This document shows positions 1-64,000 of a stretch of 64,000 bases of DNA, piece after piece. Positions within the stretch are counted from its first letter, which is position 1. Each line of letters begins with the position of its first letter. Position numbers and translations under genes: made by a program. Below the pieces are notes generated by a model that ran no database searches, had not been told where the DNA came from, and worked only from the letters and a program-made list of their open reading frames with translations. The DNA is taken from positions 248,001-312,000 of the forward strand of contig JAPLCA010000030.1 of the NCBI GenBank assembly GCA_026392465.1, given 5' to 3'. The DNA comes from Propionibacteriales bacterium. GTDB taxonomy: Bacteria > Actinomycetota > Actinomycetes > Propionibacteriales > Nocardioidaceae.

Positions 1-369
1 CAGCGCGTGCGCGAGGCCCTCGGCGACGACGGCGAGCCGCACCTGCGGACGGCTCAGCGTGGCGGCGACGACCTGGTCCTGCGTGGGCGGGACGACGACG
101 CGCCCCTCCACGACGCGGGGCGCGAGCGCACCGGACCGCTCCGGCGCCGGCAGGTCGGGCTGTCGTGTGCGCTCGACCCGCACGAGGTCGCTGGAGACGA
201 CGACGGGCGGGGCGTCGTCCCGGCCCACAGGCTGGGGAGACGGTGCCGGCGGTGCGGCGGCGGGACCGCGGGCGACCCGACGGGCGGCGAGGACCGCCAC
301 GACGGCAGCGACCACGGTCACGACCGCGAGCACCGCGGTGGCGACGAGGACGACGACGTCGGAGGGCAT
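1..369 (-). CDS. Membrane-anchored hypothetical protein (N-terminal part)
   Basis: The first 123 codons are visible; the gene continues past the left edge. The protein starts MPSDVVVLVATAVLAV, giving one hydrophobic helix at about residues 4-27, followed by a basic ARRVARG stretch, a Pro/Ala-rich linker and a charged cytoplasmic-type region with RVVVPPTQDQVVAAT. I do not recognise a family. The start is supported by a TAACCT hexamer 7 nt upstream of the ATG and by the lack of any ribosome binding site. The gene follows rarA in the same direction, a place where actinobacteria usually carry small membrane proteins on the way to alaS. A structural or membrane-tethered role is possible, but nothing in the sequence shows a function. 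Confidence 0.6.
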   Translation of the reverse strand, partial: MPSDVVVLVATAVLAVVTVVAAVVAVLAARRVARGPAAAPPAPSPQPVGRDDAPPVVVSSDLVRVERTRQPDLPAPERSGALAPRVVEGRVVVPPTQDQVVAATLSRPQVRLAVVAEGLAHAL

Positions 370-376
370 GGTGTCG

Positions 377-382
377 AGGTTA
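377..382 (-). promoter_or_regulatory. Leaderless -10 element of the partial membrane protein gene
   Basis: TAACCT on the minus strand, followed by 7 nt and then ATG at 369. This fits the TANNNT-N6/7-start layout seen throughout the window. No clear -35 was found. Confidence 0.45.
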
Positions 383-554
383 CTAGGAACGACGGGGTCG
401 CTCCCGCGTGGGAGACGGGGTGCTGTCCTCGTGCGCGTCGAGTCCGGTGGTCGACACGGGGTCGCCCGCCCCTGCGGTCCGGCGCGAGGGGTACCGGGGC
501 TCCGGGCGGGCTGGGGCGTGGTGCCTGGAGCGTCTGGTCCCGCGGCTGCGCAGC

Positions 555-960
555 GCGACGGGGGTCTCGACCCGCTGGTGCGCTGCCTCGGCTCACGCTG
601 GGGTCGGCCTCCGAAAGGCCTCGACCGCGCGGCTGGGCAGGGGCCGGGTCGGGTTCTCGGGGTGTGGCGGGGCCTGGGGTGACGCAGGATTCTGCGTTCG
701 TGCGTGCTGAATCGAAGGCTTCTGCGTTGGCGACGGGATCCGGACACGAACGCATCATCGTGAGGCCCTGAGCGCACGAAGGAAGAATCGTGCGTCACCC
801 GAACGCCCAGCCGCGCCCCGAGACCCCGGACCGGGTCCCGCCCAGCCGCCCGGTCGAGGCCCCTTCACAGGCCACCCCCAGCGCCAACCGAGGCAGCGCA
901 CCAGCAGGACGAGACCTCCGCGAACTTCGCAGCAGCAGGACGAGACCGCCGCAGGCAACG
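555..960. repeat. Palindromic interspersed repeat, copy 1 (short form)
   Basis: This fills most of the 640-nt gap between the partial membrane gene and rarA. The left arm carries GGTCTCGACCCGCTGGTGCG, then CTCCGAAAGGCCTCGACC, GACGCAGGATTCTGCGTTCG and a GGATCC core. The right arm mirrors these: ACGAAGGAAGAATCGTGCGT, CCGCCCGGTCGAGGCC, and CGAGGCAGCGCACCAGCAGG followed by GACGAGACC. It lacks the long internal hairpins of copies 2-4, so it is either a minimal or a decayed member. The rest of the gap (about 385-554 and 961-1008) shows no gene. Confidence 0.8.
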
Positions 961-1008
961 CACCACCGGGCGGCGGCATCGGCAGACTGACCCGAGCGGG
1001 ATCCGGGC

Positions 1009-2379
1009 TCAGCGGTCGCGCAGGATCGCGCGGATCCGCGCGATGCGGTCGGCCACGGCCGCCTCGGCGCCGTGGCGGCCCGGCTCGTAGTAGTCGCGGC
1101 CGTCAACGTCGTCGGGGGCGTACTGCTGGGTGACGACGCCGCGCGGGTCGTCGTGCGCGTACCGGTAGTCGTGCCCGTGGCCGAGCTTCTTCGCGCCGGA
1201 GTAGTGCGCATCGCGCAGCGCCGGGGGCACGGCACCGACCCGACCCGCCCGGACGTCGGCCTGGGCGGCGTCGATCGCGCGCACGACGGCGTTGGACTTC
1301 GGGGCGGTGGCGAGGTGGATCACCGCCTGGGCGAGCGGGATGCGAGCCTCGGGGAACCCGATCAGCGCGACGGCCTGCGCCGTGGCGGTGGCGACGGGCA
1401 GCGCGGTGGGGTCGGCCATGCCGATGTCCTCGCTGGCGTGGATCATCAGGCGTCGGGCGATGAACCGCGGGTCCTCCCCCGCCTCGATCATGCGTGCCAG
1501 GTAGTGCAGGGCGGCGTCGACGTCGGAGCCGCGGATGCTCTTGATGAACGCACTCGTGACGTCGTAGTGCTGGTCGCCCTGACGGTCGTAGCGGACGGCT
1601 GCCTTGTCGACGGCGAGCGCGGCGTCGTCGACGGTCACCTCGGTGCGTCCCTGGCTCAGCGTCGCGCCGGCAGCGGCCTCGAGGTAGGTGAGCACGCGAC
1701 GTCCGTCGCCGCCGGCCAGCCGCACCAGGTGGTCGCGGGCGTCGTCGGTGAGGCTGACGCGCCCGCCGAGACCGCGGTCGTCCTCCACGGCCCGGTCGAT
1801 CATGACGGCGACGTCGCCGTCGTCGAGCGACTGCAGGGTGAGCAGCAGCGACCGGCTGAGCAGCGGCGAGATCACGCTGAAGTGCGGGTTCTCGGTGGTG
1901 GCCGCGATGAGCGAGACCCACCGGTTCTCCACGCCGGGGAGGAGCGCGTCCTGCTGGGCCTTGGAGAAGCGGTGCACCTCGTCGACGAACAGCACCGTCT
2001 CGACACCGTTCTGCAAGGCTCGCCGCGCACCCGCGATGACGTCGCGGACCTCCTTCACACCGGCGGAGACGGCCGAGACCTCGACGAAGCGTCGGTGCGT
2101 GTGGTTGCTGATCAGCGAGGCGATGGTGGTCTTGCCCGTGCCCGGAGGGCCCCAGAGCAGGATCGTGAGCGGCTGGTCGCCGTCGATCACCTGCCGCAGC
2201 GGCGACCCCGGCACGAGCAGGTGCTCCTGGCCGACGAGCTCGTCGAGGGTGCGCGGACGCATGCGCACCGCGAGCGGCGCCGAGGAGTGAGCGTTGCCGG
2301 CGAGCGAGCCGGAGGAGTCCGGGCGCGCCGCGGGGCGCACGTCGTCCCCGGGCAGGTCGAACAGTCCGTCGTCGCTCAC
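1009..2379 (-). CDS. rarA: Replication-associated recombination protein A (RarA/MgsA AAA+ ATPase)
   Basis: 456-residue AAA+ ATPase related to clamp-loader subunits; the family acts at stalled replication forks. Walker A GPPGTGKT lies at about residues 77-84 and Walker [10 protein letters not shown] at about 120-128. The sensor region [16 protein letters not shown] and the C-terminal helical tetramerisation domain ([19 protein letters not shown]) are both present, and the length is normal for the family. The GTG start is preceded by TACGCT and 6 nt, a leaderless arrangement. In actinobacteria rarA lies downstream of aspS and upstream of alaS, matching the position here. The next gene in the same direction is separated by repeat copy 1. 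Confidence 0.95.
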
Positions 2380-2385
2380 CCTGCG

Positions 2386-2391
2386 AGCGTA
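2386..2391 (-). promoter_or_regulatory. Leaderless -10 element of rarA
   Basis: TACGCT on the minus strand, then 6 nt, then the GTG start at 2379. There is no Shine-Dalgarno sequence between them. Confidence 0.5.
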
Positions 2392-2453
2392 GTCACCGGT
2401 CCCGACACGCCGGGACGCTGTACCGCGGCGGACGCATGGGCCAGGGTGGGGTC

Positions 2454-3509
2454 ATGGGCCTGTTCTCCCGCCGCACCTCGTCCGAGTCCGACCCGCACGC
2501 CGACCCCGACGGCTCCGGGACCGCACGGCCCGCCCCCACGCCGGTCGGCGCCTTCTGGGACTGGTGGACCGACGAGGAACGGCACCTCGACCCGTCGCAG
2601 GCAGGACCCGCCCACGCCGTGCTGGACGGGCTGCTGACGGCGATCGACCCCGGCCTGACCTGGCACTTCGGTCCCGGACGCGGCGCGCAGCACCGGCTCA
2701 CGGTCTCGGCCGGTGGCCTCGCCGACGCCCGACCCGCCGCCGAGCGGTGGTTCCGCGCCGCTCCCCCGGCGGACGCGACCTGGGAGTACGCGCCGGCCGT
2801 CGAGGCCGACCCCGCCGCGTTCGACGCGGTACTCCAGATCGACGGTGCCACCGTCGACCTGGCGCAGGTCGTGCTCGCCGTCGAGACCGACCTGAAGGCG
2901 CTGCGCGTGCACGTGGGCGTGCACCACCCCGCCTTCGCCGAGCTGCCGGAGCGCGTGCGCGGCCCCGTGACCTTCATGGTGCTCGACTGGGCGCTCGGCG
3001 AGGACGACGTCGCGCGGTGGGTGGGCGGGGTCGAGCCGCTCGTGGAGGCGCCGGCCGAGCCGCGCACGGTGGCGGACCTGCGTGCCGCGGTGGCCGTGTG
3101 CGCCGACGAGCGCGACCCGGAGGTGTGGTCCGCACTGTCCGGACAGACCGCCGAGGGTCGCCCGGTGTTCGCGCTCGCCCGCACCGGCGCGCGATGGGTC
3201 GACGCCCCGACCCTCGACCTGCACCACACGCTCGTCGCCACGTTCGAGCCGGACGAGCGCGGCATGCCCTCCCCGGAGGAGCTCGGCATGCTGCAGGCCC
3301 TCGACGACTCCCTCACCGCCACGATCGAGCCGCGCGGGCTGGTCGTCGCCCGGGTGACGACCGAGGGCACCCGGACCCTGCACGTCTACACCGACGGCGA
3401 GGACCAGAACGCCGGCGCCGACGTCGCCCGCTGGGCCGAGACCCATGGGCTGCGGACGTCGAGCACGCCCGACCCGGGCTGGACCCGCGTCCGCCACCTG
3501 CTCGGCTGA
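2454..3509 (+). CDS. DUF695 domain-containing protein
   Basis: 351 residues from ATG 2454 (MGLFSRRTS). No signal peptide or membrane segment. The N-terminal half has FWDWWTDEERH, then WHFGPGRGAQHRL, and the C-terminal portion TRTLHVYTDGED ... DPGWTRVRHLLG has the shape of DUF695, a family of unknown function. The gene is divergent from rarA, 74 nt apart. An upstream in-frame ATG at 2436 exists, but a CAGGGT hexamer 6 nt before ATG 2454 favours the later start as a leaderless message. The function is unknown; assignment to DUF695 rests on recognised motif patterns rather than a search. Confidence 0.8.
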   Translation: MGLFSRRTSSESDPHADPDGSGTARPAPTPVGAFWDWWTDEERHLDPSQAGPAHAVLDGLLTAIDPGLTWHFGPGRGAQHRLTVSAGGLADARPAAERWFRAAPPADATWEYAPAVEADPAAFDAVLQIDGATVDLAQVVLAVETDLKALRVHVGVHHPAFAELPERVRGPVTFMVLDWALGEDDVARWVGGVEPLVEAPAEPRTVADLRAAVAVCADERDPEVWSALSGQTAEGRPVFALARTGARWVDAPTLDLHHTLVATFEPDERGMPSPEELGMLQALDDSLTATIEPRGLVVARVTTEGTRTLHVYTDGEDQNAGADVARWAETHGLRTSSTPDPGWTRVRHLLG

Positions 3510-3586
3510 CGGCCCGACCGCCGACCCGCAGCCGGCCCGAGTCGGCACGCCCGGAAGTGTCGGGAGCCACGGCGAGGGTGGGGCCC

Positions 3587-3895
3587 ATGAGCCACGGACT
3601 GTTCATCCGACACCAGGCGCTGCCCGGCCGCCGCGCCGAGCTGGTCGAGGTGTGGGAGCGCTTCATGCCCGCCGCGATCAGCGCGAACGCGGGCCACCAG
3701 GCCTACGTCTACACCGAGGTCGCGGACGATCCTGACGCGGTGATGGTCTACCAGCAGTACGCCGACGCGGAGCAGGCCGCGGCGTTCCTGCGCGACGCCG
3801 CCTACCTCGCCTACCTCGACGCGTCCGAGCACCTGCTCGCGACGGCGCCCACGGTCACGGTCGTCCGACCGCGCTGGACGAAGCACGTCGGCTGA
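3587..3895 (+). CDS. Antibiotic biosynthesis monooxygenase-fold small protein
   Basis: 102 residues starting MSHGLFIRHQALPG. The pattern of an opening beta strand, a helix with AELVEVWERF, a strand HQAYVYTEVADDPDAVMVYQQY and a helix AEQAAAFLRDAAY is that of the dimeric alpha+beta ABM fold. Members include quinol monooxygenases and heme-degrading enzymes, but many have no known substrate. The gene follows the DUF695 gene in the same direction with a 77-nt gap and has its own GAGGGT hexamer 7 nt before the ATG, so it may be a separate leaderless unit. It converges on aspS across a strong hairpin. The specific reaction cannot be read from the sequence. Confidence 0.75.
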   Translation: MSHGLFIRHQALPGRRAELVEVWERFMPAAISANAGHQAYVYTEVADDPDAVMVYQQYADAEQAAAFLRDAAYLAYLDASEHLLATAPTVTVVRPRWTKHVG

Positions 3896-3902
3896 CGGTC
3901 GA

Positions 3903-3921
3903 CGGCCCGCCGGGCGGGCCG
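3903..3921. terminator. GC hairpin between convergent genes
   Basis: CGGCCCGC, a 3-nt loop, then GCGGGCCG: a perfect 8-bp stem followed by a second GGGCGGGCCGCCG repeat. It sits between the convergent ABM-fold gene and aspS and could serve both strands. There is no U-tract. Confidence 0.6.
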
Positions 3922-3942
3922 CCGGGCGGGCCGCCGACCGGG

Positions 3943-5744
<1,802 letters not shown>

Positions 5745-5748
<4 letters not shown>

Positions 5749-7151
5749 GGCGTGGTCTCCTTCGAGTGGTGACCGAGCCCGACGACGGTGGGCGTCAGGT
5801 CGGCGGCGGGGGGCGTCCAGGTGTCGGGGTCGACGTCGACCTGGTCGCCGGTGCGGATGTCCTTGACACTAGGGGGTTCGCCCGGGAACAGGACGTACGG
5901 GATGCCACGGCGCTCGGCGGTGCGGATCTGCTTGCCGAACCTCTGCGCCGCGGACGACACCTCGGTGGGGATGCCCCGTCTCCGCAGGCGTTGCGCGAGG
6001 GCGTCGCTGGTCGCGCGTGACTCCTCGTCGGTGACGGCCACGAGCACCGCCGACGGCACGGGGCGGCTGCTGGTGAGGCCGTTCGCGACGAGCGGCACGA
6101 GCAGGCGGGACAGACCCAGCGAGATGCCGACACCGGGGTACGTGCGCCTCCCGTCGGAGGCGAGCTCGTCGTAGCGGCCGCCGGAGCAGACGGACCCGAG
6201 CTGCTCCTGGCCGGTCATGCGAGTCTCGAACACGGTGCCCGTGTAGTAGTCGAGCCCGCGGGCGATGCGCAGGTCGGCGGTGACGCGGACCCCCTCGACG
6301 TCGGCGCAGGCGGCGACCACGGTCGCGAGCTCGTCGAGACCCTCGTCGAGCAGCGGGTGCTCGACCCCCAGCTCGCGGACGCGCTCGACGAACGAGGTGT
6401 CGTCGGTGCTGATCTCCGCCAGCGCCAGGCAGGCCCGGGCCGACGTCTCGTCGAGGCCGGTCTCCGCGAGCAGCTCGAGGATCCGCTCGCCCGGCAGCTT
6501 GTCGAGCTTGTCGACGACCTGCATGACGGCCGTCGGCTCCTCGACGCCGAGGCCGCGGTAGAAGCCCTCGAGCACCTTGCGGTTGCTCACCTGCAACGTG
6601 AACAGTGCTGGTTCCGCCGCCCGGGGCCCGGCACCCCCGCCGAGCGGGCTCGTCGACCCGAAGCCGAGGACGGCCGACACCGCGGCCAGCGCCTCGGCCA
6701 TCACCCGCGCGACCTCGACGTCGGCGTGGAACGGCAGCGTGCCGTCGCCGACGATGTCGATGTCGGCCTGGGTGAACTCGCGGAAGCGACCCTGCTGCGG
6801 GCGCTCGCCGCGCCACACCTTCTGGACCTGGTAGCGACGGAACGGGAAGGCCAGCCTGCCGGCGTTCTCGACGACGTAGCGCGCGAACGGGACCGTCAGG
6901 TCGAAGTGGAGGGCCAGGGTGTCGGAGCGCGAGGTCCCGTTGTCGGCGCCGTCGTCGTGGATGCGGCGGACGACGTAGACCTCCTTGTCGATCTCGCCCT
7001 TGCGCAGCAACGTCTCGACCGGCTCCACGGCGCGGGTCTCGACGTTGGCGAACCCGTGCAGCTCGAAGACCCGGCGCAGGGCGTCGACGACCGCCACCTC
7101 CACGGCGCGGTCGGCGGGCAGCAGCTCGGGGAATCCACTCAGCTTCGCCAT
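5745..7151 (-). CDS. hisS: Histidyl-tRNA synthetase (HisRS)
   Basis: 468-residue class II synthetase, somewhat longer than the usual 420-430. Motif 2 region [20 protein letters not shown] and the HisA motif [11 protein letters not shown] are clear, and motif 3 appears as [11 protein letters not shown]. The C-terminal HGTP anticodon-binding domain follows ([15 protein letters not shown]). There is 1 nt between this start and the upstream metallo-hydrolase stop, and a 4-nt overlap with aspS, so it is the central gene of a three-gene operon. The extra length comes from insertions in the catalytic domain and the C-terminal tail. Confidence 0.97.
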
Positions 7152-7152
7152 G

Positions 7153-7863
7153 TCAGCCCTCCTGCAGCTCGGCGAGGAACGGGTTGGTGGCGCGCTCGCG
7201 CCCGATCGACGTCTGCGGGCCGTGGCCGGGGAGGACGACGACGTCGTCGCGCAGGGGCAGGACCTTCTCGCGCAGGCTCTGCAGCATCTGGTCGTGGTCG
7301 CCGCCGGTCAGGTCGGTGCGACCGATCGACCCGGCGAACAGGAAGTCACCGGAGAACATCACCTGCGACACGGTGCCCTCGGAGACTCCGCTCCCGTCCC
7401 AGTCGACGCGGTAGTAGACGGTTCCGGGCGTGTGGCCCGGGACGTGGTCGACGCTGAGGCTCAGGCCGTCGACCTCGATCACGGCGCCGTCGACGGCGTC
7501 GCGCACGTCGGCGGGCTCCACGAACTCCGGGAGGTCGTGCAGGCCGAACTGTGCGCGCAGCATGGCGGCGGACGGTCCGGAGATGGCCGCCATCGGGTCG
7601 CTCAGCAGGTGCCGGTCGGCGGGGTGGATCCAGACCGGTGCGTCGAACTCCCGCGCGACGTCCTGCGCGTTCCACAGGTGGTCGAAGTGGCCGTGGGTGA
7701 CGAGGACGGCGTCGACGCGCAGGTCGTGCTCGGTGACGACCTGGCGGACACCGTCGAGGGCGTCCATGCCGGGGTCGACGACGACGCACCCGGCGCCCGC
7801 CTCGCGGGCGAGCACGTGGCAGTTGGCCTGGAGGGGGCCGGCGGGGAAGGACGTGAGCAGCAC
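7153..7863 (-). CDS. Metallo-beta-lactamase fold hydrolase (glyoxalase II-like)
   Basis: 236 residues from GTG 7863 (MLLTSFPAGPLQANCHVLA). The zinc-binding motif THGHFDHL (HxHxDH) is at about residues 59-66, with further ligands in VPGHTPGTVYY, FSGDFLFAGSIGR and LPGHGPQTS. This places it with hydroxyacylglutathione hydrolase-like enzymes; the same gene sits just before hisS in Mycobacterium. The true substrate is unknown, since actinobacteria use mycothiol rather than glutathione. The open frame extends to 8547, but that part lies antisense to the DUF349 gene. The chosen GTG has TACCCT 7 nt upstream. Confidence 0.85.
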   Translation of the reverse strand: MLLTSFPAGPLQANCHVLAREAGAGCVVVDPGMDALDGVRQVVTEHDLRVDAVLVTHGHFDHLWNAQDVAREFDAPVWIHPADRHLLSDPMAAISGPSAAMLRAQFGLHDLPEFVEPADVRDAVDGAVIEVDGLSLSVDHVPGHTPGTVYYRVDWDGSGVSEGTVSQVMFSGDFLFAGSIGRTDLTGGDHDQMLQSLREKVLPLRDDVVVLPGHGPQTSIGRERATNPFLAELQEG

Positions 7864-7870
7864 GCCCCAC

Positions 7871-7876
7871 AGGGTA
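7871..7876 (-). promoter_or_regulatory. Leaderless -10 of the metallo-hydrolase-hisS-aspS operon
   Basis: TACCCT on the minus strand with 7 nt to the GTG start at 7863. It is the only promoter-like element ahead of the three-gene unit. Confidence 0.4.
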
Positions 7877-7968
7877 CGCGGGACGCAGCGGCCCGCGGAC
7901 CACGGCGGGCGCCCCCGTCGAGGCGTCCCGACGGGCGGCGGGGTGGCGGAGTCGGGGTGGCGTCCTCC

Positions 7969-7974
7969 TAGACT
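7969..7974 (+). promoter_or_regulatory. Leaderless -10 element of the DUF349 gene
   Basis: TAGACT, then GTCGCC (6 nt), then ATG at 7981. This is a textbook leaderless spacing. Confidence 0.5.
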
Positions 7975-7980
7975 GTCGCC

Positions 7981-9213
7981 ATGACCACCGCCGAGCACCC
8001 GTGGGGCCGCGTCGACGCCGAGGGGACGGTCTTCGTCAAGACCGGTGACACCGAACGAGAGATCGGCGAGTGGAAGGTCGGGGACCCCGCCGAGGGGCTC
8101 GCCTTCTACGTCCGTCGCTTCGAGGGCCTCGAGACCGAGGTCGACCTCCTCGAGAAGCGTCTCGCCTCGGGCGCCCTGTCGCCCGACGAGGCCGCCAAGG
8201 CGGTCGCGAAGGTGCGCACGGAGGTGAGCGACGCGGCCGCGATCGGCGACCTCGCGTCGCTCGAGGCGCGGCTCGACGCGCTGGCCCCGGCCATCGAGAA
8301 GCAGCGCGAGGAGCGTCGGGCGGAGCGCGAGGCGAAGGTCGCCGAGGCGACCGTCGCGAAGACGCGCATCGTCGAGGAGGCCGAGAAGATCGCGGCCGGT
8401 CAGGACTGGCGCGCCGGCGCCGACCGCCTGCGCGCGCTGCTCGACGAGTGGAAGGCCCTCCCCCGACTGAGCAAGTCGGCCGACGACCAGCTCTGGCACC
8501 GCTTCAGCGCCGCCCGCACCGCCTACACGCGCAAGCGCAAGGCCCACTTCGCGGAGCAGAACACGCAGCGCGAGGCCGCGCAGAAGGTCAAGGAGAAGCT
8601 CATCGCCGAGGCCGAGGCGCTCTCCTCCTCCACCGAGTGGGGCCCGACGTCGGGCGCCTACCGGGACCTCATGACGCGCTGGAAGGCCGCCGGCTCCGCG
8701 CCGCGCAACGTGGAGGACAAGCTCTGGAAGCGGTTCCGCGCCGCCCAGGACGTCTTCTTCCAGGCCCGCGACGCCGCGAACGCCGCGCTCGACGAGGAGT
8801 TCGCCGCCAACGCCGTCGTCAAGGAGCAGCTCCTGGTCGAGGCCGAGGCACTGCTGCCCGTGACCGACCTCGACAAGGCGCGCCGCGCGCTCAACGACAT
8901 CGCCGACCGCTGGGAGGCCGCGGGCAAGGTCCCGCGCGGCCGGGTCAAGGAGCTCGAGGGACGTCTGCGGACCGTGGAGCAGGCCGTCCGCGCCGCCGGC
9001 GAGCAGGAGTGGAAGCGCTCGGACCCCGAGAAGTCGGCCCGCGCCGACGACATGATCGGCAAGCTGCAGCGCGCGATCGACGAGACCCGCGAGGCGCTCG
9101 CGAAGGCCGAGGCTGCCGGCGACGCACGGAAGGTCAAGGATCTCACGGCGAAGCTGGAGTCGAACGAGTCGTTCCTGGCGATGGCGCAGAAGGCCGCCGC
9201 CGACTTCGGCTGA
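7981..9213 (+). CDS. DUF349 domain-containing protein
   Basis: 410 residues, highly charged and mostly helical. After an N-terminal region (EREIGEWKVGDPAEGLAFYV) there are at least three DUF349-type repeats with the W-x2-L and LW-RF signature: DWRAGADRLRALLDEWKALP, WGPTSGAYRDLMTRWKAAGS with KLWKRFRAAQDVFF, and a third ending ADRWEAAGKVPRGRVKELE. Long coiled-coil segments join them. The family is widespread in actinobacteria near relA and hisS, and its role is unknown. It is divergent from the metallo-hydrolase operon with leaderless promoters on both sides, and converges on the PhoD-like gene. Confidence 0.9.
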   Translation: MTTAEHPWGRVDAEGTVFVKTGDTEREIGEWKVGDPAEGLAFYVRRFEGLETEVDLLEKRLASGALSPDEAAKAVAKVRTEVSDAAAIGDLASLEARLDALAPAIEKQREERRAEREAKVAEATVAKTRIVEEAEKIAAGQDWRAGADRLRALLDEWKALPRLSKSADDQLWHRFSAARTAYTRKRKAHFAEQNTQREAAQKVKEKLIAEAEALSSSTEWGPTSGAYRDLMTRWKAAGSAPRNVEDKLWKRFRAAQDVFFQARDAANAALDEEFAANAVVKEQLLVEAEALLPVTDLDKARRALNDIADRWEAAGKVPRGRVKELEGRLRTVEQAVRAAGEQEWKRSDPEKSARADDMIGKLQRAIDETREALAKAEAAGDARKVKDLTAKLESNESFLAMAQKAAADFG

Positions 9214-9261
9214 GCGACCTCCCCGCCGACCTCAGCGCCCCGACGTCAGCACCGTCCGACG

Positions 9262-10836
9262 TCAGCGCCGCTGGGGCTCGAGGGTGCGCGTGTAGAGCGC
9301 CTGCCCGTCCACGTCGCGCAGGGTGACGGTCAGGGCCTCGGTGGCCGCGTCGATCTCGACCTCGCCGAAGAACTGGAAGCCGTCCGCCGGGCCGGTGTTG
9401 GGGGTCGGCGGGGCGGCGACGAACTCCGCGCGTGGGCCGAAGGTGGCGTCGAGCCGGTTGGGCCCGAACGCACCCGCGTTGAGCGGACCGGACACGAACT
9501 CCCAGAACGGGTCGAACCGCTGGTAGGCGGCTCGGTCGGGAGAGTAGTGGTGCGCCGCCGTGTAGTGGACGTCCGCCGTGAGCCACACGTGGTTGCGGAT
9601 GCCGGCGTCCTGCAGCGCCGTGAGCACGCGCGCGATGTCGATCTCGCGACCGCGCGGCGCCCCGCCGTCACCCTGGGCCAGTCCCTCCTGTGCGCTGCTG
9701 CCGTCGGGCACGACCAGGCCGATCGGCAGGTCGGCCGCGATGACCTTCCACGTGGCGCGGGAGGCGCGGAGCTCGCGCAGCAACCAGCGGGTCTGCTCCG
9801 CCCCGAGCACCCCGCCGTCGCCCGCCGTCTCGTCGTTCGCCGTGTTCGGGTCCTTGTGGGTGCGCATGTCGAGGACGAAGACGTCGAGCAGCGGACCCTG
9901 GTGCAGGACGCGGTAGACCCGTCCGACGCGGTCGGGCGAGATCTCGGCGACGGGCACGTAGTCGTGGAACGCCCGCCGCGCCCGCGCGGCGAGCACGTCG
10001 ACGCGACGCTCGGTGTAGCGCGCGTCGTCGAGCACCTCGCCGGGGTACCAGTTGTTCGTGACCTCGTGGTCGTCCCACTGCGTCACCTGGGCGGTGCTCG
10101 ACAGGAACGCGCGCCAGTTCTCCGCCTCGAGGTTGTAGCGGTACTGGCCCCGGTACTCGGCGAGGGTCTCGGCCACCTTCGACTTCTCCTCGGTGACGAG
10201 GTTCGTCCACGTCCGGCCGCCCGACAGCGGCACGGACGCCTGCACGGGGCCGTCGGCGTAGACGGTGTCGCCGCTGCAGAGGAAGAAGTCGGGGTCGCGG
10301 CGGGCCATCGCGTCGGCGATGCGGAACCCGCCCAGGTCGGGGTTGACGCCCCACCCCTGCCCGGCGACGTCGCCCGACCACAGGAAGCGGACGTCACGCC
10401 GACGTCCGCCGAGCGTGCGGAGGTGGCCGGACACGGGGCGCCCCGACCGGCGCGGGTCGTGCAGGTCGACGGCCCGCAGCCGGTAGTGCACGTCGGTGCC
10501 GGGTGGGAGGCCGCGGACCGTCCACTGCCCCGTGAGGTCGGTGTCGGGCGTGACCCGCGGGCCCGGGACGGTGACGGCGCGCCGGAAGGAGGGGTCGCGG
10601 GAGATCTCCGCGACGAGTCGCGCCGGACGGTCGGCCCGTCCCCACAGCGTCGCCTGGCCGGCGTGCACGTCACCGGCCTGCACCCCGTGCGTCAGCTCCG
10701 GCCTCCCCCGCCGCACGAGAGCCGGCACCCCGCGCGCGGACGCCGACCCACCCCCCAGCAGCACCCCACCCGAGGTGGCGGCAGCGAGCGCAGCAGCGCG
10801 GACGACGGTACGGCGATCGATCTCCCCCGAGCTCAT
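9262..10836 (-). CDS. PhoD-like alkaline phosphatase, Tat-exported
   Basis: 524 residues from ATG 10836, which has GGGAGGG upstream. The N-terminus DRRTVVRAAALAAATSGG is a Tat signal with twin arginines before a hydrophobic stretch ending ASA. An N-terminal PhoD domain (GVQAGDVHAGQATLWGRADR) precedes the metallophosphatase core: SGDTVYADG, QWDDHEVTNNWY, ADLPIG and WLTADVHYTAAHHY supply metal ligands. The expected role is Ca/Fe-dependent extracellular phosphodiesterase or phosphomonoesterase activity for phosphate scavenging. It stands alone, with repeat copy 2 directly upstream. No Pho-box could be confirmed by eye. Confidence 0.92.
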   Translation of the reverse strand: MSSGEIDRRTVVRAAALAAATSGGVLLGGGSASARGVPALVRRGRPELTHGVQAGDVHAGQATLWGRADRPARLVAEISRDPSFRRAVTVPGPRVTPDTDLTGQWTVRGLPPGTDVHYRLRAVDLHDPRRSGRPVSGHLRTLGGRRRDVRFLWSGDVAGQGWGVNPDLGGFRIADAMARRDPDFFLCSGDTVYADGPVQASVPLSGGRTWTNLVTEEKSKVAETLAEYRGQYRYNLEAENWRAFLSSTAQVTQWDDHEVTNNWYPGEVLDDARYTERRVDVLAARARRAFHDYVPVAEISPDRVGRVYRVLHQGPLLDVFVLDMRTHKDPNTANDETAGDGGVLGAEQTRWLLRELRASRATWKVIAADLPIGLVVPDGSSAQEGLAQGDGGAPRGREIDIARVLTALQDAGIRNHVWLTADVHYTAAHHYSPDRAAYQRFDPFWEFVSGPLNAGAFGPNRLDATFGPRAEFVAAPPTPNTGPADGFQFFGEVEIDAATEALTVTLRDVDGQALYTRTLEPQRR

Positions 10837-10917
10837 GGCGCCACCCTCCCCCGTCCGTCTGACCACCGGGTGTCCCCGCGGTGACCTGCGCGTGGCGCCC
10901 GGCTCGGCACGGGGGTC

Positions 10918-11700
10918 GACCCTGCGGCTGCGTCGGCGCGGCTTCCTGCGGAGGTGGGGCTGCGTCGGCGCGGCTTCTCGTTCGGGTGGGGCTGCGTCGG
11001 CGCGACTTGTCTCTCGAGTGGGGGTGCGCTGGTGTGGCTCCGTGGTCGGGTGGGGCTGCGTCGGTGCGGCTTTGACTCGTCCTGCGCTCCGAAAGGGCCT
11101 CGACCGGGCGGCTGGGCGGGGGCCGGCTTCGGGTCTCGGGCTGTGGCTCGCGCTGTGGGACGCAAGATGCTGCGTTCGTGTGTGGAATGGCCAAGGGTTC
11201 TGCGTTTGCTACGGGATCCCGTCGTGAACGCAGAGGCGTTCGACCTGGTTCGCGTGAATGCAGAATCTTGGGTGCACTTTGCGTTGGGGGGACGAAGGAT
11301 TCTTCCTTCTCGTGGAACGGTCCACGAGAAGGAAGAATCCTTGCCACGTCTGGCCCCCGCGTCGGTGGATCTGCGACCTGAAGAGCGCTCAGAAGGTGGC
11401 AGATCCACCGCCGGACCGCGCAAACGCAGAATCTTGGGCCAGTCACGCACAAACGCAGAATCTTGCGTCCACAGCGGGAGCCACAGCCCGAGAACCCAGC
11501 CCACCTCGCGCCCAGCCGCCCGGTCGAGGCCCTTTCGGAGACCACCCCGAGCGCGAGCCGAGGCAGCGCAGCCCCACCCGAGAGAGAAGCCGCGCCAACG
11601 CACCCCCACCCGACCGGGAGCCCACACCAACGCAGCCCCACCCACCCGAGAACCCTCAGCAACACTGCGTGGCCCCACCCCCCACCCCGGCTTCCACCCG
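10918..11700. repeat. Palindromic interspersed repeat, copy 2 (long form)
   Basis: Fills the 920-nt gap between the divergent PhoD-like and SpoIIE genes. Left to right: five 32-bp tandem units (TGCG starts at 10929, 10961, 10993, 11025, 11057); an arm with GCTCCGAAAGGGCCTCGACC and GGGTCTCGGGCTGTGG; a GGGATCCC core at about 11215; a perfect 22-bp hairpin (11295-11342); a second hairpin (11364-11409); the mirrored arm with CCGCCCGGTCGAGGCCC at about 11517; then inverted 32-bp units at 11567, 11599 and 11631. A motif like AACGCAGAATCTTG recurs about six times in both orientations. The stretch 11066-11360 aligns with copy 4 at a constant offset of 26,940, without indels. Confidence 0.9.
11295..11342. 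repeat. 22-bp perfect hairpin inside repeat copy 2
   Basis: The left arm begins AAGGATTCTTCCTTCTCG and the right arm ends GAAGGAAGAATCCTT, with a 4-nt ACGG loop. All 22 pairs match. The same hairpin recurs in copies 3 and 4. It could be extruded as a cruciform or act as a transcript hairpin. Confidence 0.85.
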
Positions 11701-11757
11701 AGCAGCGTGCGGGTCAATCGGTAGCAGGGTCGGCGATCCTCCGGTTAGATAAAACAT

Positions 11758-13005
11758 ATGGACGATGCCCACGGGGAGGGCGGGACGCGGACGTTGACCG
11801 CGACTCGCGCGACGCCCACCACGACGACCGACCCCGACCGCGCGGTGCAGGCGACGGGACTGCTCGACACCCCGCGCGAGGAGCGGTTCGACCGGTTCAC
11901 GCAGCTGGCCCGCACCATCTGGGGCGTGCCCATGTCGAGCATCAACCTGTTCGACCACGAGCGGTCCTTCCTGAAGTCGACCGCCGGCATCGACGGCGTC
12001 ACCGAGGTGAGGACGCGCGACACGTTCTGCGAGACCACGCGCGAGCACGACGCGCCGCTCGTGGTCACCGACGCCGTGCAGGACCCGACGTTCGCGTCGC
12101 TGCCCACCGTCACGGCGTTCGGGGTCCGGTTCTACGCCGGTCACCCGATCCGCGACCAGCAGGGCACGACGATCGGCACGCTCTGCCTGTACGACACGAG
12201 CCCGCGGGACTTCGGCGACCACGACCTGACGATGCTCGAGCAGCTCGCCACCTGCGTGGAGGACGAGGTGCACCTCAGCTCCGACCGCGACCGTGCCACG
12301 TCGGTGCAGCAGGCTCTCCTCCCCCGCGCCGTCGCCCCGGTCCCCGGCTACACGTTCGCCGCCACCTGCGTCGCCACCGGGCTCCTCGCCGGCGACGCGT
12401 TCGACCACCGCGAGATCGACGGCGGCCACTACGTCCTCGTGGCCGACGTCATGGGGAAGGGCACGGCCGCCGCGATCCTCATGTCGGCGGTGCGCACCGT
12501 GATCCGTGCCGAGATGCGCCGCTTCGCCGAGACCGTCCCGGCAGCGCGCGGCCATCTGGGCGGTGTGCTCGAGCGGGCCCGCGACGTCGTCCAGGACGAC
12601 CTCGACGCCGCGGAGGCCTTCGTCACCGTCTTCCTCGGCTGGGCCGACCCGCACACCGGCGTCCTCTCCTTCGTCGACGCCGGCCACGGGCTCTCCGTGG
12701 TCGTCCACCACGACGGCAGCACCACGACCCTCGGTTCCGACGACCTGCCGCTCGGCGTCGACGCGACGTCCGACTGGCACGAGCAGCGCGTCGAGCTAGC
12801 CGCGGGCGACACGTTCGTCTGCTTCAGCGACGGGCTGCTCGACGTGGTGCCCGACATCGAGGTGCCCTCCGCCGCCGTGAGCCGGCTCGTGGCCGCCACC
12901 GGCTCGCCCCAGCGCCTCGTGCGCGAGGTCGAGCGTCTCGCACTCGCCGTGCCCGTGCGCGACGACGTGACGGTGCTGGCGGTGCGCAAGGACGCGGCGG
13001 AGTGA
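11758..13005 (+). CDS. GAF-SpoIIE (PP2C-type) phosphatase, RsbU-like
   Basis: 415 residues. A GAF domain (about 22-175: FDRFTQLARTIWGVP, FCETTREHDAPLVV, FYAGHPIRD, GTLCLYD) precedes a SpoIIE-type PPM phosphatase domain (about 180-412). The latter shows VADVMGKGTAAAILM, VDAGHGLSVVV, LPLGV and CFSDGLLDV, which supply metal-binding aspartates. Such proteins dephosphorylate STAS anti-sigma antagonists in response to a GAF-sensed signal. It is the first gene of a five-gene operon and overlaps the glycosyltransferase by GTGA. Upstream are TAGATA and 6 nt, then ATG, immediately after repeat copy 2. The expected substrate is the STAS protein two genes downstream. Confidence 0.9.
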   Translation: MDDAHGEGGTRTLTATRATPTTTTDPDRAVQATGLLDTPREERFDRFTQLARTIWGVPMSSINLFDHERSFLKSTAGIDGVTEVRTRDTFCETTREHDAPLVVTDAVQDPTFASLPTVTAFGVRFYAGHPIRDQQGTTIGTLCLYDTSPRDFGDHDLTMLEQLATCVEDEVHLSSDRDRATSVQQALLPRAVAPVPGYTFAATCVATGLLAGDAFDHREIDGGHYVLVADVMGKGTAAAILMSAVRTVIRAEMRRFAETVPAARGHLGGVLERARDVVQDDLDAAEAFVTVFLGWADPHTGVLSFVDAGHGLSVVVHHDGSTTTLGSDDLPLGVDATSDWHEQRVELAAGDTFVCFSDGLLDVVPDIEVPSAAVSRLVAATGSPQRLVREVERLALAVPVRDDVTVLAVRKDAAE

Positions 13006-14957
13006 GCTCACCCCTCTGGCAGGTCCGGCTCCTGGTCGTCCTCACCGCCGTCCTCGGAGTCAACTACGTCATCTGGCGCTGGTTCTTCTCCGTCAACTGG
13101 CCGGCCTGGTGGATCGCGGTGCCCCTCGTCGTGGCGGAGACCTACAGCGTCATCGACTCGTTGCTCTTCGGCATGACGATGTGGCGCGCGAAGCGACGTC
13201 CCGCGCCGCCCGACGCCCCACCGGACGCCACCGTCGACGTCTTCATCACGACCTACAACGAGCCGCTCGACCTGGTGCAGCGCACGGCCCTGGCGGCCGC
13301 CGAGATCCGTCACCCGCACCGGACGTGGATCCTGGACGACGGCAACCGTCCCGAGCTCGCCGCCTGGGCGGAGCAGCACGGCATCGGGTGCCTGCACCGC
13401 ACCGCCGACTGGGTCGACCGTCCACGGCACGCGAAGGCCGGCAACATCAACAACGCGCTCATGGCGACGGACGGCGAGTTCATCCTTATCCTCGACGCCG
13501 ACCAGGTGCCGACCCCCGAGATCCTCGACCGGGTCCTCGGCTACTTCGACGACCCGCGCATGGCGCTCGTCCAAACGCCGCAGTACTTCGTCAACGTCGA
13601 CGACGCCGACGTCCTGGGCAGCCAGGCACCGTTGTTCTACGGCCCCATCCAGCAGGGCAAGGACGGCTGGAACGCGGCGTTCTTCTGCGGCTCGAACGCG
13701 GTCGTCCGCCGCGAGGCGCTCATGCAGCTCGGTGTCTCGCGCTACGCCGACGAGCTGGAGCGCAGCGTGCGCACCGCGTTGCGCACGGCCCGCAGGATCG
13801 TCGGCCGCGCGAGGTCGGGTGTCGAGGAGTCCGACGCCTCGCTGCGCACGCTGCTCGACAGCATCGACTACGACGCCCGACGCGCCCTGAACGCGCTCGA
13901 CCGTGGCGAGGCCGTCGCCGACGTGACGTTCCGGTTCGGGCAGCGGCTGCGCGACGCCGAGCGCGAGGTGGCCCGCTCCGACGCCCGTCTGCTCGCCGAC
14001 GACCTCGCAGCCATCGCCGCCCTCGAGGACGGGCTGTCGACGGACGGCGTCGACGCGGTAGACGTCGAGGTGCTCGCCGCGACGCTGGAGCGCGACTGGT
14101 CGGCAGCCGGTGCGCTCAGCAGCGTGCGACGGCTGGTCGACGCGGTCGACGTGTCACGGCTCGACGAGGCCCAGCCGGTCATGCCGCTCGCCACGATCTC
14201 GGTCACGGAGGACATGGCCACCGCGATGCGCCTGCACGGCATGGGGTGGCGCACCGCGTACCACCACGAGGTCCTCGCGCACGGGCTCGCGCCCGAGGAC
14301 ATGGCCTCGATGCTCACCCAGCGGCTGCGCTGGGCCCAGGGCACCGTCCAGGTCATGTTCCGCGAGAACCCGCTCGTCCAGCGGGGCCTGTCCTGGCCGC
14401 AGCGCCTCATGTACTTCGCGACGATGTGGAGCTACCTGTCCGGCTTCGCCGCGATCGTCTACATCGGGGCCCCGGTCGTCTACCTGATCCTGGGCGTGCT
14501 CCCGGTGCAGGCCCTGAGCAGCGACTTCTTCATCCGGCTCGTGCCGTTCCTCGTCGTCAACCAGCTCCTGTTCTTCGTGGTGGGTCGCGGTGTGAGGACG
14601 TGGCGGGGCCAGCAGTACTCGCTCGCGCTCTTCCCGGTCTGGATCAAGGCGTTCACGTCGGCCTTCGGCAACGTCTTCCGTGGCCGTGCGCTCGACTTCG
14701 CGGTGACCCCGAAGGTCGTCACCCCCACCGAGGGGCGACCCCGCTGGGACCTGATCAAGCCGCAGCTCGTCGCGATGGGTCTCCTCGTCGCGGCCCTCGT
14801 CATCGGCGGTGTCCGCCTCGGCGTGGGTCAGGCCCAGCTCCTGGGTACGGCACTCAACGTGGTGTGGGTCGTCTTCGACCTCGTCATCCTGAGCATCATC
14901 ATCCGGGCCGCGCGGTACCGCGGCAGCTCGTCGGTCGAGGAGAGGACCCCCGCATGA
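13002..14957 (+). CDS. Cellulose synthase-like GT2 glycosyltransferase with a helical insertion
   Basis: 651 residues from the GTG that overlaps the preceding stop. Two N-terminal membrane helices (about 8-55) are followed by a processive GT-A domain: DVFITTYNEP (79-88), LDDGN, LDADQ (164-168), FFCGSN (227-232), VTED (401-404) and QRLRW (440-444). About four membrane helices follow. These motifs mark BcsA-like polymerising transferases acting on UDP-sugars at the membrane. No PilZ domain is visible. Between FCGS and TED, normally about 20-30 residues apart, there are about 150 extra charged, probably helical residues (about 245-398). Product unknown; cellulose or another beta-glucan or glucomannan is possible. 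Confidence 0.88.
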   Translation: MSSPLWQVRLLVVLTAVLGVNYVIWRWFFSVNWPAWWIAVPLVVAETYSVIDSLLFGMTMWRAKRRPAPPDAPPDATVDVFITTYNEPLDLVQRTALAAAEIRHPHRTWILDDGNRPELAAWAEQHGIGCLHRTADWVDRPRHAKAGNINNALMATDGEFILILDADQVPTPEILDRVLGYFDDPRMALVQTPQYFVNVDDADVLGSQAPLFYGPIQQGKDGWNAAFFCGSNAVVRREALMQLGVSRYADELERSVRTALRTARRIVGRARSGVEESDASLRTLLDSIDYDARRALNALDRGEAVADVTFRFGQRLRDAEREVARSDARLLADDLAAIAALEDGLSTDGVDAVDVEVLAATLERDWSAAGALSSVRRLVDAVDVSRLDEAQPVMPLATISVTEDMATAMRLHGMGWRTAYHHEVLAHGLAPEDMASMLTQRLRWAQGTVQVMFRENPLVQRGLSWPQRLMYFATMWSYLSGFAAIVYIGAPVVYLILGVLPVQALSSDFFIRLVPFLVVNQLLFFVVGRGVRTWRGQQYSLALFPVWIKAFTSAFGNVFRGRALDFAVTPKVVTPTEGRPRWDLIKPQLVAMGLLVAALVIGGVRLGVGQAQLLGTALNVVWVVFDLVILSIIIRAARYRGSSSVEERTPA

Positions 14958-15283
14958 CCGAGATCCACGTCGCCCACACCGAGCGCGGGATCGGGGTCGT
15001 CACCCCGGTCGGCCGACTCACCATGGTGGTCACCCGCCAGCTGACCGAGGCCATCACGGACCTCGTCGACGGCGGGACGTCCAAGGTCGTCGTCGACCTG
15101 GGCGAGACCACGTTCCTCGACTCCTCGGGGCTGGGGGCGCTCATCGCCGGTCTCAAGCGGTGCCGTCAGGCCGGTGGTGACCTGCGGCTCGCCCGACCGA
15201 CGGAGCAGGTGACCACCGTCCTGTCCTTGACCAACCTCGACCGTGTGCTCCGCCCCCGCGCCTCCGTCGAGGAGGCGTTCTGA
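14954..15283 (+). CDS. STAS-domain anti-sigma factor antagonist
   Basis: 109 residues covering a single STAS domain: GIGVVTPVGRLT, then VVVDLGETTFLDSSGLGALI. The DSSG motif (Ser57/Ser58) is the usual phosphorylation site of SpoIIAA/RsbV proteins. It overlaps the GT2 stop as ATGA and the downstream kinase start by one base (TGATG), so all three are coupled. Expected cycle: phosphorylation by the adjacent RsbW-like kinase switches it off and the GAF-SpoIIE phosphatase restores it. Its partner could be an anti-sigma factor or, given the context, a component of the polysaccharide machinery. Confidence 0.9.
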   Translation: MTEIHVAHTERGIGVVTPVGRLTMVVTRQLTEAITDLVDGGTSKVVVDLGETTFLDSSGLGALIAGLKRCRQAGGDLRLARPTEQVTTVLSLTNLDRVLRPRASVEEAF

Positions 15284-15708
15284 TGACCGAGGTGCACGAC
15301 GCCCGGCTGGTGCTGGAGGCCGTCCCGGAGCAGGTCGACACGCTGCAGGACGAGATCGTCCGGCTCTGGGAGAGCGTCCCGTCGGTGTCGACGAAGGATC
15401 GCGTGCGGTTCGAGATGGCGCTCGTGGAGATCTTCGCGAACATCGTCGAGCACAGCGTGCGCCACCACCCCGGCCCCCCGCTGCGCCAGGTGGCGATCCA
15501 GCTCGACGTGTCCCCGGGACTGCTCGAGGCGCGGTTCGCCGACGACGGCCGTCCGGTCGGGCTCGACCTCAGCGACGTGACCATGCCTCCGCCGGACGCC
15601 GAGGACGGTCGCGGGCTCGCCCTGACCATCGCCGCCGTCGACGCCCTCGCCTACGAGCGCGAGGGCGACATCAACCGGTGGACGGTGACCTGCCGGAGGA
15701 GCGGGTGA
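15283..15708 (+). CDS. RsbW-like serine kinase (HATPase_c), anti-sigma factor type
   Basis: 141-residue GHKL ATPase. The N-box is FEMALVEIFANIVEHSVRHH, the G1 region ADDGRPVGLDL and the G2 region EDGRGLALTIAAVDAL. This small stand-alone form is typical of RsbW/SpoIIAB-like kinases that phosphorylate STAS partners and hold sigma factors. No sigma factor gene lies in the operon, so its output is open: a distant sigma factor, or direct control of the exopolysaccharide enzymes. It overlaps the next gene by GTGA. Confidence 0.88.
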   Translation: MTEVHDARLVLEAVPEQVDTLQDEIVRLWESVPSVSTKDRVRFEMALVEIFANIVEHSVRHHPGPPLRQVAIQLDVSPGLLEARFADDGRPVGLDLSDVTMPPPDAEDGRGLALTIAAVDALAYEREGDINRWTVTCRRSG

Positions 15709-18146
15709 CCCTACGGCGTCTGCTCCTCACGGCGCTCGTCGGCCTGCTCCCGCTGCTCGCAGGAGCGCCGGCCCGGGCCGCCGACGTGGTGCCGACGCCG
15801 ACGGACGGCCCCTACGTGGGGCCGATGCTCGACTGGAGCCGCGACTCGGCCGACGACTACGCCGACCGCCTCGGTCTCTCACCGTCGGTCTACGCCCAGA
15901 AGGTGCGCTACCCCCTCGACCGCGACGACCGGCTCTACCTGCGCCAGTTCGCGCAGCAGACGGCGGCGCACGGGGCGATCGCGCAGCTCACGCTCGAGCC
16001 GCGGGTCCCGCTGGACCAGCTGACGGCAGCCGATGCGCGCGCCGTCGGCGCGCAGCTGCAGACCCTGCACGAGCAGCTCGACACGGACTTCGTGGTCCGC
16101 TTCGCGCCCGAGATGAACGGCTCGTGGACGGCCTGGGGGCAGCAGCCCGAGGCGTACAAGGCGGCGTTCCGCGAGGCGGCCCGCGGGATCGAGTCGCGCA
16201 CCGACGCCGTCGAGATGGCCTGGGTCCCGGCCTACGGTGCCGGCTACCCCTTCGGTCGGTCCTACGGATCCGTCCCGGGCTCCGCTCCCCGGCCCCCCGG
16301 GCAGCTCGACACCGACGACGACGGCCGGGTGACCGGGGTCGACGATCCGTACGGTCCGTACTGGCCCGGCGCCGACGTGGTGGACCGCGTCGGGCTGGTG
16401 ATGTTCCGGTTCGGCCGGGCGCAGCCGTTCGACACCGACTCGGTCCCGGCCTCCGACGAGCTCGTCGCCAGGCTGCAGGAGCGCTACGGCTACGACGACG
16501 ACACCCGACGTCGCCCGTTCTACGACCGCTTCGCCCGCGACGGACGCTCGATGTCGCTGGAGACCGCGGCCGCCTGGTACGACCGCGGCGACGTCGACGA
16601 GCTCGCGGTGAAGTCGGCCTGGTGGAACCAGGTCTTCTCCCCCACCGTCCGGTCCGCGTACCCGCGCCTCGACCTCGTCACCTGGCTCGAGCAGCGACGT
16701 CGTGAGGACGAGGCCGACGGTCGCGAGACGGACTGGCGCGTGACGTCGCGGCCGGAGCTCGCCCGTCCGTTCGAGGCGGTCCTGCGCTCGAGTGCGACGA
16801 CCGGTGCCGTCACGCGGGTGGTGGACCAGCAGGTCGCGAACGAGTCGACCGCCGAGTACCGCCAGGCCGACCCGGCCGACGGCGACCCGATGGCCTGGAT
16901 CGTCGGCTGCGTCGTGCTCGCCGCCGCGCTCTTCGTCGGCTCGGGCCTGGTGCGGCGCCTCTCGCCGTCGTGGCGCTACCCCGACGACGGCGGACTGCGC
17001 GACGGACGGGTCGACTTCCTGCGCGGCTGGGTCATGGTGACGGTGGTCGTGATCCACACCGAGCTGGCAGGTCCGTACTCGTTCCTCAGCCGCAACGCCA
17101 TCGGGGCGATCACCGGTGCCGAGATGTTCGTGCTGCTGTCGGGGCTGGTGCTCGGCATGGTCTACCCGCGGGCGGTCGAGCGTCTCGGCCCGAGGGCCGC
17201 GTCGGCCGCGGCCTGGGCCCGCGTGCGCAAGCAGTACCTGACCGCCCTCGGCGTCGTCGTGCTCGTCTACCTCATCGGGCTGGTCCCGGGCATCAGCGCG
17301 AAGGTCGTCACCACGTTCACCGACCGCGGCACGGGCACGGGCGGAGGAGCCGCCGCGAGCCAGGTGTACGACCTGTACGCGAACTTCCCGCAGCTCCTCG
17401 CCTACCCGCCGCCGTGGTATGCCGTGCGAGGCCTGCTGCTCCTGGAGATGGGCCCGTGGGTCTTCACCATCATGGGGCTGTTCGTCGTGCTCTCGGCGCT
17501 GGTGCCCGCCCTCATGTGGCTGCTGCGCCGCCGGCTCTGGTGGCTCGTCCTGGCGATCTCCTGGACGCTGTACGGGATCGAGGCCGTCACGAAGGCGTCC
17601 GTCCTGCCGTCGCAGTTCGATGCTGTGTTCCCGCTGCTCAGCTGGCAGCTGCCGTTCCTGCACGGGCTCGTGATCGGCTACTACCGCCGCCCCCTCACCC
17701 GCGCGCTCACGAGTCGTCGCGGGGTCGCGGTCGTCACGACCCTCGTCGTGGGCTACGCGGTCGTGCTCACGACGCTGTGGGCGACGCAGGGAGCGCCGTT
17801 CCTCGGGATCGTGCGCTACGACTGGCTGTACGAGAACCTGTACCAGCGCATCTACCTGCAGCCGGGCCGACTCCTCGACCTGCTGCTCGTCCTGGTCGTC
17901 GCCTACGCCCTGCTGACGGCCGCATGGAAGCCGCTGAACCGCGCGTTCGGCTGGTTCTACGTGCCCATCGGTGCGGCCAGCCTCTCCGTGTTCATCGTGC
18001 ACGTCTTCTTCGTCGTCGCGGTCGCCAACATCCCCGGCCTCGACCGCAGCAGCCCATGGCAGGGCGCCGTCGTGCACACCGTCGAGCTCGGGCTCATCTG
18101 GCTCATGGTGCGCCGGCGCTTCCTGTTCAAGGTCATCCCGACCTGA
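15705..18146 (+). CDS. GH26-like glycosidase fused to an OpgC-like membrane acyltransferase
   Basis: 813 residues from GTG 15705. Residues 1-26 are a signal peptide (LLPLLAGAPARAAD). A secreted domain (about 35-370) resembles GH26-type beta-mannanase/endoglucanase relatives: RFAPEMNGSWTAWG with Glu136 as candidate acid/base, and SMSLETAAAWY with Glu286 as candidate nucleophile. A DTDDDGRVTGVDD calcium-loop-like segment lies between them. After a membrane helix near 395-415, residues about 430-810 form a roughly ten-helix domain beginning RVDFLRGWVMVTVVVIH, similar to OpgC-type acyltransferases that succinylate glucans. Last gene of the operon; it probably trims and decorates the GT2 product outside the membrane. 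Domain names rest on motif recognition. Confidence 0.8.
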   Translation: MTLRRLLLTALVGLLPLLAGAPARAADVVPTPTDGPYVGPMLDWSRDSADDYADRLGLSPSVYAQKVRYPLDRDDRLYLRQFAQQTAAHGAIAQLTLEPRVPLDQLTAADARAVGAQLQTLHEQLDTDFVVRFAPEMNGSWTAWGQQPEAYKAAFREAARGIESRTDAVEMAWVPAYGAGYPFGRSYGSVPGSAPRPPGQLDTDDDGRVTGVDDPYGPYWPGADVVDRVGLVMFRFGRAQPFDTDSVPASDELVARLQERYGYDDDTRRRPFYDRFARDGRSMSLETAAAWYDRGDVDELAVKSAWWNQVFSPTVRSAYPRLDLVTWLEQRRREDEADGRETDWRVTSRPELARPFEAVLRSSATTGAVTRVVDQQVANESTAEYRQADPADGDPMAWIVGCVVLAAALFVGSGLVRRLSPSWRYPDDGGLRDGRVDFLRGWVMVTVVVIHTELAGPYSFLSRNAIGAITGAEMFVLLSGLVLGMVYPRAVERLGPRAASAAAWARVRKQYLTALGVVVLVYLIGLVPGISAKVVTTFTDRGTGTGGGAAASQVYDLYANFPQLLAYPPPWYAVRGLLLLEMGPWVFTIMGLFVVLSALVPALMWLLRRRLWWLVLAISWTLYGIEAVTKASVLPSQFDAVFPLLSWQLPFLHGLVIGYYRRPLTRALTSRRGVAVVTTLVVGYAVVLTTLWATQGAPFLGIVRYDWLYENLYQRIYLQPGRLLDLLLVLVVAYALLTAAWKPLNRAFGWFYVPIGAASLSVFIVHVFFVVAVANIPGLDRSSPWQGAVVHTVELGLIWLMVRRRFLFKVIPT

Positions 18147-18179
18147 CCGCGCAGCGTGCGGCCGGCCGGGGCCGTCAGG

Positions 18180-20513
18180 TCACTGGGTGACGCGGTAGAC
18201 GTCGAACACGCCCTCGATGTGCCGCACGGCCGCGAGCACGTGGTCGAGGTGCTTCGGGTCGCCCATCTCGAAGCTGAACTTGCTCTTCGCGACGCGGTCG
18301 CGACCGGTCGTGAGCGCCGCCGACAGGATGTTCACGTGCTGGTCGGAGATGATCCGCGTGATGTCGCTGAGCAGGCGGGGTCGGTCGAGCGCCTCCACCT
18401 GGATGGCGACGAGGAAGGTGCTGTGCGCCGTGGGCGCCCACTGCACGGGCACCAGACGCTCCGGCTGCGAGCGCAGCGACTGCAGGTTCACACAGTCCTT
18501 GCGGTGCACCGAGACGCCCGAGCCACGGGTGACGAACCCCTCGATGTCGTCGCCCGGCACCGGTGTGCAGCAGCGGGCGAGCTTGACCATGAGGTCGCCC
18601 GAGACGCCGACGACGAGCACACCGGCCTGGCCGTCACCGCGCGGGCGGCGCGAGCCGCTGCCCGGGATGACGGTCGCCTCGGCGAGGTCCTCCTCCGCGC
18701 CGTCACGGCCACCGGACAGGGCGATGACCCGCTCCACGACGTTCTGCGCGCCGACGTTGTTCTCGCCCACGGCGGCGTACAGCGCCGAGACGTCCGGGAG
18801 GTTGAGGTCCTTGGCGATCGCGTCGAGGGTGTCGTGCTTGAAGATGCGGTGCAGCGGCAGGTTCTCCTTGCGCATCTGCTTCGCGATGAGGTCGCGGCCG
18901 TGCTCGATCGCCTCCTCGCGCCGCTCCTTGGTGAACCACTGGCGGATCTTGTTGCGGGCACGCGGGCTCTTGACGAACTCGAGCCAGTCGCGACTCGGCC
19001 CGGCGTCGGGCGACTTGGAGGTGAAGACCTCCACGACGTCGCCGGTCTTGAGCTCGGACTCCAACGACACCAGCCGACCGTTGACGCGGGCTCCGATGCA
19101 GGCGTGCCCGACCTCGGTGTGCACCGCGTAGGCGAAGTCGACCGGGGTGGCCTGGGCCGGCAGCTGGATCACGTCGCCGCGCGGCGTGTAGGCGTACACG
19201 CCTGCGCTGTTCATCTCGAAGCGCAGGTTGTCGAGGAAGTCGACGGAGTCCTCGGTCTCGGACTGCCACTGGACGAGCTCGCGCAGCCACGCCATGTCGT
19301 CGCTGCCCGGCGAGGAGCCCTTGGTGGTGGTCGGACGCGCGCTGCCGTTCTCCTTGTACTTCCAGTGCGCCGCGACACCGTACTCGGCCCGGCGGTGCAT
19401 GGCGTGGGTCCGGATCTGCAGCTCGACCGGCTTGCCCTGCGGACCGATCACGGTCGTGTGCAGCGACTGGTACATGTTGAACTTCGGGACCGAGATGTAG
19501 TCCTTGAAGCGACCGGGGATCGGGTTCCACCGGGCGTGGAGCACGCCCAGGACGCCGTAGCAGTCCGCCACCGAGTCGACCAGGATCCGCACGCCGACCA
19601 GGTCGAAGATGTCGGTGAACTCGCGCTCGCGGACCAGCATCTTCTGGTAGATCGAGTAGTAGTGCTTGGGGCGGCCGCTGACCGTCGCCTTGATCTTCGC
19701 GTGCCGCAGGTCGGACTCGACCTCACCGATCACCCGCTCCAGGAACTGCCCGCGCGACGGCGCCCGGTCGGCGACGAGACGGACGATCTCGTCGTAGACC
19801 TTCGGGTGCAGGGTGGAGAACGCCAGGTCCTCCAGCTCCCACTTGATGGTGTTCATGCCGAGCCGGTGGGCCAGCGGGGCGAAGATCTCGACGGTCTCGC
19901 GGGCGATCCGCTCCTGCTTGTCCTGGCGCAGGTAGCGCAGCGTGCGCATGTTGTGCAGCCGGTCGGCGAGCTTGATGACCAGCACGCGGATGTCGCGGCT
20001 CATCGCCACGACCATCTTGCGGATGGTCTCGGACTGCGCGGAGTCGCCGTACTTGACCTTGTCGAGCTTGGTGACGCCGTCGACGAGCAGCGCCACCTCC
20101 TCGCCGAAGTCGGCGCTCACCGCGTCGAGCGTGTAGGGGGTGTCCTCGACGGTGTCGTGCAGCAGCGCCGCGCACAGCGTGGGACCGGTCATGCCCAGCT
20201 CCGCGAGGATCGTCGCGACCGCGAGCGGGTGGGTGATGTAGGGGTCGCCGCTCTTGCGCTTCTGGCCCTCGTGCATGCGCTCGGCGATCTCGTACGCCTT
20301 GCGGATGACGTCGACGTCGGCCTTGGGGTGGTTCTCGCGGTAGACGGCGAGCAGCGGGTCGAGCACCGGGTTCTGGGGCGTCGAACGACCGCCGATCCGC
20401 GCCAGCCGGCTGCGGACCCGCGCCCCTGCCGGGGCCGGGTCGACGCGGGCAGGCTCCGTCGCCGGCGCCACCTCGGGGGCTCCGGCCTGCGGTGTCTCGA
20501 TGCGCTCAGCCAC
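18180..20513 (-). CDS. relA: Bifunctional (p)ppGpp synthetase/hydrolase (Rel/SpoT)
   Basis: 777 residues, normal for actinobacterial Rel. In order: HD hydrolase domain ([25 protein letters not shown]), synthetase domain ([49 protein letters not shown]), TGS ([20 protein letters not shown]), zinc-finger region ([15 protein letters not shown]) and C-terminal ACT ([19 protein letters not shown]). It makes and degrades ppGpp in amino acid starvation. The GTG start has AGGAGC upstream and a possible -10, TACGAT, about 25 nt upstream. It follows apt and a 30-codon gene in the same direction. Confidence 0.97.
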
Positions 20514-20573
20514 TCACTGCTCCTGTCGTGCCTTCCATCGTAGGCCAGGGGCGGCCACCACCGAAGCGGCGTG

Positions 20574-20666
20574 TCAGAGGAGCACGTCCAGGAGGGTGGC
20601 GGCCGCGCCCAGCACCAGGATGGCGACGAGCACGAGGGCGATCGTGCGGGTGTGTCGAGGGTTCAC
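20574..20666 (-). CDS. 30-residue single-helix membrane protein
   Basis: A very short gene between apt and relA. It encodes MNPRHTRTIALVLVAILVLG, then AAATLLDVLL: a basic N-terminus followed by one hydrophobic helix. The GTG start has GGAG five bases upstream and lies 12 nt after the apt stop, as expected for an operon gene. No family is recognised. The small size calls for caution, but the ribosome binding site, the spacing and the clean hydrophobic design support a real small protein. Confidence 0.6.
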   Translation of the reverse strand: MNPRHTRTIALVLVAILVLGAAATLLDVLL

Positions 20667-20678
20667 GGTCTCCGGTCC

Positions 20679-21203
20679 TCAGTAGCGGCGCAGGCTGACG
20701 AGCGGGACGTCGCCGAGCGTCCCGCGGCCCTCGAGCACGCCGATCTCGAGCACCACGGCGTTGCCCACGACCTCGGCGCCGCAGGTCGCCACGAGCTGGC
20801 CCGCGGCGCGCAGCGTGCCACCGGTGGCCAGCACGTCGTCGACGACGACGACGCGGGCGCCCGGCGCCAGCGCGTCGGCGTGGATCTCCACGGTCGCCTC
20901 GCCGTACTCGAGCGCGTAGGTCGCGCGGTGGGTGTCGGCGGGCAGCTTGCCCTCCTTGCGCACGGGCACGAAGCCGACGCCGAGCTCGAGCGCCAGCGGG
21001 GCGCCGAAGATGAAGCCGCGCGCCTCGACGCCCACGACGGCGTCGGGGCGCAGCTCACGGACGGCGTCGGCCAGCGCGGTCGTCACGGCGCCGAAGGCGT
21101 CCGGGTCGGCGAGCAGCGGCGTGACGTCGCGGAAGGTGACGCCCTGCACCGGCCAGTCCTCGACCGGCCGGACGCAGGTGTCGATCGCCGTGGCGGCGTC
21201 CAC
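20679..21203 (-). CDS. apt: Adenine phosphoribosyltransferase
   Basis: 174 residues from GTG 21203. Converts adenine and PRPP to AMP (purine salvage). The PRPP-binding motif is VVVVDDVLATGGTLRAA, the dimer/flap region is GFIFGAPLALELGVGFVPVR and the N-terminus is VEDWPVQGVTFRDVTPLL, all typical. An upstream in-frame GTG at 21236 would overlap the lipoprotein gene by 28 nt; the later start gives the usual family length and leaves a 5-nt gap, so it is preferred. No strong ribosome binding site precedes either start. The position between secF and relA is conserved in actinobacteria. Confidence 0.93.
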   Translation of the reverse strand: MDAATAIDTCVRPVEDWPVQGVTFRDVTPLLADPDAFGAVTTALADAVRELRPDAVVGVEARGFIFGAPLALELGVGFVPVRKEGKLPADTHRATYALEYGEATVEIHADALAPGARVVVVDDVLATGGTLRAAGQLVATCGAEVVGNAVVLEIGVLEGRGTLGDVPLVSLRRY

Positions 21204-21208
21204 GGAGG

Positions 21209-21658
21209 TCAGGACGTCTTCAGGTCGACGTCGCACTCGTCCTTGGCGTGCTTCTCGATCGCGTCGGACGCCTTGGTGAACTTCTCGTCACCCAGCTTCT
21301 GGAACTCCGAGGCGAGACCCTGCAGCTTCGTCATGTCGACGCCCTCGGGGAGGTTGCCCGACTGGACCTTGGCGAGGTCGGCCATCTTCAGGCCGGCGTC
21401 GTCGAGCGCCTTCTCGACGGAGGTGATGCCGTCGTCGAGGACCTTCCAGTCGCTCTTGATGTCGGAGGGGGCCTCGTCGGCGAGCTTGTGGAACGTCTTG
21501 AACGCCTCGTCGATCTTGCCGAGGTCGTTGCTCTCGAGCGAGTCGAACTGCTTCGTGGCGGACTTCAGGTCGGAGCAGTAGGCGCTGCTACCGGATCCGC
21601 AGGCGGTCAGGGTGGTGGTGGCGGCGAGCAGGGCGCCGGCAAGGGCAAGCTTCTTCAT
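21209..21658 (-). CDS. Small secreted lipoprotein
   Basis: 149 residues. MKKLALAGALLAATTTLTAC is a lipoprotein signal with the lipobox LTAC and Cys20. The mature part is acidic and mostly helical (DLKSATKQFDSLESNDLGKI, KLADEAPSDIKSDWKVLDDG), with Cys33 near its start and a second Cys near the end that may form a disulfide. Function unknown. It lies between secF and apt; a lipoprotein gene also occupies this slot in mycobacteria, though I cannot show homology. An in-frame ATG 12 nt upstream (21670) is possible. Confidence 0.8.
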   Translation of the reverse strand: MKKLALAGALLAATTTLTACGSGSSAYCSDLKSATKQFDSLESNDLGKIDEAFKTFHKLADEAPSDIKSDWKVLDDGITSVEKALDDAGLKMADLAKVQSGNLPEGVDMTKLQGLASEFQKLGDEKFTKASDAIEKHAKDECDVDLKTS

Positions 21659-21708
21659 GCCCGCAAGCATGTCATGCCGATCCTCGGCCGGGCCACGGCC
21701 CCACGCCG

Positions 21709-22842
21709 TCACCGTCCGCTGGACCCGCTGCCGCCCTTGCGCGCCGAGCGGGGCGGCCGGGACGGCTGGCGACGCTCGCCGAAGGCTCGATCGGCGGAGC
21801 CCTGCTCCCCCGCGGCCACCGGCTCGGCGTCGTCGGCGCCCGCCTGGTCCGCCGCGACCTGCGCGTCCTTCGCACGACGGGCGAGCACCCGCTTCGTGTG
21901 CGCCTTGACGGCGGGGTCGCGCTCGCGGAGCTGGACCGCGAGCGGGGTCGCGATGCAGATCGAGGAGTAGGTGCCGGCCGCCATGCCGATGAACAGCGCC
22001 AGGGCGAGGTCCTTCAGCGGGCCCGACCCCAGCACGCCCACGCCCACGACGAGCAGCGCGAGCACCGGCAGCAGGGCCGTGACGGACGTGTTGATGGAGC
22101 GGACGAGCGTCTGGTTGACCGCCAGGTTCGCCTGCTCGGCGTAGGTGCGACGGTTGGAGGCCAGCACCCCGTGGGTGTTCTCGCGCACCTTGTCGTAGAC
22201 GACGACGGTGTCGTAGAGCGAGTAGCCGAGGATCGTCAGGAAGCCGGTGACCGTCGCAGGGGTCACCTCGAAGCCGGACCACGCGTACACGCCCGCGGTG
22301 ATGAGGACGTCGTGCGCGAGGGCCACGACGGCGGCGAGCGACATCCGCCAGTCACGGAAGTAGGCGGCGATGAAGACGACGACCACCACGAGGAACACGA
22401 GGAGCCCGGTGAGGGCCTTGCTGGCCACCTGCTTGCCCCACGAGGGACCGATGAGGTTCTGGCTGACCTCCGTCGCGCCGGCGTCGGTGAGCGCCTTCTC
22501 GAGCGTGGCCGTCTGGTCCTGCGTCAGCGCCCGGACGTCGATGCGGATGGTGTCCCGGCCCGAGGTGGTGACGATCGGGTCGCCCGCCTCCGGCACGCCG
22601 GCCTCGTCGATCGCCCGCGTCAGCCGGTCGGCGGTGGCGCTGTCGGCCTGCTGCACCTTGGCGGTGAGCTCGACACCGCCCTTGAACTCGATGCCGAGGT
22701 TGAAGCCCTGCACGACGAAGCCGAGCGTGGACACCAGGATGATCACGACCGAGATCGCGTACCAGAGGCGACGTCGGCCGACGAAGTCGACCGACACGCG
22801 GCCGGTGTAGAGGTGCTGTCCGAAGCTGCTGAGACGTCCCAT
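21709..22842 (-). CDS. secF: Protein translocase subunit SecF
   Basis: 377 residues with six membrane helices of the RND type. The N-terminal RRLWYAISVVIILVSTLGFV is followed by the periplasmic FNLGIEFKGGVEL motif. The core carries TVTGFLTILGYSLYDTVVVYDKVREN, and a long charged tail ends GGSGSSGR. With SecD it uses the proton gradient to help complete export by SecYEG. The start overlaps the secD stop by one base (TGATG). The 50-nt gap to the lipoprotein gene suggests continued transcription. Confidence 0.96.
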   Translation of the reverse strand: MGRLSSFGQHLYTGRVSVDFVGRRRLWYAISVVIILVSTLGFVVQGFNLGIEFKGGVELTAKVQQADSATADRLTRAIDEAGVPEAGDPIVTTSGRDTIRIDVRALTQDQTATLEKALTDAGATEVSQNLIGPSWGKQVASKALTGLLVFLVVVVVFIAAYFRDWRMSLAAVVALAHDVLITAGVYAWSGFEVTPATVTGFLTILGYSLYDTVVVYDKVRENTHGVLASNRRTYAEQANLAVNQTLVRSINTSVTALLPVLALLVVGVGVLGSGPLKDLALALFIGMAAGTYSSICIATPLAVQLRERDPAVKAHTKRVLARRAKDAQVAADQAGADDAEPVAAGEQGSADRAFGERRQPSRPPRSARKGGSGSSGR

Positions 22843-24473
22843 CAGGCGCGTCCTCCCGTGCGGGTCCGGGCGGGGCCGGACTGGTCGACGGCACGCTCAC
22901 CGATGCCGAGGTGGGCGGCGTCGAAGCCGGAGAGCTTGTGCCCCTTGCCGAAGAACCGCGTGCTCGCGAGCAGCGACATCAGCGGCTTGGTGAAGAGGAA
23001 CACGACGATGACGTCGATGATCGTCGTCAGGCCGAGCGCGAAGGCGAACCCGCGCACCACGCCGATCGCGAAGATGAACAGGATCACGGCGGCGAGCAGC
23101 GAGACGCCGTCGGCCGCCAGGATCGTGCGTCGGGCGCGCTCCCATCCGGACTCCACAGCCAGCCGGAGCGACTTGCCGTCGCGTACCTCGTCGCGGATGC
23201 GTTCGAACAGGACGATGAAGGAGTCGGCGGTGATGCCGATGGCGACGATGAGGCCCGCGATGCCGGGCAGCGTCAACGTGAACCCGAGCGACTGCCCGAG
23301 CAGCAGCACCATGGCGTAGCTGACGGCCGCGGCCATGAGCAGCGAGCCGATGGCCACGAGGCCGAGACCCCGGTAGTAGAGCAGCAGGTATCCCATGACC
23401 AGCACCAGGCCCACACCGCCGGCGAGCAGACCCGCCTGCAGCTGGCTGCCCGCGAGCGACGGACCCTCCACGGAGACGCCGTTGACCTTGAAGGTCAGGG
23501 GCAGCGCACCGTAGGTGAGCTGGTTGGCGAGCACCTTGGACGTCGTCGAGGTGAAGGTGCCCTGGATCTGGGACTGCCCGTTGCGGATGACTGCCTGCGA
23601 CGTCGGCGCGCTGAGCACCTCGCCGTCGAGGACGATCGCGAAGCTCTTCTGCTGCGGGGTGAGCGCCGTGGTGACGGCCTCGAACGCCTTGGAGCCGGCG
23701 TCGCGCATCGCGATGGAGACGACCCACTGCGACCGCTGGCTGTCGTAGACCTGCTCAGCCTTCTTGACCTGCGACCCCTCGATCACCGAGGGGCTGAGGA
23801 TGAAGACCTGCCCGTTGGTCGGGTCGCACGTGACGAGCGGGCGGCTCGGCACGTCCTCGACCTGGTTGCCGTCCGGGGAGCACTGGAACCCGGCGGCCAG
23901 CTGCTGCAGCGCGGCGACGCCGTCGGCGTACTGCTTGGGCAGCGTGGCGGGCGAGTCGGTCTCGGCGGCGATCATCTGGTCGAGCGAGAGCTTCGTCCAG
24001 TCGACGTCGGCCACCGCCTTCTCCGCCTTGGCGCGTGCGGCCTCGTCCAGCGGCTGGCCGGTGGCACCCTGCGCCTGGCCCCAGACGAGCCGGAAGCGCA
24101 GCTGGGCGGTCTTGCCTACCTGGTCGACGATGTTGCCGCGCCGCTCGCCGGGGATCTCGATGATCACCTGGTTGCCGCCCTGCGTCGTGACCTCCGCCTC
24201 GGAGACGCCGGTGGCGTTGACGCGCTGGTCGATGATGTCGCGCGCCTCGCGCAGCTTCTCCGGGGTCACGTCGCCGGACGACGCCTCGGCCTGCAGGGTG
24301 ATGCGGGTGCCGCCCTGCAGGTCGAGGCCGAGGCGCGGCTTCCAGACGCCGCCGTCGTCGTGCTTCAGGTCGACGCCGACGAGCAGCCCGTAGAGGGCGA
24401 CGACGAGGGCGAGGAACAGCAGGAGGGTGCGACGAGGACGCGGGGTCCCGGGTCGGTGCGCGGGCTTGGCCAT
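22842..24473 (-). CDS. secD: Protein translocase subunit SecD
   Basis: 543 residues. One N-terminal helix, then a large extracytoplasmic domain beginning LGLDLQGGTRITLQAE and including a base/head region (SQIQGTFTSTTSKVLANQLT). Five C-terminal helices carry GIAGLIVAIGITADSFIVLFERIRDE as separate adjoining motifs. Partner of SecF, co-transcribed with yajC upstream (TGATG overlap) and secF downstream. The length is normal for actinobacteria. Confidence 0.96.
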   Translation of the reverse strand: MAKPAHRPGTPRPRRTLLLFLALVVALYGLLVGVDLKHDDGGVWKPRLGLDLQGGTRITLQAEASSGDVTPEKLREARDIIDQRVNATGVSEAEVTTQGGNQVIIEIPGERRGNIVDQVGKTAQLRFRLVWGQAQGATGQPLDEAARAKAEKAVADVDWTKLSLDQMIAAETDSPATLPKQYADGVAALQQLAAGFQCSPDGNQVEDVPSRPLVTCDPTNGQVFILSPSVIEGSQVKKAEQVYDSQRSQWVVSIAMRDAGSKAFEAVTTALTPQQKSFAIVLDGEVLSAPTSQAVIRNGQSQIQGTFTSTTSKVLANQLTYGALPLTFKVNGVSVEGPSLAGSQLQAGLLAGGVGLVLVMGYLLLYYRGLGLVAIGSLLMAAAVSYAMVLLLGQSLGFTLTLPGIAGLIVAIGITADSFIVLFERIRDEVRDGKSLRLAVESGWERARRTILAADGVSLLAAVILFIFAIGVVRGFAFALGLTTIIDVIVVFLFTKPLMSLLASTRFFGKGHKLSGFDAAHLGIGERAVDQSGPARTRTGGRA

Positions 24474-24766
24474 CAGTCGTTCGGGCTCTCGGGTTCGGGG
24501 GTCGGGCTCAGGTCGACGACCTTCGCGACGGCCTGGCGGTTGACGGTGATCACGGTGTCCGGGGCGATGCGCAGCTGTGCCTCGAGGTCGCCGAGGGAGA
24601 CGAGCTCGCCGTAGATGCCGCTGGCGAGCATGACACGACGGCCGGGCTCGAGGGCGTCCTGGGTGGCCTGGTAGTCCTTCTGCCGGGCCCGGGCCGGTCG
24701 CATGACCAGCAGGTAGAAGATCACGAGCAGGAGGACGATCGGCAGGAGGCTGTAGAGGTCGGTCAC
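24473..24766 (-). CDS. yajC: Preprotein translocase accessory subunit YajC
   Basis: 97 residues. One membrane helix (LYSLLPIVLLLVIFYLLVM), then the conserved RPARARQKDYQATQDALEPG and VMLASGIYGELVSL. The GTG start has GGAG about 8 nt upstream. First gene of the yajC-secD-secF unit. A TAAACT hexamer at 24830-24835 is the best promoter candidate in the 151-nt gap before ruvB. Confidence 0.95.
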   Translation of the reverse strand: MTDLYSLLPIVLLLVIFYLLVMRPARARQKDYQATQDALEPGRRVMLASGIYGELVSLGDLEAQLRIAPDTVITVNRQAVAKVVDLSPTPEPESPND

Positions 24767-24829
24767 GGGAGATGCTCCGTCAGGGTGGGATGTCGTCCGC
24801 AGGGCGGACCTGGCTCAGGGCCAGGAGGA

Positions 24830-24835
24830 AGTTTA
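24830..24835 (-). promoter_or_regulatory. Candidate -10 of the yajC-secDF operon
   Basis: TAAACT on the minus strand, about 64 nt upstream of the yajC GTG, in a locally AT-richer patch. Unlike most units here, this one would have a 5' leader with a ribosome binding site. No good -35 was seen. Confidence 0.35.
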
Positions 24836-24917
24836 GACATGCAACCAAGCACCGTGGCCCTTCCCATGCTTCCACGAGGGCGTGTCGGGACGGACGTCTG
24901 CCCGCCGTGGGGATGCC

Positions 24918-25982
24918 CTACGCGTCGTCGAGCGGGAGCTGCTCGGGGTCGGCCGGTGCGGCCAGCCCGAGGTGGCGCCACGCGGCCGGTGTCGCGATGC
25001 GCCCGCGCGGGGTGCGCGCGAGGAAGCCCAGCCGGACGAGGAACGGCTCGGCCAGCTCCTCGACGGTCTCGCGCTCCTCACCGACGGCGACGGCGAGCGT
25101 GCTGATGCCGACCGGCCCCCCACCGAAGCTGCCGCAGAGCGCCTGCAGCACGGCGCGGTCGAGCCGGTCGAGGCCGAGGTCGTCGACCTCGTACAGGGCG
25201 AGGGCCTTGCGAGCCTCGGAGTGGCCGACCGTGCCGTCACCGCGCACCTGGGCGTAGTCGCGGACGCGCCGCAGCAGCCGGTTGGCGATGCGCGGCGTCC
25301 CCCGGGAGCGGGAGGCGATCTCGCGCGCGCCGTCGTCGGAGACGGTGAGGTCGAGCAGCCGAGCCGATCGCTCGACGATCCGTTGGAGCTCGGCGGCCTC
25401 GTAGTAGTCGAGCTGGGCGGTGAAGCCGAACCGGTCGCGCAGCGGGCCCGGCAGCAGACCGGCCCGGGTGGTGGCGCCGACGACCGTGAACGGCGGGATC
25501 TCGAGCGGGATCGCGGTGGCGCCGGGACCCTTGCCGACGACGACGTCGACACGGAAGTCCTCCATCGCCATGTACAGCAGCTCCTCCGCGGGCCGCGACA
25601 TGCGGTGGATCTCGTCGATGAAGAGGACGTCGCCCTCGTCGACCCCGGACAGGATGGCGGCGAGGTCGCCGGCGTGCTGGATGGCGGGACCGCTGGTGAG
25701 CCGCAGGTGCGCGCCGAGCTGGTGGGCGATGATCATCGCGATCGTGGTCTTGCCCAGGCCCGGAGGACCGGAGAGCAGGACGTGGTCGGGCGTGCGCCCT
25801 CGCTGCTGCGCCGCCTCGAGCACGAGCGAGAGCTGCTCGCGGACGCGCTCCTGGCCGACCAGCTCCTCGAGGGTGCGTGGGCGCAGGGCGGCGTCGAAGG
25901 CGCGGTCGTCGGGCGTGGCCTCGGCGAGGACGGCGTCGAGGTCGGTGAAGGAGTCGCGGTACTCGTCGTGCACGCCGCTCAC
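24918..25982 (-). CDS. ruvB: Holliday junction branch migration ATPase RuvB
   Basis: 354 residues from GTG 25982. AAA+ motor: Walker A GPPGLGKT at about 72-79, Walker [10 protein letters not shown], arginine-finger region [19 protein letters not shown], and the C-terminal winged helix ([21 protein letters not shown]). The start overlaps the ruvA stop as GTGA. Works with RuvA and RuvC on Holliday junctions. Last gene of ruvC-ruvA-ruvB. Confidence 0.97.
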
Positions 25983-26572
25983 GCCTTCGACAGGGATCGC
26001 AGGGCGAGGCGCAGCAGCTGCCCGACGTCGGGCTCGTCGCCTGCGGAGTCGGCCACGGCGTCGATGGCTCGCTCGGCGTCGCGCGCGGACCAGCCGAGGC
26101 TCTGCAGCGCCTCGAGCACCTGGGCCCGCCACGGCTCACCGCCACCGGTGCCGCCGGACGTCGCGACGGGTGCGGGGCCGACGCGGTCCTTGAGCTCGAC
26201 GACGATCCGCTCGGCGCCCTTGCGGCCGATGCCCGGAACCGACGTGAGCACCGCGTGGTCGGACTCGGCGATGGCGCGACGCAGCCGGTCGGGGGCGAGG
26301 ACGGCGAGCATCGCGAGGGCGACCTTGGGGCCGATGCCGCTGGCGGTCTGCACCAGCAGGAACATGTCGCGCTCGTCGGCGTCGGCGAAGCCGTAGAGGG
26401 TCAGGGAGTCCTCACGGACCACCAGGGTGGTGGCGAGCTGGGCCTGCTCCCCCAGCCGCAGCCGGGCGATGGTGCCGGGCGTGCAGTGCACGAGGTGCCC
26501 GAGCCCGCCGACGTCGATGACGGCGGAGTCGAGCGAGAGGGCGGCCACCTGGCCGCGGACGTGGGCGATCAC
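25979..26572 (-). CDS. ruvA: Holliday junction DNA-binding protein RuvA
   Basis: 197 residues from GTG 26572. The N-terminal OB fold starts [19 protein letters not shown]. Tandem helix-hairpin-helix motifs are [13 protein letters not shown] and [18 protein letters not shown]. The C-terminal RuvB-binding domain includes [16 protein letters not shown]. Coupled by GTGA overlaps to ruvC upstream and ruvB downstream. Confidence 0.97.
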
Positions 26573-27111
26573 CGGAGGGACTCCTTGCGCTGGGCGGCGG
26601 CGTGGGCCTGCTGCAGACGGTTCTGCGCCCCGCCACGCCAGATCTGGCAGATCGCGAGCGCGAGCGCGTCGGTGGCGTCGACCGGCTTGGGCGCCTCCGC
26701 GAGGCGCAGCAGCCGCACGACCATGGCGGCCACCTGCGCCTTGTCGGCGCGTCCGCTGCCCGTGACGGCGGCCTTGACCTCGCTGGGCGTGTGCAACCTG
26801 ACGTCGACGCCGTGCCGCGCGGCCACCAGCATCGCGACCGCGCTCGCCTGCGCGGTGCCCATGACGGTGCTGACGTTGTTCTGGCTGAACACCCGCTCGA
26901 CGGCCACGACGTGCGGCCGGTGCAGACGCACCGCCTCCTCCAGCCCCTGCTCCAGCCGGTGCAGACGACGAGCGGTGTCGAGGTCGGCTGGCGTCCGCAG
27001 CACGTCGACGTGCACCATCTCCAGCGGCCGACCGACGGAGCCCTGCACCACACCGAGACCGAGCCGCGTCAGCCCGGGATCGACCGCGAGCACGCGCGTG
27101 GGGGAACGCAT
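26569..27111 (-). CDS. ruvC: Holliday junction resolvase RuvC
   Basis: 180 residues. Catalytic acidic residues appear in [12 protein letters not shown] (Asp11), [11 protein letters not shown] and the C-terminal [11 protein letters not shown]. RNase H-fold nuclease that cuts Holliday junctions. First gene of the ruvCAB operon. The ATG is 6 nt after a TATCGT hexamer, and a LexA-type box overlaps the start (see separate entry), so SOS control is likely, as known for mycobacterial ruvCAB. Repeat copy 3 lies just upstream. Confidence 0.97.
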
Positions 27112-27123
27112 GTTCGAACGATA
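27102..27123 (-). promoter_or_regulatory. LexA-like SOS box over the leaderless ruvC promoter
   Basis: On the plus strand GGGAAC-GCAT-GTTCGA (27102-27117) matches 10 of 12 positions of the actinobacterial SOS consensus TCGAAC-N4-GTTCGA. The -10 hexamer TATCGT occupies 27118-27123 and the ATG starts at 27111, so a bound repressor would cover both the -10 edge and the start codon. Confidence 0.6.
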
Positions 27124-27179
27124 ACGCGCTGTCGGGACGGCGCGGCGGACGCCACGCCGGGGTGAAAGGGTGGGTGCTG

Positions 27180-27900
27180 CAGCAGGGGGTCTCGACCTGC
27201 TGGTGCGCTGCCTGCGGGGCCTCTACTAGCTGGTGCGCTGCCGCAGGAGGTCTCGACCCGCTGGTGCGCTGCCTCGGCCTTCGCTGTGCCTGGTCTCCGA
27301 AAGGGCCTCGACCGGGCGTCTGGCGGCGACGTTGGTCTGGGGTCTCGGGCTGCGGGTTGGTGCTGGTGTAGACGCAGGATTCTTCGTTCGTGCACTGCGG
27401 GTCCGACGCTTCTGCGTTGGCTACGGGATCCCGTCGTGAACGCAGAAGCGTTCGGGCTCGCACGCGTGGATGGCGAATCGTGGGTGCCCTGTGCGTTGGG
27501 GGGACGCGAGATTCTTCCTTCTCGTGGCACGGTCCACGAGAAGGAAGAATCCTTCACACGTCTGGCCCCGTCAGCGGTGGATGCGCCACCTGTAGAGCGC
27601 TCAGAAGGTGGCAGATCCACCGCCGGACCACGCAAACGCAGAATCTTGGGCCGAGCACGCGTAAAGGAAGAATCGTGCGCCGCCCGCGAGCCCAAACCGG
27701 ACCCCGAGACCCAAAGCCACCCCCGGACCCGCTGCCGGTCGAGGCCCTTTCGGAGACCACACCCAGCGCCAGCCGAGGCAGCGCAGCAGCAAGGTCGCGA
27801 CGACTGCAGCCAGCGCACCAGCAACCACAGACCCCTTACGGCAGCGCACCAGCAAGACCGCGCCAGCCGAGGCAGCGCACCAGAGAGGCCCGAGCCACCC
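27180..27900. repeat. Palindromic interspersed repeat, copy 3 (long form)
   Basis: Fills the gap between ruvC and yebC. Left tandem units contain CTGGTGCGCTG about every 30-31 bp (27200, 27230, 27261). The arm has TCTCCGAAAGGGCCTCGACC, GACGCAGGATTCTTCG and a GGGATCCC core at about 27425. The central hairpin occupies 27510-27551 (18-bp stem), and a second hairpin of the GGTGGAT...ATCCACC type has one mismatch. The right arm has GGTCGAGGCCCTTTCGGAGA and mirrored units CAGCGCACCA at 27811, 27842 and 27873. The outer units belong to a different sequence subtype from copies 2 and 4. Confidence 0.88.
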
Positions 27901-27920
27901 CACCCGGCATGCCGACGACG

Positions 27921-28676
<756 letters not shown>

Positions 28677-28692
28677 CCCGTGCCCCTTTCCG

Positions 28693-28712
28693 CGCCACCT
28701 CGGCAGGTGGCG
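28693..28712. terminator. 8-bp hairpin between pdxT and yebC
   Basis: CGCCACCT-CGGC-AGGTGGCG, a perfect stem in the 41-nt pdxT-yebC gap, just upstream of the yebC ribosome binding site. It may attenuate read-through or stabilise the message. Confidence 0.45.
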
Positions 28713-28717
28713 GATCC

Positions 28718-29341
28718 CTACATGTCCACGAGGTCCAGGAACAGGCGGTGCAGGCGGAGGTCGTCCCCCACCTCCGGGTGGAACGACGTCGCCAGCAGGG
28801 CACCCTGCCGGACCGCGACGATCCTATCGGCTCGCTCGTCGTCGTCGCCCGTCGCCGCGTCCAGCACGACCGGGACGCGGGCGAGCACCTCGACGTCGGG
28901 GCCGACCTGCTCCACCCAGGGCGCCCGGATGAACACGGCGTGCACGGGGTCCGGGAAGGTCGTGAACGGCACCTGCGCCTCGAAGGAGTCGACCTGGCGA
29001 CCGAAGGCGTTGCGGCGCACGGTGACGTCGAGCCCGCCGAACGTGGTCTGGCCGTCGGCACCGTCGACGATGCGGTCGGCGAGCATGATCATGCCTGCGC
29101 ACGTGCCGAACGTCGGCAGTCCCTCGGCGATCCGGCGGCGGAACGCGTCGGCCACGCCGAACACGTCGGCCAGCTTGATCATCGTGGTCGACTCACCTCC
29201 CGGGATGACGAGGCCGTCGACCCGGTCGAGCTCCTCCTCGCGGCGCACGGCGACGACGTCCGCCCCCAACGCCCGGAGAGCCTGCACGTGCTCGCGGACG
29301 TCGCCCTGGAGGGCGAAGACGCCGATGGTCGGGGAGGTCAC
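28718..29341 (-). CDS. pdxT: Pyridoxal 5'-phosphate synthase glutaminase subunit PdxT
   Basis: 207 residues. Class I-type glutaminase: [13 protein letters not shown], oxyanion GGESTTM, nucleophile in [12 protein letters not shown], and a His-Glu pair in SFHPEVGDD. Supplies ammonia to PdxS for ribose-5-phosphate plus glyceraldehyde-3-phosphate dependent PLP synthesis. Its partner pdxS is not adjacent but 4.8 kb upstream at 34120, separated by the SipW cassette. The gene has its own leaderless promoter: TAGGCT, 6 nt, GTG. Confidence 0.95.
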
Positions 29342-29347
29342 TGGGAC

Positions 29348-29353
29348 AGCCTA
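29348..29353 (-). promoter_or_regulatory. Leaderless -10 element of pdxT
   Basis: TAGGCT on the minus strand with 6 nt to GTG 29341. It allows pdxT expression independent of the upstream cassette. Confidence 0.5.
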
Positions 29354-29391
29354 GTGACGCCGGCGCTCGGGACGTCGGAGAGGACCCAGCA

Positions 29392-29428
29392 GGCGGGGGC
29401 GGGGCGCTGAGCGCCTCACACCCCCGCC
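29392..29428 (-). terminator. Hairpin after the SipW cassette
   Basis: An outer stem GGCGGGGG/CCCCCGCC encloses an inner GGCGC-TCA-GCGCC stem. It lies in the 246-nt gap between the end of the cassette and pdxT, isolating pdxT. The rest of the gap (29429-29587) holds no gene that I can support, though TAGACT at about 29539 on the minus strand resembles a -10. Confidence 0.5.
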
Positions 29429-29587
29429 GCTCCCTCACGGCATCCCTCCCGATCGGGTCTGGGGTCGGGAGCCCGCGCACCGGCAGATGTCGCGCTCCCT
29501 CGCTCCGCGCCGGACACTCCAGCCGAGCGGAACGCCATGAGTCTACCCAGGGGACCCGCCGAGGTGACCAGCGGTCGGCGTCCCTCG

Positions 29588-31534
29588 TCAGAACAGCGCG
29601 ACGTAGAAGGAGGTGGCGACCGGCGACCATGCGACGTTGCCCGCCTCGTCCGTCGCCTGCGCGACCCGCAGCGTGTACGTCCGCAGCAGGCCGCTGTAGA
29701 CGAGGCTGGGACTGCGCACCCCGGCGGTCCATCGGTCGCCCGAGAGCTGCGCGTCGTGCAGTGTCTCGGGCGAGGCGAACGTCGCGCCCGTCGTGTCGCG
29801 CAACCAGCCGCTCCACAGCCCAGACCGCTCCAGGCTCCAGCGGACCTGAGCGACCCCGCTCGCGTCGTCCTCGACGGTCCCGCAGCCGACGGAGCCGCTG
29901 CCGCAGACCGAGCCGAGACCGGCGAGCAACGTCCCGCTGAGCAGCGTGCCCCCGCCGTTCGGGTAGGAGAGGGTGACGCGCGGCGGCGTCCCGTCCAGCC
30001 AGGTGCGGTCTTCAGCCGTCGCCTCGTTACCGGCGCGGTCGGTCGCCCGCACGCGGACCGCGCGGCCAGCGCCCTCGCGCAGGTCGAGTCCGCCGTCGTA
30101 CCGGTGCCACGCCCCGTCGCCCTCGGAGACCTGGACGGCGTCGGTCGGCACCCCGCTGCCGGGGTCGTCGACCTCCACGGTCCACCGCAGCGTCGTCGCC
30201 CGGCACCACCGGACTCCGTCCGCGCCGACGACCGGGTTGCCGACGGTCGGGCAGGCCGCGATGCTGGTCGTGAGCCTCGGCGCCACCGTGTCGAGCACGA
30301 CGGTGCGCGAGGCCGACGCCGTGTTGCCGGCCTCGTCGGTAGCCGTGACCTGCAGGGACTGCGAACCCTCGGCGAGGTCGAAGCGCGGGCTCGTCCAGGA
30401 GCCCGCGCGGTCCGCGGTCGTCGTCGCGAGCACGGTGCCGCCGCGCCGTACCACCACGACCGCTCTCGCCTCCGCCGTGCCCCGCAGAGCGTTGGACCGG
30501 ACGTTGGTGACGTCGTCGCCCACGAGGCCGGAGTCGTCGACGACCCCCGTGGTCGTGACGGACGTGGTGGTGTCGTGGCCGCACCGGAGCGCGCCGCGGT
30601 CGCGGGTGGCGTGCACGGCGACGTCGACGGACCGCGGCGAGACCCAGGTCGACCCGGCAGCCGCAGGCAGCGCCTCCACCCGCACCACGGCGTTGAGCAC
30701 GCCGTCGCTCGGCAGACCGCCGAACGTGCCCGCGCCGAACCTGTGGGTCGCACGACTCCCACCGGACGGCGGGAGGTCGACGACCGAGCCCAGCCGCGCC
30801 TCGTCTCCGACCCGCAGCAGCGAGGCGCGGTACCGGTACCGGACGCCCACGTCCGCCCAGCTCGCGTCGACGCCCGAGCCGGCGGCGGCGCACGTCGGCT
30901 GTGTCGGCGAAGGCACGGCGCCGAGCGTCGCGACCTCCCCCGACGTCAGCATGGCCGAGTCCGTCCAGGCGGCTGCGGTCGGCGCCGCGGTGGCGGCGAC
31001 CAGCGCGAGCAGCACCGTGACCGTCGTACCGGCGGACGCCGACGCGGGCACGTGGCCGGCGCGTCCGCGGCGGTGCCGCGGGCGACGACGCACGACGACG
31101 GCGGTGAGCAGCAGCGCGGCCGCCACGGCGGCCCACGCCTTCCGGGCGTCGCCCATCCCCGGCACCATGACGAGCACGGTGTCGACGTGGTGCACCACGT
31201 ACGGTGCCGGGTCGGTGCTGCGGTTCGCGTCGCCGCGCAGCTCGAGGGCTACCGCACCGCGCGTGGCGGGGCGGGTCGCCACCACGCGGTGGGTCACGTT
31301 CCCACCGTCGGGCAGGCCCACCCGCACGACGTCGCCCACGTCGACGCCCGTGGCGCGCACCTCCCGAGTGACGGCGAGCGTCCCGGCAGGCGCCGACGGT
31401 GCCATCGAGCCTGATGTCAGGCGAGCGACACCAAGTCCCCCGAGCTGCGCGGCCAGCACGAGCACGGCCGACGTCACGAGCGCTACGAGCAGCAGGCGCA
31501 CGACGACCGCGCGGACCGCGACCGACGCCCTCAT
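29588..31534 (-). CDS. SipW-type signal peptidase fused to a secreted Ig-like region
   Basis: 648 residues. Residues 1-150 form an S26 signal peptidase of the SipW/ER type: membrane helix 12-30, TSGSMAPSAPAG (Ser43), NVTHRVVA (His82), LRGDANRSTDP, and a second helix 134-148. A third hydrophobic segment (171-189) ends TAAAWTDSAMLTSGE, which looks like the signal of a SipW substrate. The remaining 450 residues are extracytoplasmic with repeated Ig-like modules (LQVTATDEAGNTASASRTVV, VRVRATDRAGNEATAED). The ATG overlaps the upstream stop (ATGA). A separate start near residue 162 (GTG) cannot be excluded, but the reading frame is continuous. Confidence 0.75.
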   Translation of the reverse strand: MRASVAVRAVVVRLLLVALVTSAVLVLAAQLGGLGVARLTSGSMAPSAPAGTLAVTREVRATGVDVGDVVRVGLPDGGNVTHRVVATRPATRGAVALELRGDANRSTDPAPYVVHHVDTVLVMVPGMGDARKAWAAVAAALLLTAVVVRRRPRHRRGRAGHVPASASAGTTVTVLLALVAATAAPTAAAWTDSAMLTSGEVATLGAVPSPTQPTCAAAGSGVDASWADVGVRYRYRASLLRVGDEARLGSVVDLPPSGGSRATHRFGAGTFGGLPSDGVLNAVVRVEALPAAAGSTWVSPRSVDVAVHATRDRGALRCGHDTTTSVTTTGVVDDSGLVGDDVTNVRSNALRGTAEARAVVVVRRGGTVLATTTADRAGSWTSPRFDLAEGSQSLQVTATDEAGNTASASRTVVLDTVAPRLTTSIAACPTVGNPVVGADGVRWCRATTLRWTVEVDDPGSGVPTDAVQVSEGDGAWHRYDGGLDLREGAGRAVRVRATDRAGNEATAEDRTWLDGTPPRVTLSYPNGGGTLLSGTLLAGLGSVCGSGSVGCGTVEDDASGVAQVRWSLERSGLWSGWLRDTTGATFASPETLHDAQLSGDRWTAGVRSPSLVYSGLLRTYTLRVAQATDEAGNVAWSPVATSFYVALF

Positions 31535-32160
31535 CGGCGCACCGACCGGGCGTCGACGGTGAGCACGAGACGACCGGCGGCGCCCTGGGCCGAGGTCGGC
31601 GCGTCCGCGGGGACGAAGACCCGCAGGCAGAGACGTCGCGTGCCGCCAGGGGCGAGGGGGCCCACGACCGACGACGACAGCGAGGCGTCGGTGACGCCGA
31701 GCGCGGTCTCCGCGGCCAGCGGCGCGCCCGCATCGCACGAGCCCGTCCACCCGGTCGCGCTGCTGCCGGACGTGCGCGCGGTGGCGTCCGCCCACACCCG
31801 CACGCGCAGGGCGTCGCGCAGCTGCGTGGTAGTGGCGCGACCACGGACCGTGAACACGAACGGGGCGCTCGCCGACGCGTTGCGCACCGTGACCTGCACG
31901 GCACGGCTGTCGCCGGGCAGCAGGTCGGAGACGCCCAGGGCGCCCGCGGTGACGGACGTGCCGTCCGGGCCTGTCCCGGCAGCCACTGTGACGTCGAGGC
32001 GACCCGACACGAGGCGACCTGCGTCCACCTCGGCGTCCGCCGTCCACGAGGCCCCGGTGGGCCGCAGCAGCCCGACGACCACGAGCAGCAGGCAGGCGGC
32101 TCCGGCGAGCAGCCGCAACGGGCTCCGCCGGCCGCGGTGCGTGCGGTCGAGCTCAGCCAT
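31531..32160 (-). CDS. SipW-dependent-type secreted protein (TasA/camelysin-like)
   Basis: 209 residues from ATG 32160. The N-terminus has a basic stretch (RTHRGRRSPLR), a hydrophobic helix (LLAGAACLLLVVVGLL) and the motif PTGASWTADAEVDAGRLVSG, the layout of SipW-processed proteins (hydrophobic core, then A-x-W/F-T-D/A). The mature part is beta-rich with NASASAPFVFTVRGRA and two cysteines. Proteins of this kind build surface fibres or are cell-surface proteases in Bacillus. It overlaps both neighbours by a few bases, so the cassette is tightly coupled. Confidence 0.75.
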   Translation of the reverse strand: MAELDRTHRGRRSPLRLLAGAACLLLVVVGLLRPTGASWTADAEVDAGRLVSGRLDVTVAAGTGPDGTSVTAGALGVSDLLPGDSRAVQVTVRNASASAPFVFTVRGRATTTQLRDALRVRVWADATARTSGSSATGWTGSCDAGAPLAAETALGVTDASLSSSVVGPLAPGGTRRLCLRVFVPADAPTSAQGAAGRLVLTVDARSVRR

Positions 32161-32761
32161 GGTGGCCCCTCCTGCGGCGTCGGAGGAGGAGGGCACCCGC
32201 GAGCAGCGACGCGGCCGCCGACACGAGCAGCCAGGCCGGCACGGTCGTGCCGGTGGCCGGCAACGGGGCCCCTTCGTCCACACGGTCGGCCGTGAGGGTG
32301 ATGTCGACGCCGAGCTCGACCTGCTCCTCCTGCGTCTGGTTCGTGGCGGCCGGGTCGAACGTCGCCTCGACGTCGACCCGGGTGCTCCCACTACGCCCGA
32401 CCCCGGGTCCTCGGTCCGCGGTGGAGACGGGCCCGCCGAGCTCGACCCAGCCGGTCCGCGCCGTCCGCGCCCGGAGGATGACGTCGCCCCGGTGCACGAG
32501 GTCGCCGACGACCTCGGCGCGCACACGCATGACCGCCCCGGCGGGACCGCCGTTGCGCACCCAGAAGCTCGCCACGCGGCGGTCTCCGGGAACCCATCGC
32601 ATCTCGGGGTCGAAGAGCGGTGCCGTCAGCTGAGGCGCCCACGTTCGACCATCGCGGCTGAAGTCGATGTCGCGGCCGGCGTGGGCCGGGCCCCCTGGGA
32701 CGCCGACGAGGAGGACCGTGGTGAGGAGAGCCGTCGCGCGCCTCGTCGTCGCCGCCCTCAC
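32153..32761 (-). CDS. LPXTG-anchored surface protein
   Basis: 202 residues. Signal peptide TALLTTVLLVGVPGGPAHAG. The C-terminus LPATGTTVPAWLLVSAAAS, then a hydrophobic stretch and RRRRRG, is a complete sortase sorting signal. The mature region is beta-rich (RWVPGDRRVASFWVRNGG) and contains TNQTQEEQVELGVDITLTAD. It resembles accessory proteins encoded with SipW-type systems. No sortase gene is in the window, so a housekeeping sortase elsewhere is assumed. GTGA overlap with the upstream peptidase gene. Confidence 0.75.
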   Translation of the reverse strand: MRAATTRRATALLTTVLLVGVPGGPAHAGRDIDFSRDGRTWAPQLTAPLFDPEMRWVPGDRRVASFWVRNGGPAGAVMRVRAEVVGDLVHRGDVILRARTARTGWVELGGPVSTADRGPGVGRSGSTRVDVEATFDPAATNQTQEEQVELGVDITLTADRVDEGAPLPATGTTVPAWLLVSAAASLLAGALLLRRRRRGHHG

Positions 32762-33297
32762 GCCAGCACCTCGTCCCGGCGGCGACGGCTGTCGCGGAAC
32801 GCGGTCATGAAGGTCGACCCGGCGTAGAGCACGAGCCCCGCGGCCACCAGCTGGATGCCGTGCTGCCGCTGCTGCGGGTCCAGGGTCCCGCTGAGCCGGC
32901 CGAGCTCGGGCACCGCGTACCAGAGGCGACCGCGAATCTGCTCGGGACGTCGCAGGTCGAGGTCGGCCGTCCGGTTGGCGTCTCCCTGCGTGCGAAAGAG
33001 CATCTCGCCCTTGAGGGTGTGCTCGACCTGCACGACGCGGTGGGTGACGTACCCGCTCCGGCCGGACTCGAGCTGCACGGTGACGACGTCACCGACGCGC
33101 ACGTCGGCCGGGTCGACCGGCCGGGCGACGACGAGCGTGCCCGGGGGGAGGTGCGGCTCCATGGATCCGGTCAGCACCGTGTAGGGCGTCGCACCCCCGA
33201 GTCGCGGCACCAGGACGGCAGCAGCAACCGCAAGCAGGGCGGCGAGCATGACGATCCAGGCGACGAGCCGGACCGACCAGGACAGCAGCATGCGCAC
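32758..33297 (-). CDS. Signal peptidase I, SipW/ER type
   Basis: 179 residues from GTG 33297, which has AGGAGG 8 nt upstream. An N-terminal helix (WSVRLVAWIVMLAALLAVAA) precedes LTGSMEPHLPPGTLVV (Ser nucleophile), then GYVTHRVVQV (His in place of the Lys of the LepB type), FRTQGDANRTAD and a C-terminal helix. The Ser-His dyad marks the SipW type, which processes TasA-like substrates. Its genetic neighbours are three such substrates, supporting this role. Confidence 0.85.
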   Translation of the reverse strand: MRMLLSWSVRLVAWIVMLAALLAVAAAVLVPRLGGATPYTVLTGSMEPHLPPGTLVVARPVDPADVRVGDVVTVQLESGRSGYVTHRVVQVEHTLKGEMLFRTQGDANRTADLDLRRPEQIRGRLWYAVPELGRLSGTLDPQQRQHGIQLVAAGLVLYAGSTFMTAFRDSRRRRDEVLA

Positions 33298-33315
33298 GTG
33301 GATCACCTCCTCGGT

Positions 33316-33374
33316 GCGTCCCGACCGAGGACGGGCAGGGCGTGGCCCGGTGCCCGCCCCGCCTGTCGGGACGC
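33316..33374 (-). terminator. Nested hairpin between the fibre-like gene and its peptidase
   Basis: GCGTCCCGAC/GTCGGGACGC (10-bp arms) enclosing CGGGCA/TGCCCG. It occupies most of the 90-nt gap. It could attenuate transcription so that the first gene is made in excess over the peptidase. Confidence 0.45.
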
Positions 33375-33387
33375 GTGCGCCTCGGGG

Positions 33388-33918
33388 TCAGCGGACCTGG
33401 GTCACGTAGACCTGGAGGTTGTCGAGCGCGGCGGTCGTCGCGTCCTGCGAGTCGTCGTTGACGCCCGACCCGTACGGGTAGGTCACCGTCAGGTCGAAGG
33501 ACACGTCCGTGGGGCTCGAACCGACCGGCACGCGGTCGGCGCCGCTGGGGCTGGTCAGCACGGCGGCGACGTCGAGCGTGTCGGCAGTCCCGCCTTCGGC
33601 ACCGAGGAGGCTCAGCGTGCGAGCGACGGAGTCCTGGTTGATCTCGACCTTCGCGAGCAGGTTCTCGCCCTCGCCGGTGAGCGTGCCGCTGCACGACTTC
33701 GTGACGACGTCACCAGGGACCACGGCGGTGACGACCGCTCCGTCGGCGGTCTTCCAGGAGTCACTGCAGGACATGCCGCTCATGACGATACGACCGGAGC
33801 TGATCGCACCGGCGTCGACCTTGCCGTCGGCACTCCAGTAGGCCAGCGTGCCGGCTCCTCCGGCGAGCAGGACAGCAGCAGCACTCAGCGCCAGGGCGCC
33901 CTTGACAGACGTCTTCAT
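33388..33918 (-). CDS. SipW-type secreted surface protein with alternate-type signal peptide
   Basis: 176 residues. KTSVKGALALSAAAVLLAGG, then AGTLAYWSADGKVDAGAISS, matches the alternate-type signal peptide domain known from actinobacterial SipW substrates. The mature protein is small, acidic and beta-rich with two cysteines (MSCSDSW, TKSCSGTL), consistent with a subunit of a surface filament. It is the first gene of the cassette, has GAGGGAG before the ATG, and sits behind an unusually AT-rich 200-nt region, suggesting separate regulation. Confidence 0.8.
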   Translation of the reverse strand: MKTSVKGALALSAAAVLLAGGAGTLAYWSADGKVDAGAISSGRIVMSGMSCSDSWKTADGAVVTAVVPGDVVTKSCSGTLTGEGENLLAKVEINQDSVARTLSLLGAEGGTADTLDVAAVLTSPSGADRVPVGSSPTDVSFDLTVTYPYGSGVNDDSQDATTAALDNLQVYVTQVR

Positions 33919-34059
33919 TGAAGTTCTCCCTCTTCGATCTCACCACTACCGGTCGGTAACGGCGCTCCCGTGGAAGATCATCCAAGTTTCAACAATCGGT
34001 CGCAACGAGTTGAGATATGTGCGCAACTTTTGAGGAGGAATGTCCCCGCCCGACAACGA
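33919..34059 (-). promoter_or_regulatory. AT-rich promoter region of the SipW cassette
   Basis: About half AT, against roughly 30 % in the neighbourhood. On the minus strand TTGCGA, 17 nt, then GATGAT is a possible sigma-70 promoter, followed by a leader with a ribosome binding site. This differs from the leaderless style of the backbone genes. Confidence 0.35.
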
Positions 34060-34089
34060 CGAACGCCCCTCGAGATCGAGGGACGTTCG
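34060..34089 (-). terminator. Terminator hairpin after pdxS
   Basis: CGAACG-C-CCCTCG, loop AGAT, CGAGGG-A-CGTTCG: a 12-bp stem with one mismatch, 31 nt past the pdxS stop. Confidence 0.6.
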
Positions 34090-34119
34090 TCCTTCTCGCT
34101 GGAATGCCGGTGACGCAGG

Positions 34120-35046
34120 TCACCAGCCGCGCTCGGCGAGTCGGTGCGGCTCGGGGATGTCGTCGACGTTGATGCCGACCATGGCCTCGCCGAGGCCGCG
34201 GGAGACCTTGGCGACCACGTCGGGATCGTCGTAGAAGGTGGTGGCCTTGACGATGGCCTCGGCGCGCTGCTGCGGGTTGCCGGACTTGAAGATGCCCGAG
34301 CCGACGAACACGCCCTCCGAGCCGAGCTGCATGACGAGCGCGGCGTCGGCGGGCGTGGCGATGCCGCCGGCGGTGAACAGCGTGACGGGCAGCTTGCCGA
34401 GCTCGGCGACCTCCTTGACCAGCTCGAAGGGCGCCTGCAGCTCCTTGGCGGCGACGTACAGCTCGTCCTCGCGCAGCGACTGCAGGCGGCGGATCTCGCC
34501 GGTGATCTTGCGGATGTGCGTGACGGCGTTCGACACGTCACCGGTGCCGGCCTCGCCCTTGGAGCGGATGAACGCCGCGCCCTCGGTGAGCCGGCGCAGC
34601 GCCTCGCCGAGGTTGGTCGCACCGCACACGAACGGGACGTTGAAGGCCCACTTGTCGATGTGGTTGGCGTAGTCGGACGGGGTGAGGACCTCGGACTCGT
34701 CGATGTAGTCGACGCCGAGACTCTGGAGCACCTGCGCCTCGGCGAAGTGGCCGATCCGCGCCTTCGCCATGACCGGGATCGAGACGGCCTCGATGATGCC
34801 GTCGATGAGGTCGGGGTCGCTCATGCGCGCGACACCACCCTGGGCACGGATGTCGGCCGGGACGCGCTCGAGCGCCATGACGGCCACGGCGCCGGCGTCC
34901 TCGGCGATGCGCGCCTGGTCGGCGTCGACGACGTCCATGATGACGCCGCCCTTCAGCATCTCGGCCATGCCGCGCTTCACGCGGGCCGTGCCCACGCTCG
35001 GGGTGCTGGTGCCGTCGGGGGTCGGGGAGGTCTGCGGGGTGCTCAC
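34120..35046 (-). CDS. pdxS: Pyridoxal 5'-phosphate synthase subunit PdxS
   Basis: 308 residues. TIM-barrel synthase: [48 protein letters not shown] and [19 protein letters not shown], all nearly invariant in the family. Builds PLP from pentose and triose phosphates with ammonia from PdxT. GTG start 6 nt after TAGACT; this hexamer contains the TAG stop of the upstream reductase gene. The usual downstream neighbour pdxT is displaced by the SipW cassette. Confidence 0.97.
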
Positions 35047-35052
35047 CGTCCC

Positions 35053-35058
35053 AGTCTA
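35053..35058 (-). promoter_or_regulatory. Leaderless -10 element of pdxS
   Basis: TAGACT on the minus strand with 6 nt to GTG 35046. Its first three bases are the stop codon of the preceding gene. Confidence 0.5.
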
Positions 35059-36705
35059 TCGAGCGCGCGCGGCGCCGTTCACGACGTCCAGCATCCGTGC
35101 GCGGTCGACGACCTTGCGGCGCGGACGGCCCTGCTCGCGTCCCGCGGCGCGCTCGTGCGCGTCGAGGCGTCGCCAGGCGTCGAGGTCGAGCCCCGCTCGG
35201 GTCTGCACCGACGGCTCGGAGGCGGGTGCGGCGTCGAGCCGGCCCAGCGCGACGTCGGCGAGGAGGTGGTTGACGGTCTCCAGCGAGCACGACTTGTTGG
35301 TGCCGATGAAGCCGGTCGGGCCGCGCTTGGCCCACCCGACCACGTACGTGCGCGGCAGCAGCGCCCCACCGGGGGCCTGGAGCACGCGACCGCCGACGTT
35401 CGGGATGCGGTGGGCGACCGGGTCGAAGGGCACTCCGGGCACGGGCGTGGAGCGGTAGCCGACCGAGCGCAGGACCGTCGTGGTGGCGACGTCCTCCAGC
35501 TCACCCGTGGGCACCGCGACGACGGTGCCGTCTGCTGTGGTCTCCAGACGGGTGCGCGCGAGGCGCAGCCCGGTAACCGCACGCTCGCCGAGCACCTCGA
35601 CGGGGGCGGCGAGGAAGCGCAGGAGCACGTGACGTCGTCCCTCGACCGGCTCGGCCGTGGTCCCTTCGCGGAGCAGTCGGCTCTTCACGTCGTCGCCGTC
35701 GAGCAGGTCGCGCTGCGGCACGACGACGTCGACGTCGGGGTGGTGCAGCAGCCCGACGAGCTCGGGCACGGTGAACGCCGCCTGGGCGGGTCCGCGTCGG
35801 GCGACCAGCTCGACGCAACGCAGATGGCTGGTCCGCAGCGCCTCGAGGGCGTGGTCGGCGATGTCGGTGCCGGCCAGCTCCGCGGGGTCGCTGAGCAGCA
35901 CGCGGGCGACGTCGAGGGCGACGTTGCCGTTGCCGACGACCACGGTGCGTCCGGCGTCGAGGTCGATCGGGGTGGCCACGTGGTCGGGGTGGCCGTTGTA
36001 CCAGGCGACGACGGCCGTCGCGGTGGTGTTGCCCGGCAGGTCCTCCCCCGGGATCCCGAGGCGACGGTCGGCGGACGCGCCCGTGGCGTAGACGACCGCG
36101 TCGTGGCGCTGCAGGAGCTGCTCGTGCGTGACGTCGACACCCACCTCCAGCCCGAGGGCGTAGGAGAAGCCGGGCTGCGCCTCGATGCGCGCGAAGAGGT
36201 CGGTGATGGCCTTCGTGTGCTGGTGGTCGGGAGCGACGCCGGCACGCACCAGGCCGTGAGGGGTGGGGAGCCGGTCGACGACCGTGACCCGCACACCACG
36301 CTGCTTCAGCAGCTCGTCGGCGGCGTACAGCGCGGCAGGCCCTGCGCCGACCACGGCGACGTCGAGCCGGCGCTCGGGCGGCAGCCGGACGACCGGCGGC
36401 ACGGGTGCCTGCGCCGGACGGGTGGGCGACTCGAGCCCGTTGCCGACGTCGGAGCCGGCGTGGAACAGCGCGTTCAGCTCGACGAAGACCTGCTCGTCGG
36501 GCGTGAGCCGCGACGCCGGCTTGATCGCGCCGACAGGGCACGCCCGGACGCACGCGCCGCAGTCGACGCACGCCTGCGGGTCGATGTAGACCATGTCCGA
36601 CGTGGCGAAGTCGGGCTCGTCGGGCGTCGGGTGGATGCAGTTGACCGGGCAGGCGAAGGCGCAGGCGGCGTCGCCGCAGCACGCCTGGGTGACGACGTGC
36701 GGCAC
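35056..36705 (-). CDS. Ferredoxin fused to ferredoxin-NADP reductase (FprB-like)
   Basis: 549 residues. Residues 1-70 are a 7Fe/8Fe-type ferredoxin (CCGDAACAFACPVNCIHP, DPQACVDCGACVRACPVGA). The rest is an adrenodoxin-reductase-like FAD/NADPH domain: VAVVGAGPAALYAADEL, TPHGLVRAGVAPDH, VVVGNGNVALDVARVLL, VGWAKRGPTGFIGTNK. It passes electrons from NADPH to its own iron-sulfur domain. The gene begins one base after the diiron oxygenase stop, so it is the likely electron supplier of that enzyme. The mycobacterial relative is FprB. Confidence 0.92.
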   Translation of the reverse strand: MPHVVTQACCGDAACAFACPVNCIHPTPDEPDFATSDMVYIDPQACVDCGACVRACPVGAIKPASRLTPDEQVFVELNALFHAGSDVGNGLESPTRPAQAPVPPVVRLPPERRLDVAVVGAGPAALYAADELLKQRGVRVTVVDRLPTPHGLVRAGVAPDHQHTKAITDLFARIEAQPGFSYALGLEVGVDVTHEQLLQRHDAVVYATGASADRRLGIPGEDLPGNTTATAVVAWYNGHPDHVATPIDLDAGRTVVVGNGNVALDVARVLLSDPAELAGTDIADHALEALRTSHLRCVELVARRGPAQAAFTVPELVGLLHHPDVDVVVPQRDLLDGDDVKSRLLREGTTAEPVEGRRHVLLRFLAAPVEVLGERAVTGLRLARTRLETTADGTVVAVPTGELEDVATTTVLRSVGYRSTPVPGVPFDPVAHRIPNVGGRVLQAPGGALLPRTYVVGWAKRGPTGFIGTNKSCSLETVNHLLADVALGRLDAAPASEPSVQTRAGLDLDAWRRLDAHERAAGREQGRPRRKVVDRARMLDVVNGAARAR

Positions 36706-36706
36706 G

Positions 36707-37741
36707 TCAGGACGGACCGACCGGGGACGGGTCGGTCAGCCGCGCCGGCGGCTCGCTGCGGTAGCGCGAGGGCCGGCCGTCGATCTTCAGCCAGCGCCAG
36801 ACGCGGCGCGACGAGCGCGTCATGAGCGTCGACTCCTCGGCCAGCATGCGCACGTCGCTGAACAGCTCGGCGAGGAACTCGCGGGACTCGGGCGCGTCCC
36901 AGTACAGCTCGTCGATGACCTCCTGAGGCACGCCCATCTGGGTGCGCAGCTCCTTCGGGGGCACGAGGATGAGGTCGCCCGCGACGCGCATGATGATCGG
37001 GAACATCATCGACATGATCCAGCGGTCGACCTTCCCGAGGTGGGGGCCGCTGCGCATCACGTAGGCGTGTGCGAAGGAGATGTGGCGCGCCTCCTCCGCG
37101 ACGTGGATCTGCATGATGCGTCGCATGACCGGCGGCAGGTTCGCGCCCTCGCGCAGCATCCGCTTCTGGGTGTGGTCGATCGGCTCATCGCCGGCCAGGA
37201 CCGCGATGAAGAAGCCGAGCGGGTAGCGGGACGCGAACAGCGGGATGACACCGTGCAGCGCCCGCATCCAGCGCGGCATGCCCGGGACGTCGGCGCCGAT
37301 GCGGTTGACGCACTCCTGGAACATCTGCGTGTGGTGGCACTCCTCCGTGGCCTCGTGGGTGAGGTAGCGGAACTCGGCCGACCCGTTCGGGCGGGTGAAG
37401 ACGTACTGCATGATGCCGCGGATCAGCAGGTTCTCGAACTGCAGACCCACCTTGAAGATGTTGGCGTAGCGCCACATCCCGATCTCGATCTGCCGCTCGA
37501 CGGGCAGGTTCCGGTACCAGGGGTGGCGACCGAGCGGGTCGGCCTCGGTGAGCACCCAGTGCCGGTCGTGGGGGTCGATGCGGAAGTCGGGGTCGTCCCA
37601 CGGGACGTCGACGAACGCGTCGAAGTTGCGGTCGACCGACGCCTGCGACAGGGCCCGGAGCGTCGCCTCGTACTCCGGCGTCGCGAGCGACGCGAGGCTC
37701 TCCTGGGTGCGGTCGAGATCCTGCTCGTCCATGAGGGTCAT
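36707..37741 (-). CDS. AurF-like diiron oxygenase
   Basis: 344 residues, all-helical. Diiron ligands are visible as FENLLIRG, ATEECHHTQMF (EExxH) and HVAEEARHISFAH (EExRH). The family contains p-aminobenzoate N-oxygenase AurF and uncharacterised membrane-associated diiron proteins of actinobacteria; the substrate cannot be predicted. It forms a two-gene operon with the ferredoxin-reductase fusion. The promoter is complete: TTGACA, 17 nt, CATACT, 6 nt, ATG (leaderless). An in-frame ATG three codons later is less likely. Confidence 0.85.
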   Translation of the reverse strand: MTLMDEQDLDRTQESLASLATPEYEATLRALSQASVDRNFDAFVDVPWDDPDFRIDPHDRHWVLTEADPLGRHPWYRNLPVERQIEIGMWRYANIFKVGLQFENLLIRGIMQYVFTRPNGSAEFRYLTHEATEECHHTQMFQECVNRIGADVPGMPRWMRALHGVIPLFASRYPLGFFIAVLAGDEPIDHTQKRMLREGANLPPVMRRIMQIHVAEEARHISFAHAYVMRSGPHLGKVDRWIMSMMFPIIMRVAGDLILVPPKELRTQMGVPQEVIDELYWDAPESREFLAELFSDVRMLAEESTLMTRSSRRVWRWLKIDGRPSRYRSEPPARLTDPSPVGPS

Positions 37742-37791
37742 ACCGCGAGTATGTGACGGCGGTCGCTATGTGTCAAGACCAATGTCACATT
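37742..37791 (-). promoter_or_regulatory. Leaderless promoter and operator of the diiron oxygenase operon
   Basis: -10 CATACT at 37748-37753 and -35 TTGACA at 37771-37776 (minus strand), spacer 17 nt. Just upstream, AATGTCACATT (37781-37791) is a perfect odd palindrome, and TGTCA is repeated three times in this short region, suggesting a repressor or activator site. Confidence 0.6.
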
Positions 37792-37849
37792 AGTAGTGTC
37801 ATGGTTTCGCGGAGCATCTTGGGGCCTCTCGTAGACCTGCGGCGTGTGG

Positions 37850-38610
37850 GTCGGGTTCTCGTGCGGGTGAGCGGTGCGGGTTCGAGGTCGGGTGGGGCTG
37901 CGCGGGTGTGGCTTCCCCTTGGGGTGGGGCTGCGCTGCTGCGGCTTCTCGCTCGGGTGGGGGGGTGCGCTGGCGCGGCTTCTCGTTCGGGTGGGGCTGCG
38001 CTGGCGCGGCTTTGACTCGTCCTGCGCTCCGAAAGGGCCTCGACCGGGCGGCTGGGCGGGGGCCGGCTTCGGGTCTCGGGCTGCGGCTCGCGCTGTGGGA
38101 CGCAAGATGCTGCGTTCGTGTGCGGAATGGCGAAGGATGCTGCGTTTGCTACGGGATCCCGTAGCAAACGCAGGAGCGTTTGGTCTCAATCGCGCGAATG
38201 CAGAATCTTGGGTGCACTTTGCGTTGGGGGGACGAAGGATTCTTCCTTTTCGTGGACCGTTCCACGAAAAGGAAGAATCCTTCACACGCCTGGCCTCCGC
38301 GTCGGTGGATCTGCCACCTGTAGAGCGCCCAGAAGGTGGCAGATCCACCGCCGGCACGCGCAAACGCAGAATCTTGCGTCCAACGCGAGCCGCAGCCCGA
38401 GAACCCAGGTCAGCACCGCTGCCAGCCGGCCGGTCGAGGCCTTTCGGAGACCACACCCACGAGAAGCCGCGCCAGCGCAGCCCCACCCGAGCACGAAGCC
38501 ACGCCAGCGCAGCCCCACCCGATATCGAACCCACACCAGCGCAGCCGCAGCTCGACGGGAAGCCACGCCAGCGCACCCCCACCCGCCCGAGAAGCAACAC
38601 GACGCAGCCC
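37850..38610. repeat. Palindromic interspersed repeat, copy 4 (long form)
   Basis: Fills the gap between the diiron oxygenase promoter and pgsA. Left units at 37899, 37931, 37965 and 37997 (32 bp, one 34). The core is a loopless perfect palindrome (38140-38173, 17-bp arms around GGGATCCC). Central hairpin 38235-38282 (22 bp, loop CCGT) and hairpin 38304-38349 (16 bp, 14-nt loop) are both perfect. The right arm has GGCCGGTCGAGGCCTTTCGG; inverted units at 38476, 38508, 38540 and 38572 are exactly 32 bp apart. It is the most symmetric copy and nearly identical to copy 2 in the left arm. Confidence 0.9.
38140..38173. repeat. Loopless 17-bp palindrome in repeat copy 4
   Basis: CTGCGTTTGCTACGGGA followed by its exact reverse complement, centred on GGGATCCC. 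In copies 2 and 3 the right arm differs (CGTCGTGAACGCAG). Confidence 0.85.
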
Positions 38611-38627
38611 CCGCGGGCGGCGGGACG

Positions 38628-39266
38628 TCAGGCGTCGAGGCCCGGTTGCTGCACGGCCTGTCGGTGGACGATCGCCATGCGCTGGAAGACGGTGACGAGG
38701 CTGGCGAGGGCGAGCGCCCAGAGCGTCACCTCACGCAACACGGGGAGGTCGAAGAGGCCGGAGAAGCCGGTCATGACGAGGATGGCGACGAGGCGGTCGG
38801 CGCGCTCGGCGATGCCGCCCTTGGCCTGCATGCCGAGGCTCTCGGCGCGAGCGCGGGCGTAGGACGTGAGGCTGCCGAGCACGAGGCAGGCGAGGCTGAG
38901 GCCGAGGTACAGCTCGGCCGGGCCGAGCGTCGACTCCGCGTCGGGGCGCGTGTAGTAGAGCAGCAGGCCGCCGAAGACGGCCGCGTCGCCGACCCGGTCG
39001 AGCGTGGAGTCCAGGAACGCCCCCCACTTCGACGACTGCCCGGACTTGCGGGCCATGTAGCCGTCCATGAGGTCGCTGAACACGAACGCTGTGACGACCA
39101 TGACGCCGATGAAGAACTGCCCGCGCGGGAAGAACCACAGGGCGCCGGCGGTGACGCCGAGCGTGCCGACGATGGTCACGTGGTCGGGCTTCACGCCGAG
39201 GCGCAGCAGGAGGTCTGCCAGTGGGGACCACACGTTGGTCCAGAACTGGCGGAAGCGTTCGAGCAT
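38628..39266 (-). CDS. pgsA: CDP-alcohol phosphatidyltransferase (phosphatidylinositol-phosphate synthase type)
   Basis: 212 residues with about six membrane helices. The full CDP-alcohol motif is present: D65-x2-D68-G69-x2-A72-R73-x8-G82-x3-D86-x3-D90. In actinobacteria the gene right after HIT makes phosphatidylinositol phosphate from CDP-diacylglycerol and inositol phosphate, the first step toward phosphatidylinositol mannosides. The start overlaps the HIT stop (TGATG). The usual downstream acyltransferase and PimA genes are absent; repeat copy 4 follows immediately. Confidence 0.9.
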   Translation of the reverse strand: MLERFRQFWTNVWSPLADLLLRLGVKPDHVTIVGTLGVTAGALWFFPRGQFFIGVMVVTAFVFSDLMDGYMARKSGQSSKWGAFLDSTLDRVGDAAVFGGLLLYYTRPDAESTLGPAELYLGLSLACLVLGSLTSYARARAESLGMQAKGGIAERADRLVAILVMTGFSGLFDLPVLREVTLWALALASLVTVFQRMAIVHRQAVQQPGLDA

Positions 39267-39805
39267 CAGACGTCCCCAAGGGTGGTCGTAGTGGTGGTGG
39301 GGGCTGCAGGCCAGGCCTCGGCCAGCAGGTCGCGGGTGTCCTCGAGCAGCTGCGGCAGCGTCTTGGTGCGGCCCAGCACGGTCATGAAGTTGGCGTCGCC
39401 CGACCAGCGCGGCACGACGTGCTGGTGCAGGTGCTGCGACAGCGAGCCACCAGCCACTCCCCCGAGGTTCAGCCCGACGTTGAACCCCTGCGGTGCCGAC
39501 ACGGCGCGGATGGTGCGCAGCGCCGTCTGCGTCAGGGCCGCCACCTCGGCGGTCTCGTCGGCGGTCAGGTCGGTGTAGTCGGCGACGTGCCGGTTCGGCA
39601 CGACCATGAGGTGTCCCGGGTTGTACGGGTAGAGGTTGAGCACGACGAAGCAGGTGGCACCGCGGTGCACGACGAGCTCGGACTGCGCTCCCCCGGCCGC
39701 GATGCGGCAGAAGGGGCACGTGTCGTCGGGCTCGGGCTCCTCGCCCCGCACGTAGGACATGCGGTACGGCACCCAGAGACGCTCCAGGCGGTCGTCGAGG
39801 CTCAC
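39266..39805 (-). CDS. HIT family nucleotide hydrolase/phosphorylase
   Basis: 179 residues. CPFCRIAAGG, LYPYNPGHLMVVPNRHVADY and the catalytic triad motif SLSQHLHQHVVPRW are typical of the histidine-triad protein next to pgsA in mycobacteria, where it has Ap4A phosphorylase activity. The C-terminus is a Thr run (APTTTTTTLGDV). Leaderless start: TAGGGT, 6 nt, GTG. Confidence 0.93.
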   Translation of the reverse strand: MSLDDRLERLWVPYRMSYVRGEEPEPDDTCPFCRIAAGGAQSELVVHRGATCFVVLNLYPYNPGHLMVVPNRHVADYTDLTADETAEVAALTQTALRTIRAVSAPQGFNVGLNLGGVAGGSLSQHLHQHVVPRWSGDANFMTVLGRTKTLPQLLEDTRDLLAEAWPAAPTTTTTTLGDV

Positions 39806-39811
39806 CCGACC

Positions 39812-39817
39812 ACCCTA
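39812..39817 (-). promoter_or_regulatory. Leaderless -10 element of the HIT-pgsA operon
   Basis: TAGGGT on the minus strand with 6 nt to GTG 39805. Confidence 0.5.
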
Positions 39818-39864
39818 GACGAGGGGTTCGCTGCGCCTGCCGGGACCGACGCGGTGGTGCGATG

Positions 39865-41370
39865 TCACCGGTTCTGGATGGTCCAACGACCGCGCGCCAC
39901 CATGATCTGCTCCAGTCCGCCGTCATAGGACGGAGCCCAGATGGTGAGTCGGTACTGACGCGTGCGTCGAGTGTCGTTATCCAGGCGGAGGCGGACCCGA
40001 CCGTCCTTGCCGATCGTACGCTCCCGCCCGGCGGGCGACCAGCCGTCCCGGGTCCTCAGCTCGAGCCACGCCTTCAGTCCCGCTCCGTCCTTCACCGTCA
40101 CGGTGCGGGTGACGGGATGGTAGGCCCGCGCTCGCGTGGTGCGTGAGGGAAACGACGGGCGGGGCAGCAGTCGGACGTCCGCACCGACCCGACCCGCCGA
40201 CTCGGTCGCGGTAGCGGCGGAGGCGAGCTCGACGTGGCCACCTCCGCGCATGACCTGATTCTGTCGCCCGATGCGGAAGTCGGTGCCACGAGTCAGCACG
40301 ATGTCGGACAGGGTCGTGGCCGCCCGCGCACCCCACGCCCTGAAGCGCGCGGTGACGATCCTCGAGGGGCCGTCGAGCTCGACCGGACGCCAGTACTGCT
40401 GCTGCTGCGTCACCACGAGCGTGAAGCGCGTCCCGCGGGGCATCCACCACACGTCCTGGCGGCGACGACCCAGCGAGTGGGCTCGTGCTTCCGGCACCGT
40501 GACGCCCAGCCGCGTGTCGTCGGGAACGAGGGTGACGTTCGCGGTGTCGGCGACCTGGCGCCGTTGCCCGGCTCGGACCTGCTCGACGGTGAGGGAGAAG
40601 GGGCCGGTGGTCGGCGGATAGGTCATGAGGCTCCAGACGCGACGATTCACGTCCACCCGGCCGAGCAGCGTGCGCTGACCCGTGATCCCGTGAGTTGCCC
40701 AGACCTCCAGCTGCACGTCGCGAGCTGGCGCCTCGGCGCAGGCTCCGGACTCGTCGGCCACCTCGTAGAGCGGCGAGAGCCCCAGCACGTCGACGCCGTG
40801 AGACCACTTCTTGGTCGTTGGTTCGCTGATCTGCACCGAGGCCTCACGCAGCAGGGCGGCGCGGGAAGGATGGTAGAAGACGGACGCGTCGAGGTAGTAC
40901 CACGTGTCTTTGACCAGGACGAGGAACCGGACGTGGCCTCGCCCCGCCTCACCCAACGATGCCTCTACGGGCGGCGGGACGGCGAGGCCGTCCTGCCCCA
41001 CGGCAACGGCGTCTGTGGAGACGTACGGACCATTCGAGGTGGTGCGGTACTCCCACCGGATCAACTGGCCGGTGCGAGGCCCGTCAGCCCCGACAGAGCG
41101 CACGACGGGTAGCTGCAACGGCTCGGTCCCCTCGACGCACCGGGTCCGCGGCCCGATCGGGCCGATGTAGGCATCCCCCGCGGCCGCGGGCGCAGCCGCA
41201 GGCCCGAGAAGGCCGACGGCGAGCAGGAGGGCGACGCCAAGAACGATCGAGCGCGACCGCGCCGAGCCGATCACCGACGACGCACTTTCCAGGAGCCTGA
41301 GACGACGAGCGATCCTCGGACGGCCCTCGCGCGGACCAGCTCTCGATCGACGACGGCGGCGAAACTGCAT
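39865..41370 (-). CDS. Secreted beta-rich protein of unknown function
   Basis: 501 residues. A long basic N-terminus (RRRRRSRAGPREGRPRIARR) precedes a hydrophobic signal (IVLGVALLLAVGLLGPAAAP) cleaved near AAAGDA. The mature protein is probably all-beta, with two cysteines (TRCVEGTE, SGACAEAP) and repeated RV.RF/TVTV strands, like adhesin or Ig-type extracellular proteins. I recognise no family. It stands between thrS and HIT, which are neighbours in mycobacteria, so it is an insertion in the conserved block. A TAGGGT hexamer lies 14 nt upstream of the ATG. Confidence 0.7.
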   Translation of the reverse strand: MQFRRRRRSRAGPREGRPRIARRLRLLESASSVIGSARSRSIVLGVALLLAVGLLGPAAAPAAAGDAYIGPIGPRTRCVEGTEPLQLPVVRSVGADGPRTGQLIRWEYRTTSNGPYVSTDAVAVGQDGLAVPPPVEASLGEAGRGHVRFLVLVKDTWYYLDASVFYHPSRAALLREASVQISEPTTKKWSHGVDVLGLSPLYEVADESGACAEAPARDVQLEVWATHGITGQRTLLGRVDVNRRVWSLMTYPPTTGPFSLTVEQVRAGQRRQVADTANVTLVPDDTRLGVTVPEARAHSLGRRRQDVWWMPRGTRFTLVVTQQQQYWRPVELDGPSRIVTARFRAWGARAATTLSDIVLTRGTDFRIGRQNQVMRGGGHVELASAATATESAGRVGADVRLLPRPSFPSRTTRARAYHPVTRTVTVKDGAGLKAWLELRTRDGWSPAGRERTIGKDGRVRLRLDNDTRRTRQYRLTIWAPSYDGGLEQIMVARGRWTIQNR

Positions 41371-41402
41371 CTGATCACGGCGCGACCCTAGGGCACCGGC
41401 GA

Positions 41403-41436
41403 CGCCCCCGTCCCCGGATCACCGGGAACGAGGGCG
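41403..41436 (-). terminator. Terminator hairpin after thrS
   Basis: Stem of 15 positions with two mismatches around loop ATCA, 27 nt past the thrS stop. Arms: CGCCCCCGTCCCCGG and CCGGGAACGAGGGCG. Confidence 0.55.
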
Positions 41437-41463
41437 AGAGCCGTACCGACGCGCTGGTGCCGC

Positions 41464-43449
41464 TCAGACCTGCTCGCGCGACGCGACGGCCTCGAGGATG
41501 CGGCGCACCGCGTCGTCGACGGGCACCCCGTTCTCCTGCTCGCCGTTGCGGTAGCGGAACGACACGGCGTCGGCCTCGACGTCGCGGTCGCCGACGAGCA
41601 GCATGAAGGGCACCTTCTGCGTCTGGGCGGTGCGGATCTTCTTCTGCATGCGCTCGTCGGAGTCGTCGACCTCGAAGCGGATGCCCGCCCCGCGGAGCCG
41701 CTGGCCCAGCGTGTGCAGGTAGTCCGCGTGCCGCTCCGCGACGGGGATGCCGACCGCCTGGACGGGCGCGAGCCACGGAGGGAAGGCGCCGGCGTAGTGC
41801 TCCACGAGCACGCCGAGGAACCGCTCGATCGAGCCGAACTTCGCGGAGTGGATCATCACCGGCTGCTTGCGGGTACCGTCGGCCGCGACGTACTCCAGGC
41901 CGAAGCGTTCGGGCGACGGCTGGTTGAAGTCGTACTGGATGGTCGACATCTGCCACGACCGGCCGATCGCGTCGCGCGCCTGCACCGAGATCTTCGGCCC
42001 GTAGTAGGCGGCACCGCCCGGGTCGGGCACGAGCTCGAGACCGGTCTCGGCGGCCACGTCGGCCAGGACCTGGGTGGCGACCTCCCAGTCCTCGTCGGAG
42101 CCGATGAACTTGTCCTTGCGGTCGTCGCGCGTCGACAGCTCGAGGTAGAAGTCGTCGAGGCCGAAGTCGCGGAGCAGGCTGAGCACGAAGTTCAGCAGGT
42201 GCCGGATCTCGTCGGGCGCCTGCTCGGGGGTGACGTAGGAGTGCGAGTCGTCCTGCGCGAAGCCGCGGACGCGGGTGAGGCCGTGGATGACGCCCGACTT
42301 CTCGTTGCGGTACACGTGGCCGAACTCGAACAGCCGCAACGGCAGCTCACGGTAGGACCGCTGCCGCGACCGGTAGATGATGTTGTGCATCGGGCAGTTC
42401 ATCGCCTTGAGGCGGTAGTCCTGGCCGTCGACGTCGAGCGCCGGGAACATGCCCTCGCCGTAGTACGGCAGGTGGCCCGACGTGTGGAACAGGCCCTCCT
42501 TGGCGATGTGCGGGGTGCCGACGTACTCGAAGCCCTCCTCGATGTGCCGACGGCGGACGTAGTCCTCCATCTCCCGCTTGATCACGCCACCGCGCGGGTG
42601 AAAGACGGGCAGGCCGGAGCCGATCTCGTCCGGGAAGCTGTAGAGATCGAGCTCGGTCCCGAGACGTCGGTGGTCGCGACGCTGCGCCTCCTCGAGGCGG
42701 TGCAGGTACTCCTCCTGCGCCTCCTTGGTGGGCCAGGCGGTGCCGTAGATGCGCTGCAGCTGCTTGTTCTTCTCGTCACCGCGCCAGTACGCGGCGGCCG
42801 AGCGCATGAGCCGGAAGGCCGGGATGCGCTTGGTGGTCGGCAGGTGCGGGCCGCGGCACAGGTCCTTCCAGGCCAGCGACCCGTCACGCTTGACGTTGTC
42901 GTAGATGCTGAGGCCACCGTCGCCGACCTCGACGCTCGCGCCCTCGGTGGAGCCCGCGCTCGACTTCAGGCCGATGAGCTCGAGCTTGTACGGCTCGTCG
43001 GCGAGCTCCTCGCGCGCCGCGTCGTCACTGAGCTCGCGCCGGTCGAAGCGCTGGCCCTCCTTGACGATCTTCTTCATCCGCGACTCGATGGCCTGGAGGT
43101 CCTCGGGCTTGAAGGGCTCGGCGACGTCGAAGTCGTAGTAGAAGCCGTCGGTGATCGGCGGGCCGATGCCGAGCTTGGCCTCGGGGAACAGCTCCTGCAC
43201 GGCCTGGGCCATGACGTGGGCCGTGGAGTGGCGCAGGATGTCGAGGCCGTCGGCGCTGTCCAGCGCGACCGGGACCACGGTCTGGCCCTCGACGAGCAGC
43301 GTCGAGAGGTCACGCAGCTCACCGTCGATGCGGGCGGCGACGACGTCGGGCTGCTCGGCGAAGAGCTGCCACGCCTTCGTCCCCTCGTCGACGGTCTGGG
43401 GTGCGGCCTCGGCCCCCGCCTCGACGGCGACGTGCACGGTGACGGACAT
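41464..43449 (-). CDS. thrS: Threonyl-tRNA synthetase
   Basis: 661 residues. N-terminal TGS domain, editing domain ([20 protein letters not shown]), then the class II core with the zinc-site cysteine in KAMNCPMHN and motif 2 [14 protein letters not shown], and a C-terminal anticodon domain ([17 protein letters not shown]). GGAG precedes the ATG by about 10 nt. Charges tRNA-Thr. First gene of the conserved block in this window. No T-box was seen upstream. Confidence 0.97.
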
Positions 43450-43527
43450 GGCGGTGCTCCATTCTGGTCCCGACGACCCCTACGGCTGGGCCGTTCTGCT
43501 TGCCCACACCCTAGGGCCTGCGCGGGA

Positions 43528-44775
43528 TCAGGAGTCCCGCTGGCCCCACGGGGAGCCGTAGGCGGTGAGCAGCTCCAGGAACGGGACGGCGTCGAAGGCC
43601 TCCGGCCCCAGCACGCCCGACCCGCTCCACGTGCCGTTCGCGAGCAGCTCGAGGGCGACGACGGGGTTGACGGCGGTCTGCCACACGACGCACTGGTGCC
43701 CGTACTCCCGCATGGCCCACTCGTTGTCGACGACGTGGTACAGGTACGTCTCGCGCTCCTCCCCGTCCTTGCCCGTGCCGGTGACCCAGAGCCCGGCGCA
43801 GGTCTTGCCGGTCATGCGCGGACCGATGGTCGCCGGGTCGGGCAGGCAGGCGGCGACGACGTCGCGCGGCGACACCTCGACGGGGCCGTTCGCCGACGGC
43901 ACGCGGACGGGGGTGGTGCTGTCGAGGCCGACGTCGTGCAGAGCCTTGAGCACGTTGATGAAGTCCTCCCCCAGCCCGTACTTGAACGTCACCCGCTCGG
44001 CGTCGACCCAGCGCGGCATGAGGAGCACCTCCTCGTGCTCGACGTTGACGCACTCGACGGGGCCGATGCCCTCGGGGAAGTCGAACACCTCGGGCTCGGA
44101 GAACGGCGGCGTGACGAACCAGCCGCCGTCGGGCTCGTCGGCGCGCGCCTTCTCCCAGACGACGGGCGGGTTGAGGCACTCCTCGATCGTCGTCCAGATC
44201 GAGAAGGACGGCGCGAACACCTCGTTCCCGTGCTCGTCGTGCACCGCCAGGTTGGCGCCGTCGCGGGTGCCGAGGTCGCGGATCTCGCTGAACAGGTGGT
44301 CGGCCGCGTAGCGGGCGAAGACGTCGGAGAGACCGGGCTCCACGCCCATGCCGACGAGCGCCAGACGCCCCGCGGACTCCCACTGGTCGGCGACGGCGAA
44401 CTGGTCGTCGCCGAGCTTCTTCCCGACCTTCGCGTAGGGCTCCTCGGGGTGCCGGGTCGACAGCGACATCGCCATGTCGAGGTAGTCGGCACCGGCGGCG
44501 AACGCCCCGTCGAAGATCGACATGACGAACCTCGGGTCGACGGCGTTCATGACGTGGGTGACGTCGTGCTCGCGGCACAGGGCGGCGACGTCGTCGGCTG
44601 ACGACGCGTCGACACGCGCGGCCACGAAGCGGTCGTCGTCGAGCGCGTCGACCGCGGCGCGGGCGCGCGTCTCGTCGTAGTCGGCGACGACGACGAGCTC
44701 GAAGAAGTCGCGACGTGCGGCGATGGCGGTGAAGGCGGCGCCGACGCCGCCGGAGCCGACCAGCAGGATCCTCAT
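43528..44775 (-). CDS. Saccharopine dehydrogenase-family oxidoreductase
   Basis: 415 residues from ATG 44775, with GAGGAG upstream. N-terminal NAD(P) Rossmann domain (RILLVGSGGVGAAFTAIAAR, YDETRARAAV, HVMNAVDPRFV), then the family C-terminal domain (GVEPGLSDVFARYAADHLF, VLLMPRWVDAERVTF). Related enzymes act in lysine breakdown or as carboxynorspermidine or lysine dehydrogenases. Neighbours are an APC permease, a class III aminotransferase and an Lrp-type regulator, so import and oxidation of a basic amino acid or polyamine is the best inference. Confidence 0.8.
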   Translation of the reverse strand: MRILLVGSGGVGAAFTAIAARRDFFELVVVADYDETRARAAVDALDDDRFVAARVDASSADDVAALCREHDVTHVMNAVDPRFVMSIFDGAFAAGADYLDMAMSLSTRHPEEPYAKVGKKLGDDQFAVADQWESAGRLALVGMGVEPGLSDVFARYAADHLFSEIRDLGTRDGANLAVHDEHGNEVFAPSFSIWTTIEECLNPPVVWEKARADEPDGGWFVTPPFSEPEVFDFPEGIGPVECVNVEHEEVLLMPRWVDAERVTFKYGLGEDFINVLKALHDVGLDSTTPVRVPSANGPVEVSPRDVVAACLPDPATIGPRMTGKTCAGLWVTGTGKDGEERETYLYHVVDNEWAMREYGHQCVVWQTAVNPVVALELLANGTWSGSGVLGPEAFDAVPFLELLTAYGSPWGQRDS

Positions 44776-44814
44776 GTCTCTCCTCAGGGGTGTCCCGGGG
44801 TCGGGACGGTGCAC

Positions 44815-44872
44815 GTGGGTGGGGGCAGGGTGATGGGGGCAGGGTGGTGGGGGCAGGGTGGTGGGGGCGGCG
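44815..44872 (+). repeat. G-rich 14-15 bp tandem repeat
   Basis: About four units of the type TGGGGGCAGGGTGG between two minus-strand genes. On the plus strand it has runs of four to five G and could fold as a G-quadruplex. Confidence 0.6.
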
Positions 44873-44877
44873 ACGGC

Positions 44878-46419
44878 TCAGTCGAGGGCAGCGCCCGGAC
44901 GCGTCGGGCCGAGCGCCGCCAGCGCCACCTCGTCGGAGACGGTCTCGAAGCCCTTGCGGGTGAAGAACGTCGCGCCGACGGTGAGGCGCCAGACGAGCAT
45001 CAGCACCAGGCCGAGCACGAGGAAGACGACGGCGATCGCGAGCGGCAGACCGACACCCAGCACCGAGGAGCCGCTGTAGGAGGCGCCCGGGTCGGAGAGG
45101 TCGATCACGGACTCGTAGAGCAGGTAGAACAGGGTGCCGGCGCCGACCAGCGGACCCACGCCGATGAACAGGAACGCCTTGACCGACGTGAACAGCCGCC
45201 GACGCCAGTAGATGGCGCACGCGAGCCCGGTCAGGCCGTAGTAGAAGGCGATCATCAGCGACAGCGCGGAGATCGAGTCGAACAGGAAGTTGTCGCTGAT
45301 CGCGCTCGCACCGACGTACCAGGCGATGGCGACGCCGCCGATGAACCAGGTGCTGAACGAGGGCGTCCCGTAGCGCTCGTGGATGCGGGCGAACACCTTC
45401 GGGAACGCCCCCGCGCTGGCCATCGAGAGCGACACGCGGGACGCGGGGAGGATCGTCGTCTGGGTCGAGGCGATGCCCGAGGTGATGATCGAGAGCAGCA
45501 GCACGAACGCGAACGGCCCCATGACCAGGTCGCCGACGGCACCGAAGAGCGCGTCGTCGTCCTCGTACCCGGTGACGAAGTCGACGCCGCCAGCGGCGAT
45601 GGTCACGATGCCGACGCCGAGGTAGGTCGCGACGAGGATGACGGTGCTCCAGATGCCGGCGCGTCCCGGCGTGGTGTCGCCGTCGGTCGACTCCTCGGAG
45701 AGGTTGACCGCGCTCTCCCAGCCCCAGTAGATGAAGACGCCGATGAGCAGGCCGCTGACGAGCTCGTGGGAGTCGAGCCCGGCGGGGCTGAGCCAGCTCC
45801 AGCTCGGGGTCGTCGCGCCGGCCGGGAGCGACCCGGTCGCGAGGCGCACGGCGGCGACGCCGACGAAGAGCAGCAGCGCGCCGACCTGCGCGAAGACCAG
45901 CCAGACCTGGAACTTCGCCGACGCCTCGGTGCCGCGGACGCACAGCCAGGTCATGACGACGACGATGGCGACGGCGATCGTCACGACGACGGGGCGGTTG
46001 GACGCGAGCGAGTCGGCACCGACCATGACGAACAGGTAGCGCGCGGCGACGTCGGCGAGGGAGCCGATGACGAGCACGCCGGTGGTGAAGACGGCCCAGC
46101 CGCCCATCCAGCCGATCCACGGGCCCATCGCGCGGGTCACCCACGAGAACGTGGTGCCGCAGTCGGTGTCGGCGCGGTTCATGTAGAGGAACGCACCGGC
46201 GATGAGGAACATCGGCACGAACGAGAGCCACAGCACGGCCGGGGCGTGGATGCCCGCGACGACCACCATCGAGCCGAGCACGGCCGCGATGGAGTAGGCC
46301 GGCGCGGTGGCGTCGAGCCCGATCGACAGACCTTCCCAGAAGCCGATCGCGTTGGCCTTCAGCCCCTTGCCGCCCGTGGGGGCCACGTCGGCGGCTCCCG
46401 GTCCCACGTCCTGCGTCAT
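44878..46419 (-). CDS. APC-family amino acid/polyamine permease
   Basis: 513 residues with about 12-14 membrane helices. Helix 1 carries GLDATAPAYSIAAVLG, like APC transporters with the broken-helix substrate site; GWESAVNLSEESTDGDTTPG matches the conserved loop after helix 6. Imports an amino acid or amine, possibly by proton symport. GAGGAGC precedes the ATG. Divergent from the aminotransferase gene across a 151-nt control region and co-directional with the saccharopine dehydrogenase-like gene. Confidence 0.88.
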   Translation of the reverse strand: MTQDVGPGAADVAPTGGKGLKANAIGFWEGLSIGLDATAPAYSIAAVLGSMVVVAGIHAPAVLWLSFVPMFLIAGAFLYMNRADTDCGTTFSWVTRAMGPWIGWMGGWAVFTTGVLVIGSLADVAARYLFVMVGADSLASNRPVVVTIAVAIVVVMTWLCVRGTEASAKFQVWLVFAQVGALLLFVGVAAVRLATGSLPAGATTPSWSWLSPAGLDSHELVSGLLIGVFIYWGWESAVNLSEESTDGDTTPGRAGIWSTVILVATYLGVGIVTIAAGGVDFVTGYEDDDALFGAVGDLVMGPFAFVLLLSIITSGIASTQTTILPASRVSLSMASAGAFPKVFARIHERYGTPSFSTWFIGGVAIAWYVGASAISDNFLFDSISALSLMIAFYYGLTGLACAIYWRRRLFTSVKAFLFIGVGPLVGAGTLFYLLYESVIDLSDPGASYSGSSVLGVGLPLAIAVVFLVLGLVLMLVWRLTVGATFFTRKGFETVSDEVALAALGPTRPGAALD

Positions 46420-46521
46420 GGATGCTCCTCTCCCGTCGGCTCGTTGCAGGAACTCTGCACCGGCTCGACGGAATCCACAAGAGACGTCACATGATCGTTA
46501 CGCGTTCAGTGGCGCTGACGC

Positions 46522-46551
46522 TTGCATTCGACGCATTCCGTCGCGAATACT
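46522..46551 (+). promoter_or_regulatory. Promoter and direct repeat ahead of the aminotransferase
   Basis: TTGCAT (46522-46527), 18 nt, AATACT (46546-46551). GCATTC is repeated nine bases apart within the spacer, a layout that would suit the Lrp-type regulator encoded downstream. Confidence 0.45.
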
Positions 46552-46570
46552 CGCGGTGATCGGAGGAACC

Positions 46571-47986
46571 ATGACCCACCCCACGCTCGACCCCCACCGC
46601 GCCGGGAGCATCGACGAGCAGCTCGCGCGACGCCAGAAGGCCGCGCGCGACCACCTCTGGATGCACTTCGCACCGCTGAAGGGCGCCGACGCCGCCGACG
46701 TGCCCGTGATCGTCCGCGGCGAGGGCTGCTACGTCTGGGACGACCGGGGGCGTCGCTACCTCGACGGTCTCGCCGGCCTCTTCGTCGTCCAGGCCGGTCA
46801 CGGCCGTCGCGAGCTCGCCGAGGCGGCCGCGCGCCAGGCGCAGGACCTCGCGTTCTTCCCGCTCTGGTCCTACGCGCACCCCACCGCGATCGACCTCGCG
46901 GAGCGGATCGCCTCGCTCGCGCCGGGCGACCTGAACCGCGTGTTCTTCTCCAGCGGCGGAGGCGAGGCCGTCGAGACCGCGTGGAAGCTCGCGAAGAACT
47001 ACTTCAAGCTCGTCGGCAAGCCGATGAAGCACAAGGTGATCAGCCGGTCCGTCGCCTACCACGGCACGACGCACGGAGCCCTCTCGATCACGGGCCTCCC
47101 GACGCTCAAGCAGCAGTTCGAGCCGCTCGTGCCCTCGACGTTCCGCGTGCCCAACACCAACCACTACCGCGCCCCGCAGCACGGCGACGACCTCGAGGCG
47201 TTCGGGCGCTGGGCCGCGGACCAGATCGAGGTGGCGATCGAGGCGGAGGGCCCCGAGACCGTCGCCGCGGTGTTCCTGGAGCCGGTGCAGAACGCCGGCG
47301 GGTGCTTCCCGCCGCCGCCCGGCTACTTCCAGCGGGTGCGCGAGATCTGCGACCGCCACGACGTGCTGCTCGTCTCCGACGAGGTGATCTGCGCGTTCGG
47401 CCGCCTCGGCACCATCTTCGGGGCCGAGCGGTACGGCTACGTGCCCGACATGATCACCTGCGCGAAGGGTCTGACGTCGGGCTACTCCCCCCTCGGCGCG
47501 ACGATCGTCAGCGACCGTGTCGCCGAGCCCTTCCAGCGCACGGGCGAGATGTTCGCGCACGGGTACACGTTCGGCGGGCACCCGGTGTCGTGCGCGGTGG
47601 CCCTGGCCAACCTCGACCTCTTCGAGCGCGAGGGGCTGCTCGAGCACGTGCGGTCCACGGAGGGAGCCTTCCGCAGCACCCTGGAGCGGCTGGGCGACCT
47701 GCCGATCGTCGGGGACGTCCGCGGCGACGGCTTCTTCTACGGCATCGAGCTGGTCAAGGACAAGGACACGAAGGAGACCTTCACGTCCGAGGAGTGCGAC
47801 CGGCTCCTGCGCGGCTTCATGTCGCACGCGCTGCTCGACGCCGGTCTGTACTGCCGGGCCGACGACCGGGGCGACCCGGTGGTGCAGCTCGCGCCGCCGC
47901 TGGTGGCCGACCAGGCCCAGTTCGACGAGATCGAGCAGGTGCTGCGTGGCGTCCTGACGGAGGCGTGGGCCAAGATCTCCGCATGA
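46571..47986 (+). CDS. Class III PLP-dependent aminotransferase
   Basis: 471 residues from ATG 46571, with GGAGG upstream. Fold type I: SSGGGEAVETAWKLAKNYF, YHGTTHGALSITG, VFLEPVQNAGGCFPPPPGY, DEVICAFGR and the PLP lysine in CAKGLTSGY. Closest in character to omega-aminotransferases acting on putrescine, beta-alanine, taurine or similar amines with pyruvate. In Streptomyces a similar gene paired with an Lrp-type regulator lies among polyamine-use genes. The substrate is probably the compound brought in by the adjacent permease. Confidence 0.88.
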   Translation: MTHPTLDPHRAGSIDEQLARRQKAARDHLWMHFAPLKGADAADVPVIVRGEGCYVWDDRGRRYLDGLAGLFVVQAGHGRRELAEAAARQAQDLAFFPLWSYAHPTAIDLAERIASLAPGDLNRVFFSSGGGEAVETAWKLAKNYFKLVGKPMKHKVISRSVAYHGTTHGALSITGLPTLKQQFEPLVPSTFRVPNTNHYRAPQHGDDLEAFGRWAADQIEVAIEAEGPETVAAVFLEPVQNAGGCFPPPPGYFQRVREICDRHDVLLVSDEVICAFGRLGTIFGAERYGYVPDMITCAKGLTSGYSPLGATIVSDRVAEPFQRTGEMFAHGYTFGGHPVSCAVALANLDLFEREGLLEHVRSTEGAFRSTLERLGDLPIVGDVRGDGFFYGIELVKDKDTKETFTSEECDRLLRGFMSHALLDAGLYCRADDRGDPVVQLAPPLVADQAQFDEIEQVLRGVLTEAWAKISA

Positions 47987-48023
47987 ACGTTCGCCAGTCC
48001 CCGTCCGCCCCCGGAGCGACCCC

Positions 48024-48482
48024 GTGAGCGCGCCGGTGCTCGACGAGGTCGCCAAGCGCATCATCGCGCTGCTGCAGGTCGACGGTCGCATGTCGTACGC
48101 GGCCATCGGCAAGGAGGTCGGGCTGTCCGAGGCCGCGGTGCGCCAGCGCGTGCAGAAGCTGACGGACTCCGGCGTCATCAACATCGTCGCGGTCACCGAC
48201 CCGATGCAGCTCGGCTTCGCCCGGGAGGCGCTGATCGGCGTCCGTGGCAAGGGTCCGCTCGAGCCGCTGGCCGAGAGTCTCGCCGAGATCCCCGAGGTCG
48301 ACTACGTGGTCATCACGGCGGGCTCGTTCGACATCATCCTCGAGCTGGTGTGCGAGACCGACGAGCACCTGCTGCAGGTGCTGTCGGAGAACATCCGCGC
48401 CCGTGAGGACGTCGTCAGCACCGAGACGTTCACCTACCTCAAGCTGGTCAAGCAGACCTACACCTGGGGCGTCCCCGACTGA
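48024..48482 (+). CDS. Lrp/AsnC-family transcriptional regulator
   Basis: 152 residues from GTG 48024, with GGAG upstream. N-terminal winged HTH (AKRIIALLQVDGRMSYAAIG, LSEAAVRQRVQKLTDSGVI) and a C-terminal ligand-binding RAM domain (EVDYVVITAGSFDIILELVC). It lies 38 nt behind the aminotransferase and probably senses the substrate of the pathway and controls the 46420-46570 divergent promoter. Confidence 0.92.
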   Translation: MSAPVLDEVAKRIIALLQVDGRMSYAAIGKEVGLSEAAVRQRVQKLTDSGVINIVAVTDPMQLGFAREALIGVRGKGPLEPLAESLAEIPEVDYVVITAGSFDIILELVCETDEHLLQVLSENIRAREDVVSTETFTYLKLVKQTYTWGVPD

Positions 48483-48501
48483 GCCGCGAACCGAGGGGGC
48501 C

Positions 48502-50196
48502 TCAGGAGGCCCCGACGCGCAGGCGGGGCGTCGGCAGGAGCAGCGCGCCCGGCGCACCGTCGGGCACGACCGGCCGGTGCGGGGCGACGGCGTCGATCCG
48601 GCGGTACGCCGAGCCGAGCGGCGGGCGTGGGTCGGGCTCGCCCCGGTTGGGCCAGAACGACATCGCCCGCTCCGCCTGCGCGGTGATCGTCAGCGACGGG
48701 TTGACGCCGAGGTTCGCGCTGATGGCCGAGCCGTCGGCGACGTGCAGGCCCTCGTGCCCGAACAGCCGCTGGTAGGGGTCGATGACGCCCTCCTGCGGCG
48801 TGCTGCCGATCGGGCAGCCGCCGATGAAGTGGGCGGTGAGCGGGATGCCCACGAGCTCCCCGACGGAGCCGCCGGGCACGCCGTCGAGCTTCTCGGCGAT
48901 CTCGCGGGCCACGTGGTCGGCCACGGGGATGTGCGACGGGTTCGGCGCGCCCGTGCCCTGCCGGCTGCTCATCCGCAGGCCGAACGGACCGCGCTTGAGG
49001 AATGTCGTGACGGAGTTGTCGAGCGACTGCATGACGAGGACGACGACCGACTGCTCGGCCCAGCGGCGCGGGTCGTGCAGGCGCAGCGCGCCGCGCAGCC
49101 CGAGGCCGCGGTAGCCGCGCAGCACCTTGCGCAGCTGCGAGCCGCCGCCGCGGTGGTCGGCCAGCGCCATGTTCATCAGGCTCAGCGCTCCTGAGCCCCG
49201 TCCGTAGCGGACGGGCTCGACGTGCGTCTGCGGGTCCGGGTGGAACGACGACGTGATCGCGACGCCGGGCGTGACGTCGGCGTCCTTCGCGCTCGCGCGG
49301 GCCGAGAGCACCGCCTCGGAGTTCGTGCGGCTCAGCTCGCCCAGCCGCTCGGAGATGCCGGGGAGCGAGCGGCGACGGAGCCGGTGGAGCAGGTCCTGCG
49401 TGTTGAGCGCGTTGCCCGCGAACACCACCTGGTCGGCGCTGAACCGACGACGTCGCAGCCGGTTCCCCGTGCGGCGGGTGTGCACGACGTAGCCGCCGCC
49501 TCGCCGCGGACGCACGTCGGTCACGGTGGTGAGCGGGTGGACCTGCGCGCCGCCGCGCTCCGCGAGGTGCAGGTAGTTCTTGACGAGCGTGTTCTTGGCG
49601 TTGTGCCGGCACCCGGTCATGCAGGCGCCGCAGTCCGTGCAGGTGCGGCGTCGGGGGCCGGCGCCGCCGAAGTACGGGTCGTCGACCTCCTCGCCGGGTC
49701 GGTCGCCGAAGAGCACTCCGACGTCGGCGGCGTGGACCGTGTCGCCGACGCCGAGGCCCTCGGCGACCTCGGCCATCAGCCGGTCCGGGAGGGTCGTGCG
49801 CGGGTAGGTCGCGACGCCGAGCATGCGGCGGGCCTGGTCGTAGTGGGCGGCGAGCTCGTCGCGCCAGTCGGTGACGTGGGCCCACTGCGGGTCGTCGTAG
49901 AAGCCGTCGAGCGGCTGGTAGAGCGTGTTGGCGTACACGAGGGAGCCGCCGCCGACGCCGGTGCCGCTCGCGATGAGGACGTCCTTGAGCGGTGTGATGC
50001 GCATGATGCCGAAGCAGCGCGCCCACGGCGCCCACAGGTAGCGGCGCAGGCGCCACGACGTCTCGGGCAGCTCGTCGTCGGCGAAGCGTCGCCCCGCCTC
50101 CATGACCCCGACCGCGTAGCCCTTCTCCGTGAGCCTGAGCGCGGTCACGCTGCCGCCGAACCCGGAGCCGACCACCAGGACGTCGTAGTGCTTCAT
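48502..50196 (-). CDS. GMC-family FAD oxidoreductase (cholesterol oxidase-like)
   Basis: 564 residues. FAD-binding DVLVVGSGFGGSVTALRL, TGVGGGSLVYANTLYQP, a cysteine motif CTDCGACMTGCRHNAKN seen in actinobacterial members, and the C-terminal GMC region FIGGCPIGSTPQEGVID with VADGSAISANLGVNPSLTIT. Oxidises an alcohol group, possibly a sterol or long-chain alcohol. Leaderless promoter TTGGCA, 17 nt, TACGGT, 7 nt, ATG. Divergent from a TetR regulator with overlapping control elements. Confidence 0.88.
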   Translation of the reverse strand: MKHYDVLVVGSGFGGSVTALRLTEKGYAVGVMEAGRRFADDELPETSWRLRRYLWAPWARCFGIMRITPLKDVLIASGTGVGGGSLVYANTLYQPLDGFYDDPQWAHVTDWRDELAAHYDQARRMLGVATYPRTTLPDRLMAEVAEGLGVGDTVHAADVGVLFGDRPGEEVDDPYFGGAGPRRRTCTDCGACMTGCRHNAKNTLVKNYLHLAERGGAQVHPLTTVTDVRPRRGGGYVVHTRRTGNRLRRRRFSADQVVFAGNALNTQDLLHRLRRRSLPGISERLGELSRTNSEAVLSARASAKDADVTPGVAITSSFHPDPQTHVEPVRYGRGSGALSLMNMALADHRGGGSQLRKVLRGYRGLGLRGALRLHDPRRWAEQSVVVLVMQSLDNSVTTFLKRGPFGLRMSSRQGTGAPNPSHIPVADHVAREIAEKLDGVPGGSVGELVGIPLTAHFIGGCPIGSTPQEGVIDPYQRLFGHEGLHVADGSAISANLGVNPSLTITAQAERAMSFWPNRGEPDPRPPLGSAYRRIDAVAPHRPVVPDGAPGALLLPTPRLRVGAS

Positions 50197-50252
50197 GTCG
50201 CGCACCGTACCCGCTTGTTGACACTTTGCCAATAGCGTTGTTCACTCGTCGC
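50197..50252. promoter_or_regulatory. Divergent leaderless promoters with shared operator
   Basis: Plus: TTGACA (50218-50223), 17 nt, TTCACT (50241-50246), 6 nt, GTG. Minus: TTGGCA (50227-50232), 17 nt, TACGGT (50204-50209), 7 nt, ATG. The two -35 boxes are four bases apart and form the near-palindrome TTGACActtTGCCAA, a natural target for the TetR protein. Confidence 0.65.
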
Positions 50253-50831
50253 GTGACCGCCCTGAACCGCCACCGGCTCGAGCCCGACGCGCGCCGTCGC
50301 CAGATCCTCGAGGCCGCGCGCACGCTCTACGCCGAGCGCGCCTACGACGACGTCTCGCTGGCCGAGCTCGCGGGCGCCGCCGGCGTCACGCGGGGTCTGC
50401 TGCACCACTACTTCGGCTCCAAGCGCGAGATCTTCCTCGCCGTCATGCGCGACTCGACCTTCATGCCCGAGTCCGAGCTGCCCGACCTGCTGCACCTGCC
50501 GCTGGAGGAGCGGGTGCGGGTGACGATGGACTGGATCCTCGACGCCGCACAGACGTACGGCCAGGCCTGGGTCGCCGCGTCCGGCGCCGCCGAGCTGCAT
50601 GGCGAGTCGGACCTGCAGGTCGTGGTCGACGAGGCCGACGACCGCGCAGCCCGTCTCGTCCTCGACGCCGTCGGGCTCCCCGACTCCCCCGTCCTGCGGG
50701 CCCGGCTGCGAGCCTCCGCGGCGTACGTCAAGGCGCTCTGCCGCGAGTGGCTCCAGCGGGGCACCCTCACCCGTGACGACGTCCTCGACCTGCTCACCAC
50801 CCACCTCGTCCACGTCCTGGAGGGCTCATGA
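50253..50831 (+). CDS. TetR-family transcriptional regulator
   Basis: 192 residues from GTG 50253, chosen because it lies 6 nt after a -10 hexamer and removes an unlikely nine-residue extension. The HTH is VSLAELAGAAGVTRGLLHHY, then FGSKREIFLAVM. The C-terminal ligand domain is helical. It overlaps the monooxygenase gene by ATGA and probably represses its own operon and the divergent GMC gene. Confidence 0.9.
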   Translation: MTALNRHRLEPDARRRQILEAARTLYAERAYDDVSLAELAGAAGVTRGLLHHYFGSKREIFLAVMRDSTFMPESELPDLLHLPLEERVRVTMDWILDAAQTYGQAWVAASGAAELHGESDLQVVVDEADDRAARLVLDAVGLPDSPVLRARLRASAAYVKALCREWLQRGTLTRDDVLDLLTTHLVHVLEGS

Positions 50832-52249
50832 CGTCCGTCGGCATCATCGGCTCCGGCTTCGGCGGCATCGCCGTGGCGGCCGAGCTCCTGGGGCACGGCC
50901 ACACCGACGTCCGGCTGTGGGAGCGCGGCGACGACGTCGGCGGGGTGTGGCGCGACAACACCTACCCCGGCGCCGGCTGCGACGTCCCCTCGCCGCTGTA
51001 CTCGTTCTCCTTCGCCGTGAACACCGACTGGTCGCGCCGGTACGCGCTGCAGCCGGAGATCCTCGCCTACCTGCGGCGCACGGCCGACGACCTCGGCATC
51101 ACCCCACTCGTGCAGCTGGGCCGTGAGGTCGTCTCGGCCCACTGGCACGAGACCGACCGGCAGTGGGAGGTGGGGTTCGCCGACGGGTCCGTGGAGCGGG
51201 TGCAGGTGCTCGTGAGCGCCGTGGGGCAGCTGTCGGAGCCACGGCTGCCCTCCATCCCCGGCATCGACGACTTCGAGGGGGATGCGTTCCACTCGGCGCG
51301 CTGGGACCACGACCTCGACCTGCGCGGCAAGCGGGTCGCGGCGGTCGGCGTCGGGGCGAGCGCCATCCAGTACGTGCCGCACCTGGCCGACGTGGCCGGC
51401 GAGCTGACCTTGTTCCAGCGCTCCCCGAACTACATCCTGCCCAAGCCCGACGGGCCGCTCCCCCGCTGGTGGCGGCCGGGGATCCGGCTCGAGCGTCCGC
51501 TGTGGTGGACGTTCGGCGAGCAGTTCTCCCGCGGTCTCGACGAGGGGACGGTCGTCGGTGCGATCGAGAAGCGCGTGGCCCTCGCGCACCTGCACCGCCA
51601 GGTGCGCGACCCGCGCCTGCGCGAGGTCCTCACCCCCGACTACCCGATCGGCTGCAAGCGGATCCTGTTCTCCAACACCTTCTACCCGACGCTGGAGCGC
51701 GACCACGTCGACGTCGTCGCCGAGCGCATCGTGCGGGTCGTCCCCGAGGGGCTGGAGACCGCCGACGGCACCGTGCACCCGGCCGACGTCATCGTCTACG
51801 GGACCGGCTTCGCCACCCAGGACTTCCTCGACACGATTGACGTGCGCGGCGTGGACGGCGAGGCCCTCGCCCAGCGCTGGGTCGACGGCGCGCACGCGCA
51901 CCTCGGCATGTACGTGCCCGGCTTCCCGAACCTGTTCGTCTCCTACGGCCCGAACACGAACCTCGGCGGCGGGTCGATCATCTACATGCTGGAGGCGCAG
52001 GCCCGGCACATGCGCCAGGTGCTCGACCGGATGCGCGACGGGTCCCACGCCACGGTCGACGTGCGCCCCGAGGTGGAGGCGGCGTACGACCGGCAGGTGC
52101 AGGAGCGGCTGGAGAAGTCCGTCTGGGGCAGCTGCGACAGCTGGTACCGCCACCCGTCGGGCCGCATCACGTCGAACTGGCCCGGCTCGACCTATCCGTA
52201 CCACCGCCGGGTGCGCTCCCTCGACGTCGAGGACTTCGCGTGGGCGTGA
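50828..52249 (+). CDS. Flavin monooxygenase, Baeyer-Villiger type
   Basis: 473 residues. FAD site GIIGSGFGGIAVAAELLGHG, the Baeyer-Villiger signature FEGDAFHSARW (FxGxxxHxxxW) and NADPH site VGVGASAIQYVPHLA. Inserts oxygen next to a ketone to give an ester or lactone. Shares an operon with TetR and an acetoacetate decarboxylase-like gene, opposite an alcohol-oxidising GMC enzyme. Alcohol to ketone to ester is a plausible sequence, although the substrate is unknown. Confidence 0.9.
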   Translation: MTSVGIIGSGFGGIAVAAELLGHGHTDVRLWERGDDVGGVWRDNTYPGAGCDVPSPLYSFSFAVNTDWSRRYALQPEILAYLRRTADDLGITPLVQLGREVVSAHWHETDRQWEVGFADGSVERVQVLVSAVGQLSEPRLPSIPGIDDFEGDAFHSARWDHDLDLRGKRVAAVGVGASAIQYVPHLADVAGELTLFQRSPNYILPKPDGPLPRWWRPGIRLERPLWWTFGEQFSRGLDEGTVVGAIEKRVALAHLHRQVRDPRLREVLTPDYPIGCKRILFSNTFYPTLERDHVDVVAERIVRVVPEGLETADGTVHPADVIVYGTGFATQDFLDTIDVRGVDGEALAQRWVDGAHAHLGMYVPGFPNLFVSYGPNTNLGGGSIIYMLEAQARHMRQVLDRMRDGSHATVDVRPEVEAAYDRQVQERLEKSVWGSCDSWYRHPSGRITSNWPGSTYPYHRRVRSLDVEDFAWA

Positions 52250-52833
52250 CGTATCCGCCGCAGCCGTGGGACCTGCACGGCCAGGCGGTCGCGTCGGTGT
52301 TCCTCGTCCCCGTCCGCACACTGCCCCCGCCGCCGCCCGGGACCCGTGTCGTGTCCGTGGCCGGTCGCGCGGTCGTGACGGCCGCGTTCTTCCGGTACGA
52401 GGAGCCGAGCCCGCTCGTATACGACGAGGTCATGGCCGCGGTGCTCGTGCGGCGCGGCCTGAGGCCTCGCGTGTGGATCCCGTGGATCTGGGTCGACAGC
52501 GAGGCCTCGCGCGATGGTGGGCGCGCCCTGTGGGCCATCCCGAAGGACCTCGCCCGGTTCGACGTCGAGCCGGGGCGTCGGCACGAGGGTCACGGGCTGG
52601 CGACGGTCGAGCTGCGTCGTCAGGTGGCCCTGCCGGGGCGCTGGCCGCTCGCCTTCCGTGCGGTGCAGCGCCGCGGTGGACGCTCCGTCGTCACGCCCGT
52701 GCGCGGGCGGCTGCGGGTCCAGCTGCTGCGCACGTCGTGGACGTTCTCCGGCCCGCTGTCGCTGCTCGCGGGACGGCGTCCGGTGCTGTCGGTGCGGGCG
52801 TCGAGGTTCCGGCTGCTGTTCGGGCGGCTCTGA
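52246..52833 (+). CDS. Acetoacetate decarboxylase-like protein
   Basis: 195 residues from GTG 52246, which overlaps the upstream stop (GTGA). TYPPQPWDLHGQAVASV and WIWVDSEASRDGGRALWAIP, then KDLARF, match the acetoacetate decarboxylase superfamily, in which a lysine such as that in PKDLARF forms the Schiff base. Many members are not decarboxylases. A GTG two codons upstream (52240) is an alternative start. Third gene of the TetR operon. Confidence 0.75.
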   Translation: MTYPPQPWDLHGQAVASVFLVPVRTLPPPPPGTRVVSVAGRAVVTAAFFRYEEPSPLVYDEVMAAVLVRRGLRPRVWIPWIWVDSEASRDGGRALWAIPKDLARFDVEPGRRHEGHGLATVELRRQVALPGRWPLAFRAVQRRGGRSVVTPVRGRLRVQLLRTSWTFSGPLSLLAGRRPVLSVRASRFRLLFGRL

Positions 52834-52875
52834 CCTCGGCTCGCACGTCGTCGCGTTCCACGGCACGGTGGACCC

Positions 52876-53079
52876 ATGGCTGAGTACCGACTGACCACGG
52901 AGGACGGCGACGTCGTCGCCGAGGAGACGCTCGAGCACGACCAGGCGGCCGTCGCCTGGCGCTCGAGCCGGCCGTTCGAGGCGCCCACCCCCGGCGAGGG
53001 CCGCGGGCTGCGCCTCGAGCGCCACACCGACCGCGGGTGGGTGCGTCTCGACCCGCTCGGCACCGCCGAGACCACCTGA
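52876..53079 (+). CDS. Small acidic hypothetical protein
   Basis: 67 residues, beta-rich and acidic (EYRLTTEDGDVVAEETLEHD, WVRLDPLGTAETT), no signal or membrane segment. CACGGT lies 6 nt before the ATG, a weak leaderless -10. It resembles small conserved actinobacterial proteins of unknown role, but I cannot name the family. Confidence 0.55.
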   Translation: MAEYRLTTEDGDVVAEETLEHDQAAVAWRSSRPFEAPTPGEGRGLRLERHTDRGWVRLDPLGTAETT

Positions 53080-53105
53080 CGCTCCCCCGGCCTCAGTCCG
53101 CGGGC

Positions 53106-53591
53106 TCAGTCCGCGGGAGGGGGCTGCTTCGTGACGCTGACCCAGCCGACGGGCTCGGCGACGACCTCGAGCTCGTCGGGGGTGAGCTCGATCGCCGACG
53201 CCGCGTTGCCGACGGCAGGGAACACCGACGCGAAGCGACGCAGCGACTCGTCGAGGTGCACCGCAGCCGTGTCGGGGTTGGCGAACGGGCACACGCCGCC
53301 GATGGCGTGCCCGGTGAGCGTCTCGACGTCGTCGGCCTTCAGCATCCTCGCCTTGATGCCGAAGGTGGCCTTGAACGCGGCGTTGTCGACCCGGGCGTCG
53401 CCGGCCGCGACGACGAGGATGCTCGTGCCGGGCTCCCGGCCGTAGAAGCCGAGGGTCTTCGCGATGCGCGCCGGCTCGACGCCGAGCTCAGCGGCCGCCA
53501 GCTCGACCGTCGCGCTCGACCCGGACGTCTCGACGACGTCGCCGTCGCGTCCGAAGCGGGCGAGGTGGGCGCGAGCGCTCTCGATCGACAT
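53106..53591 (-). CDS. YbaK/EbsC-family aminoacyl-tRNA deacylase
   Basis: 161 residues from ATG 53591. The YbaK fold is shown by AKTLGFYGREPGTSILVVAA, FKATFGIKARMLKADDVETL and TGHAIGGVCPFAN, with the conserved lysine and GGVCPF motif. Members clear mischarged Cys-tRNA-Pro or related species. TACGAT ends 7 nt before the ATG, favouring this start over the one three codons upstream. Confidence 0.88.
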   Translation of the reverse strand: MSIESARAHLARFGRDGDVVETSGSSATVELAAAELGVEPARIAKTLGFYGREPGTSILVVAAGDARVDNAAFKATFGIKARMLKADDVETLTGHAIGGVCPFANPDTAAVHLDESLRRFASVFPAVGNAASAIELTPDELEVVAEPVGWVSVTKQPPPAD

Positions 53592-53661
53592 GACCGTCAT
53601 CGTAGGAGTGTCGGGCGAACGACGAGGCCCCCGGTTCGAGAGCCGGGGGACTGCGTGTCGG

Positions 53662-53733
53662 TGGGCGATACTGGGTTCGAACCAGTGACCTCTTCGGTGT
53701 GAACGAAGCGCGCTACCACTGCGCCAATCGCCC
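53662..53733 (-). tRNA. tRNA-Val (CAC)
   Basis: Acceptor arms GGGCGAT/ATCGCCC pair fully. The anticodon loop TTCACAC gives CAC, and the T arm is ACTGG-TTCGAAC-CAGT. CC but not A of the CCA end is encoded. It lies downstream of the PabC-like gene, with TAAGGT as a possible -10 just upstream. Confidence 0.95.
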
Positions 53734-53774
53734 GGGGACGTCAGAACCTTACTCCACCCCGTCTCGACGTCGAG

Positions 53775-54611
53775 CTACGGGTCCGACGTCTTCGCGGCCT
53801 CGCGCGCCCAGATGGCCTGCGCACGCTGTGTGACGGGCCCGGGAGCCGCGGTGACGGCCCGTCCGTCGACGTGCGAGATGGCCTGGATGTCGCGCGTGGT
53901 GCCGACGAGGACGACCTCCTCGGCGTCGGCGAGCACCTCGATCGGCGCGTCGCGCTCGACGACGTCGAGCTCGTCGGCGAGCCACTCGAGCGCCAGCGCC
54001 CGCGTGATGCCGGCCAGGCAGCCCGACGCGAGCGTGGGGGTGACGAGCGTGCCGTCGATGACGTACATGATGTTGGAGCCCGTGCCCTCGCAGAGGTGGC
54101 CCTGCGTGTTGGGCATGACGGCCTCCGATGCGCCCGCGGCGCGCGCCGCCTCGACCATCCTGGCGTTCTCGGCGTACGACGTCGTCTTGAGACCGGACAG
54201 CGCCCCGCGCTCGTTGCGCGGCCACGGCACCGTGACGATCGTCGCGACCGACGGCGGCTTCTCGGCCGGCTCGGTGACGACGACGTGGGTGAGCCCGTGG
54301 TCGCCGCGGGGCGAGCCGAGCGGCCCGCGACCCGACGTCACCGTGATGCGCACCCGCCCGAAGGCGAGGTCCTGGCCCTCGATGGTCGCCGCGATCCCCT
54401 CGCGCAGGAGGCCGAGATCGGGCCGGCCGATGCCGAGCCCCTCGGCGGAGCGCGCGAGCCGGTCGAGGTGGCGGGTGAGGGCGAACGGCTCCCCGTCGTT
54501 CACGGCGACGGTCTCGAAGACGCCGTCGCCCACGACGAGCCCGTGGTCGAGCACGCTGAGGGCGGGTTCGTCCGGTGATTCCAGCAGTTTTCCATTCAGC
54601 CAGGCACGCAT
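53775..54611 (-). CDS. Class IV aminotransferase fold enzyme (aminodeoxychorismate lyase-like)
   Basis: 278 residues. Fold type IV PLP enzyme: VLDHGLVVGDGVFETVAV, RHLDRLARSAEGLG, the catalytic lysine in GLKTTSYAENARM, and LCEGTGSNIMYVIDG. Actinobacterial PabC and branched-chain aminotransferase-like proteins share these features, so either 4-aminobenzoate formation for folate or an amino acid transamination is possible. Leaderless: TAGGGT, 6 nt, ATG. Confidence 0.85.
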   Translation of the reverse strand: MRAWLNGKLLESPDEPALSVLDHGLVVGDGVFETVAVNDGEPFALTRHLDRLARSAEGLGIGRPDLGLLREGIAATIEGQDLAFGRVRITVTSGRGPLGSPRGDHGLTHVVVTEPAEKPPSVATIVTVPWPRNERGALSGLKTTSYAENARMVEAARAAGASEAVMPNTQGHLCEGTGSNIMYVIDGTLVTPTLASGCLAGITRALALEWLADELDVVERDAPIEVLADAEEVVLVGTTRDIQAISHVDGRAVTAAPGPVTQRAQAIWAREAAKTSDP

Positions 54612-54647
54612 GGACCCACCCTAACGCGCCCGCCAGGACCCCCCTGT

Positions 54648-54676
54648 TTGGCCGCCGCAGGGGCATGTACTAATGT
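54648..54676 (+). promoter_or_regulatory. Promoter of the Gly-Cys-Val tRNA cluster
   Basis: TTGGCC (54648-54653), 17 nt, TAATGT (54671-54676); about 28 nt from the -10 to the first tRNA. Confidence 0.5.
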
Positions 54677-54704
54677 TTCTTCTCGCGCCGGGAACGGTGC
54701 GAAT

Positions 54705-54776
54705 GCGGACATAGCTCAGTGGTAGAGCATCACCTTGCCAAGGTGAGGGTCGCGAGTTCGAATCTCGTTGTCCGCT
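54705..54776 (+). tRNA. tRNA-Gly (GCC)
   Basis: Acceptor GCGGACA/TGTCCGC; anticodon loop TTGCCAA gives GCC; T arm GCGAG-TTCGAAT-CTCGT. CCA is not encoded. First of three co-transcribed tRNAs. Confidence 0.97.
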
Positions 54777-54803
54777 CGGAGAGGGTCCCCATACCCATCC
54801 AGC

Positions 54804-54874
54804 GGTGGGTTGGCCGAGAGGCGAGGCAACGGACTGCAAATCCGTGTACACGGGTTCAAATCCCGTACCCACCT
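54804..54874 (+). tRNA. tRNA-Cys (GCA)
   Basis: Acceptor GGTGGGT/ACCCACC; anticodon loop CTGCAAA gives GCA; T arm ACGGG-TTCAAAT-CCCGT. Second tRNA of the cluster. Confidence 0.97.
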
Positions 54875-54903
54875 CGATCCCCCAACAGAACAGCACCACC
54901 CAC

Positions 54904-54978
54904 GGGCGATTGGCGCAGCGGTAGCGCGCTTCCCTGACACGGAAGAGGTCACTGGTTCAAACCCAGTATCGCCCACCA
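54904..54978 (+). tRNA. tRNA-Val (GAC)
   Basis: Acceptor GGGCGAT/ATCGCCC, anticodon loop CTGACAC gives GAC, and CCA is encoded. Nearly identical to the CAC isoacceptor at 53662 outside the anticodon region, so the two probably arose by duplication. Third tRNA of the cluster. Confidence 0.97.
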
Positions 54979-54981
54979 CCG

Positions 54982-55016
54982 GAAGGCCCCGGAATCCTGA
55001 GGATTCCGGGGCCTTC
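54982..55016 (+). terminator. Terminator of the tRNA cluster
   Basis: Perfect 16-bp stem (GAAGGCCCCGGAATCC and its complement) with a TGA loop, directly after tRNA-Val. It is also close to the 3' end of the convergent DUF5994 gene. Confidence 0.85.
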
Positions 55017-55031
55017 TGCCGTCGTCGGGCC

Positions 55032-55451
55032 TCACACGGAGCCACCCTCGCCACTCCAACGGGGCAGCGCAGCGTCGTCGCCGTCGACGTCGTCGTCGAA
55101 CGTCGCCATCATCTGGCGCGCCACGTCCGCCGAGGCACTCGAGGCGATGACGGCGACGATGTGGTCACTGCGGTCCGCCATGCAGACCGTGAGGACGTGG
55201 GTGTCCTCCCTCGGGAACGTCCCGGTCTTGACCCGTCGGCCCGGCACGGTCACCGAGTGCGGGTGGTCGTCCCAGTCGGGCGATGAGTAGAGGATCCGTT
55301 GGATCCGGCCGCGCTCAGGCGGCCAGGCGTCGAAGAAGCCAGGCAGCTCCTCGGCGAGCGAGCGGCTGCGTGGCCACCACGCGCCGTCGGGCTCGGGGGC
55401 CGGACGGGCGGAGACCAGCGGGGCGAAGGTCGTACGGGCACGGAGGGCCAT
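55032..55451 (-). CDS. DUF5994-type protein
   Basis: 139 residues from ATG 55451, which has AGGTGG upstream. GAWWPRSRSLAEELPGFFDA, GRIQRILYSSPDWDDHPHSV and PGRRVKTGTF match DUF5994, an actinobacterial family of unknown function. The C-terminus is acidic (FDDDVDGDDAAL). It converges on the tRNA cluster. Confidence 0.8.
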   Translation of the reverse strand: MALRARTTFAPLVSARPAPEPDGAWWPRSRSLAEELPGFFDAWPPERGRIQRILYSSPDWDDHPHSVTVPGRRVKTGTFPREDTHVLTVCMADRSDHIVAVIASSASADVARQMMATFDDDVDGDDAALPRWSGEGGSV

Positions 55452-56287
55452 GTGGCCACCACCTGTGATTGCCGTCGGCGTCAGCATCGCGAGTGACCTG
55501 ACGTTCACGGTCGTGCTTCCACTCTATCCCGGAGCGCGCGACACGGTCCCCTCGCTCGGACCCCGCCGACCGGCCAGGGGACACGACCGACGGGGCTGTC
55601 TCGAGCGTAGACCTCACACCGTTCGCGCGTGCGGCGAGGCACCCAGAGGACGAGCGTCGGTTCGCGCGCCCTCGGAGATCGCGACGAAGCCCTGCGGGCC
55701 CCGGGTCGGGCCCCCCGACGCTCCACCCCTGGGCGTGGTCGAGGGACCCTGTCGTGCAGCGGCGCCATGGGAGTGGGTTGCCGACTTCATCACGGTACGT
55801 CGCATCGGTCCGGAACGCGAACGCACGTCTCGACGTCTCAGGATCACCTGGTCCCCGTAGCCCCGAAGACGCAGGATGAGGAGATGGGCCCGCGCGGCGA
55901 CGAGGACCACCGGACGCCGCACGGGCCGCATCAGGCGGGGGCTCGACCTCGGGAATCGGACCCACCGCCAGATCCGGCCGCCATGCTCTGCGGACCGGGC
56001 CGGCGATCAATCTAGAGGTCCCGAGGTCGTTGCGGGACGAAACCACGCAATGTTCATCCAGCGTGCCGCGCAGACGATGAGAGCAGCGCGGACGGCCTCG
56101 GTCACGCACTGGAGGTGCAACCCCCTGCGACCTCTGCTTCAGTAGGCGACGTCGACGTCGTTCGGTGCGCTCACGGCGCACCCGGCCTCGACACCGGGAG
56201 CGCGTCGACCAGGGGCGACGCTGACCGACTCGGGGCGCGACGCGAGGGAGCCGTCGCGTCCCGAGTCGTCCTCGACCGGCCGGCGCC
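55452..56287. other. 836-nt stretch without a supported gene
   Basis: Several short frames run through this stretch on both strands, but none shows a family motif, a convincing start context or the strong third-position GC bias of the neighbouring genes. It is slightly poorer in GC than the genes around it. It may hold decayed sequence or a non-coding transcript; I see no repeat or hairpin that would define it. Confidence 0.5.
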
Positions 56288-56713
56288 TCAGCAGTCGTCG
56301 TTGCGCCAGCCGCCGTCCTCGTGCACCCAGGGCTCGTCCCGCTCCGACAACGACTCGACGTCCAGCCGGTACGACACCGAGCCGCGCCCGCCGTCGGTCA
56401 CCACCTCGACGTCGCGCAACGGGTCGTCGCCGTCGAGCTCGGTGGCCTGGCTCGTCATCCGCCGAAACTCGGTGAACGGCAGCCCCTGGCGGCACCGTGC
56501 GGACAGGAGCGCGTACGCGTCGTCGGCTCGACCGCCGTGGAAGGCGTCGACGTAGCGGACGACGGCCTGCTCGAGCGCGTCGCCCTGCTCACCCGACGCC
56601 GACTCCGCCGGTCCCGGCTCGGACGCCGGTCGCGCCGGCCCGCCGTCGGACCCGCCGCACGCGGCCAGGAGCACCAGCGGCAGCACCGCGACCGCGACCA
56701 GACGACGCCTCAT
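56288..56713 (-). CDS. Small lipoprotein
   Basis: 141 residues. RRRLVAVAVLPLVLLAACGG is a lipoprotein signal with lipobox LAAC. A Ser/Pro/Glu linker follows, then a globular domain (VRYVDAFHGGRADDAYALLS, RCRQGLPFTEFRRM) resembling NTF2-like/DUF4878-type lipoprotein domains with a late Cys. Function unknown. Leaderless: TACGCT, 6 nt, ATG. Confidence 0.75.
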   Translation of the reverse strand: MRRRLVAVAVLPLVLLAACGGSDGGPARPASEPGPAESASGEQGDALEQAVVRYVDAFHGGRADDAYALLSARCRQGLPFTEFRRMTSQATELDGDDPLRDVEVVTDGGRGSVSYRLDVESLSERDEPWVHEDGGWRNDDC

Positions 56714-56783
56714 GCGGGGAGCGTACGTCGACCACGGTCACCACGGCACGTACGAGGTCGTCGGCGACAGGTCCCGCACGACA

Positions 56784-56808
56784 GCGGCCCCGCCGCCGGC
56801 GGGGCCGC
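56784..56808. repeat. 11-bp perfect GC hairpin in a divergent intergenic region
   Basis: GCGGCCCCGCC-GCC-GGCGGGGCCGC. It looks like a terminator, yet it lies between two divergent genes (56713 minus, 56976 plus), so it may end an unannotated short transcript or insulate the two promoters. Confidence 0.55.
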
Positions 56809-56975
56809 TCGTCGTCACACCGACATGCGTGATGCGGGGCTGGTGTGAGGCTGGCCCGGTCCGGGACACTCACCGAACCGGTGCACCTGACGGTACGCGC
56901 GTCCGCCGCGTCCGCATCTCGGCGACGTTCCCGTTCCCACCACATTCGACCACGCGTTCGACTAGCATCGACCGG

Positions 56976-57245
56976 GTGAGCGCCGACCCCCAGCACGTGC
57001 CGCGCTCCACGGCAGCCCGGCCGACCCCGGAGCCGTCGTCCGTCGAGCGGGCACGTCACGTGTGGGTGGCGCCGTCCGCGCGCCAGGTGGACCTCCGGCC
57101 GTATCCCGGCCTGCTGGTCACGTGGCAGCGCCGCGACGACGGCTGGTGGGCGTACGTCGTCATGCTGCTGCCGACCGGCGCCCTGGTGGTGAACTGGGTG
57201 CCGGCGTCGCTGCTGCGTCCCGTCCTGGGCCTGGCGTCGTCCTGA
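56976..57245 (+). CDS. Small hypothetical protein
   Basis: 89 residues from GTG 56976, which lies 7 nt after TAGCAT. The region VWVAPSARQVDLRPYPGLLV, then TWQRRDDGWWAYVVMLLPTG, is conserved-looking and ends in a weakly hydrophobic tail. No family recognised. The longer frame from 56712 is rejected because it overlaps the divergent promoter and has no start signal. Confidence 0.55.
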   Translation: MSADPQHVPRSTAARPTPEPSSVERARHVWVAPSARQVDLRPYPGLLVTWQRRDDGWWAYVVMLLPTGALVVNWVPASLLRPVLGLASS

Positions 57246-57345
57246 CGCGATACCGCCGGGCGACCGTCGAGCTGCGCAAGCCGACGGCCGGTCCCGGCGT
57301 ACCTCCAACCTAGGCGCGTCTGCCCGAACCGCAACCGGAGCGACG

Positions 57346-57900
57346 TCAGGTGCGCGAGACGGACCGCCAGCTGAACGTGCCGTCGGCCGACGTGATCTGC
57401 ACGAGCGCGTCGGCCACGACGACCGACGGCTGTGCGGCGTACGCGACGGCGCAGCTGAACCGGGTGCCGACCGCGGCGGGGACCGAGCGGGGGCACGAGA
57501 CGACCGTGGGACGACCCCGGGCGTCGAGCGCGGCCTTCACCTGCGCGGACACCGCCGCCGTCGACCGGACGGTTCGCGGCGCCGCGGGGGCGGGGCGGGC
57601 AGGACGAGGAGCGGTCGACCGGGTCGGCGTGGGCGACGCGGAGGGGGTGGGCGAGGCCTTCGGCGAGGGGCTCACGGACGGGCTCGCCGACGGAGACGGG
57701 CTCGCGGAGTGCGTCGGGGAGACCGAGACGGACGGCTCGGCGGCCGGCGAACGCGTGGGCATGACCCTCTCCCCCGCGGCTCGCTGGTCGCCTCCCTCGG
57801 TGGTGTCGGTCCCCAGCCAGGACCGCAGCCCGAACACGCCACCCGCGAGCACGAGGACGGTCAGCACCAGGGCGGTCAGGACCTTCTTCGACGCGCTCAC
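57346..57900 (-). CDS. DUF4333 domain protein with Ser/Pro stalk (paralogue 1)
   Basis: 184 residues. N-terminal membrane helix (KVLTALVLTVLVLAGGVFGL), a 60-residue Ser/Pro repeat stalk of the type PSPSASPS, then a DUF4333 domain (VKAALDARGRPTVVSCPRSV, GTRFSCAVAY) with its two conserved cysteines. DUF4333 proteins are actinobacterial envelope proteins of unknown role. The GTG start lies one base after the stop of paralogue 2. Confidence 0.85.
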   Translation of the reverse strand: MSASKKVLTALVLTVLVLAGGVFGLRSWLGTDTTEGGDQRAAGERVMPTRSPAAEPSVSVSPTHSASPSPSASPSVSPSPKASPTPSASPTPTRSTAPRPARPAPAAPRTVRSTAAVSAQVKAALDARGRPTVVSCPRSVPAAVGTRFSCAVAYAAQPSVVVADALVQITSADGTFSWRSVSRT

Positions 57901-57901
57901 G

Positions 57902-58303
57902 TCACTGCTCCTGCGAGACGGGCTTGGAGTTCCAGGTGAAGTGACCGTCAGGGCCGTCGATCTTGACCGCCGCCACCGCGACGGCCGCCGTGTTCGGCTG
58001 GTTGGCGAAGAACACCTGGCAGTCGAAGGCGGTGCCGATCTTCTGCAGCACCCGGTCGGGGCACTCCACGCGGGTGGGCTGGCCGGCGTTCTGGTCCAGA
58101 CGCGTCTTGATCGACTGCTCGATCCGCGTGGTCGTCATCCTGGTCGGCGCGAGCGACGGGCTCGCCGACGCCGACGGCGTCGGGTCGGCACCGGGGTCTG
58201 ATCCGCCGTCGTCGTCCGAGCTGCACGACCGCAGTGCGAACAGCAGCGCCGCGACGCCGAGGAGCACCACGACGAGGGCCGCGACCTTCCGCATCTTCTT
58301 CAC
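57902..58303 (-). CDS. DUF4333 domain protein (paralogue 2)
   Basis: 133 residues from GTG 58303. Membrane helix or lipoprotein-like N-terminus (KVAALVVVLLGVAALLFALR, then SCSSDDD), a short Ser/Pro/Thr linker and a DUF4333 domain (IKTRLDQNAGQPTRVECPDR, GTAFDCQVFF). A TAGAAT hexamer 8 nt upstream overlaps the stop codon of the BrkB-like gene, so it may be transcribed separately. The two paralogues probably form heteromeric or redundant envelope proteins. Confidence 0.85.
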   Translation of the reverse strand: MKKMRKVAALVVVLLGVAALLFALRSCSSDDDGGSDPGADPTPSASASPSLAPTRMTTTRIEQSIKTRLDQNAGQPTRVECPDRVLQKIGTAFDCQVFFANQPNTAAVAVAAVKIDGPDGHFTWNSKPVSQEQ

Positions 58304-58314
58304 GGGCGACGATT

Positions 58315-59190
58315 CTAGCGGTCGACGCGGGGGTGGCGGTCCTCGTCGAAGGAGGCGTTGATCGCAGCCCCGATCAGCACCGCGATGGAGATGACGTAGA
58401 GCCACAGCAGGACGGCGATCGGCGCGGCCAGCGGACCGTAGATGGAGGTGCCGCCCGTCGAGAAGCCGAGCGCCCAGCGCACGAGCAGGCTGCCGCCGAT
58501 CCAGAGCCCCATCGTGAAGAAGGCGCCCGGCAGGCCCGACCGCCAGGACACCTTGACCGGGACCGCCAGGTGGTACAGCGAGGCGAGGAACCCGACGGAG
58601 ACGAGCAGCACGGCCGGCCAGTACAGCGGCTGCAGCACGGCCAGCTGTGAGGGCACGACCGACGCGGCCACCTCCGGCCCGGCGAGCACGAGCGGCACGA
58701 CCACGATGGCGATCGCCAGCGCCACGACGTAGAGGGAGAACGACAACGCCCTCGTCTTGACGATGCCTCGCACGCCACCCAGCCCGTACAGGATGGAGAT
58801 GGTGTCGAGGAAGACGTTCAGGGCCCGAGAGCCCGACCACAGCGCCAGCACGAACCCGATGGAGACGACGTCGATGCGTCCGGACCTCAGGACCTCGTCG
58901 AGCGTGGGGGCGATGACCTGGTCGACGGTCCCCTGCGTGAGCGCCTGGGAGGAGAGCTCGAGGACCCGGTCCTTCAGCACGTCGACCTGGGCCACGTCGT
59001 AGCGCTCGGCGACGAACCCGATGGTGCCGGCGAGTCCGAACACGAGCGGCGGGAGCGACAGGATCGCGAAGAACGCCGCCTCGGCCGCGAGGCCGGTGAC
59101 CCGGTGCTGGATGCAGCGGGAGACCGTGCGTGCCGTGACTCGCGCCAGCCGGTCCACAGCCGCCGGGCGTCCTACCCGTTCAGCCGCCAT
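58315..59190 (-). CDS. YihY/BrkB-family membrane protein
   Basis: 291 residues from ATG 59190 with about six membrane helices. Family features: QHRVTGLAAEAAFFAILSLP near the N-terminus, SIGFVLALWSGSRALNVFLD in the middle, and a C-terminal acidic-basic tail (DEDRHPRVDR). The family was once called RNase BN by mistake; its function is unknown, though some members affect export or virulence. Leaderless: TACCGT, 6 nt, ATG. Confidence 0.9.
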   Translation of the reverse strand: MAAERVGRPAAVDRLARVTARTVSRCIQHRVTGLAAEAAFFAILSLPPLVFGLAGTIGFVAERYDVAQVDVLKDRVLELSSQALTQGTVDQVIAPTLDEVLRSGRIDVVSIGFVLALWSGSRALNVFLDTISILYGLGGVRGIVKTRALSFSLYVVALAIAIVVVPLVLAGPEVAASVVPSQLAVLQPLYWPAVLLVSVGFLASLYHLAVPVKVSWRSGLPGAFFTMGLWIGGSLLVRWALGFSTGGTSIYGPLAAPIAVLLWLYVISIAVLIGAAINASFDEDRHPRVDR

Positions 59191-59207
59191 GCCCCTACGG
59201 TATCGAC
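59191..59207. promoter_or_regulatory. 17-bp bidirectional leaderless promoter
   Basis: The sequence CTACGGTA holds two overlapping -10 hexamers: TACGGT (59196-59201, plus) and TACCGT (59202-59197, minus). Each lies exactly 6 nt before a start codon (59208 plus, 59190 minus). The two open reading frames are separated by just 17 bp. Confidence 0.6.
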
Positions 59208-59327
59208 ATGGATCCCTTCCGCCGCGCACCCTCGACCCGGGCGGTCCCGCTCGTCGCCCCCCACGTCGGGGCAGGCGCACGACGCCTCACGGTGGTCGCT
59301 CCCGCCATGGCGGGAGCGGCCGGGTGA
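59208..59327 (+). CDS. 39-residue small protein coupled to a membrane protein gene
   Basis: Encodes MDPFRRAPSTRAVPLV ... VVAPAMAGAAG, basic and without a membrane helix. Its ATG lies 6 nt after TACGGT, and its TGA overlaps the GTG of the next gene (GTGA), so it may be a translated leader that couples translation. No family recognised. Support is positional only. Confidence 0.5.
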   Translation: MDPFRRAPSTRAVPLVAPHVGAGARRLTVVAPAMAGAAG

Positions 59328-59944
59328 AGCCGCTCGCGCTGGCCGCGGTCGCCTCGGCGCTGACGACGGCCGTCGCGGCGTGGGCGCTGCGGGCCACGGA
59401 CGCGACCACGGCGGTGGCCGTGGTCGCCGCGGTGGCGGTCGCCACGGCCTGGCTCGCCCGCTTCCACGACGGGACGGACGGCTCGGGAGTCGCCCTCACC
59501 GGTCCAGCCCAGCTCGGGACGCTCACGCTCGTCGGGCGCGCCTCCGCGGCCGGAGCCCTGCCCGTGGTCGCCGCGCAGGTCGTCGGCGCGGTCGCGGCCG
59601 GCGCGGCCGTCGCCGCCGTCGACCTGCCGGGCGGCACGCTGGTGTGGGATGAGCCGACACTGCTCGCCGGCGGGGTCCTCGCCGCCGTCGTGGGCCTGCT
59701 CACCGCCTGGGCCACGCTGGCCGGCGACGCCGGGAGCCCCGCCTGGCAGGCGGTCGGTCCGGTCGCCGCCGGCGGCCTGCTCGGGGTCGGCCTGGCTGCC
59801 GCGGCGCAGCCGGCCGCCGTCCTCGGACTGGCCACGGCCGGCGTCGTGGCGTGGCCGCTGGCGCTGGTGGTGGCCGCCGCCACCCTGGTCGGCGCCCTCC
59901 TCGGCACCTTCGTCGTCTCGTGGGTGTCGCCGCACGCCGAGTGA
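59324..59944 (+). CDS. Hydrophobic multi-helix membrane protein
   Basis: 206 residues, strongly Ala/Val/Leu-rich with about six predicted helices. One loop (LARFHDGTDGSGVALTGPAQ) and the helix AAQVVGAVAAGAAVAAVDLP faintly recall aquaporin-like proteins, but the NPA motifs are absent. I do not assign a family. Translationally coupled to the 39-residue gene and read from the bidirectional promoter. Confidence 0.6.
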   Translation: MKPLALAAVASALTTAVAAWALRATDATTAVAVVAAVAVATAWLARFHDGTDGSGVALTGPAQLGTLTLVGRASAAGALPVVAAQVVGAVAAGAAVAAVDLPGGTLVWDEPTLLAGGVLAAVVGLLTAWATLAGDAGSPAWQAVGPVAAGGLLGVGLAAAAQPAAVLGLATAGVVAWPLALVVAAATLVGALLGTFVVSWVSPHAE

Positions 59945-59989
59945 CGCCGGTCACGCAGCATCCCGTCACCGCACCGGTTTCACCGCGTC

Positions 59990-60028
59990 GATCTCACCAT
60001 GTGGATGCAGGGTCCACATCATGAGATC
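59990..60028. promoter_or_regulatory. Long imperfect palindrome upstream of the sulfite reductase promoter
   Basis: GATCTCA-CC-ATGTGGA, 7-nt centre, TCCACAT-CA-TGAGATC: 14 of 16 positions pair. It ends 5 nt before the -35 at 60034, so it may be a regulator site; it could also terminate the upstream membrane gene. Confidence 0.55.
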
Positions 60029-60033
60029 AGCAG

Positions 60034-60062
60034 TTGTGACGCGTCCACGGGCTGGCAAGACT
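60034..60062 (+). promoter_or_regulatory. Promoter of the sulfite reductase operon
   Basis: TTGTGA (60034-60039), 17 nt, AAGACT (60057-60062), 6 nt, then the ATG of the leader peptide. The leader peptide mRNA would be leaderless. Confidence 0.5.
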
Positions 60063-60068
60063 GTCCGC

Positions 60069-60149
60069 ATGCTGATCGCGCACCCGCTCTGGCTCGTGGG
60101 ACGTCTCCACGTGGACCTCGGTCGTGCGCGCACCATGGCGTGTCGCTGA
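60069..60149 (+). CDS. Sulfur-operon leader peptide
   Basis: 26 residues: MLIAHPLWLVGRL, then HVDLGRARTMACR. The HVDL-x-R ... C-R end matches the putative leader peptides found ahead of sulfur-assimilation genes in actinobacteria, where a late cysteine codon is thought to sense cysteinyl-tRNA. It lies 85 nt upstream of the sulfite reductase start, room enough for attenuation structures. Confidence 0.75.
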   Translation: MLIAHPLWLVGRLHVDLGRARTMACR

Positions 60150-60234
60150 CCCACCGCGCCCGCACCCATCTGCCGCGACGCGCGACGCCCGTCCGTCCCC
60201 GACCGGCCGTCGCGCGTCCTCCCCGAGGACACCC

Positions 60235-61917
60235 ATGATCTCGAGCACCACCACGCCCGCCTCCCGTCCGGCCCGCCGCCGTCGCGGTGAGGGTCAGTGG
60301 GCGCTGGGCTACCGCGAGCCGCTCAACGCGAACGAGCAGTCCAAGAAGGACGACAACCCGCTCAACGTGCGCGCCCGCATCGAGAACATCTACGCGCACC
60401 GCGGCTTCGACAGCATCGACCCCGGCGACCTGCGTGGACGCTTCCGCTGGTGGGGCCTGTACACGCAGCGCAAGGCGGGCATCGACGGCGGCAAGACGGC
60501 GACGCTCGAGCCGGAGGAGCTCGACGACCGCTACTTCATGCTCCGCGTGCGGATCGACGGCGGACAGCTCAACCTCGCGCAGCTGCGCACCATCGCCGAC
60601 ATCTCCGTGGAACACGCGCGCGACACCGCTGACCTGACGGACCGGCAGAACGTGCAGTATCACTGGATCGACGTGCGTGACATGCCCACGATCTGGGAGC
60701 GGCTCGAGGGTGTCGGGCTGTCCACGCAGGAGGCCTGCGGCGACTGCCCGCGCGTCATCCTCGGCTCCCCCGTCGCGGGGATCAGCGCCGAGGAGATCAT
60801 CGACGCCCGGCCGGCGATCGACGCCATCGAGAGCCGCTACATCGGCGACCGTGCCTTCTCGAACCTGCCGCGCAAGTTCAAGTCGGCGATCAGCGGGCAC
60901 CCCGGCCACGACGTCGTCCCGCAGATCAACGACATCGCGTTCATCGGCGCCGAGCACCCCGAGCACGGGCCGGGCTTCGACCTCTGGGTCGGCGGAGGCC
61001 TGTCCACCAACCCCATGCTCGCCCAGCGGGTCGGGGTCTGGGTCCCGATCGACGAGGTGCCCGAGGTCTGGGAGGGCGTCGTCAGCATCTTCCGCGACTA
61101 CGGCTACCGCCGGCTCCGCTCCCGCGCCCGCCTCAAGTTCCTGGTGGCTGACTGGGGCATCGAGAAGTTCCGGGAGGTGCTCGAGAACGAGTACCTCGAG
61201 CGCACCCTCGTCGACCTCGACGCCCCCGACGTGCCGACCACGCCCGTCGACCACGTCGGCGTGCACCGCCAGACCGACGGCCGCTACTACGTCGGCGTCG
61301 CCGCGACGGTGGGTCGCATCTCCGGCACGCTGCTGAACCAGGTGGCCGACGTCGTCGAGGCGCACGGCTCCGACCGCGTCGCGACCACGCCCATGCAGAA
61401 GCTCGTCGTGCTCGACGTCGAGGAGGACCGCGTCGAGTCGCTCGTCGAGGCGCTGGCCGAGCTCGGTCTGCACGCGCGGCCGTCGCAGTGGCGTCGCAAC
61501 ACGATGGCCTGCACCGGCATCGAGTACTGCAAGCTCGCCATCGTCGAGACCAAGGCTCGGGCCGCCCAGCTGATCGGCGAGCTGGAGGAGCGTGTCCCCG
61601 AGCTCGACACCCCGATCACGGTCAACGTCAACGGCTGCCCGAACTCGTGCGCCCGCATCCAGACGGCCGACATCGGCCTCAAGGGGCAGCTCGTGCTCGA
61701 CGAGGACGGCAACCAGGTGGAGGGCTTCCAGGTGCACCTCGGCGGCGCCCTCGGGCTCGACGCCGGGTTCGGCCGCAAGCTCCGCGCCCACAAGGTGACC
61801 GGCGACCAGCTGCCCGACTACGTCGAGAAGCTGTCGCGCACGTTCCTGGAGCAGCGCGACGAGGACGAGTCGTTCGCGCAGTGGGTCGCCCGCGCCGACG
61901 AGGCGGTGCTGCGATGA
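60235..61917 (+). CDS. sirA: Ferredoxin-dependent sulfite reductase
   Basis: 560 residues from ATG 60235. Siroheme/4Fe-4S reductase: TDRQNVQYHWIDVRDMPTIW, two ferredoxin-like half domains, and the cluster ligands Cys426 and Cys432 (CTGIEYC) and Cys468 and Cys472 (NGCPNSC). Reduces sulfite to sulfide for cysteine synthesis. GAGGA precedes the ATG. The close relative nitrite reductase cannot be fully excluded, but the leader peptide and the downstream sirohydrochlorin chelatase support sulfite. Confidence 0.9.
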   Translation: MISSTTTPASRPARRRRGEGQWALGYREPLNANEQSKKDDNPLNVRARIENIYAHRGFDSIDPGDLRGRFRWWGLYTQRKAGIDGGKTATLEPEELDDRYFMLRVRIDGGQLNLAQLRTIADISVEHARDTADLTDRQNVQYHWIDVRDMPTIWERLEGVGLSTQEACGDCPRVILGSPVAGISAEEIIDARPAIDAIESRYIGDRAFSNLPRKFKSAISGHPGHDVVPQINDIAFIGAEHPEHGPGFDLWVGGGLSTNPMLAQRVGVWVPIDEVPEVWEGVVSIFRDYGYRRLRSRARLKFLVADWGIEKFREVLENEYLERTLVDLDAPDVPTTPVDHVGVHRQTDGRYYVGVAATVGRISGTLLNQVADVVEAHGSDRVATTPMQKLVVLDVEEDRVESLVEALAELGLHARPSQWRRNTMACTGIEYCKLAIVETKARAAQLIGELEERVPELDTPITVNVNGCPNSCARIQTADIGLKGQLVLDEDGNQVEGFQVHLGGALGLDAGFGRKLRAHKVTGDQLPDYVEKLSRTFLEQRDEDESFAQWVARADEAVLR

Positions 61918-61997
61918 GTGAGCGCCAGCGAACGAACCGACGGACCGTCATCGCAGCACCTTCGTACCGTGCCCTTCCCACGGAGGTGCCGCGATGA
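61914..61997 (+). CDS. 27-codon ORF bridging sulfite reductase and the zinc-ribbon gene
   Basis: Encodes MSERQRTNRRTVIAAPSYR, then ALPTEVPR. Its ATG overlaps the sulfite reductase stop (ATGA) and its TGA overlaps the next start (ATGA). This occupies a place where cysH is often found in related operons. It may be a coupling ORF or a scar; the coding case is weak. Confidence 0.35.
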   Translation: MSERQRTNRRTVIAAPSYRALPTEVPR

Positions 61998-62191
61998 GGG
62001 CGACGCCGTTCCACTGCCCGTACTGCGCCGACGAGGACCTGCGTCCTCACGGGGAGACGCATGGCGAGTGGGAGTGTCGCGCCTGTCAGCGGGCCTTCCG
62101 CCTCGGATTCATCGGGATCCTCTCCCCCACGACCACCACCCCCGGCACCACACCCAGCACCACCGACCCCTCTGGAAGGAGGACAGCATGA
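61994..62191 (+). CDS. Small zinc-ribbon protein of the sulfite reductase operon
   Basis: 65 residues. HCPYCADEDLRP and GEWECRACQRAFRLGF form a two-knuckle zinc ribbon (CxxC ... CxxC), then a Thr/Pro tail. The same small protein accompanies sulfite reductase in mycobacteria and other actinobacteria, role unknown. GGAGGT precedes the ATG, and the stop overlaps the chelatase start (ATGA). Confidence 0.85.
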   Translation: MRATPFHCPYCADEDLRPHGETHGEWECRACQRAFRLGFIGILSPTTTTPGTTPSTTDPSGRRTA

Positions 62192-62946
62192 CTGCACCAG
62201 CGTTGATCGCCCTGGCGCACGGCAGCCGCGACCCGCGGTCCGCCGAGACCATCACTGCCCTGACGGAGCGCGTGGCGTGCATGCGTCCCGACCTCCGGGT
62301 GGCCACCGCGTTCCTCGACCACTCCGAGCCCGACCTCGACGCCGTGGTCGACCGCCTGGTCGCCGAGGGGCACAGCGAGATCGTCCTCGTCCCCCTCCTG
62401 CTCACCGAGGCGTACCACGCGAAGGTCGACGTGCCGGAGGCCGCGAAGGCGGCCCGCGCCCGGCACGAGGGCCTGCAGATCGAGGTGACCGACGTGCTCG
62501 GCATCGAGAACGCGTTCTTCCACGTCCTCGACCGTCGACTGCGCGAGGTGCTGCGCGAGAAGCGGGTCCGCGAGCTCGACGCGCTGGTGCTCGCGGGTGC
62601 CGGCTCGTCCGACGCGGTCGCGAACGCCACCATCGCCCGGGCCGCCCGGGCGTGGGGTGCGCACCACAAGCTGCCGACGATCGCGGCGTTCGCGTCGAGC
62701 GCGCCGCCCGCCGCGGGCGAGGCCGTGCGGGCGCACCGCGCGGACGGACGTCGCAACATCGCGGTCGGTCAGCTCATGCTCGCGCCGGGCTTCCTGCCCG
62801 ACCGGGTCAAGGAGCTGGCGTACGAGGCCGGAGCCGTCGCGGTCGCCGAGCCGCTGGGCGTGTCCGACGAGGTGGCCGAGGTCATCCTCGCCCGCTACGC
62901 GGTCGGGGCCGTCGAGCTGGTCTCGCTCGACGCGCTCTTCGCCTGA
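62188..62946 (+). CDS. Sirohydrochlorin chelatase (CbiX/SirB-like)
   Basis: 252 residues, two tandem CbiX halves. The N-terminal metal-binding histidine is in LIALAHGSRDPRSAETI and a second in LLLTEAYHAKVDVPEA; the C-terminal half starts LDALVLAGAGSSDAVAN. Inserts iron into sirohydrochlorin to make the siroheme required by the sulfite reductase two genes upstream. AGGAGG precedes the ATG. Confidence 0.92.
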   Translation: MTAPALIALAHGSRDPRSAETITALTERVACMRPDLRVATAFLDHSEPDLDAVVDRLVAEGHSEIVLVPLLLTEAYHAKVDVPEAAKAARARHEGLQIEVTDVLGIENAFFHVLDRRLREVLREKRVRELDALVLAGAGSSDAVANATIARAARAWGAHHKLPTIAAFASSAPPAAGEAVRAHRADGRRNIAVGQLMLAPGFLPDRVKELAYEAGAVAVAEPLGVSDEVAEVILARYAVGAVELVSLDALFA

Positions 62947-63020
62947 GCACGACCCCGCACGACCCGCGGCCGGACCATCCGCCGCACCTGGCCCGCACCC
63001 CGGGGACTAGCGTTCCCCGG

Positions 63021-64000
63021 GTGCGGGCCTGGTCGCGTCTCGGGATCTTCGTCGTCGTCGCGTCGACGGCGCTGGTCCTCGCCCGGGTGCCGTCGGCTCT
63101 GCTCTTCGGCGGGCTGCTGGGTGCCCTGGCCTACGCGCTGCTCGCACCGGGGCGGCTCGCTCCCCGAGCCCTCGACGCGCCCCGCTGGGTGTCGCTCGCC
63201 GGGCAGGGCGTCGTGGGGACGATCGTCGGGGCGTCCGTCGACTGGGGGACGTTCACGTCGCTGGGCTGGTCGTGGCCCGTGGTGGTGGCGGTCTCGGCGT
63301 CGACGATCGTCGTGAGCGTCCTGGCCGGACAGCTGCTGCGCCTGCACCGGGACGTGACGCCGGTGACGGCGGCCTTCGCCTCGATCGCCGGCGGGGCGTC
63401 GGGCATGACGGCCCTCTCGCGTGACCTCGGCGCCGACGACCGGGTCGTGACGGTGCTGCAGTACCTGCGCGTGCTGGTGGTGCTGTTCAGCCTGCCGCTC
63501 GTGGTCGGCCTGGTCTTCCACGAGCGCGGTGGGGCAGCCTCCGGTGGGTTCGTCCTCGGCAGCGGACGCGACCTGCTGTACTGCGCCGTGGCGGTCGGGT
63601 CAGGACTGCTGCTGGGCCGCGTCGCGCACCTGCCGTCGCCGGCCATCCTCGGCCCGGTGGTCACCGCGGCGGCACTGCACGCCGTGCCGGGGTTCACCGA
63701 CGCCGTGGTGCCGACCTGGGTGGAGGGCCTCGGCTACCTGGCGATCGGTCTCCAGGTCGGGCTGCGGTTCACGCTCGACAGCCTGCGGTCGATCGCACGG
63801 ATGCTCCCGACCGCTGCCGTCTCCATCGCGCTCACCATGGTGACGTGCGCGGGGCTGGGCCTCGCCCTCGCCTCGGCGACCGGGACGAGCCGGCTCGACG
63901 CGTACCTGGCGACGACGCCCGGTGGTCTCTACGCCGTGCTCGCGACGTCGACCTCCACCGGCGGCAACGTCACCTTCGTGACGGCCGTGCAGCTGCTCCG
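63021..64000 (+). CDS. AbrB-family transporter (right end truncated by the window)
   Basis: 326 codons are visible from GTG 63021; the gene runs off the right edge. Many membrane helices in two AbrB repeats: GQGVVGTIVGASVDW, FASIAGGASGMTALSRDLGA, VVLFSLPLVVGLVF, AIGLQVGLRFTLDSL, ATTPGGLYAVLATST. The family (also AmoA/YjgG-like) has few characterised members and is presumed to transport small molecules. Leaderless: TAGCGT, 7 nt, GTG. Confidence 0.85.
   Translation, partial: MRAWSRLGIFVVVASTALVLARVPSALLFGGLLGALAYALLAPGRLAPRALDAPRWVSLAGQGVVGTIVGASVDWGTFTSLGWSWPVVVAVSASTIVVSVLAGQLLRLHRDVTPVTAAFASIAGGASGMTALSRDLGADDRVVTVLQYLRVLVVLFSLPLVVGLVFHERGGAASGGFVLGSGRDLLYCAVAVGSGLLLGRVAHLPSPAILGPVVTAAALHAVPGFTDAVVPTWVEGLGYLAIGLQVGLRFTLDSLRSIARMLPTAAVSIALTMVTCAGLGLALASATGTSRLDAYLATTPGGLYAVLATSTSTGGNVTFVTAVQLL

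What the first reader, a model, noticed from the sequence alone, without database searches (positions are those of the whole stretch)
10918..38610. A family of large nested-palindrome intergenic elements, four copies in 64 kb
Copies at about 555-960, 10918-11700, 27180-27900 and 37850-38610 share ordered blocks. The three long copies have an outer tandem array, an inverted arm (CTCCGAAAGGGCCTCGACC with its mirror), a GGGATCCC core, a 22-bp class hairpin, a GGTGGAT-type hairpin, the mirrored arm and the mirrored tandem array. None contains a transposase or a credible gene. Copies 2 and 4 align without indels over about 300 bp (constant offset 26,940). The density suggests hundreds of copies per genome. 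I do not recognise the family; it is much larger than REP/BIME or typical MITEs.
Basis: partly seen in the sequence, partly recalled or inferred. Interest (0 to 1): 0.88.

Follow-up and report, generated by a model that had tools for sequence, protein, structure and literature searches.

The report
Nested palindrome repeats in Aeromicrobium
Some fifty to sixty copies of a gene-free, palindrome-inside-palindrome sequence of 400 to 800 bases sit at mostly the same places between genes in two related Aeromicrobium bacteria, and their inner parts look rewritten from copy to copy, although the kind of enzyme known to spread such palindromes was not found.

Summary
The four window copies are one family. 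The three long ones share arm, three hairpins and mirrored arm inside mirrored tandem arrays. The genome holds roughly 50-60 copies, not hundreds. The genus is Aeromicrobium; the exact arm is in 4 of 341 genomes of the family, one genus of 26. 44 of 48 copies examined have a copy at the same site in a sister species, all four window copies included. Core hairpins at one site are no more alike between the species than cores of different sites, while outer arrays keep memory of their site; 0 of 15 same-site core pairs are sisters in a tree. I read this as ectopic gene conversion centred on the core (inferred). Y1 (RAYT/IS200-type) transposases: 0 of 49 Aeromicrobium genomes. SbcD was not detected in the 4 carriers, nor in some non-carriers. 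An H2-like hairpin stands alone in other Aeromicrobium. Verdict: an unusually large composite repeat of REP/BIME kind, apparently undescribed; how it first spread is unknown.

The parts
560..970 (.). Copy 1, short form: B-type array, degenerate left arm, Tc, GATC core (724-753), Tc, mirrored arm (850-870), B-type array; no H1 or H2 found
   Evidence: same-site partner in G005 is L191
10926..11072 (.). Copy 2, left tandem array (type A, period 32)
11087..11107 (+). Copy 2, arm
   Evidence: 0 mismatches
11202..11231 (.). Copy 2, GATC core palindrome
11294..11343 (.). Copy 2, H1 palindrome (23-bp arms, 4 central bases)
11362..11411 (.). Copy 2, H2 double hairpin (GGTGGAT type)
11520..11540 (-). 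Copy 2, mirrored arm
   Evidence: 0 mismatches
11546..11643 (.). Copy 2, right mirrored tandem array
   Evidence: inverted repeat I1
27176..27274 (.). Copy 3, left tandem array (type B, period 30-31)
27295..27315 (+). Copy 3, arm
   Evidence: 0 mismatches
27414..27443 (.). Copy 3, GATC core palindrome
27506..27555 (.). Copy 3, H1 palindrome
27574..27623 (.). Copy 3, H2 double hairpin
27735..27755 (-). Copy 3, mirrored arm
   Evidence: 0 mismatches
27766..27883 (.). Copy 3, right mirrored tandem array
37890..38012 (.). Copy 4, left tandem array (type A, period 32)
38027..38047 (+). Copy 4, arm
   Evidence: 0 mismatches
38142..38171 (.). Copy 4, GATC core palindrome
38234..38283 (.). Copy 4, H1 palindrome
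38302..38351 (.). Copy 4, H2 double hairpin
38432..38451 (-). Copy 4, mirrored arm (one base shorter, so missed by the ungapped scan)
   Evidence: read; paired with the left arm in the fold
38459..38611 (.). Copy 4, right mirrored tandem array

Best explanation
A gene-free family of composite palindromic repeats, found so far only in some Aeromicrobium species, in which REP-sized hairpins are stacked inside inverted arms. Shown: most copies sit at the same sites in two species; inside the copies, the palindromic core carries no memory of its site between the species, while the outer arrays do; in this genome H1 copies are far more alike than copies of the two species at one site. Inferred: the cores are homogenised by ectopic homologous recombination (gene conversion) that starts at or near the core, where single-stranded DNA can fold into a long stem with three hairpins; a stalled or broken fork there would be repaired from another copy. 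[quoted passage not shown] How the family first reached its sites is not shown. I assign no host function: tolerated occupants of gaps, most often avoiding promoters.
For: 44 of 48 G000 copies face a G005 copy at the same site, 4 of the 44 by one flank only. Same-site minus different-site identity between species: GATC +0.004, H1 +0.003, H2 +0.006 (383, 252, 372 of 2000 permutations as high), 60 bp inside the arm +0.025 (2 of 2000), arrays 0-160 bp outside +0.055 to +0.089 (0 to 10 of 2000). H1 identity within G000 0.95, same site between species 0.81, different sites between species 0.80. Core tree of 57 rows: 5 species changes against 18.3 in shuffles, 0 of 500 as low; 0 of 15 same-site pairs are sisters, median rank of the true partner 8 of 23. 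Array type next to the arm differs at 18 of 76 same-site comparisons. Fold z -20.1 and -18.7. Y1 transposase 0 of 49 genomes, controls ring in 5 of 14. SbcD not detected in 4 of 4 carriers, controls ring in 13 of 14.
Against: Homogenisation of H1 is strong only in G000; in G005 paralogs are 0.78 alike. Intergenic DNA next to the flanking genes is itself only 0.80 identical between the species, so the cores are not faster than their surroundings; the case rests on likeness of paralogs and lack of site memory. Pairing of the inner stem is no better within a copy than between copies (1963 and 1936 of 2000 permutations as high). SbcD is also missing from Aeromicrobium without the family, and the four carriers are close kin. 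The module scan used consensuses typed from this genome with a mismatch limit, so G005 and G019 modules may be missed (G005 H1 hits mostly 8-12 mismatches of 14 allowed). G000 is a draft in which several contigs end in copies. Recent re-copying at old sites by an unknown enzyme would look much the same.
Confidence: 0.5

Rival explanations
1. A non-autonomous mobile element (MITE- or REPIN-like) moved in trans by an enzyme not identified here; core likeness reflects recent rounds of copying, not conversion.
For: The family is dispersed, inverted-arm-bounded and gene-free. Some sites differ between species: the yebC-ruvC gap is filled in G000, G005 and G029 but not in G019, and the G019 site L288 lacks the family in G000.
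Against: No Y1 transposase in 49 of 49 genomes. Among the 57 G005 loci arm pairs are about 230-440 bp apart except three of about 1.5 kb, and those carry an IS30-type insertion rather than a cognate gene. 44 of 48 sites are shared with the sister species. No target duplication seen at the yebC-ruvC site.
Confidence: 0.25
2. Transcription terminators or insulators between genes, kept by selection on each site.
For: 45 G000 copies with both neighbours: 21 tandem, 19 convergent, 5 divergent gaps, against 96, 23, 51 among 170 C22 gaps of at least 60 bp; convergent enrichment odds ratio 4.7, p = 7e-5; divergent depletion p = 0.012. Very stable hairpins.
Against: About half the copies are tandem and some divergent; in G005 28 tandem, 19 convergent, 10 divergent. 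Avoiding promoters gives the same bias. The scan of copy 4 found 2 terminator-like sites against 0.5 expected (sd 0.7), neither at a large hairpin's foot with a long T run. At 27 of the 30 yebC-ruvC loci inspected the family is absent.
Confidence: 0.12
3. A chromosome-structure or DNA-binding-protein site (BIME-like role in supercoiling or nucleoid folding).
For: Uneven map in the complete genome G005: 4 of 57 loci within 500 kb of the record's ends against 15.7 expected, p = 1e-4; recF lies near the record's start, so the poor region is probably around the origin.
Against: The family is absent from 337 of 341 genomes of the family by the exact arm. A tolerated burden would be scarce near the origin too. 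Strand bias and spacing rules were not tested.
Confidence: 0.05

Closest known systems
REP / BIME / REPIN repeats (PMC8049555, PMC3733652 and PMC12306157: passages read; PMC3116915 and PMC2817692: listings only)
   Same: Dispersed extragenic hairpins in inverted pairs, tens of copies or more, combined into mosaics; no own gene; a target of insertion sequences, as reported for REPs in the abstract of PMC1525189.
   Different: 400-800 bp with arms and tandem arrays and three different hairpins in fixed order; no RAYT-type Y1 transposase in 49 genomes; inner parts homogenised while sites are shared with a sister species.
MITEs (general class; recalled, no family matched here)
   Same: Short, gene-free, inverted-repeat-bounded, dispersed.
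   Different: No parent insertion sequence with these arms was found among the loci examined; no target duplication seen at the one site compared closely; ends are degenerate arrays, not sharp terminal repeats.
Long interrupted palindromes in E. coli and the nuclease SbcCD (PMC3315005, abstract and outline)
   Same: Interrupted palindromes of hundreds of bp that can form hairpins and provoke rearrangement.
   Different: There a single 246-bp interrupted palindrome in the E. coli chromosome; here a natural family in genomes where SbcD was not detected.

Membership tests
REP/REPIN (RAYT-mobilised) | Extragenic hairpin repeats in inverted pairs, many copies | tested here: met
REP/REPIN (RAYT-mobilised) | A RAYT (Y1 transposase, PF01797) in the genome or clade | tested here: not met
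   0 of 49 Aeromicrobium genomes; controls ring in 5 of 14
REP/REPIN (RAYT-mobilised) | GTAG- or CGTC-type tag at the hairpin foot | not tested
   tags named in the title of PMC3733652; not scanned for here
BIME (mosaic of REP-type units) | Mosaic built of smaller repeat units that also occur alone | tested here: inconclusive
   H2-like units stand alone in 6 of 49 Aeromicrobium genomes by a strict pattern, none of them arm carriers (8 other species by looser matches); stand-alone H1 or GATC units were not seen in the 444 kb of C22
MITE | Target site duplication and clean empty site | tested here: not met
   no duplication seen at the yebC-ruvC site, G019 empty versus G000, G005, G029 filled; one site only
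MITE | Terminal repeats shared with a transposase-bearing element | tested here: inconclusive
   no such element among the 48 G000 and 57 G005 loci examined; the rest of the genomes was searched by arm only
Insertion sequence | Own transposase gene | tested here: not met
   no gene in window copies; the IS30-type gene in L158, L159 and L160 is an insertion into the element
Known structured RNA | Match to an Rfam family at gathering score | tested here: not met
   only 4 tRNAs in the window

The most novel reading that the evidence does not exclude
A natural family of DNA that folds into a stem with three hairpins and renews itself by homologous conversion alone: in lineages without SbcCD the folded core provokes the breaks that copy one variant over the others, so it drives through a genome without any transposase.
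Probability: 0.2. Interest if true: 0.8.

Novelty: new variant of a known kind. Interest (0 to 1): 0.6.

Why it matters
In this repeat family the site is inherited and the content is not, with an inside-out gradient of site memory that can be measured copy by copy. If the gradient reflects breaks at the palindromic core, palindrome-driven gene conversion becomes testable in a natural genome. It would also show that REP-like populations can persist and be renewed where no RAYT is found.

Tried and rejected
RAYT/IS200-type mobiliser: none in 49 genomes. Autonomous version with its own gene: the three arm pairs about 1.5 kb apart in G005 carry an IS30-type insertion, and the 1-kb pair (L161) rests on a chance arm match in nusG (gene named from its protein by eye). 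I first thought the three insertions lay at three points; one search shows two: L158 and L160 share one (left of the GATC core), L159 lies in H1. Conversion triggered by SbcCD cutting: dropped, since SbcD was not detected in the carriers and SbcC shows there only a match at profile positions 5-50 of 1043 (strong matches in 18 of 49 genomes, none over the cut-off; 1 of 14 controls over it). SbcD loss as an explanation for the family: 12 of 37 Aeromicrobium genomes of 95% completeness or more have no match, 11 a weak partial one, 14 are over the cut-off; all 4 carriers are among the 12, but they are close kin, so I draw no statistical conclusion. Upkeep of the stem copy by copy: not supported (inner stem 0.775 within against 0.790 between copies in G000, 0.706 against 0.722 in G005). 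Outer arrays match within copies in G000 (0 of 2000 permutations) but not in G005 (1497 of 2000). Faster evolution of the core than its surroundings: not supported. Literature: search listings and passages or outlines of five papers; none of these showed palindromes described in Aeromicrobium, and the library holds openly licensed PubMed Central papers only.

Rows dropped or limits: the core tree used 57 of 105 loci (both arms, one H1, 250-500 bp between arms; L158-L161 left out). Identity tests used 71 same-site sides and 69 after leaving out L161. One search scored 40 of 196 candidates, 40 of 83. H1 covariation used 81 distinct rows from L-numbered loci chosen for at least 17 of 25 self-complementary positions, which raises the pairing figure, and its shuffles do not remove relatedness. 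G019 loci (17) came from the partial listings. One search matched 48 of 49 genomes but returned 30 loci. Gene calls for context are from a home-made codon score, and its background includes the C22 gaps that hold copies.
Full report
What is there. The window holds four copies of one repeat, at about 560-970, 10926-11643, 27176-27883 and 37890-38611. A long copy reads: tandem array of 30-32 bp units (type A or B), arm CTCCGAAAGGGCCTCGACCGG, a small hairpin (Tc), a palindrome around GGGATCCC (GATC), a 50-bp palindrome (H1), a double hairpin of the GGTGGAT type (H2), Tc again, the mirrored arm and a mirrored array. The module names are mine. In copy 1 no H1 or H2 was found. As single-stranded DNA the arm-to-arm part of copy 4 (449 nt) and of copy 2 (486 nt) folds into a long stem that carries the GATC, H1 and H2 hairpins in copy 4 and mainly H1 and H2 in copy 2, 20.1 and 18.7 standard deviations below 100 shuffles each.

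How many and where. In the window's genome (3.69 Mb, 39 contigs) the arm with up to three mismatches occurs 50 times forward and 53 reverse, reversed control 0 and 1. In the complete genome G005 it is 51 and 51, control 0 and 1; 100 of the 102 were listed and give 57 loci. One listed match lies in nusG and is chance. Contig C22 has 12 copies in 444 kb. The exact arm is in 4 of 341 genomes of the family and 1 of 26 genera. No match in viral contigs (exact 19-mer), plasmids or phages, nor in Rfam.

Sites are shared. Flanks of 48 G000 copies and 57 G005 copies were compared. 44 of 48 face a G005 copy, with flanks 88-98% identical, 4 of them (L201, L231, L233, c22_95) by one flank only. The window copies face L191, L192, L193 and L194. 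Four G000 copies (L203, L204, L232, c22_216) and 13 G005 copies found no partner in the DNA held; G000 contig ends were not all fetched. Core orientation agrees at 25 of 27 sites, array type next to the arm at 58 of 76; H1 was found in both species at 27 sites, in G000 alone at 13, in G005 alone at 2, in neither at 2, with the caution that the H1 consensus came from G000. In the more distant G019 most complete cores have two H1-like palindromes and no H2 by this scan; 5 of 17 loci share a site with G000 or G005 by both flanks (L283, L285, L286, L287, L289), one by one flank (L294), one (L288) maps to a C22 gap without the family, and the other 10 gave no clear placement in the DNA held.

Content is not. 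Between the species, GATC, H1 and H2 modules at the same site are no more alike than at different sites (+0.003 to +0.006; 252 to 383 of 2000 permutations as high). The 60 bp inside the arm show a small excess (+0.025; 2 of 2000) and the arrays outside a clear one (+0.055 to +0.089; 0 to 10 of 2000). In a separate ungapped comparison H1 copies are 0.95 alike within G000, 0.81 at the same site between species, 0.80 at different sites between species and 0.78 within G005. So G000 is strongly homogenised for H1 and G005 is not. In a tree of 57 cores (34 and 23) the species label changes 5 times against 18.3 in shuffles; 0 of 15 same-site pairs are sisters and the true partner has median rank 8 of 23. 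A control that limits the claim: the 40 bp of intergenic DNA next to the flanking gene are 0.80 identical on average between the species (0.74 stop side, n 36; 0.88 start side, n 29). The cores are therefore not faster than their surroundings; what is odd is the likeness of paralogs in G000 and the lack of site memory.

Parts. An H2-like double hairpin stands alone elsewhere in the genus: a strict pattern finds it in 6 of 49 genomes (10 in G011, 5 in G027, 3 in G031, 1 each in G021, G033, G004), none of them arm carriers, and looser matches lie in 8 other species. In the copies the two loops tend to change together. H1 in 81 distinct rows of four species has 87.7% of cells paired, two-sided changes in 12 of 23 pairs and 166 such cells against 86.1 in shuffles, at most 35 when the partner is slid; rows were pre-chosen for palindromy, and two of the measures are not above shuffles (pairs with two-sided change 69 of 500, pair types 179 of 500). 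At the yebC-ruvC gap where copy 3 lies (YebC over and RuvC just under the curated cut-off), 3 of 30 loci carry the element (G000, G005, G029); the other 27, G019 included, show no arm, GATC, H1 or H2. By eye, three of these (L258, L260, L261) carry other short palindromes there; whether those are repeats was not tested.

What moves it. Y1 transposases: 0 of 49 genomes, controls 5 of 14. Three G005 copies (L158, L159, L160) carry the same 342-aa protein, IS30 family by one of the three (NF033563, E 3.4e-80), in a nearly identical insert. L158 and L160 have it at the same point left of the GATC core, L159 in H1. The shared point may be two target-specific insertions or one that was spread by conversion; I cannot tell. 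No target duplication was seen at the yebC-ruvC site. SbcD: none in 4 of 4 carriers, controls 13 of 14; 104 of 148 family genomes over the cut-off, in the genus 14 of 37. That SbcCD limits palindrome-induced rearrangement in E. coli is in the abstract of PMC3315005. Since non-carriers lack SbcD too, its absence can at most permit the palindromes.

Setting. Of 45 G000 copies with both neighbours 21 lie in tandem, 19 in convergent and 5 in divergent gaps; C22 gaps of at least 60 bp are 96, 23 and 51 (Fisher 7e-5 for convergent, 0.012 for divergent); 3 copies lacked a neighbour. G005: 28, 19, 10 of 57. In G005 4 of 57 loci lie within 500 kb of the record's ends against 15.7 expected, p = 1e-4; recF is at about 4.2-5.3 kb.

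Judgement. Anatomy, clade restriction, shared sites and the inside-out gradient of site memory are shown. Gene conversion is the best reading but inferred. First spread, function and any role of SbcCD are open.

Noticed in passing
contig C22 of the same genome, 367214-367423 (L098) and 414698-414825 (L101), outside the window: A second composite palindrome family around GATTCCCAGGTCGACCTGGGAATC; its inner 18-mer CCCAGGTCGACCTGGGAA was counted 12 times on 444 kb of C22. In G019 a relative lies right beside an arm-bearing copy (L288).
   Followed up: partly
L158, L159, L160 (G005): An IS30-type insertion in three copies of the element, twice at exactly the same point of the core.
   Followed up: partly
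genus Aeromicrobium: SbcD is patchy: 14 of 37 genomes over the cut-off, 11 weak partial, 12 none; SbcC strong in 18 of 49.
   Followed up: partly
yebC-ruvC gap in L258, L260, L261: Other Aeromicrobium species carry unrelated-looking short palindromes at the place where copy 3 lies (by eye).
   Followed up: no
window 53660-54978: tRNA-Val(cac) on the minus strand faces tRNA-Gly, tRNA-Cys and tRNA-Val(gac) on the plus strand; the two tRNA-Val genes form a 91% inverted repeat.
   Followed up: no
window 44818-44868: A clean 14-bp tandem repeat GGTGGGGGCAGGGT, 3.6 copies, outside the palindromic elements.
   Followed up: no
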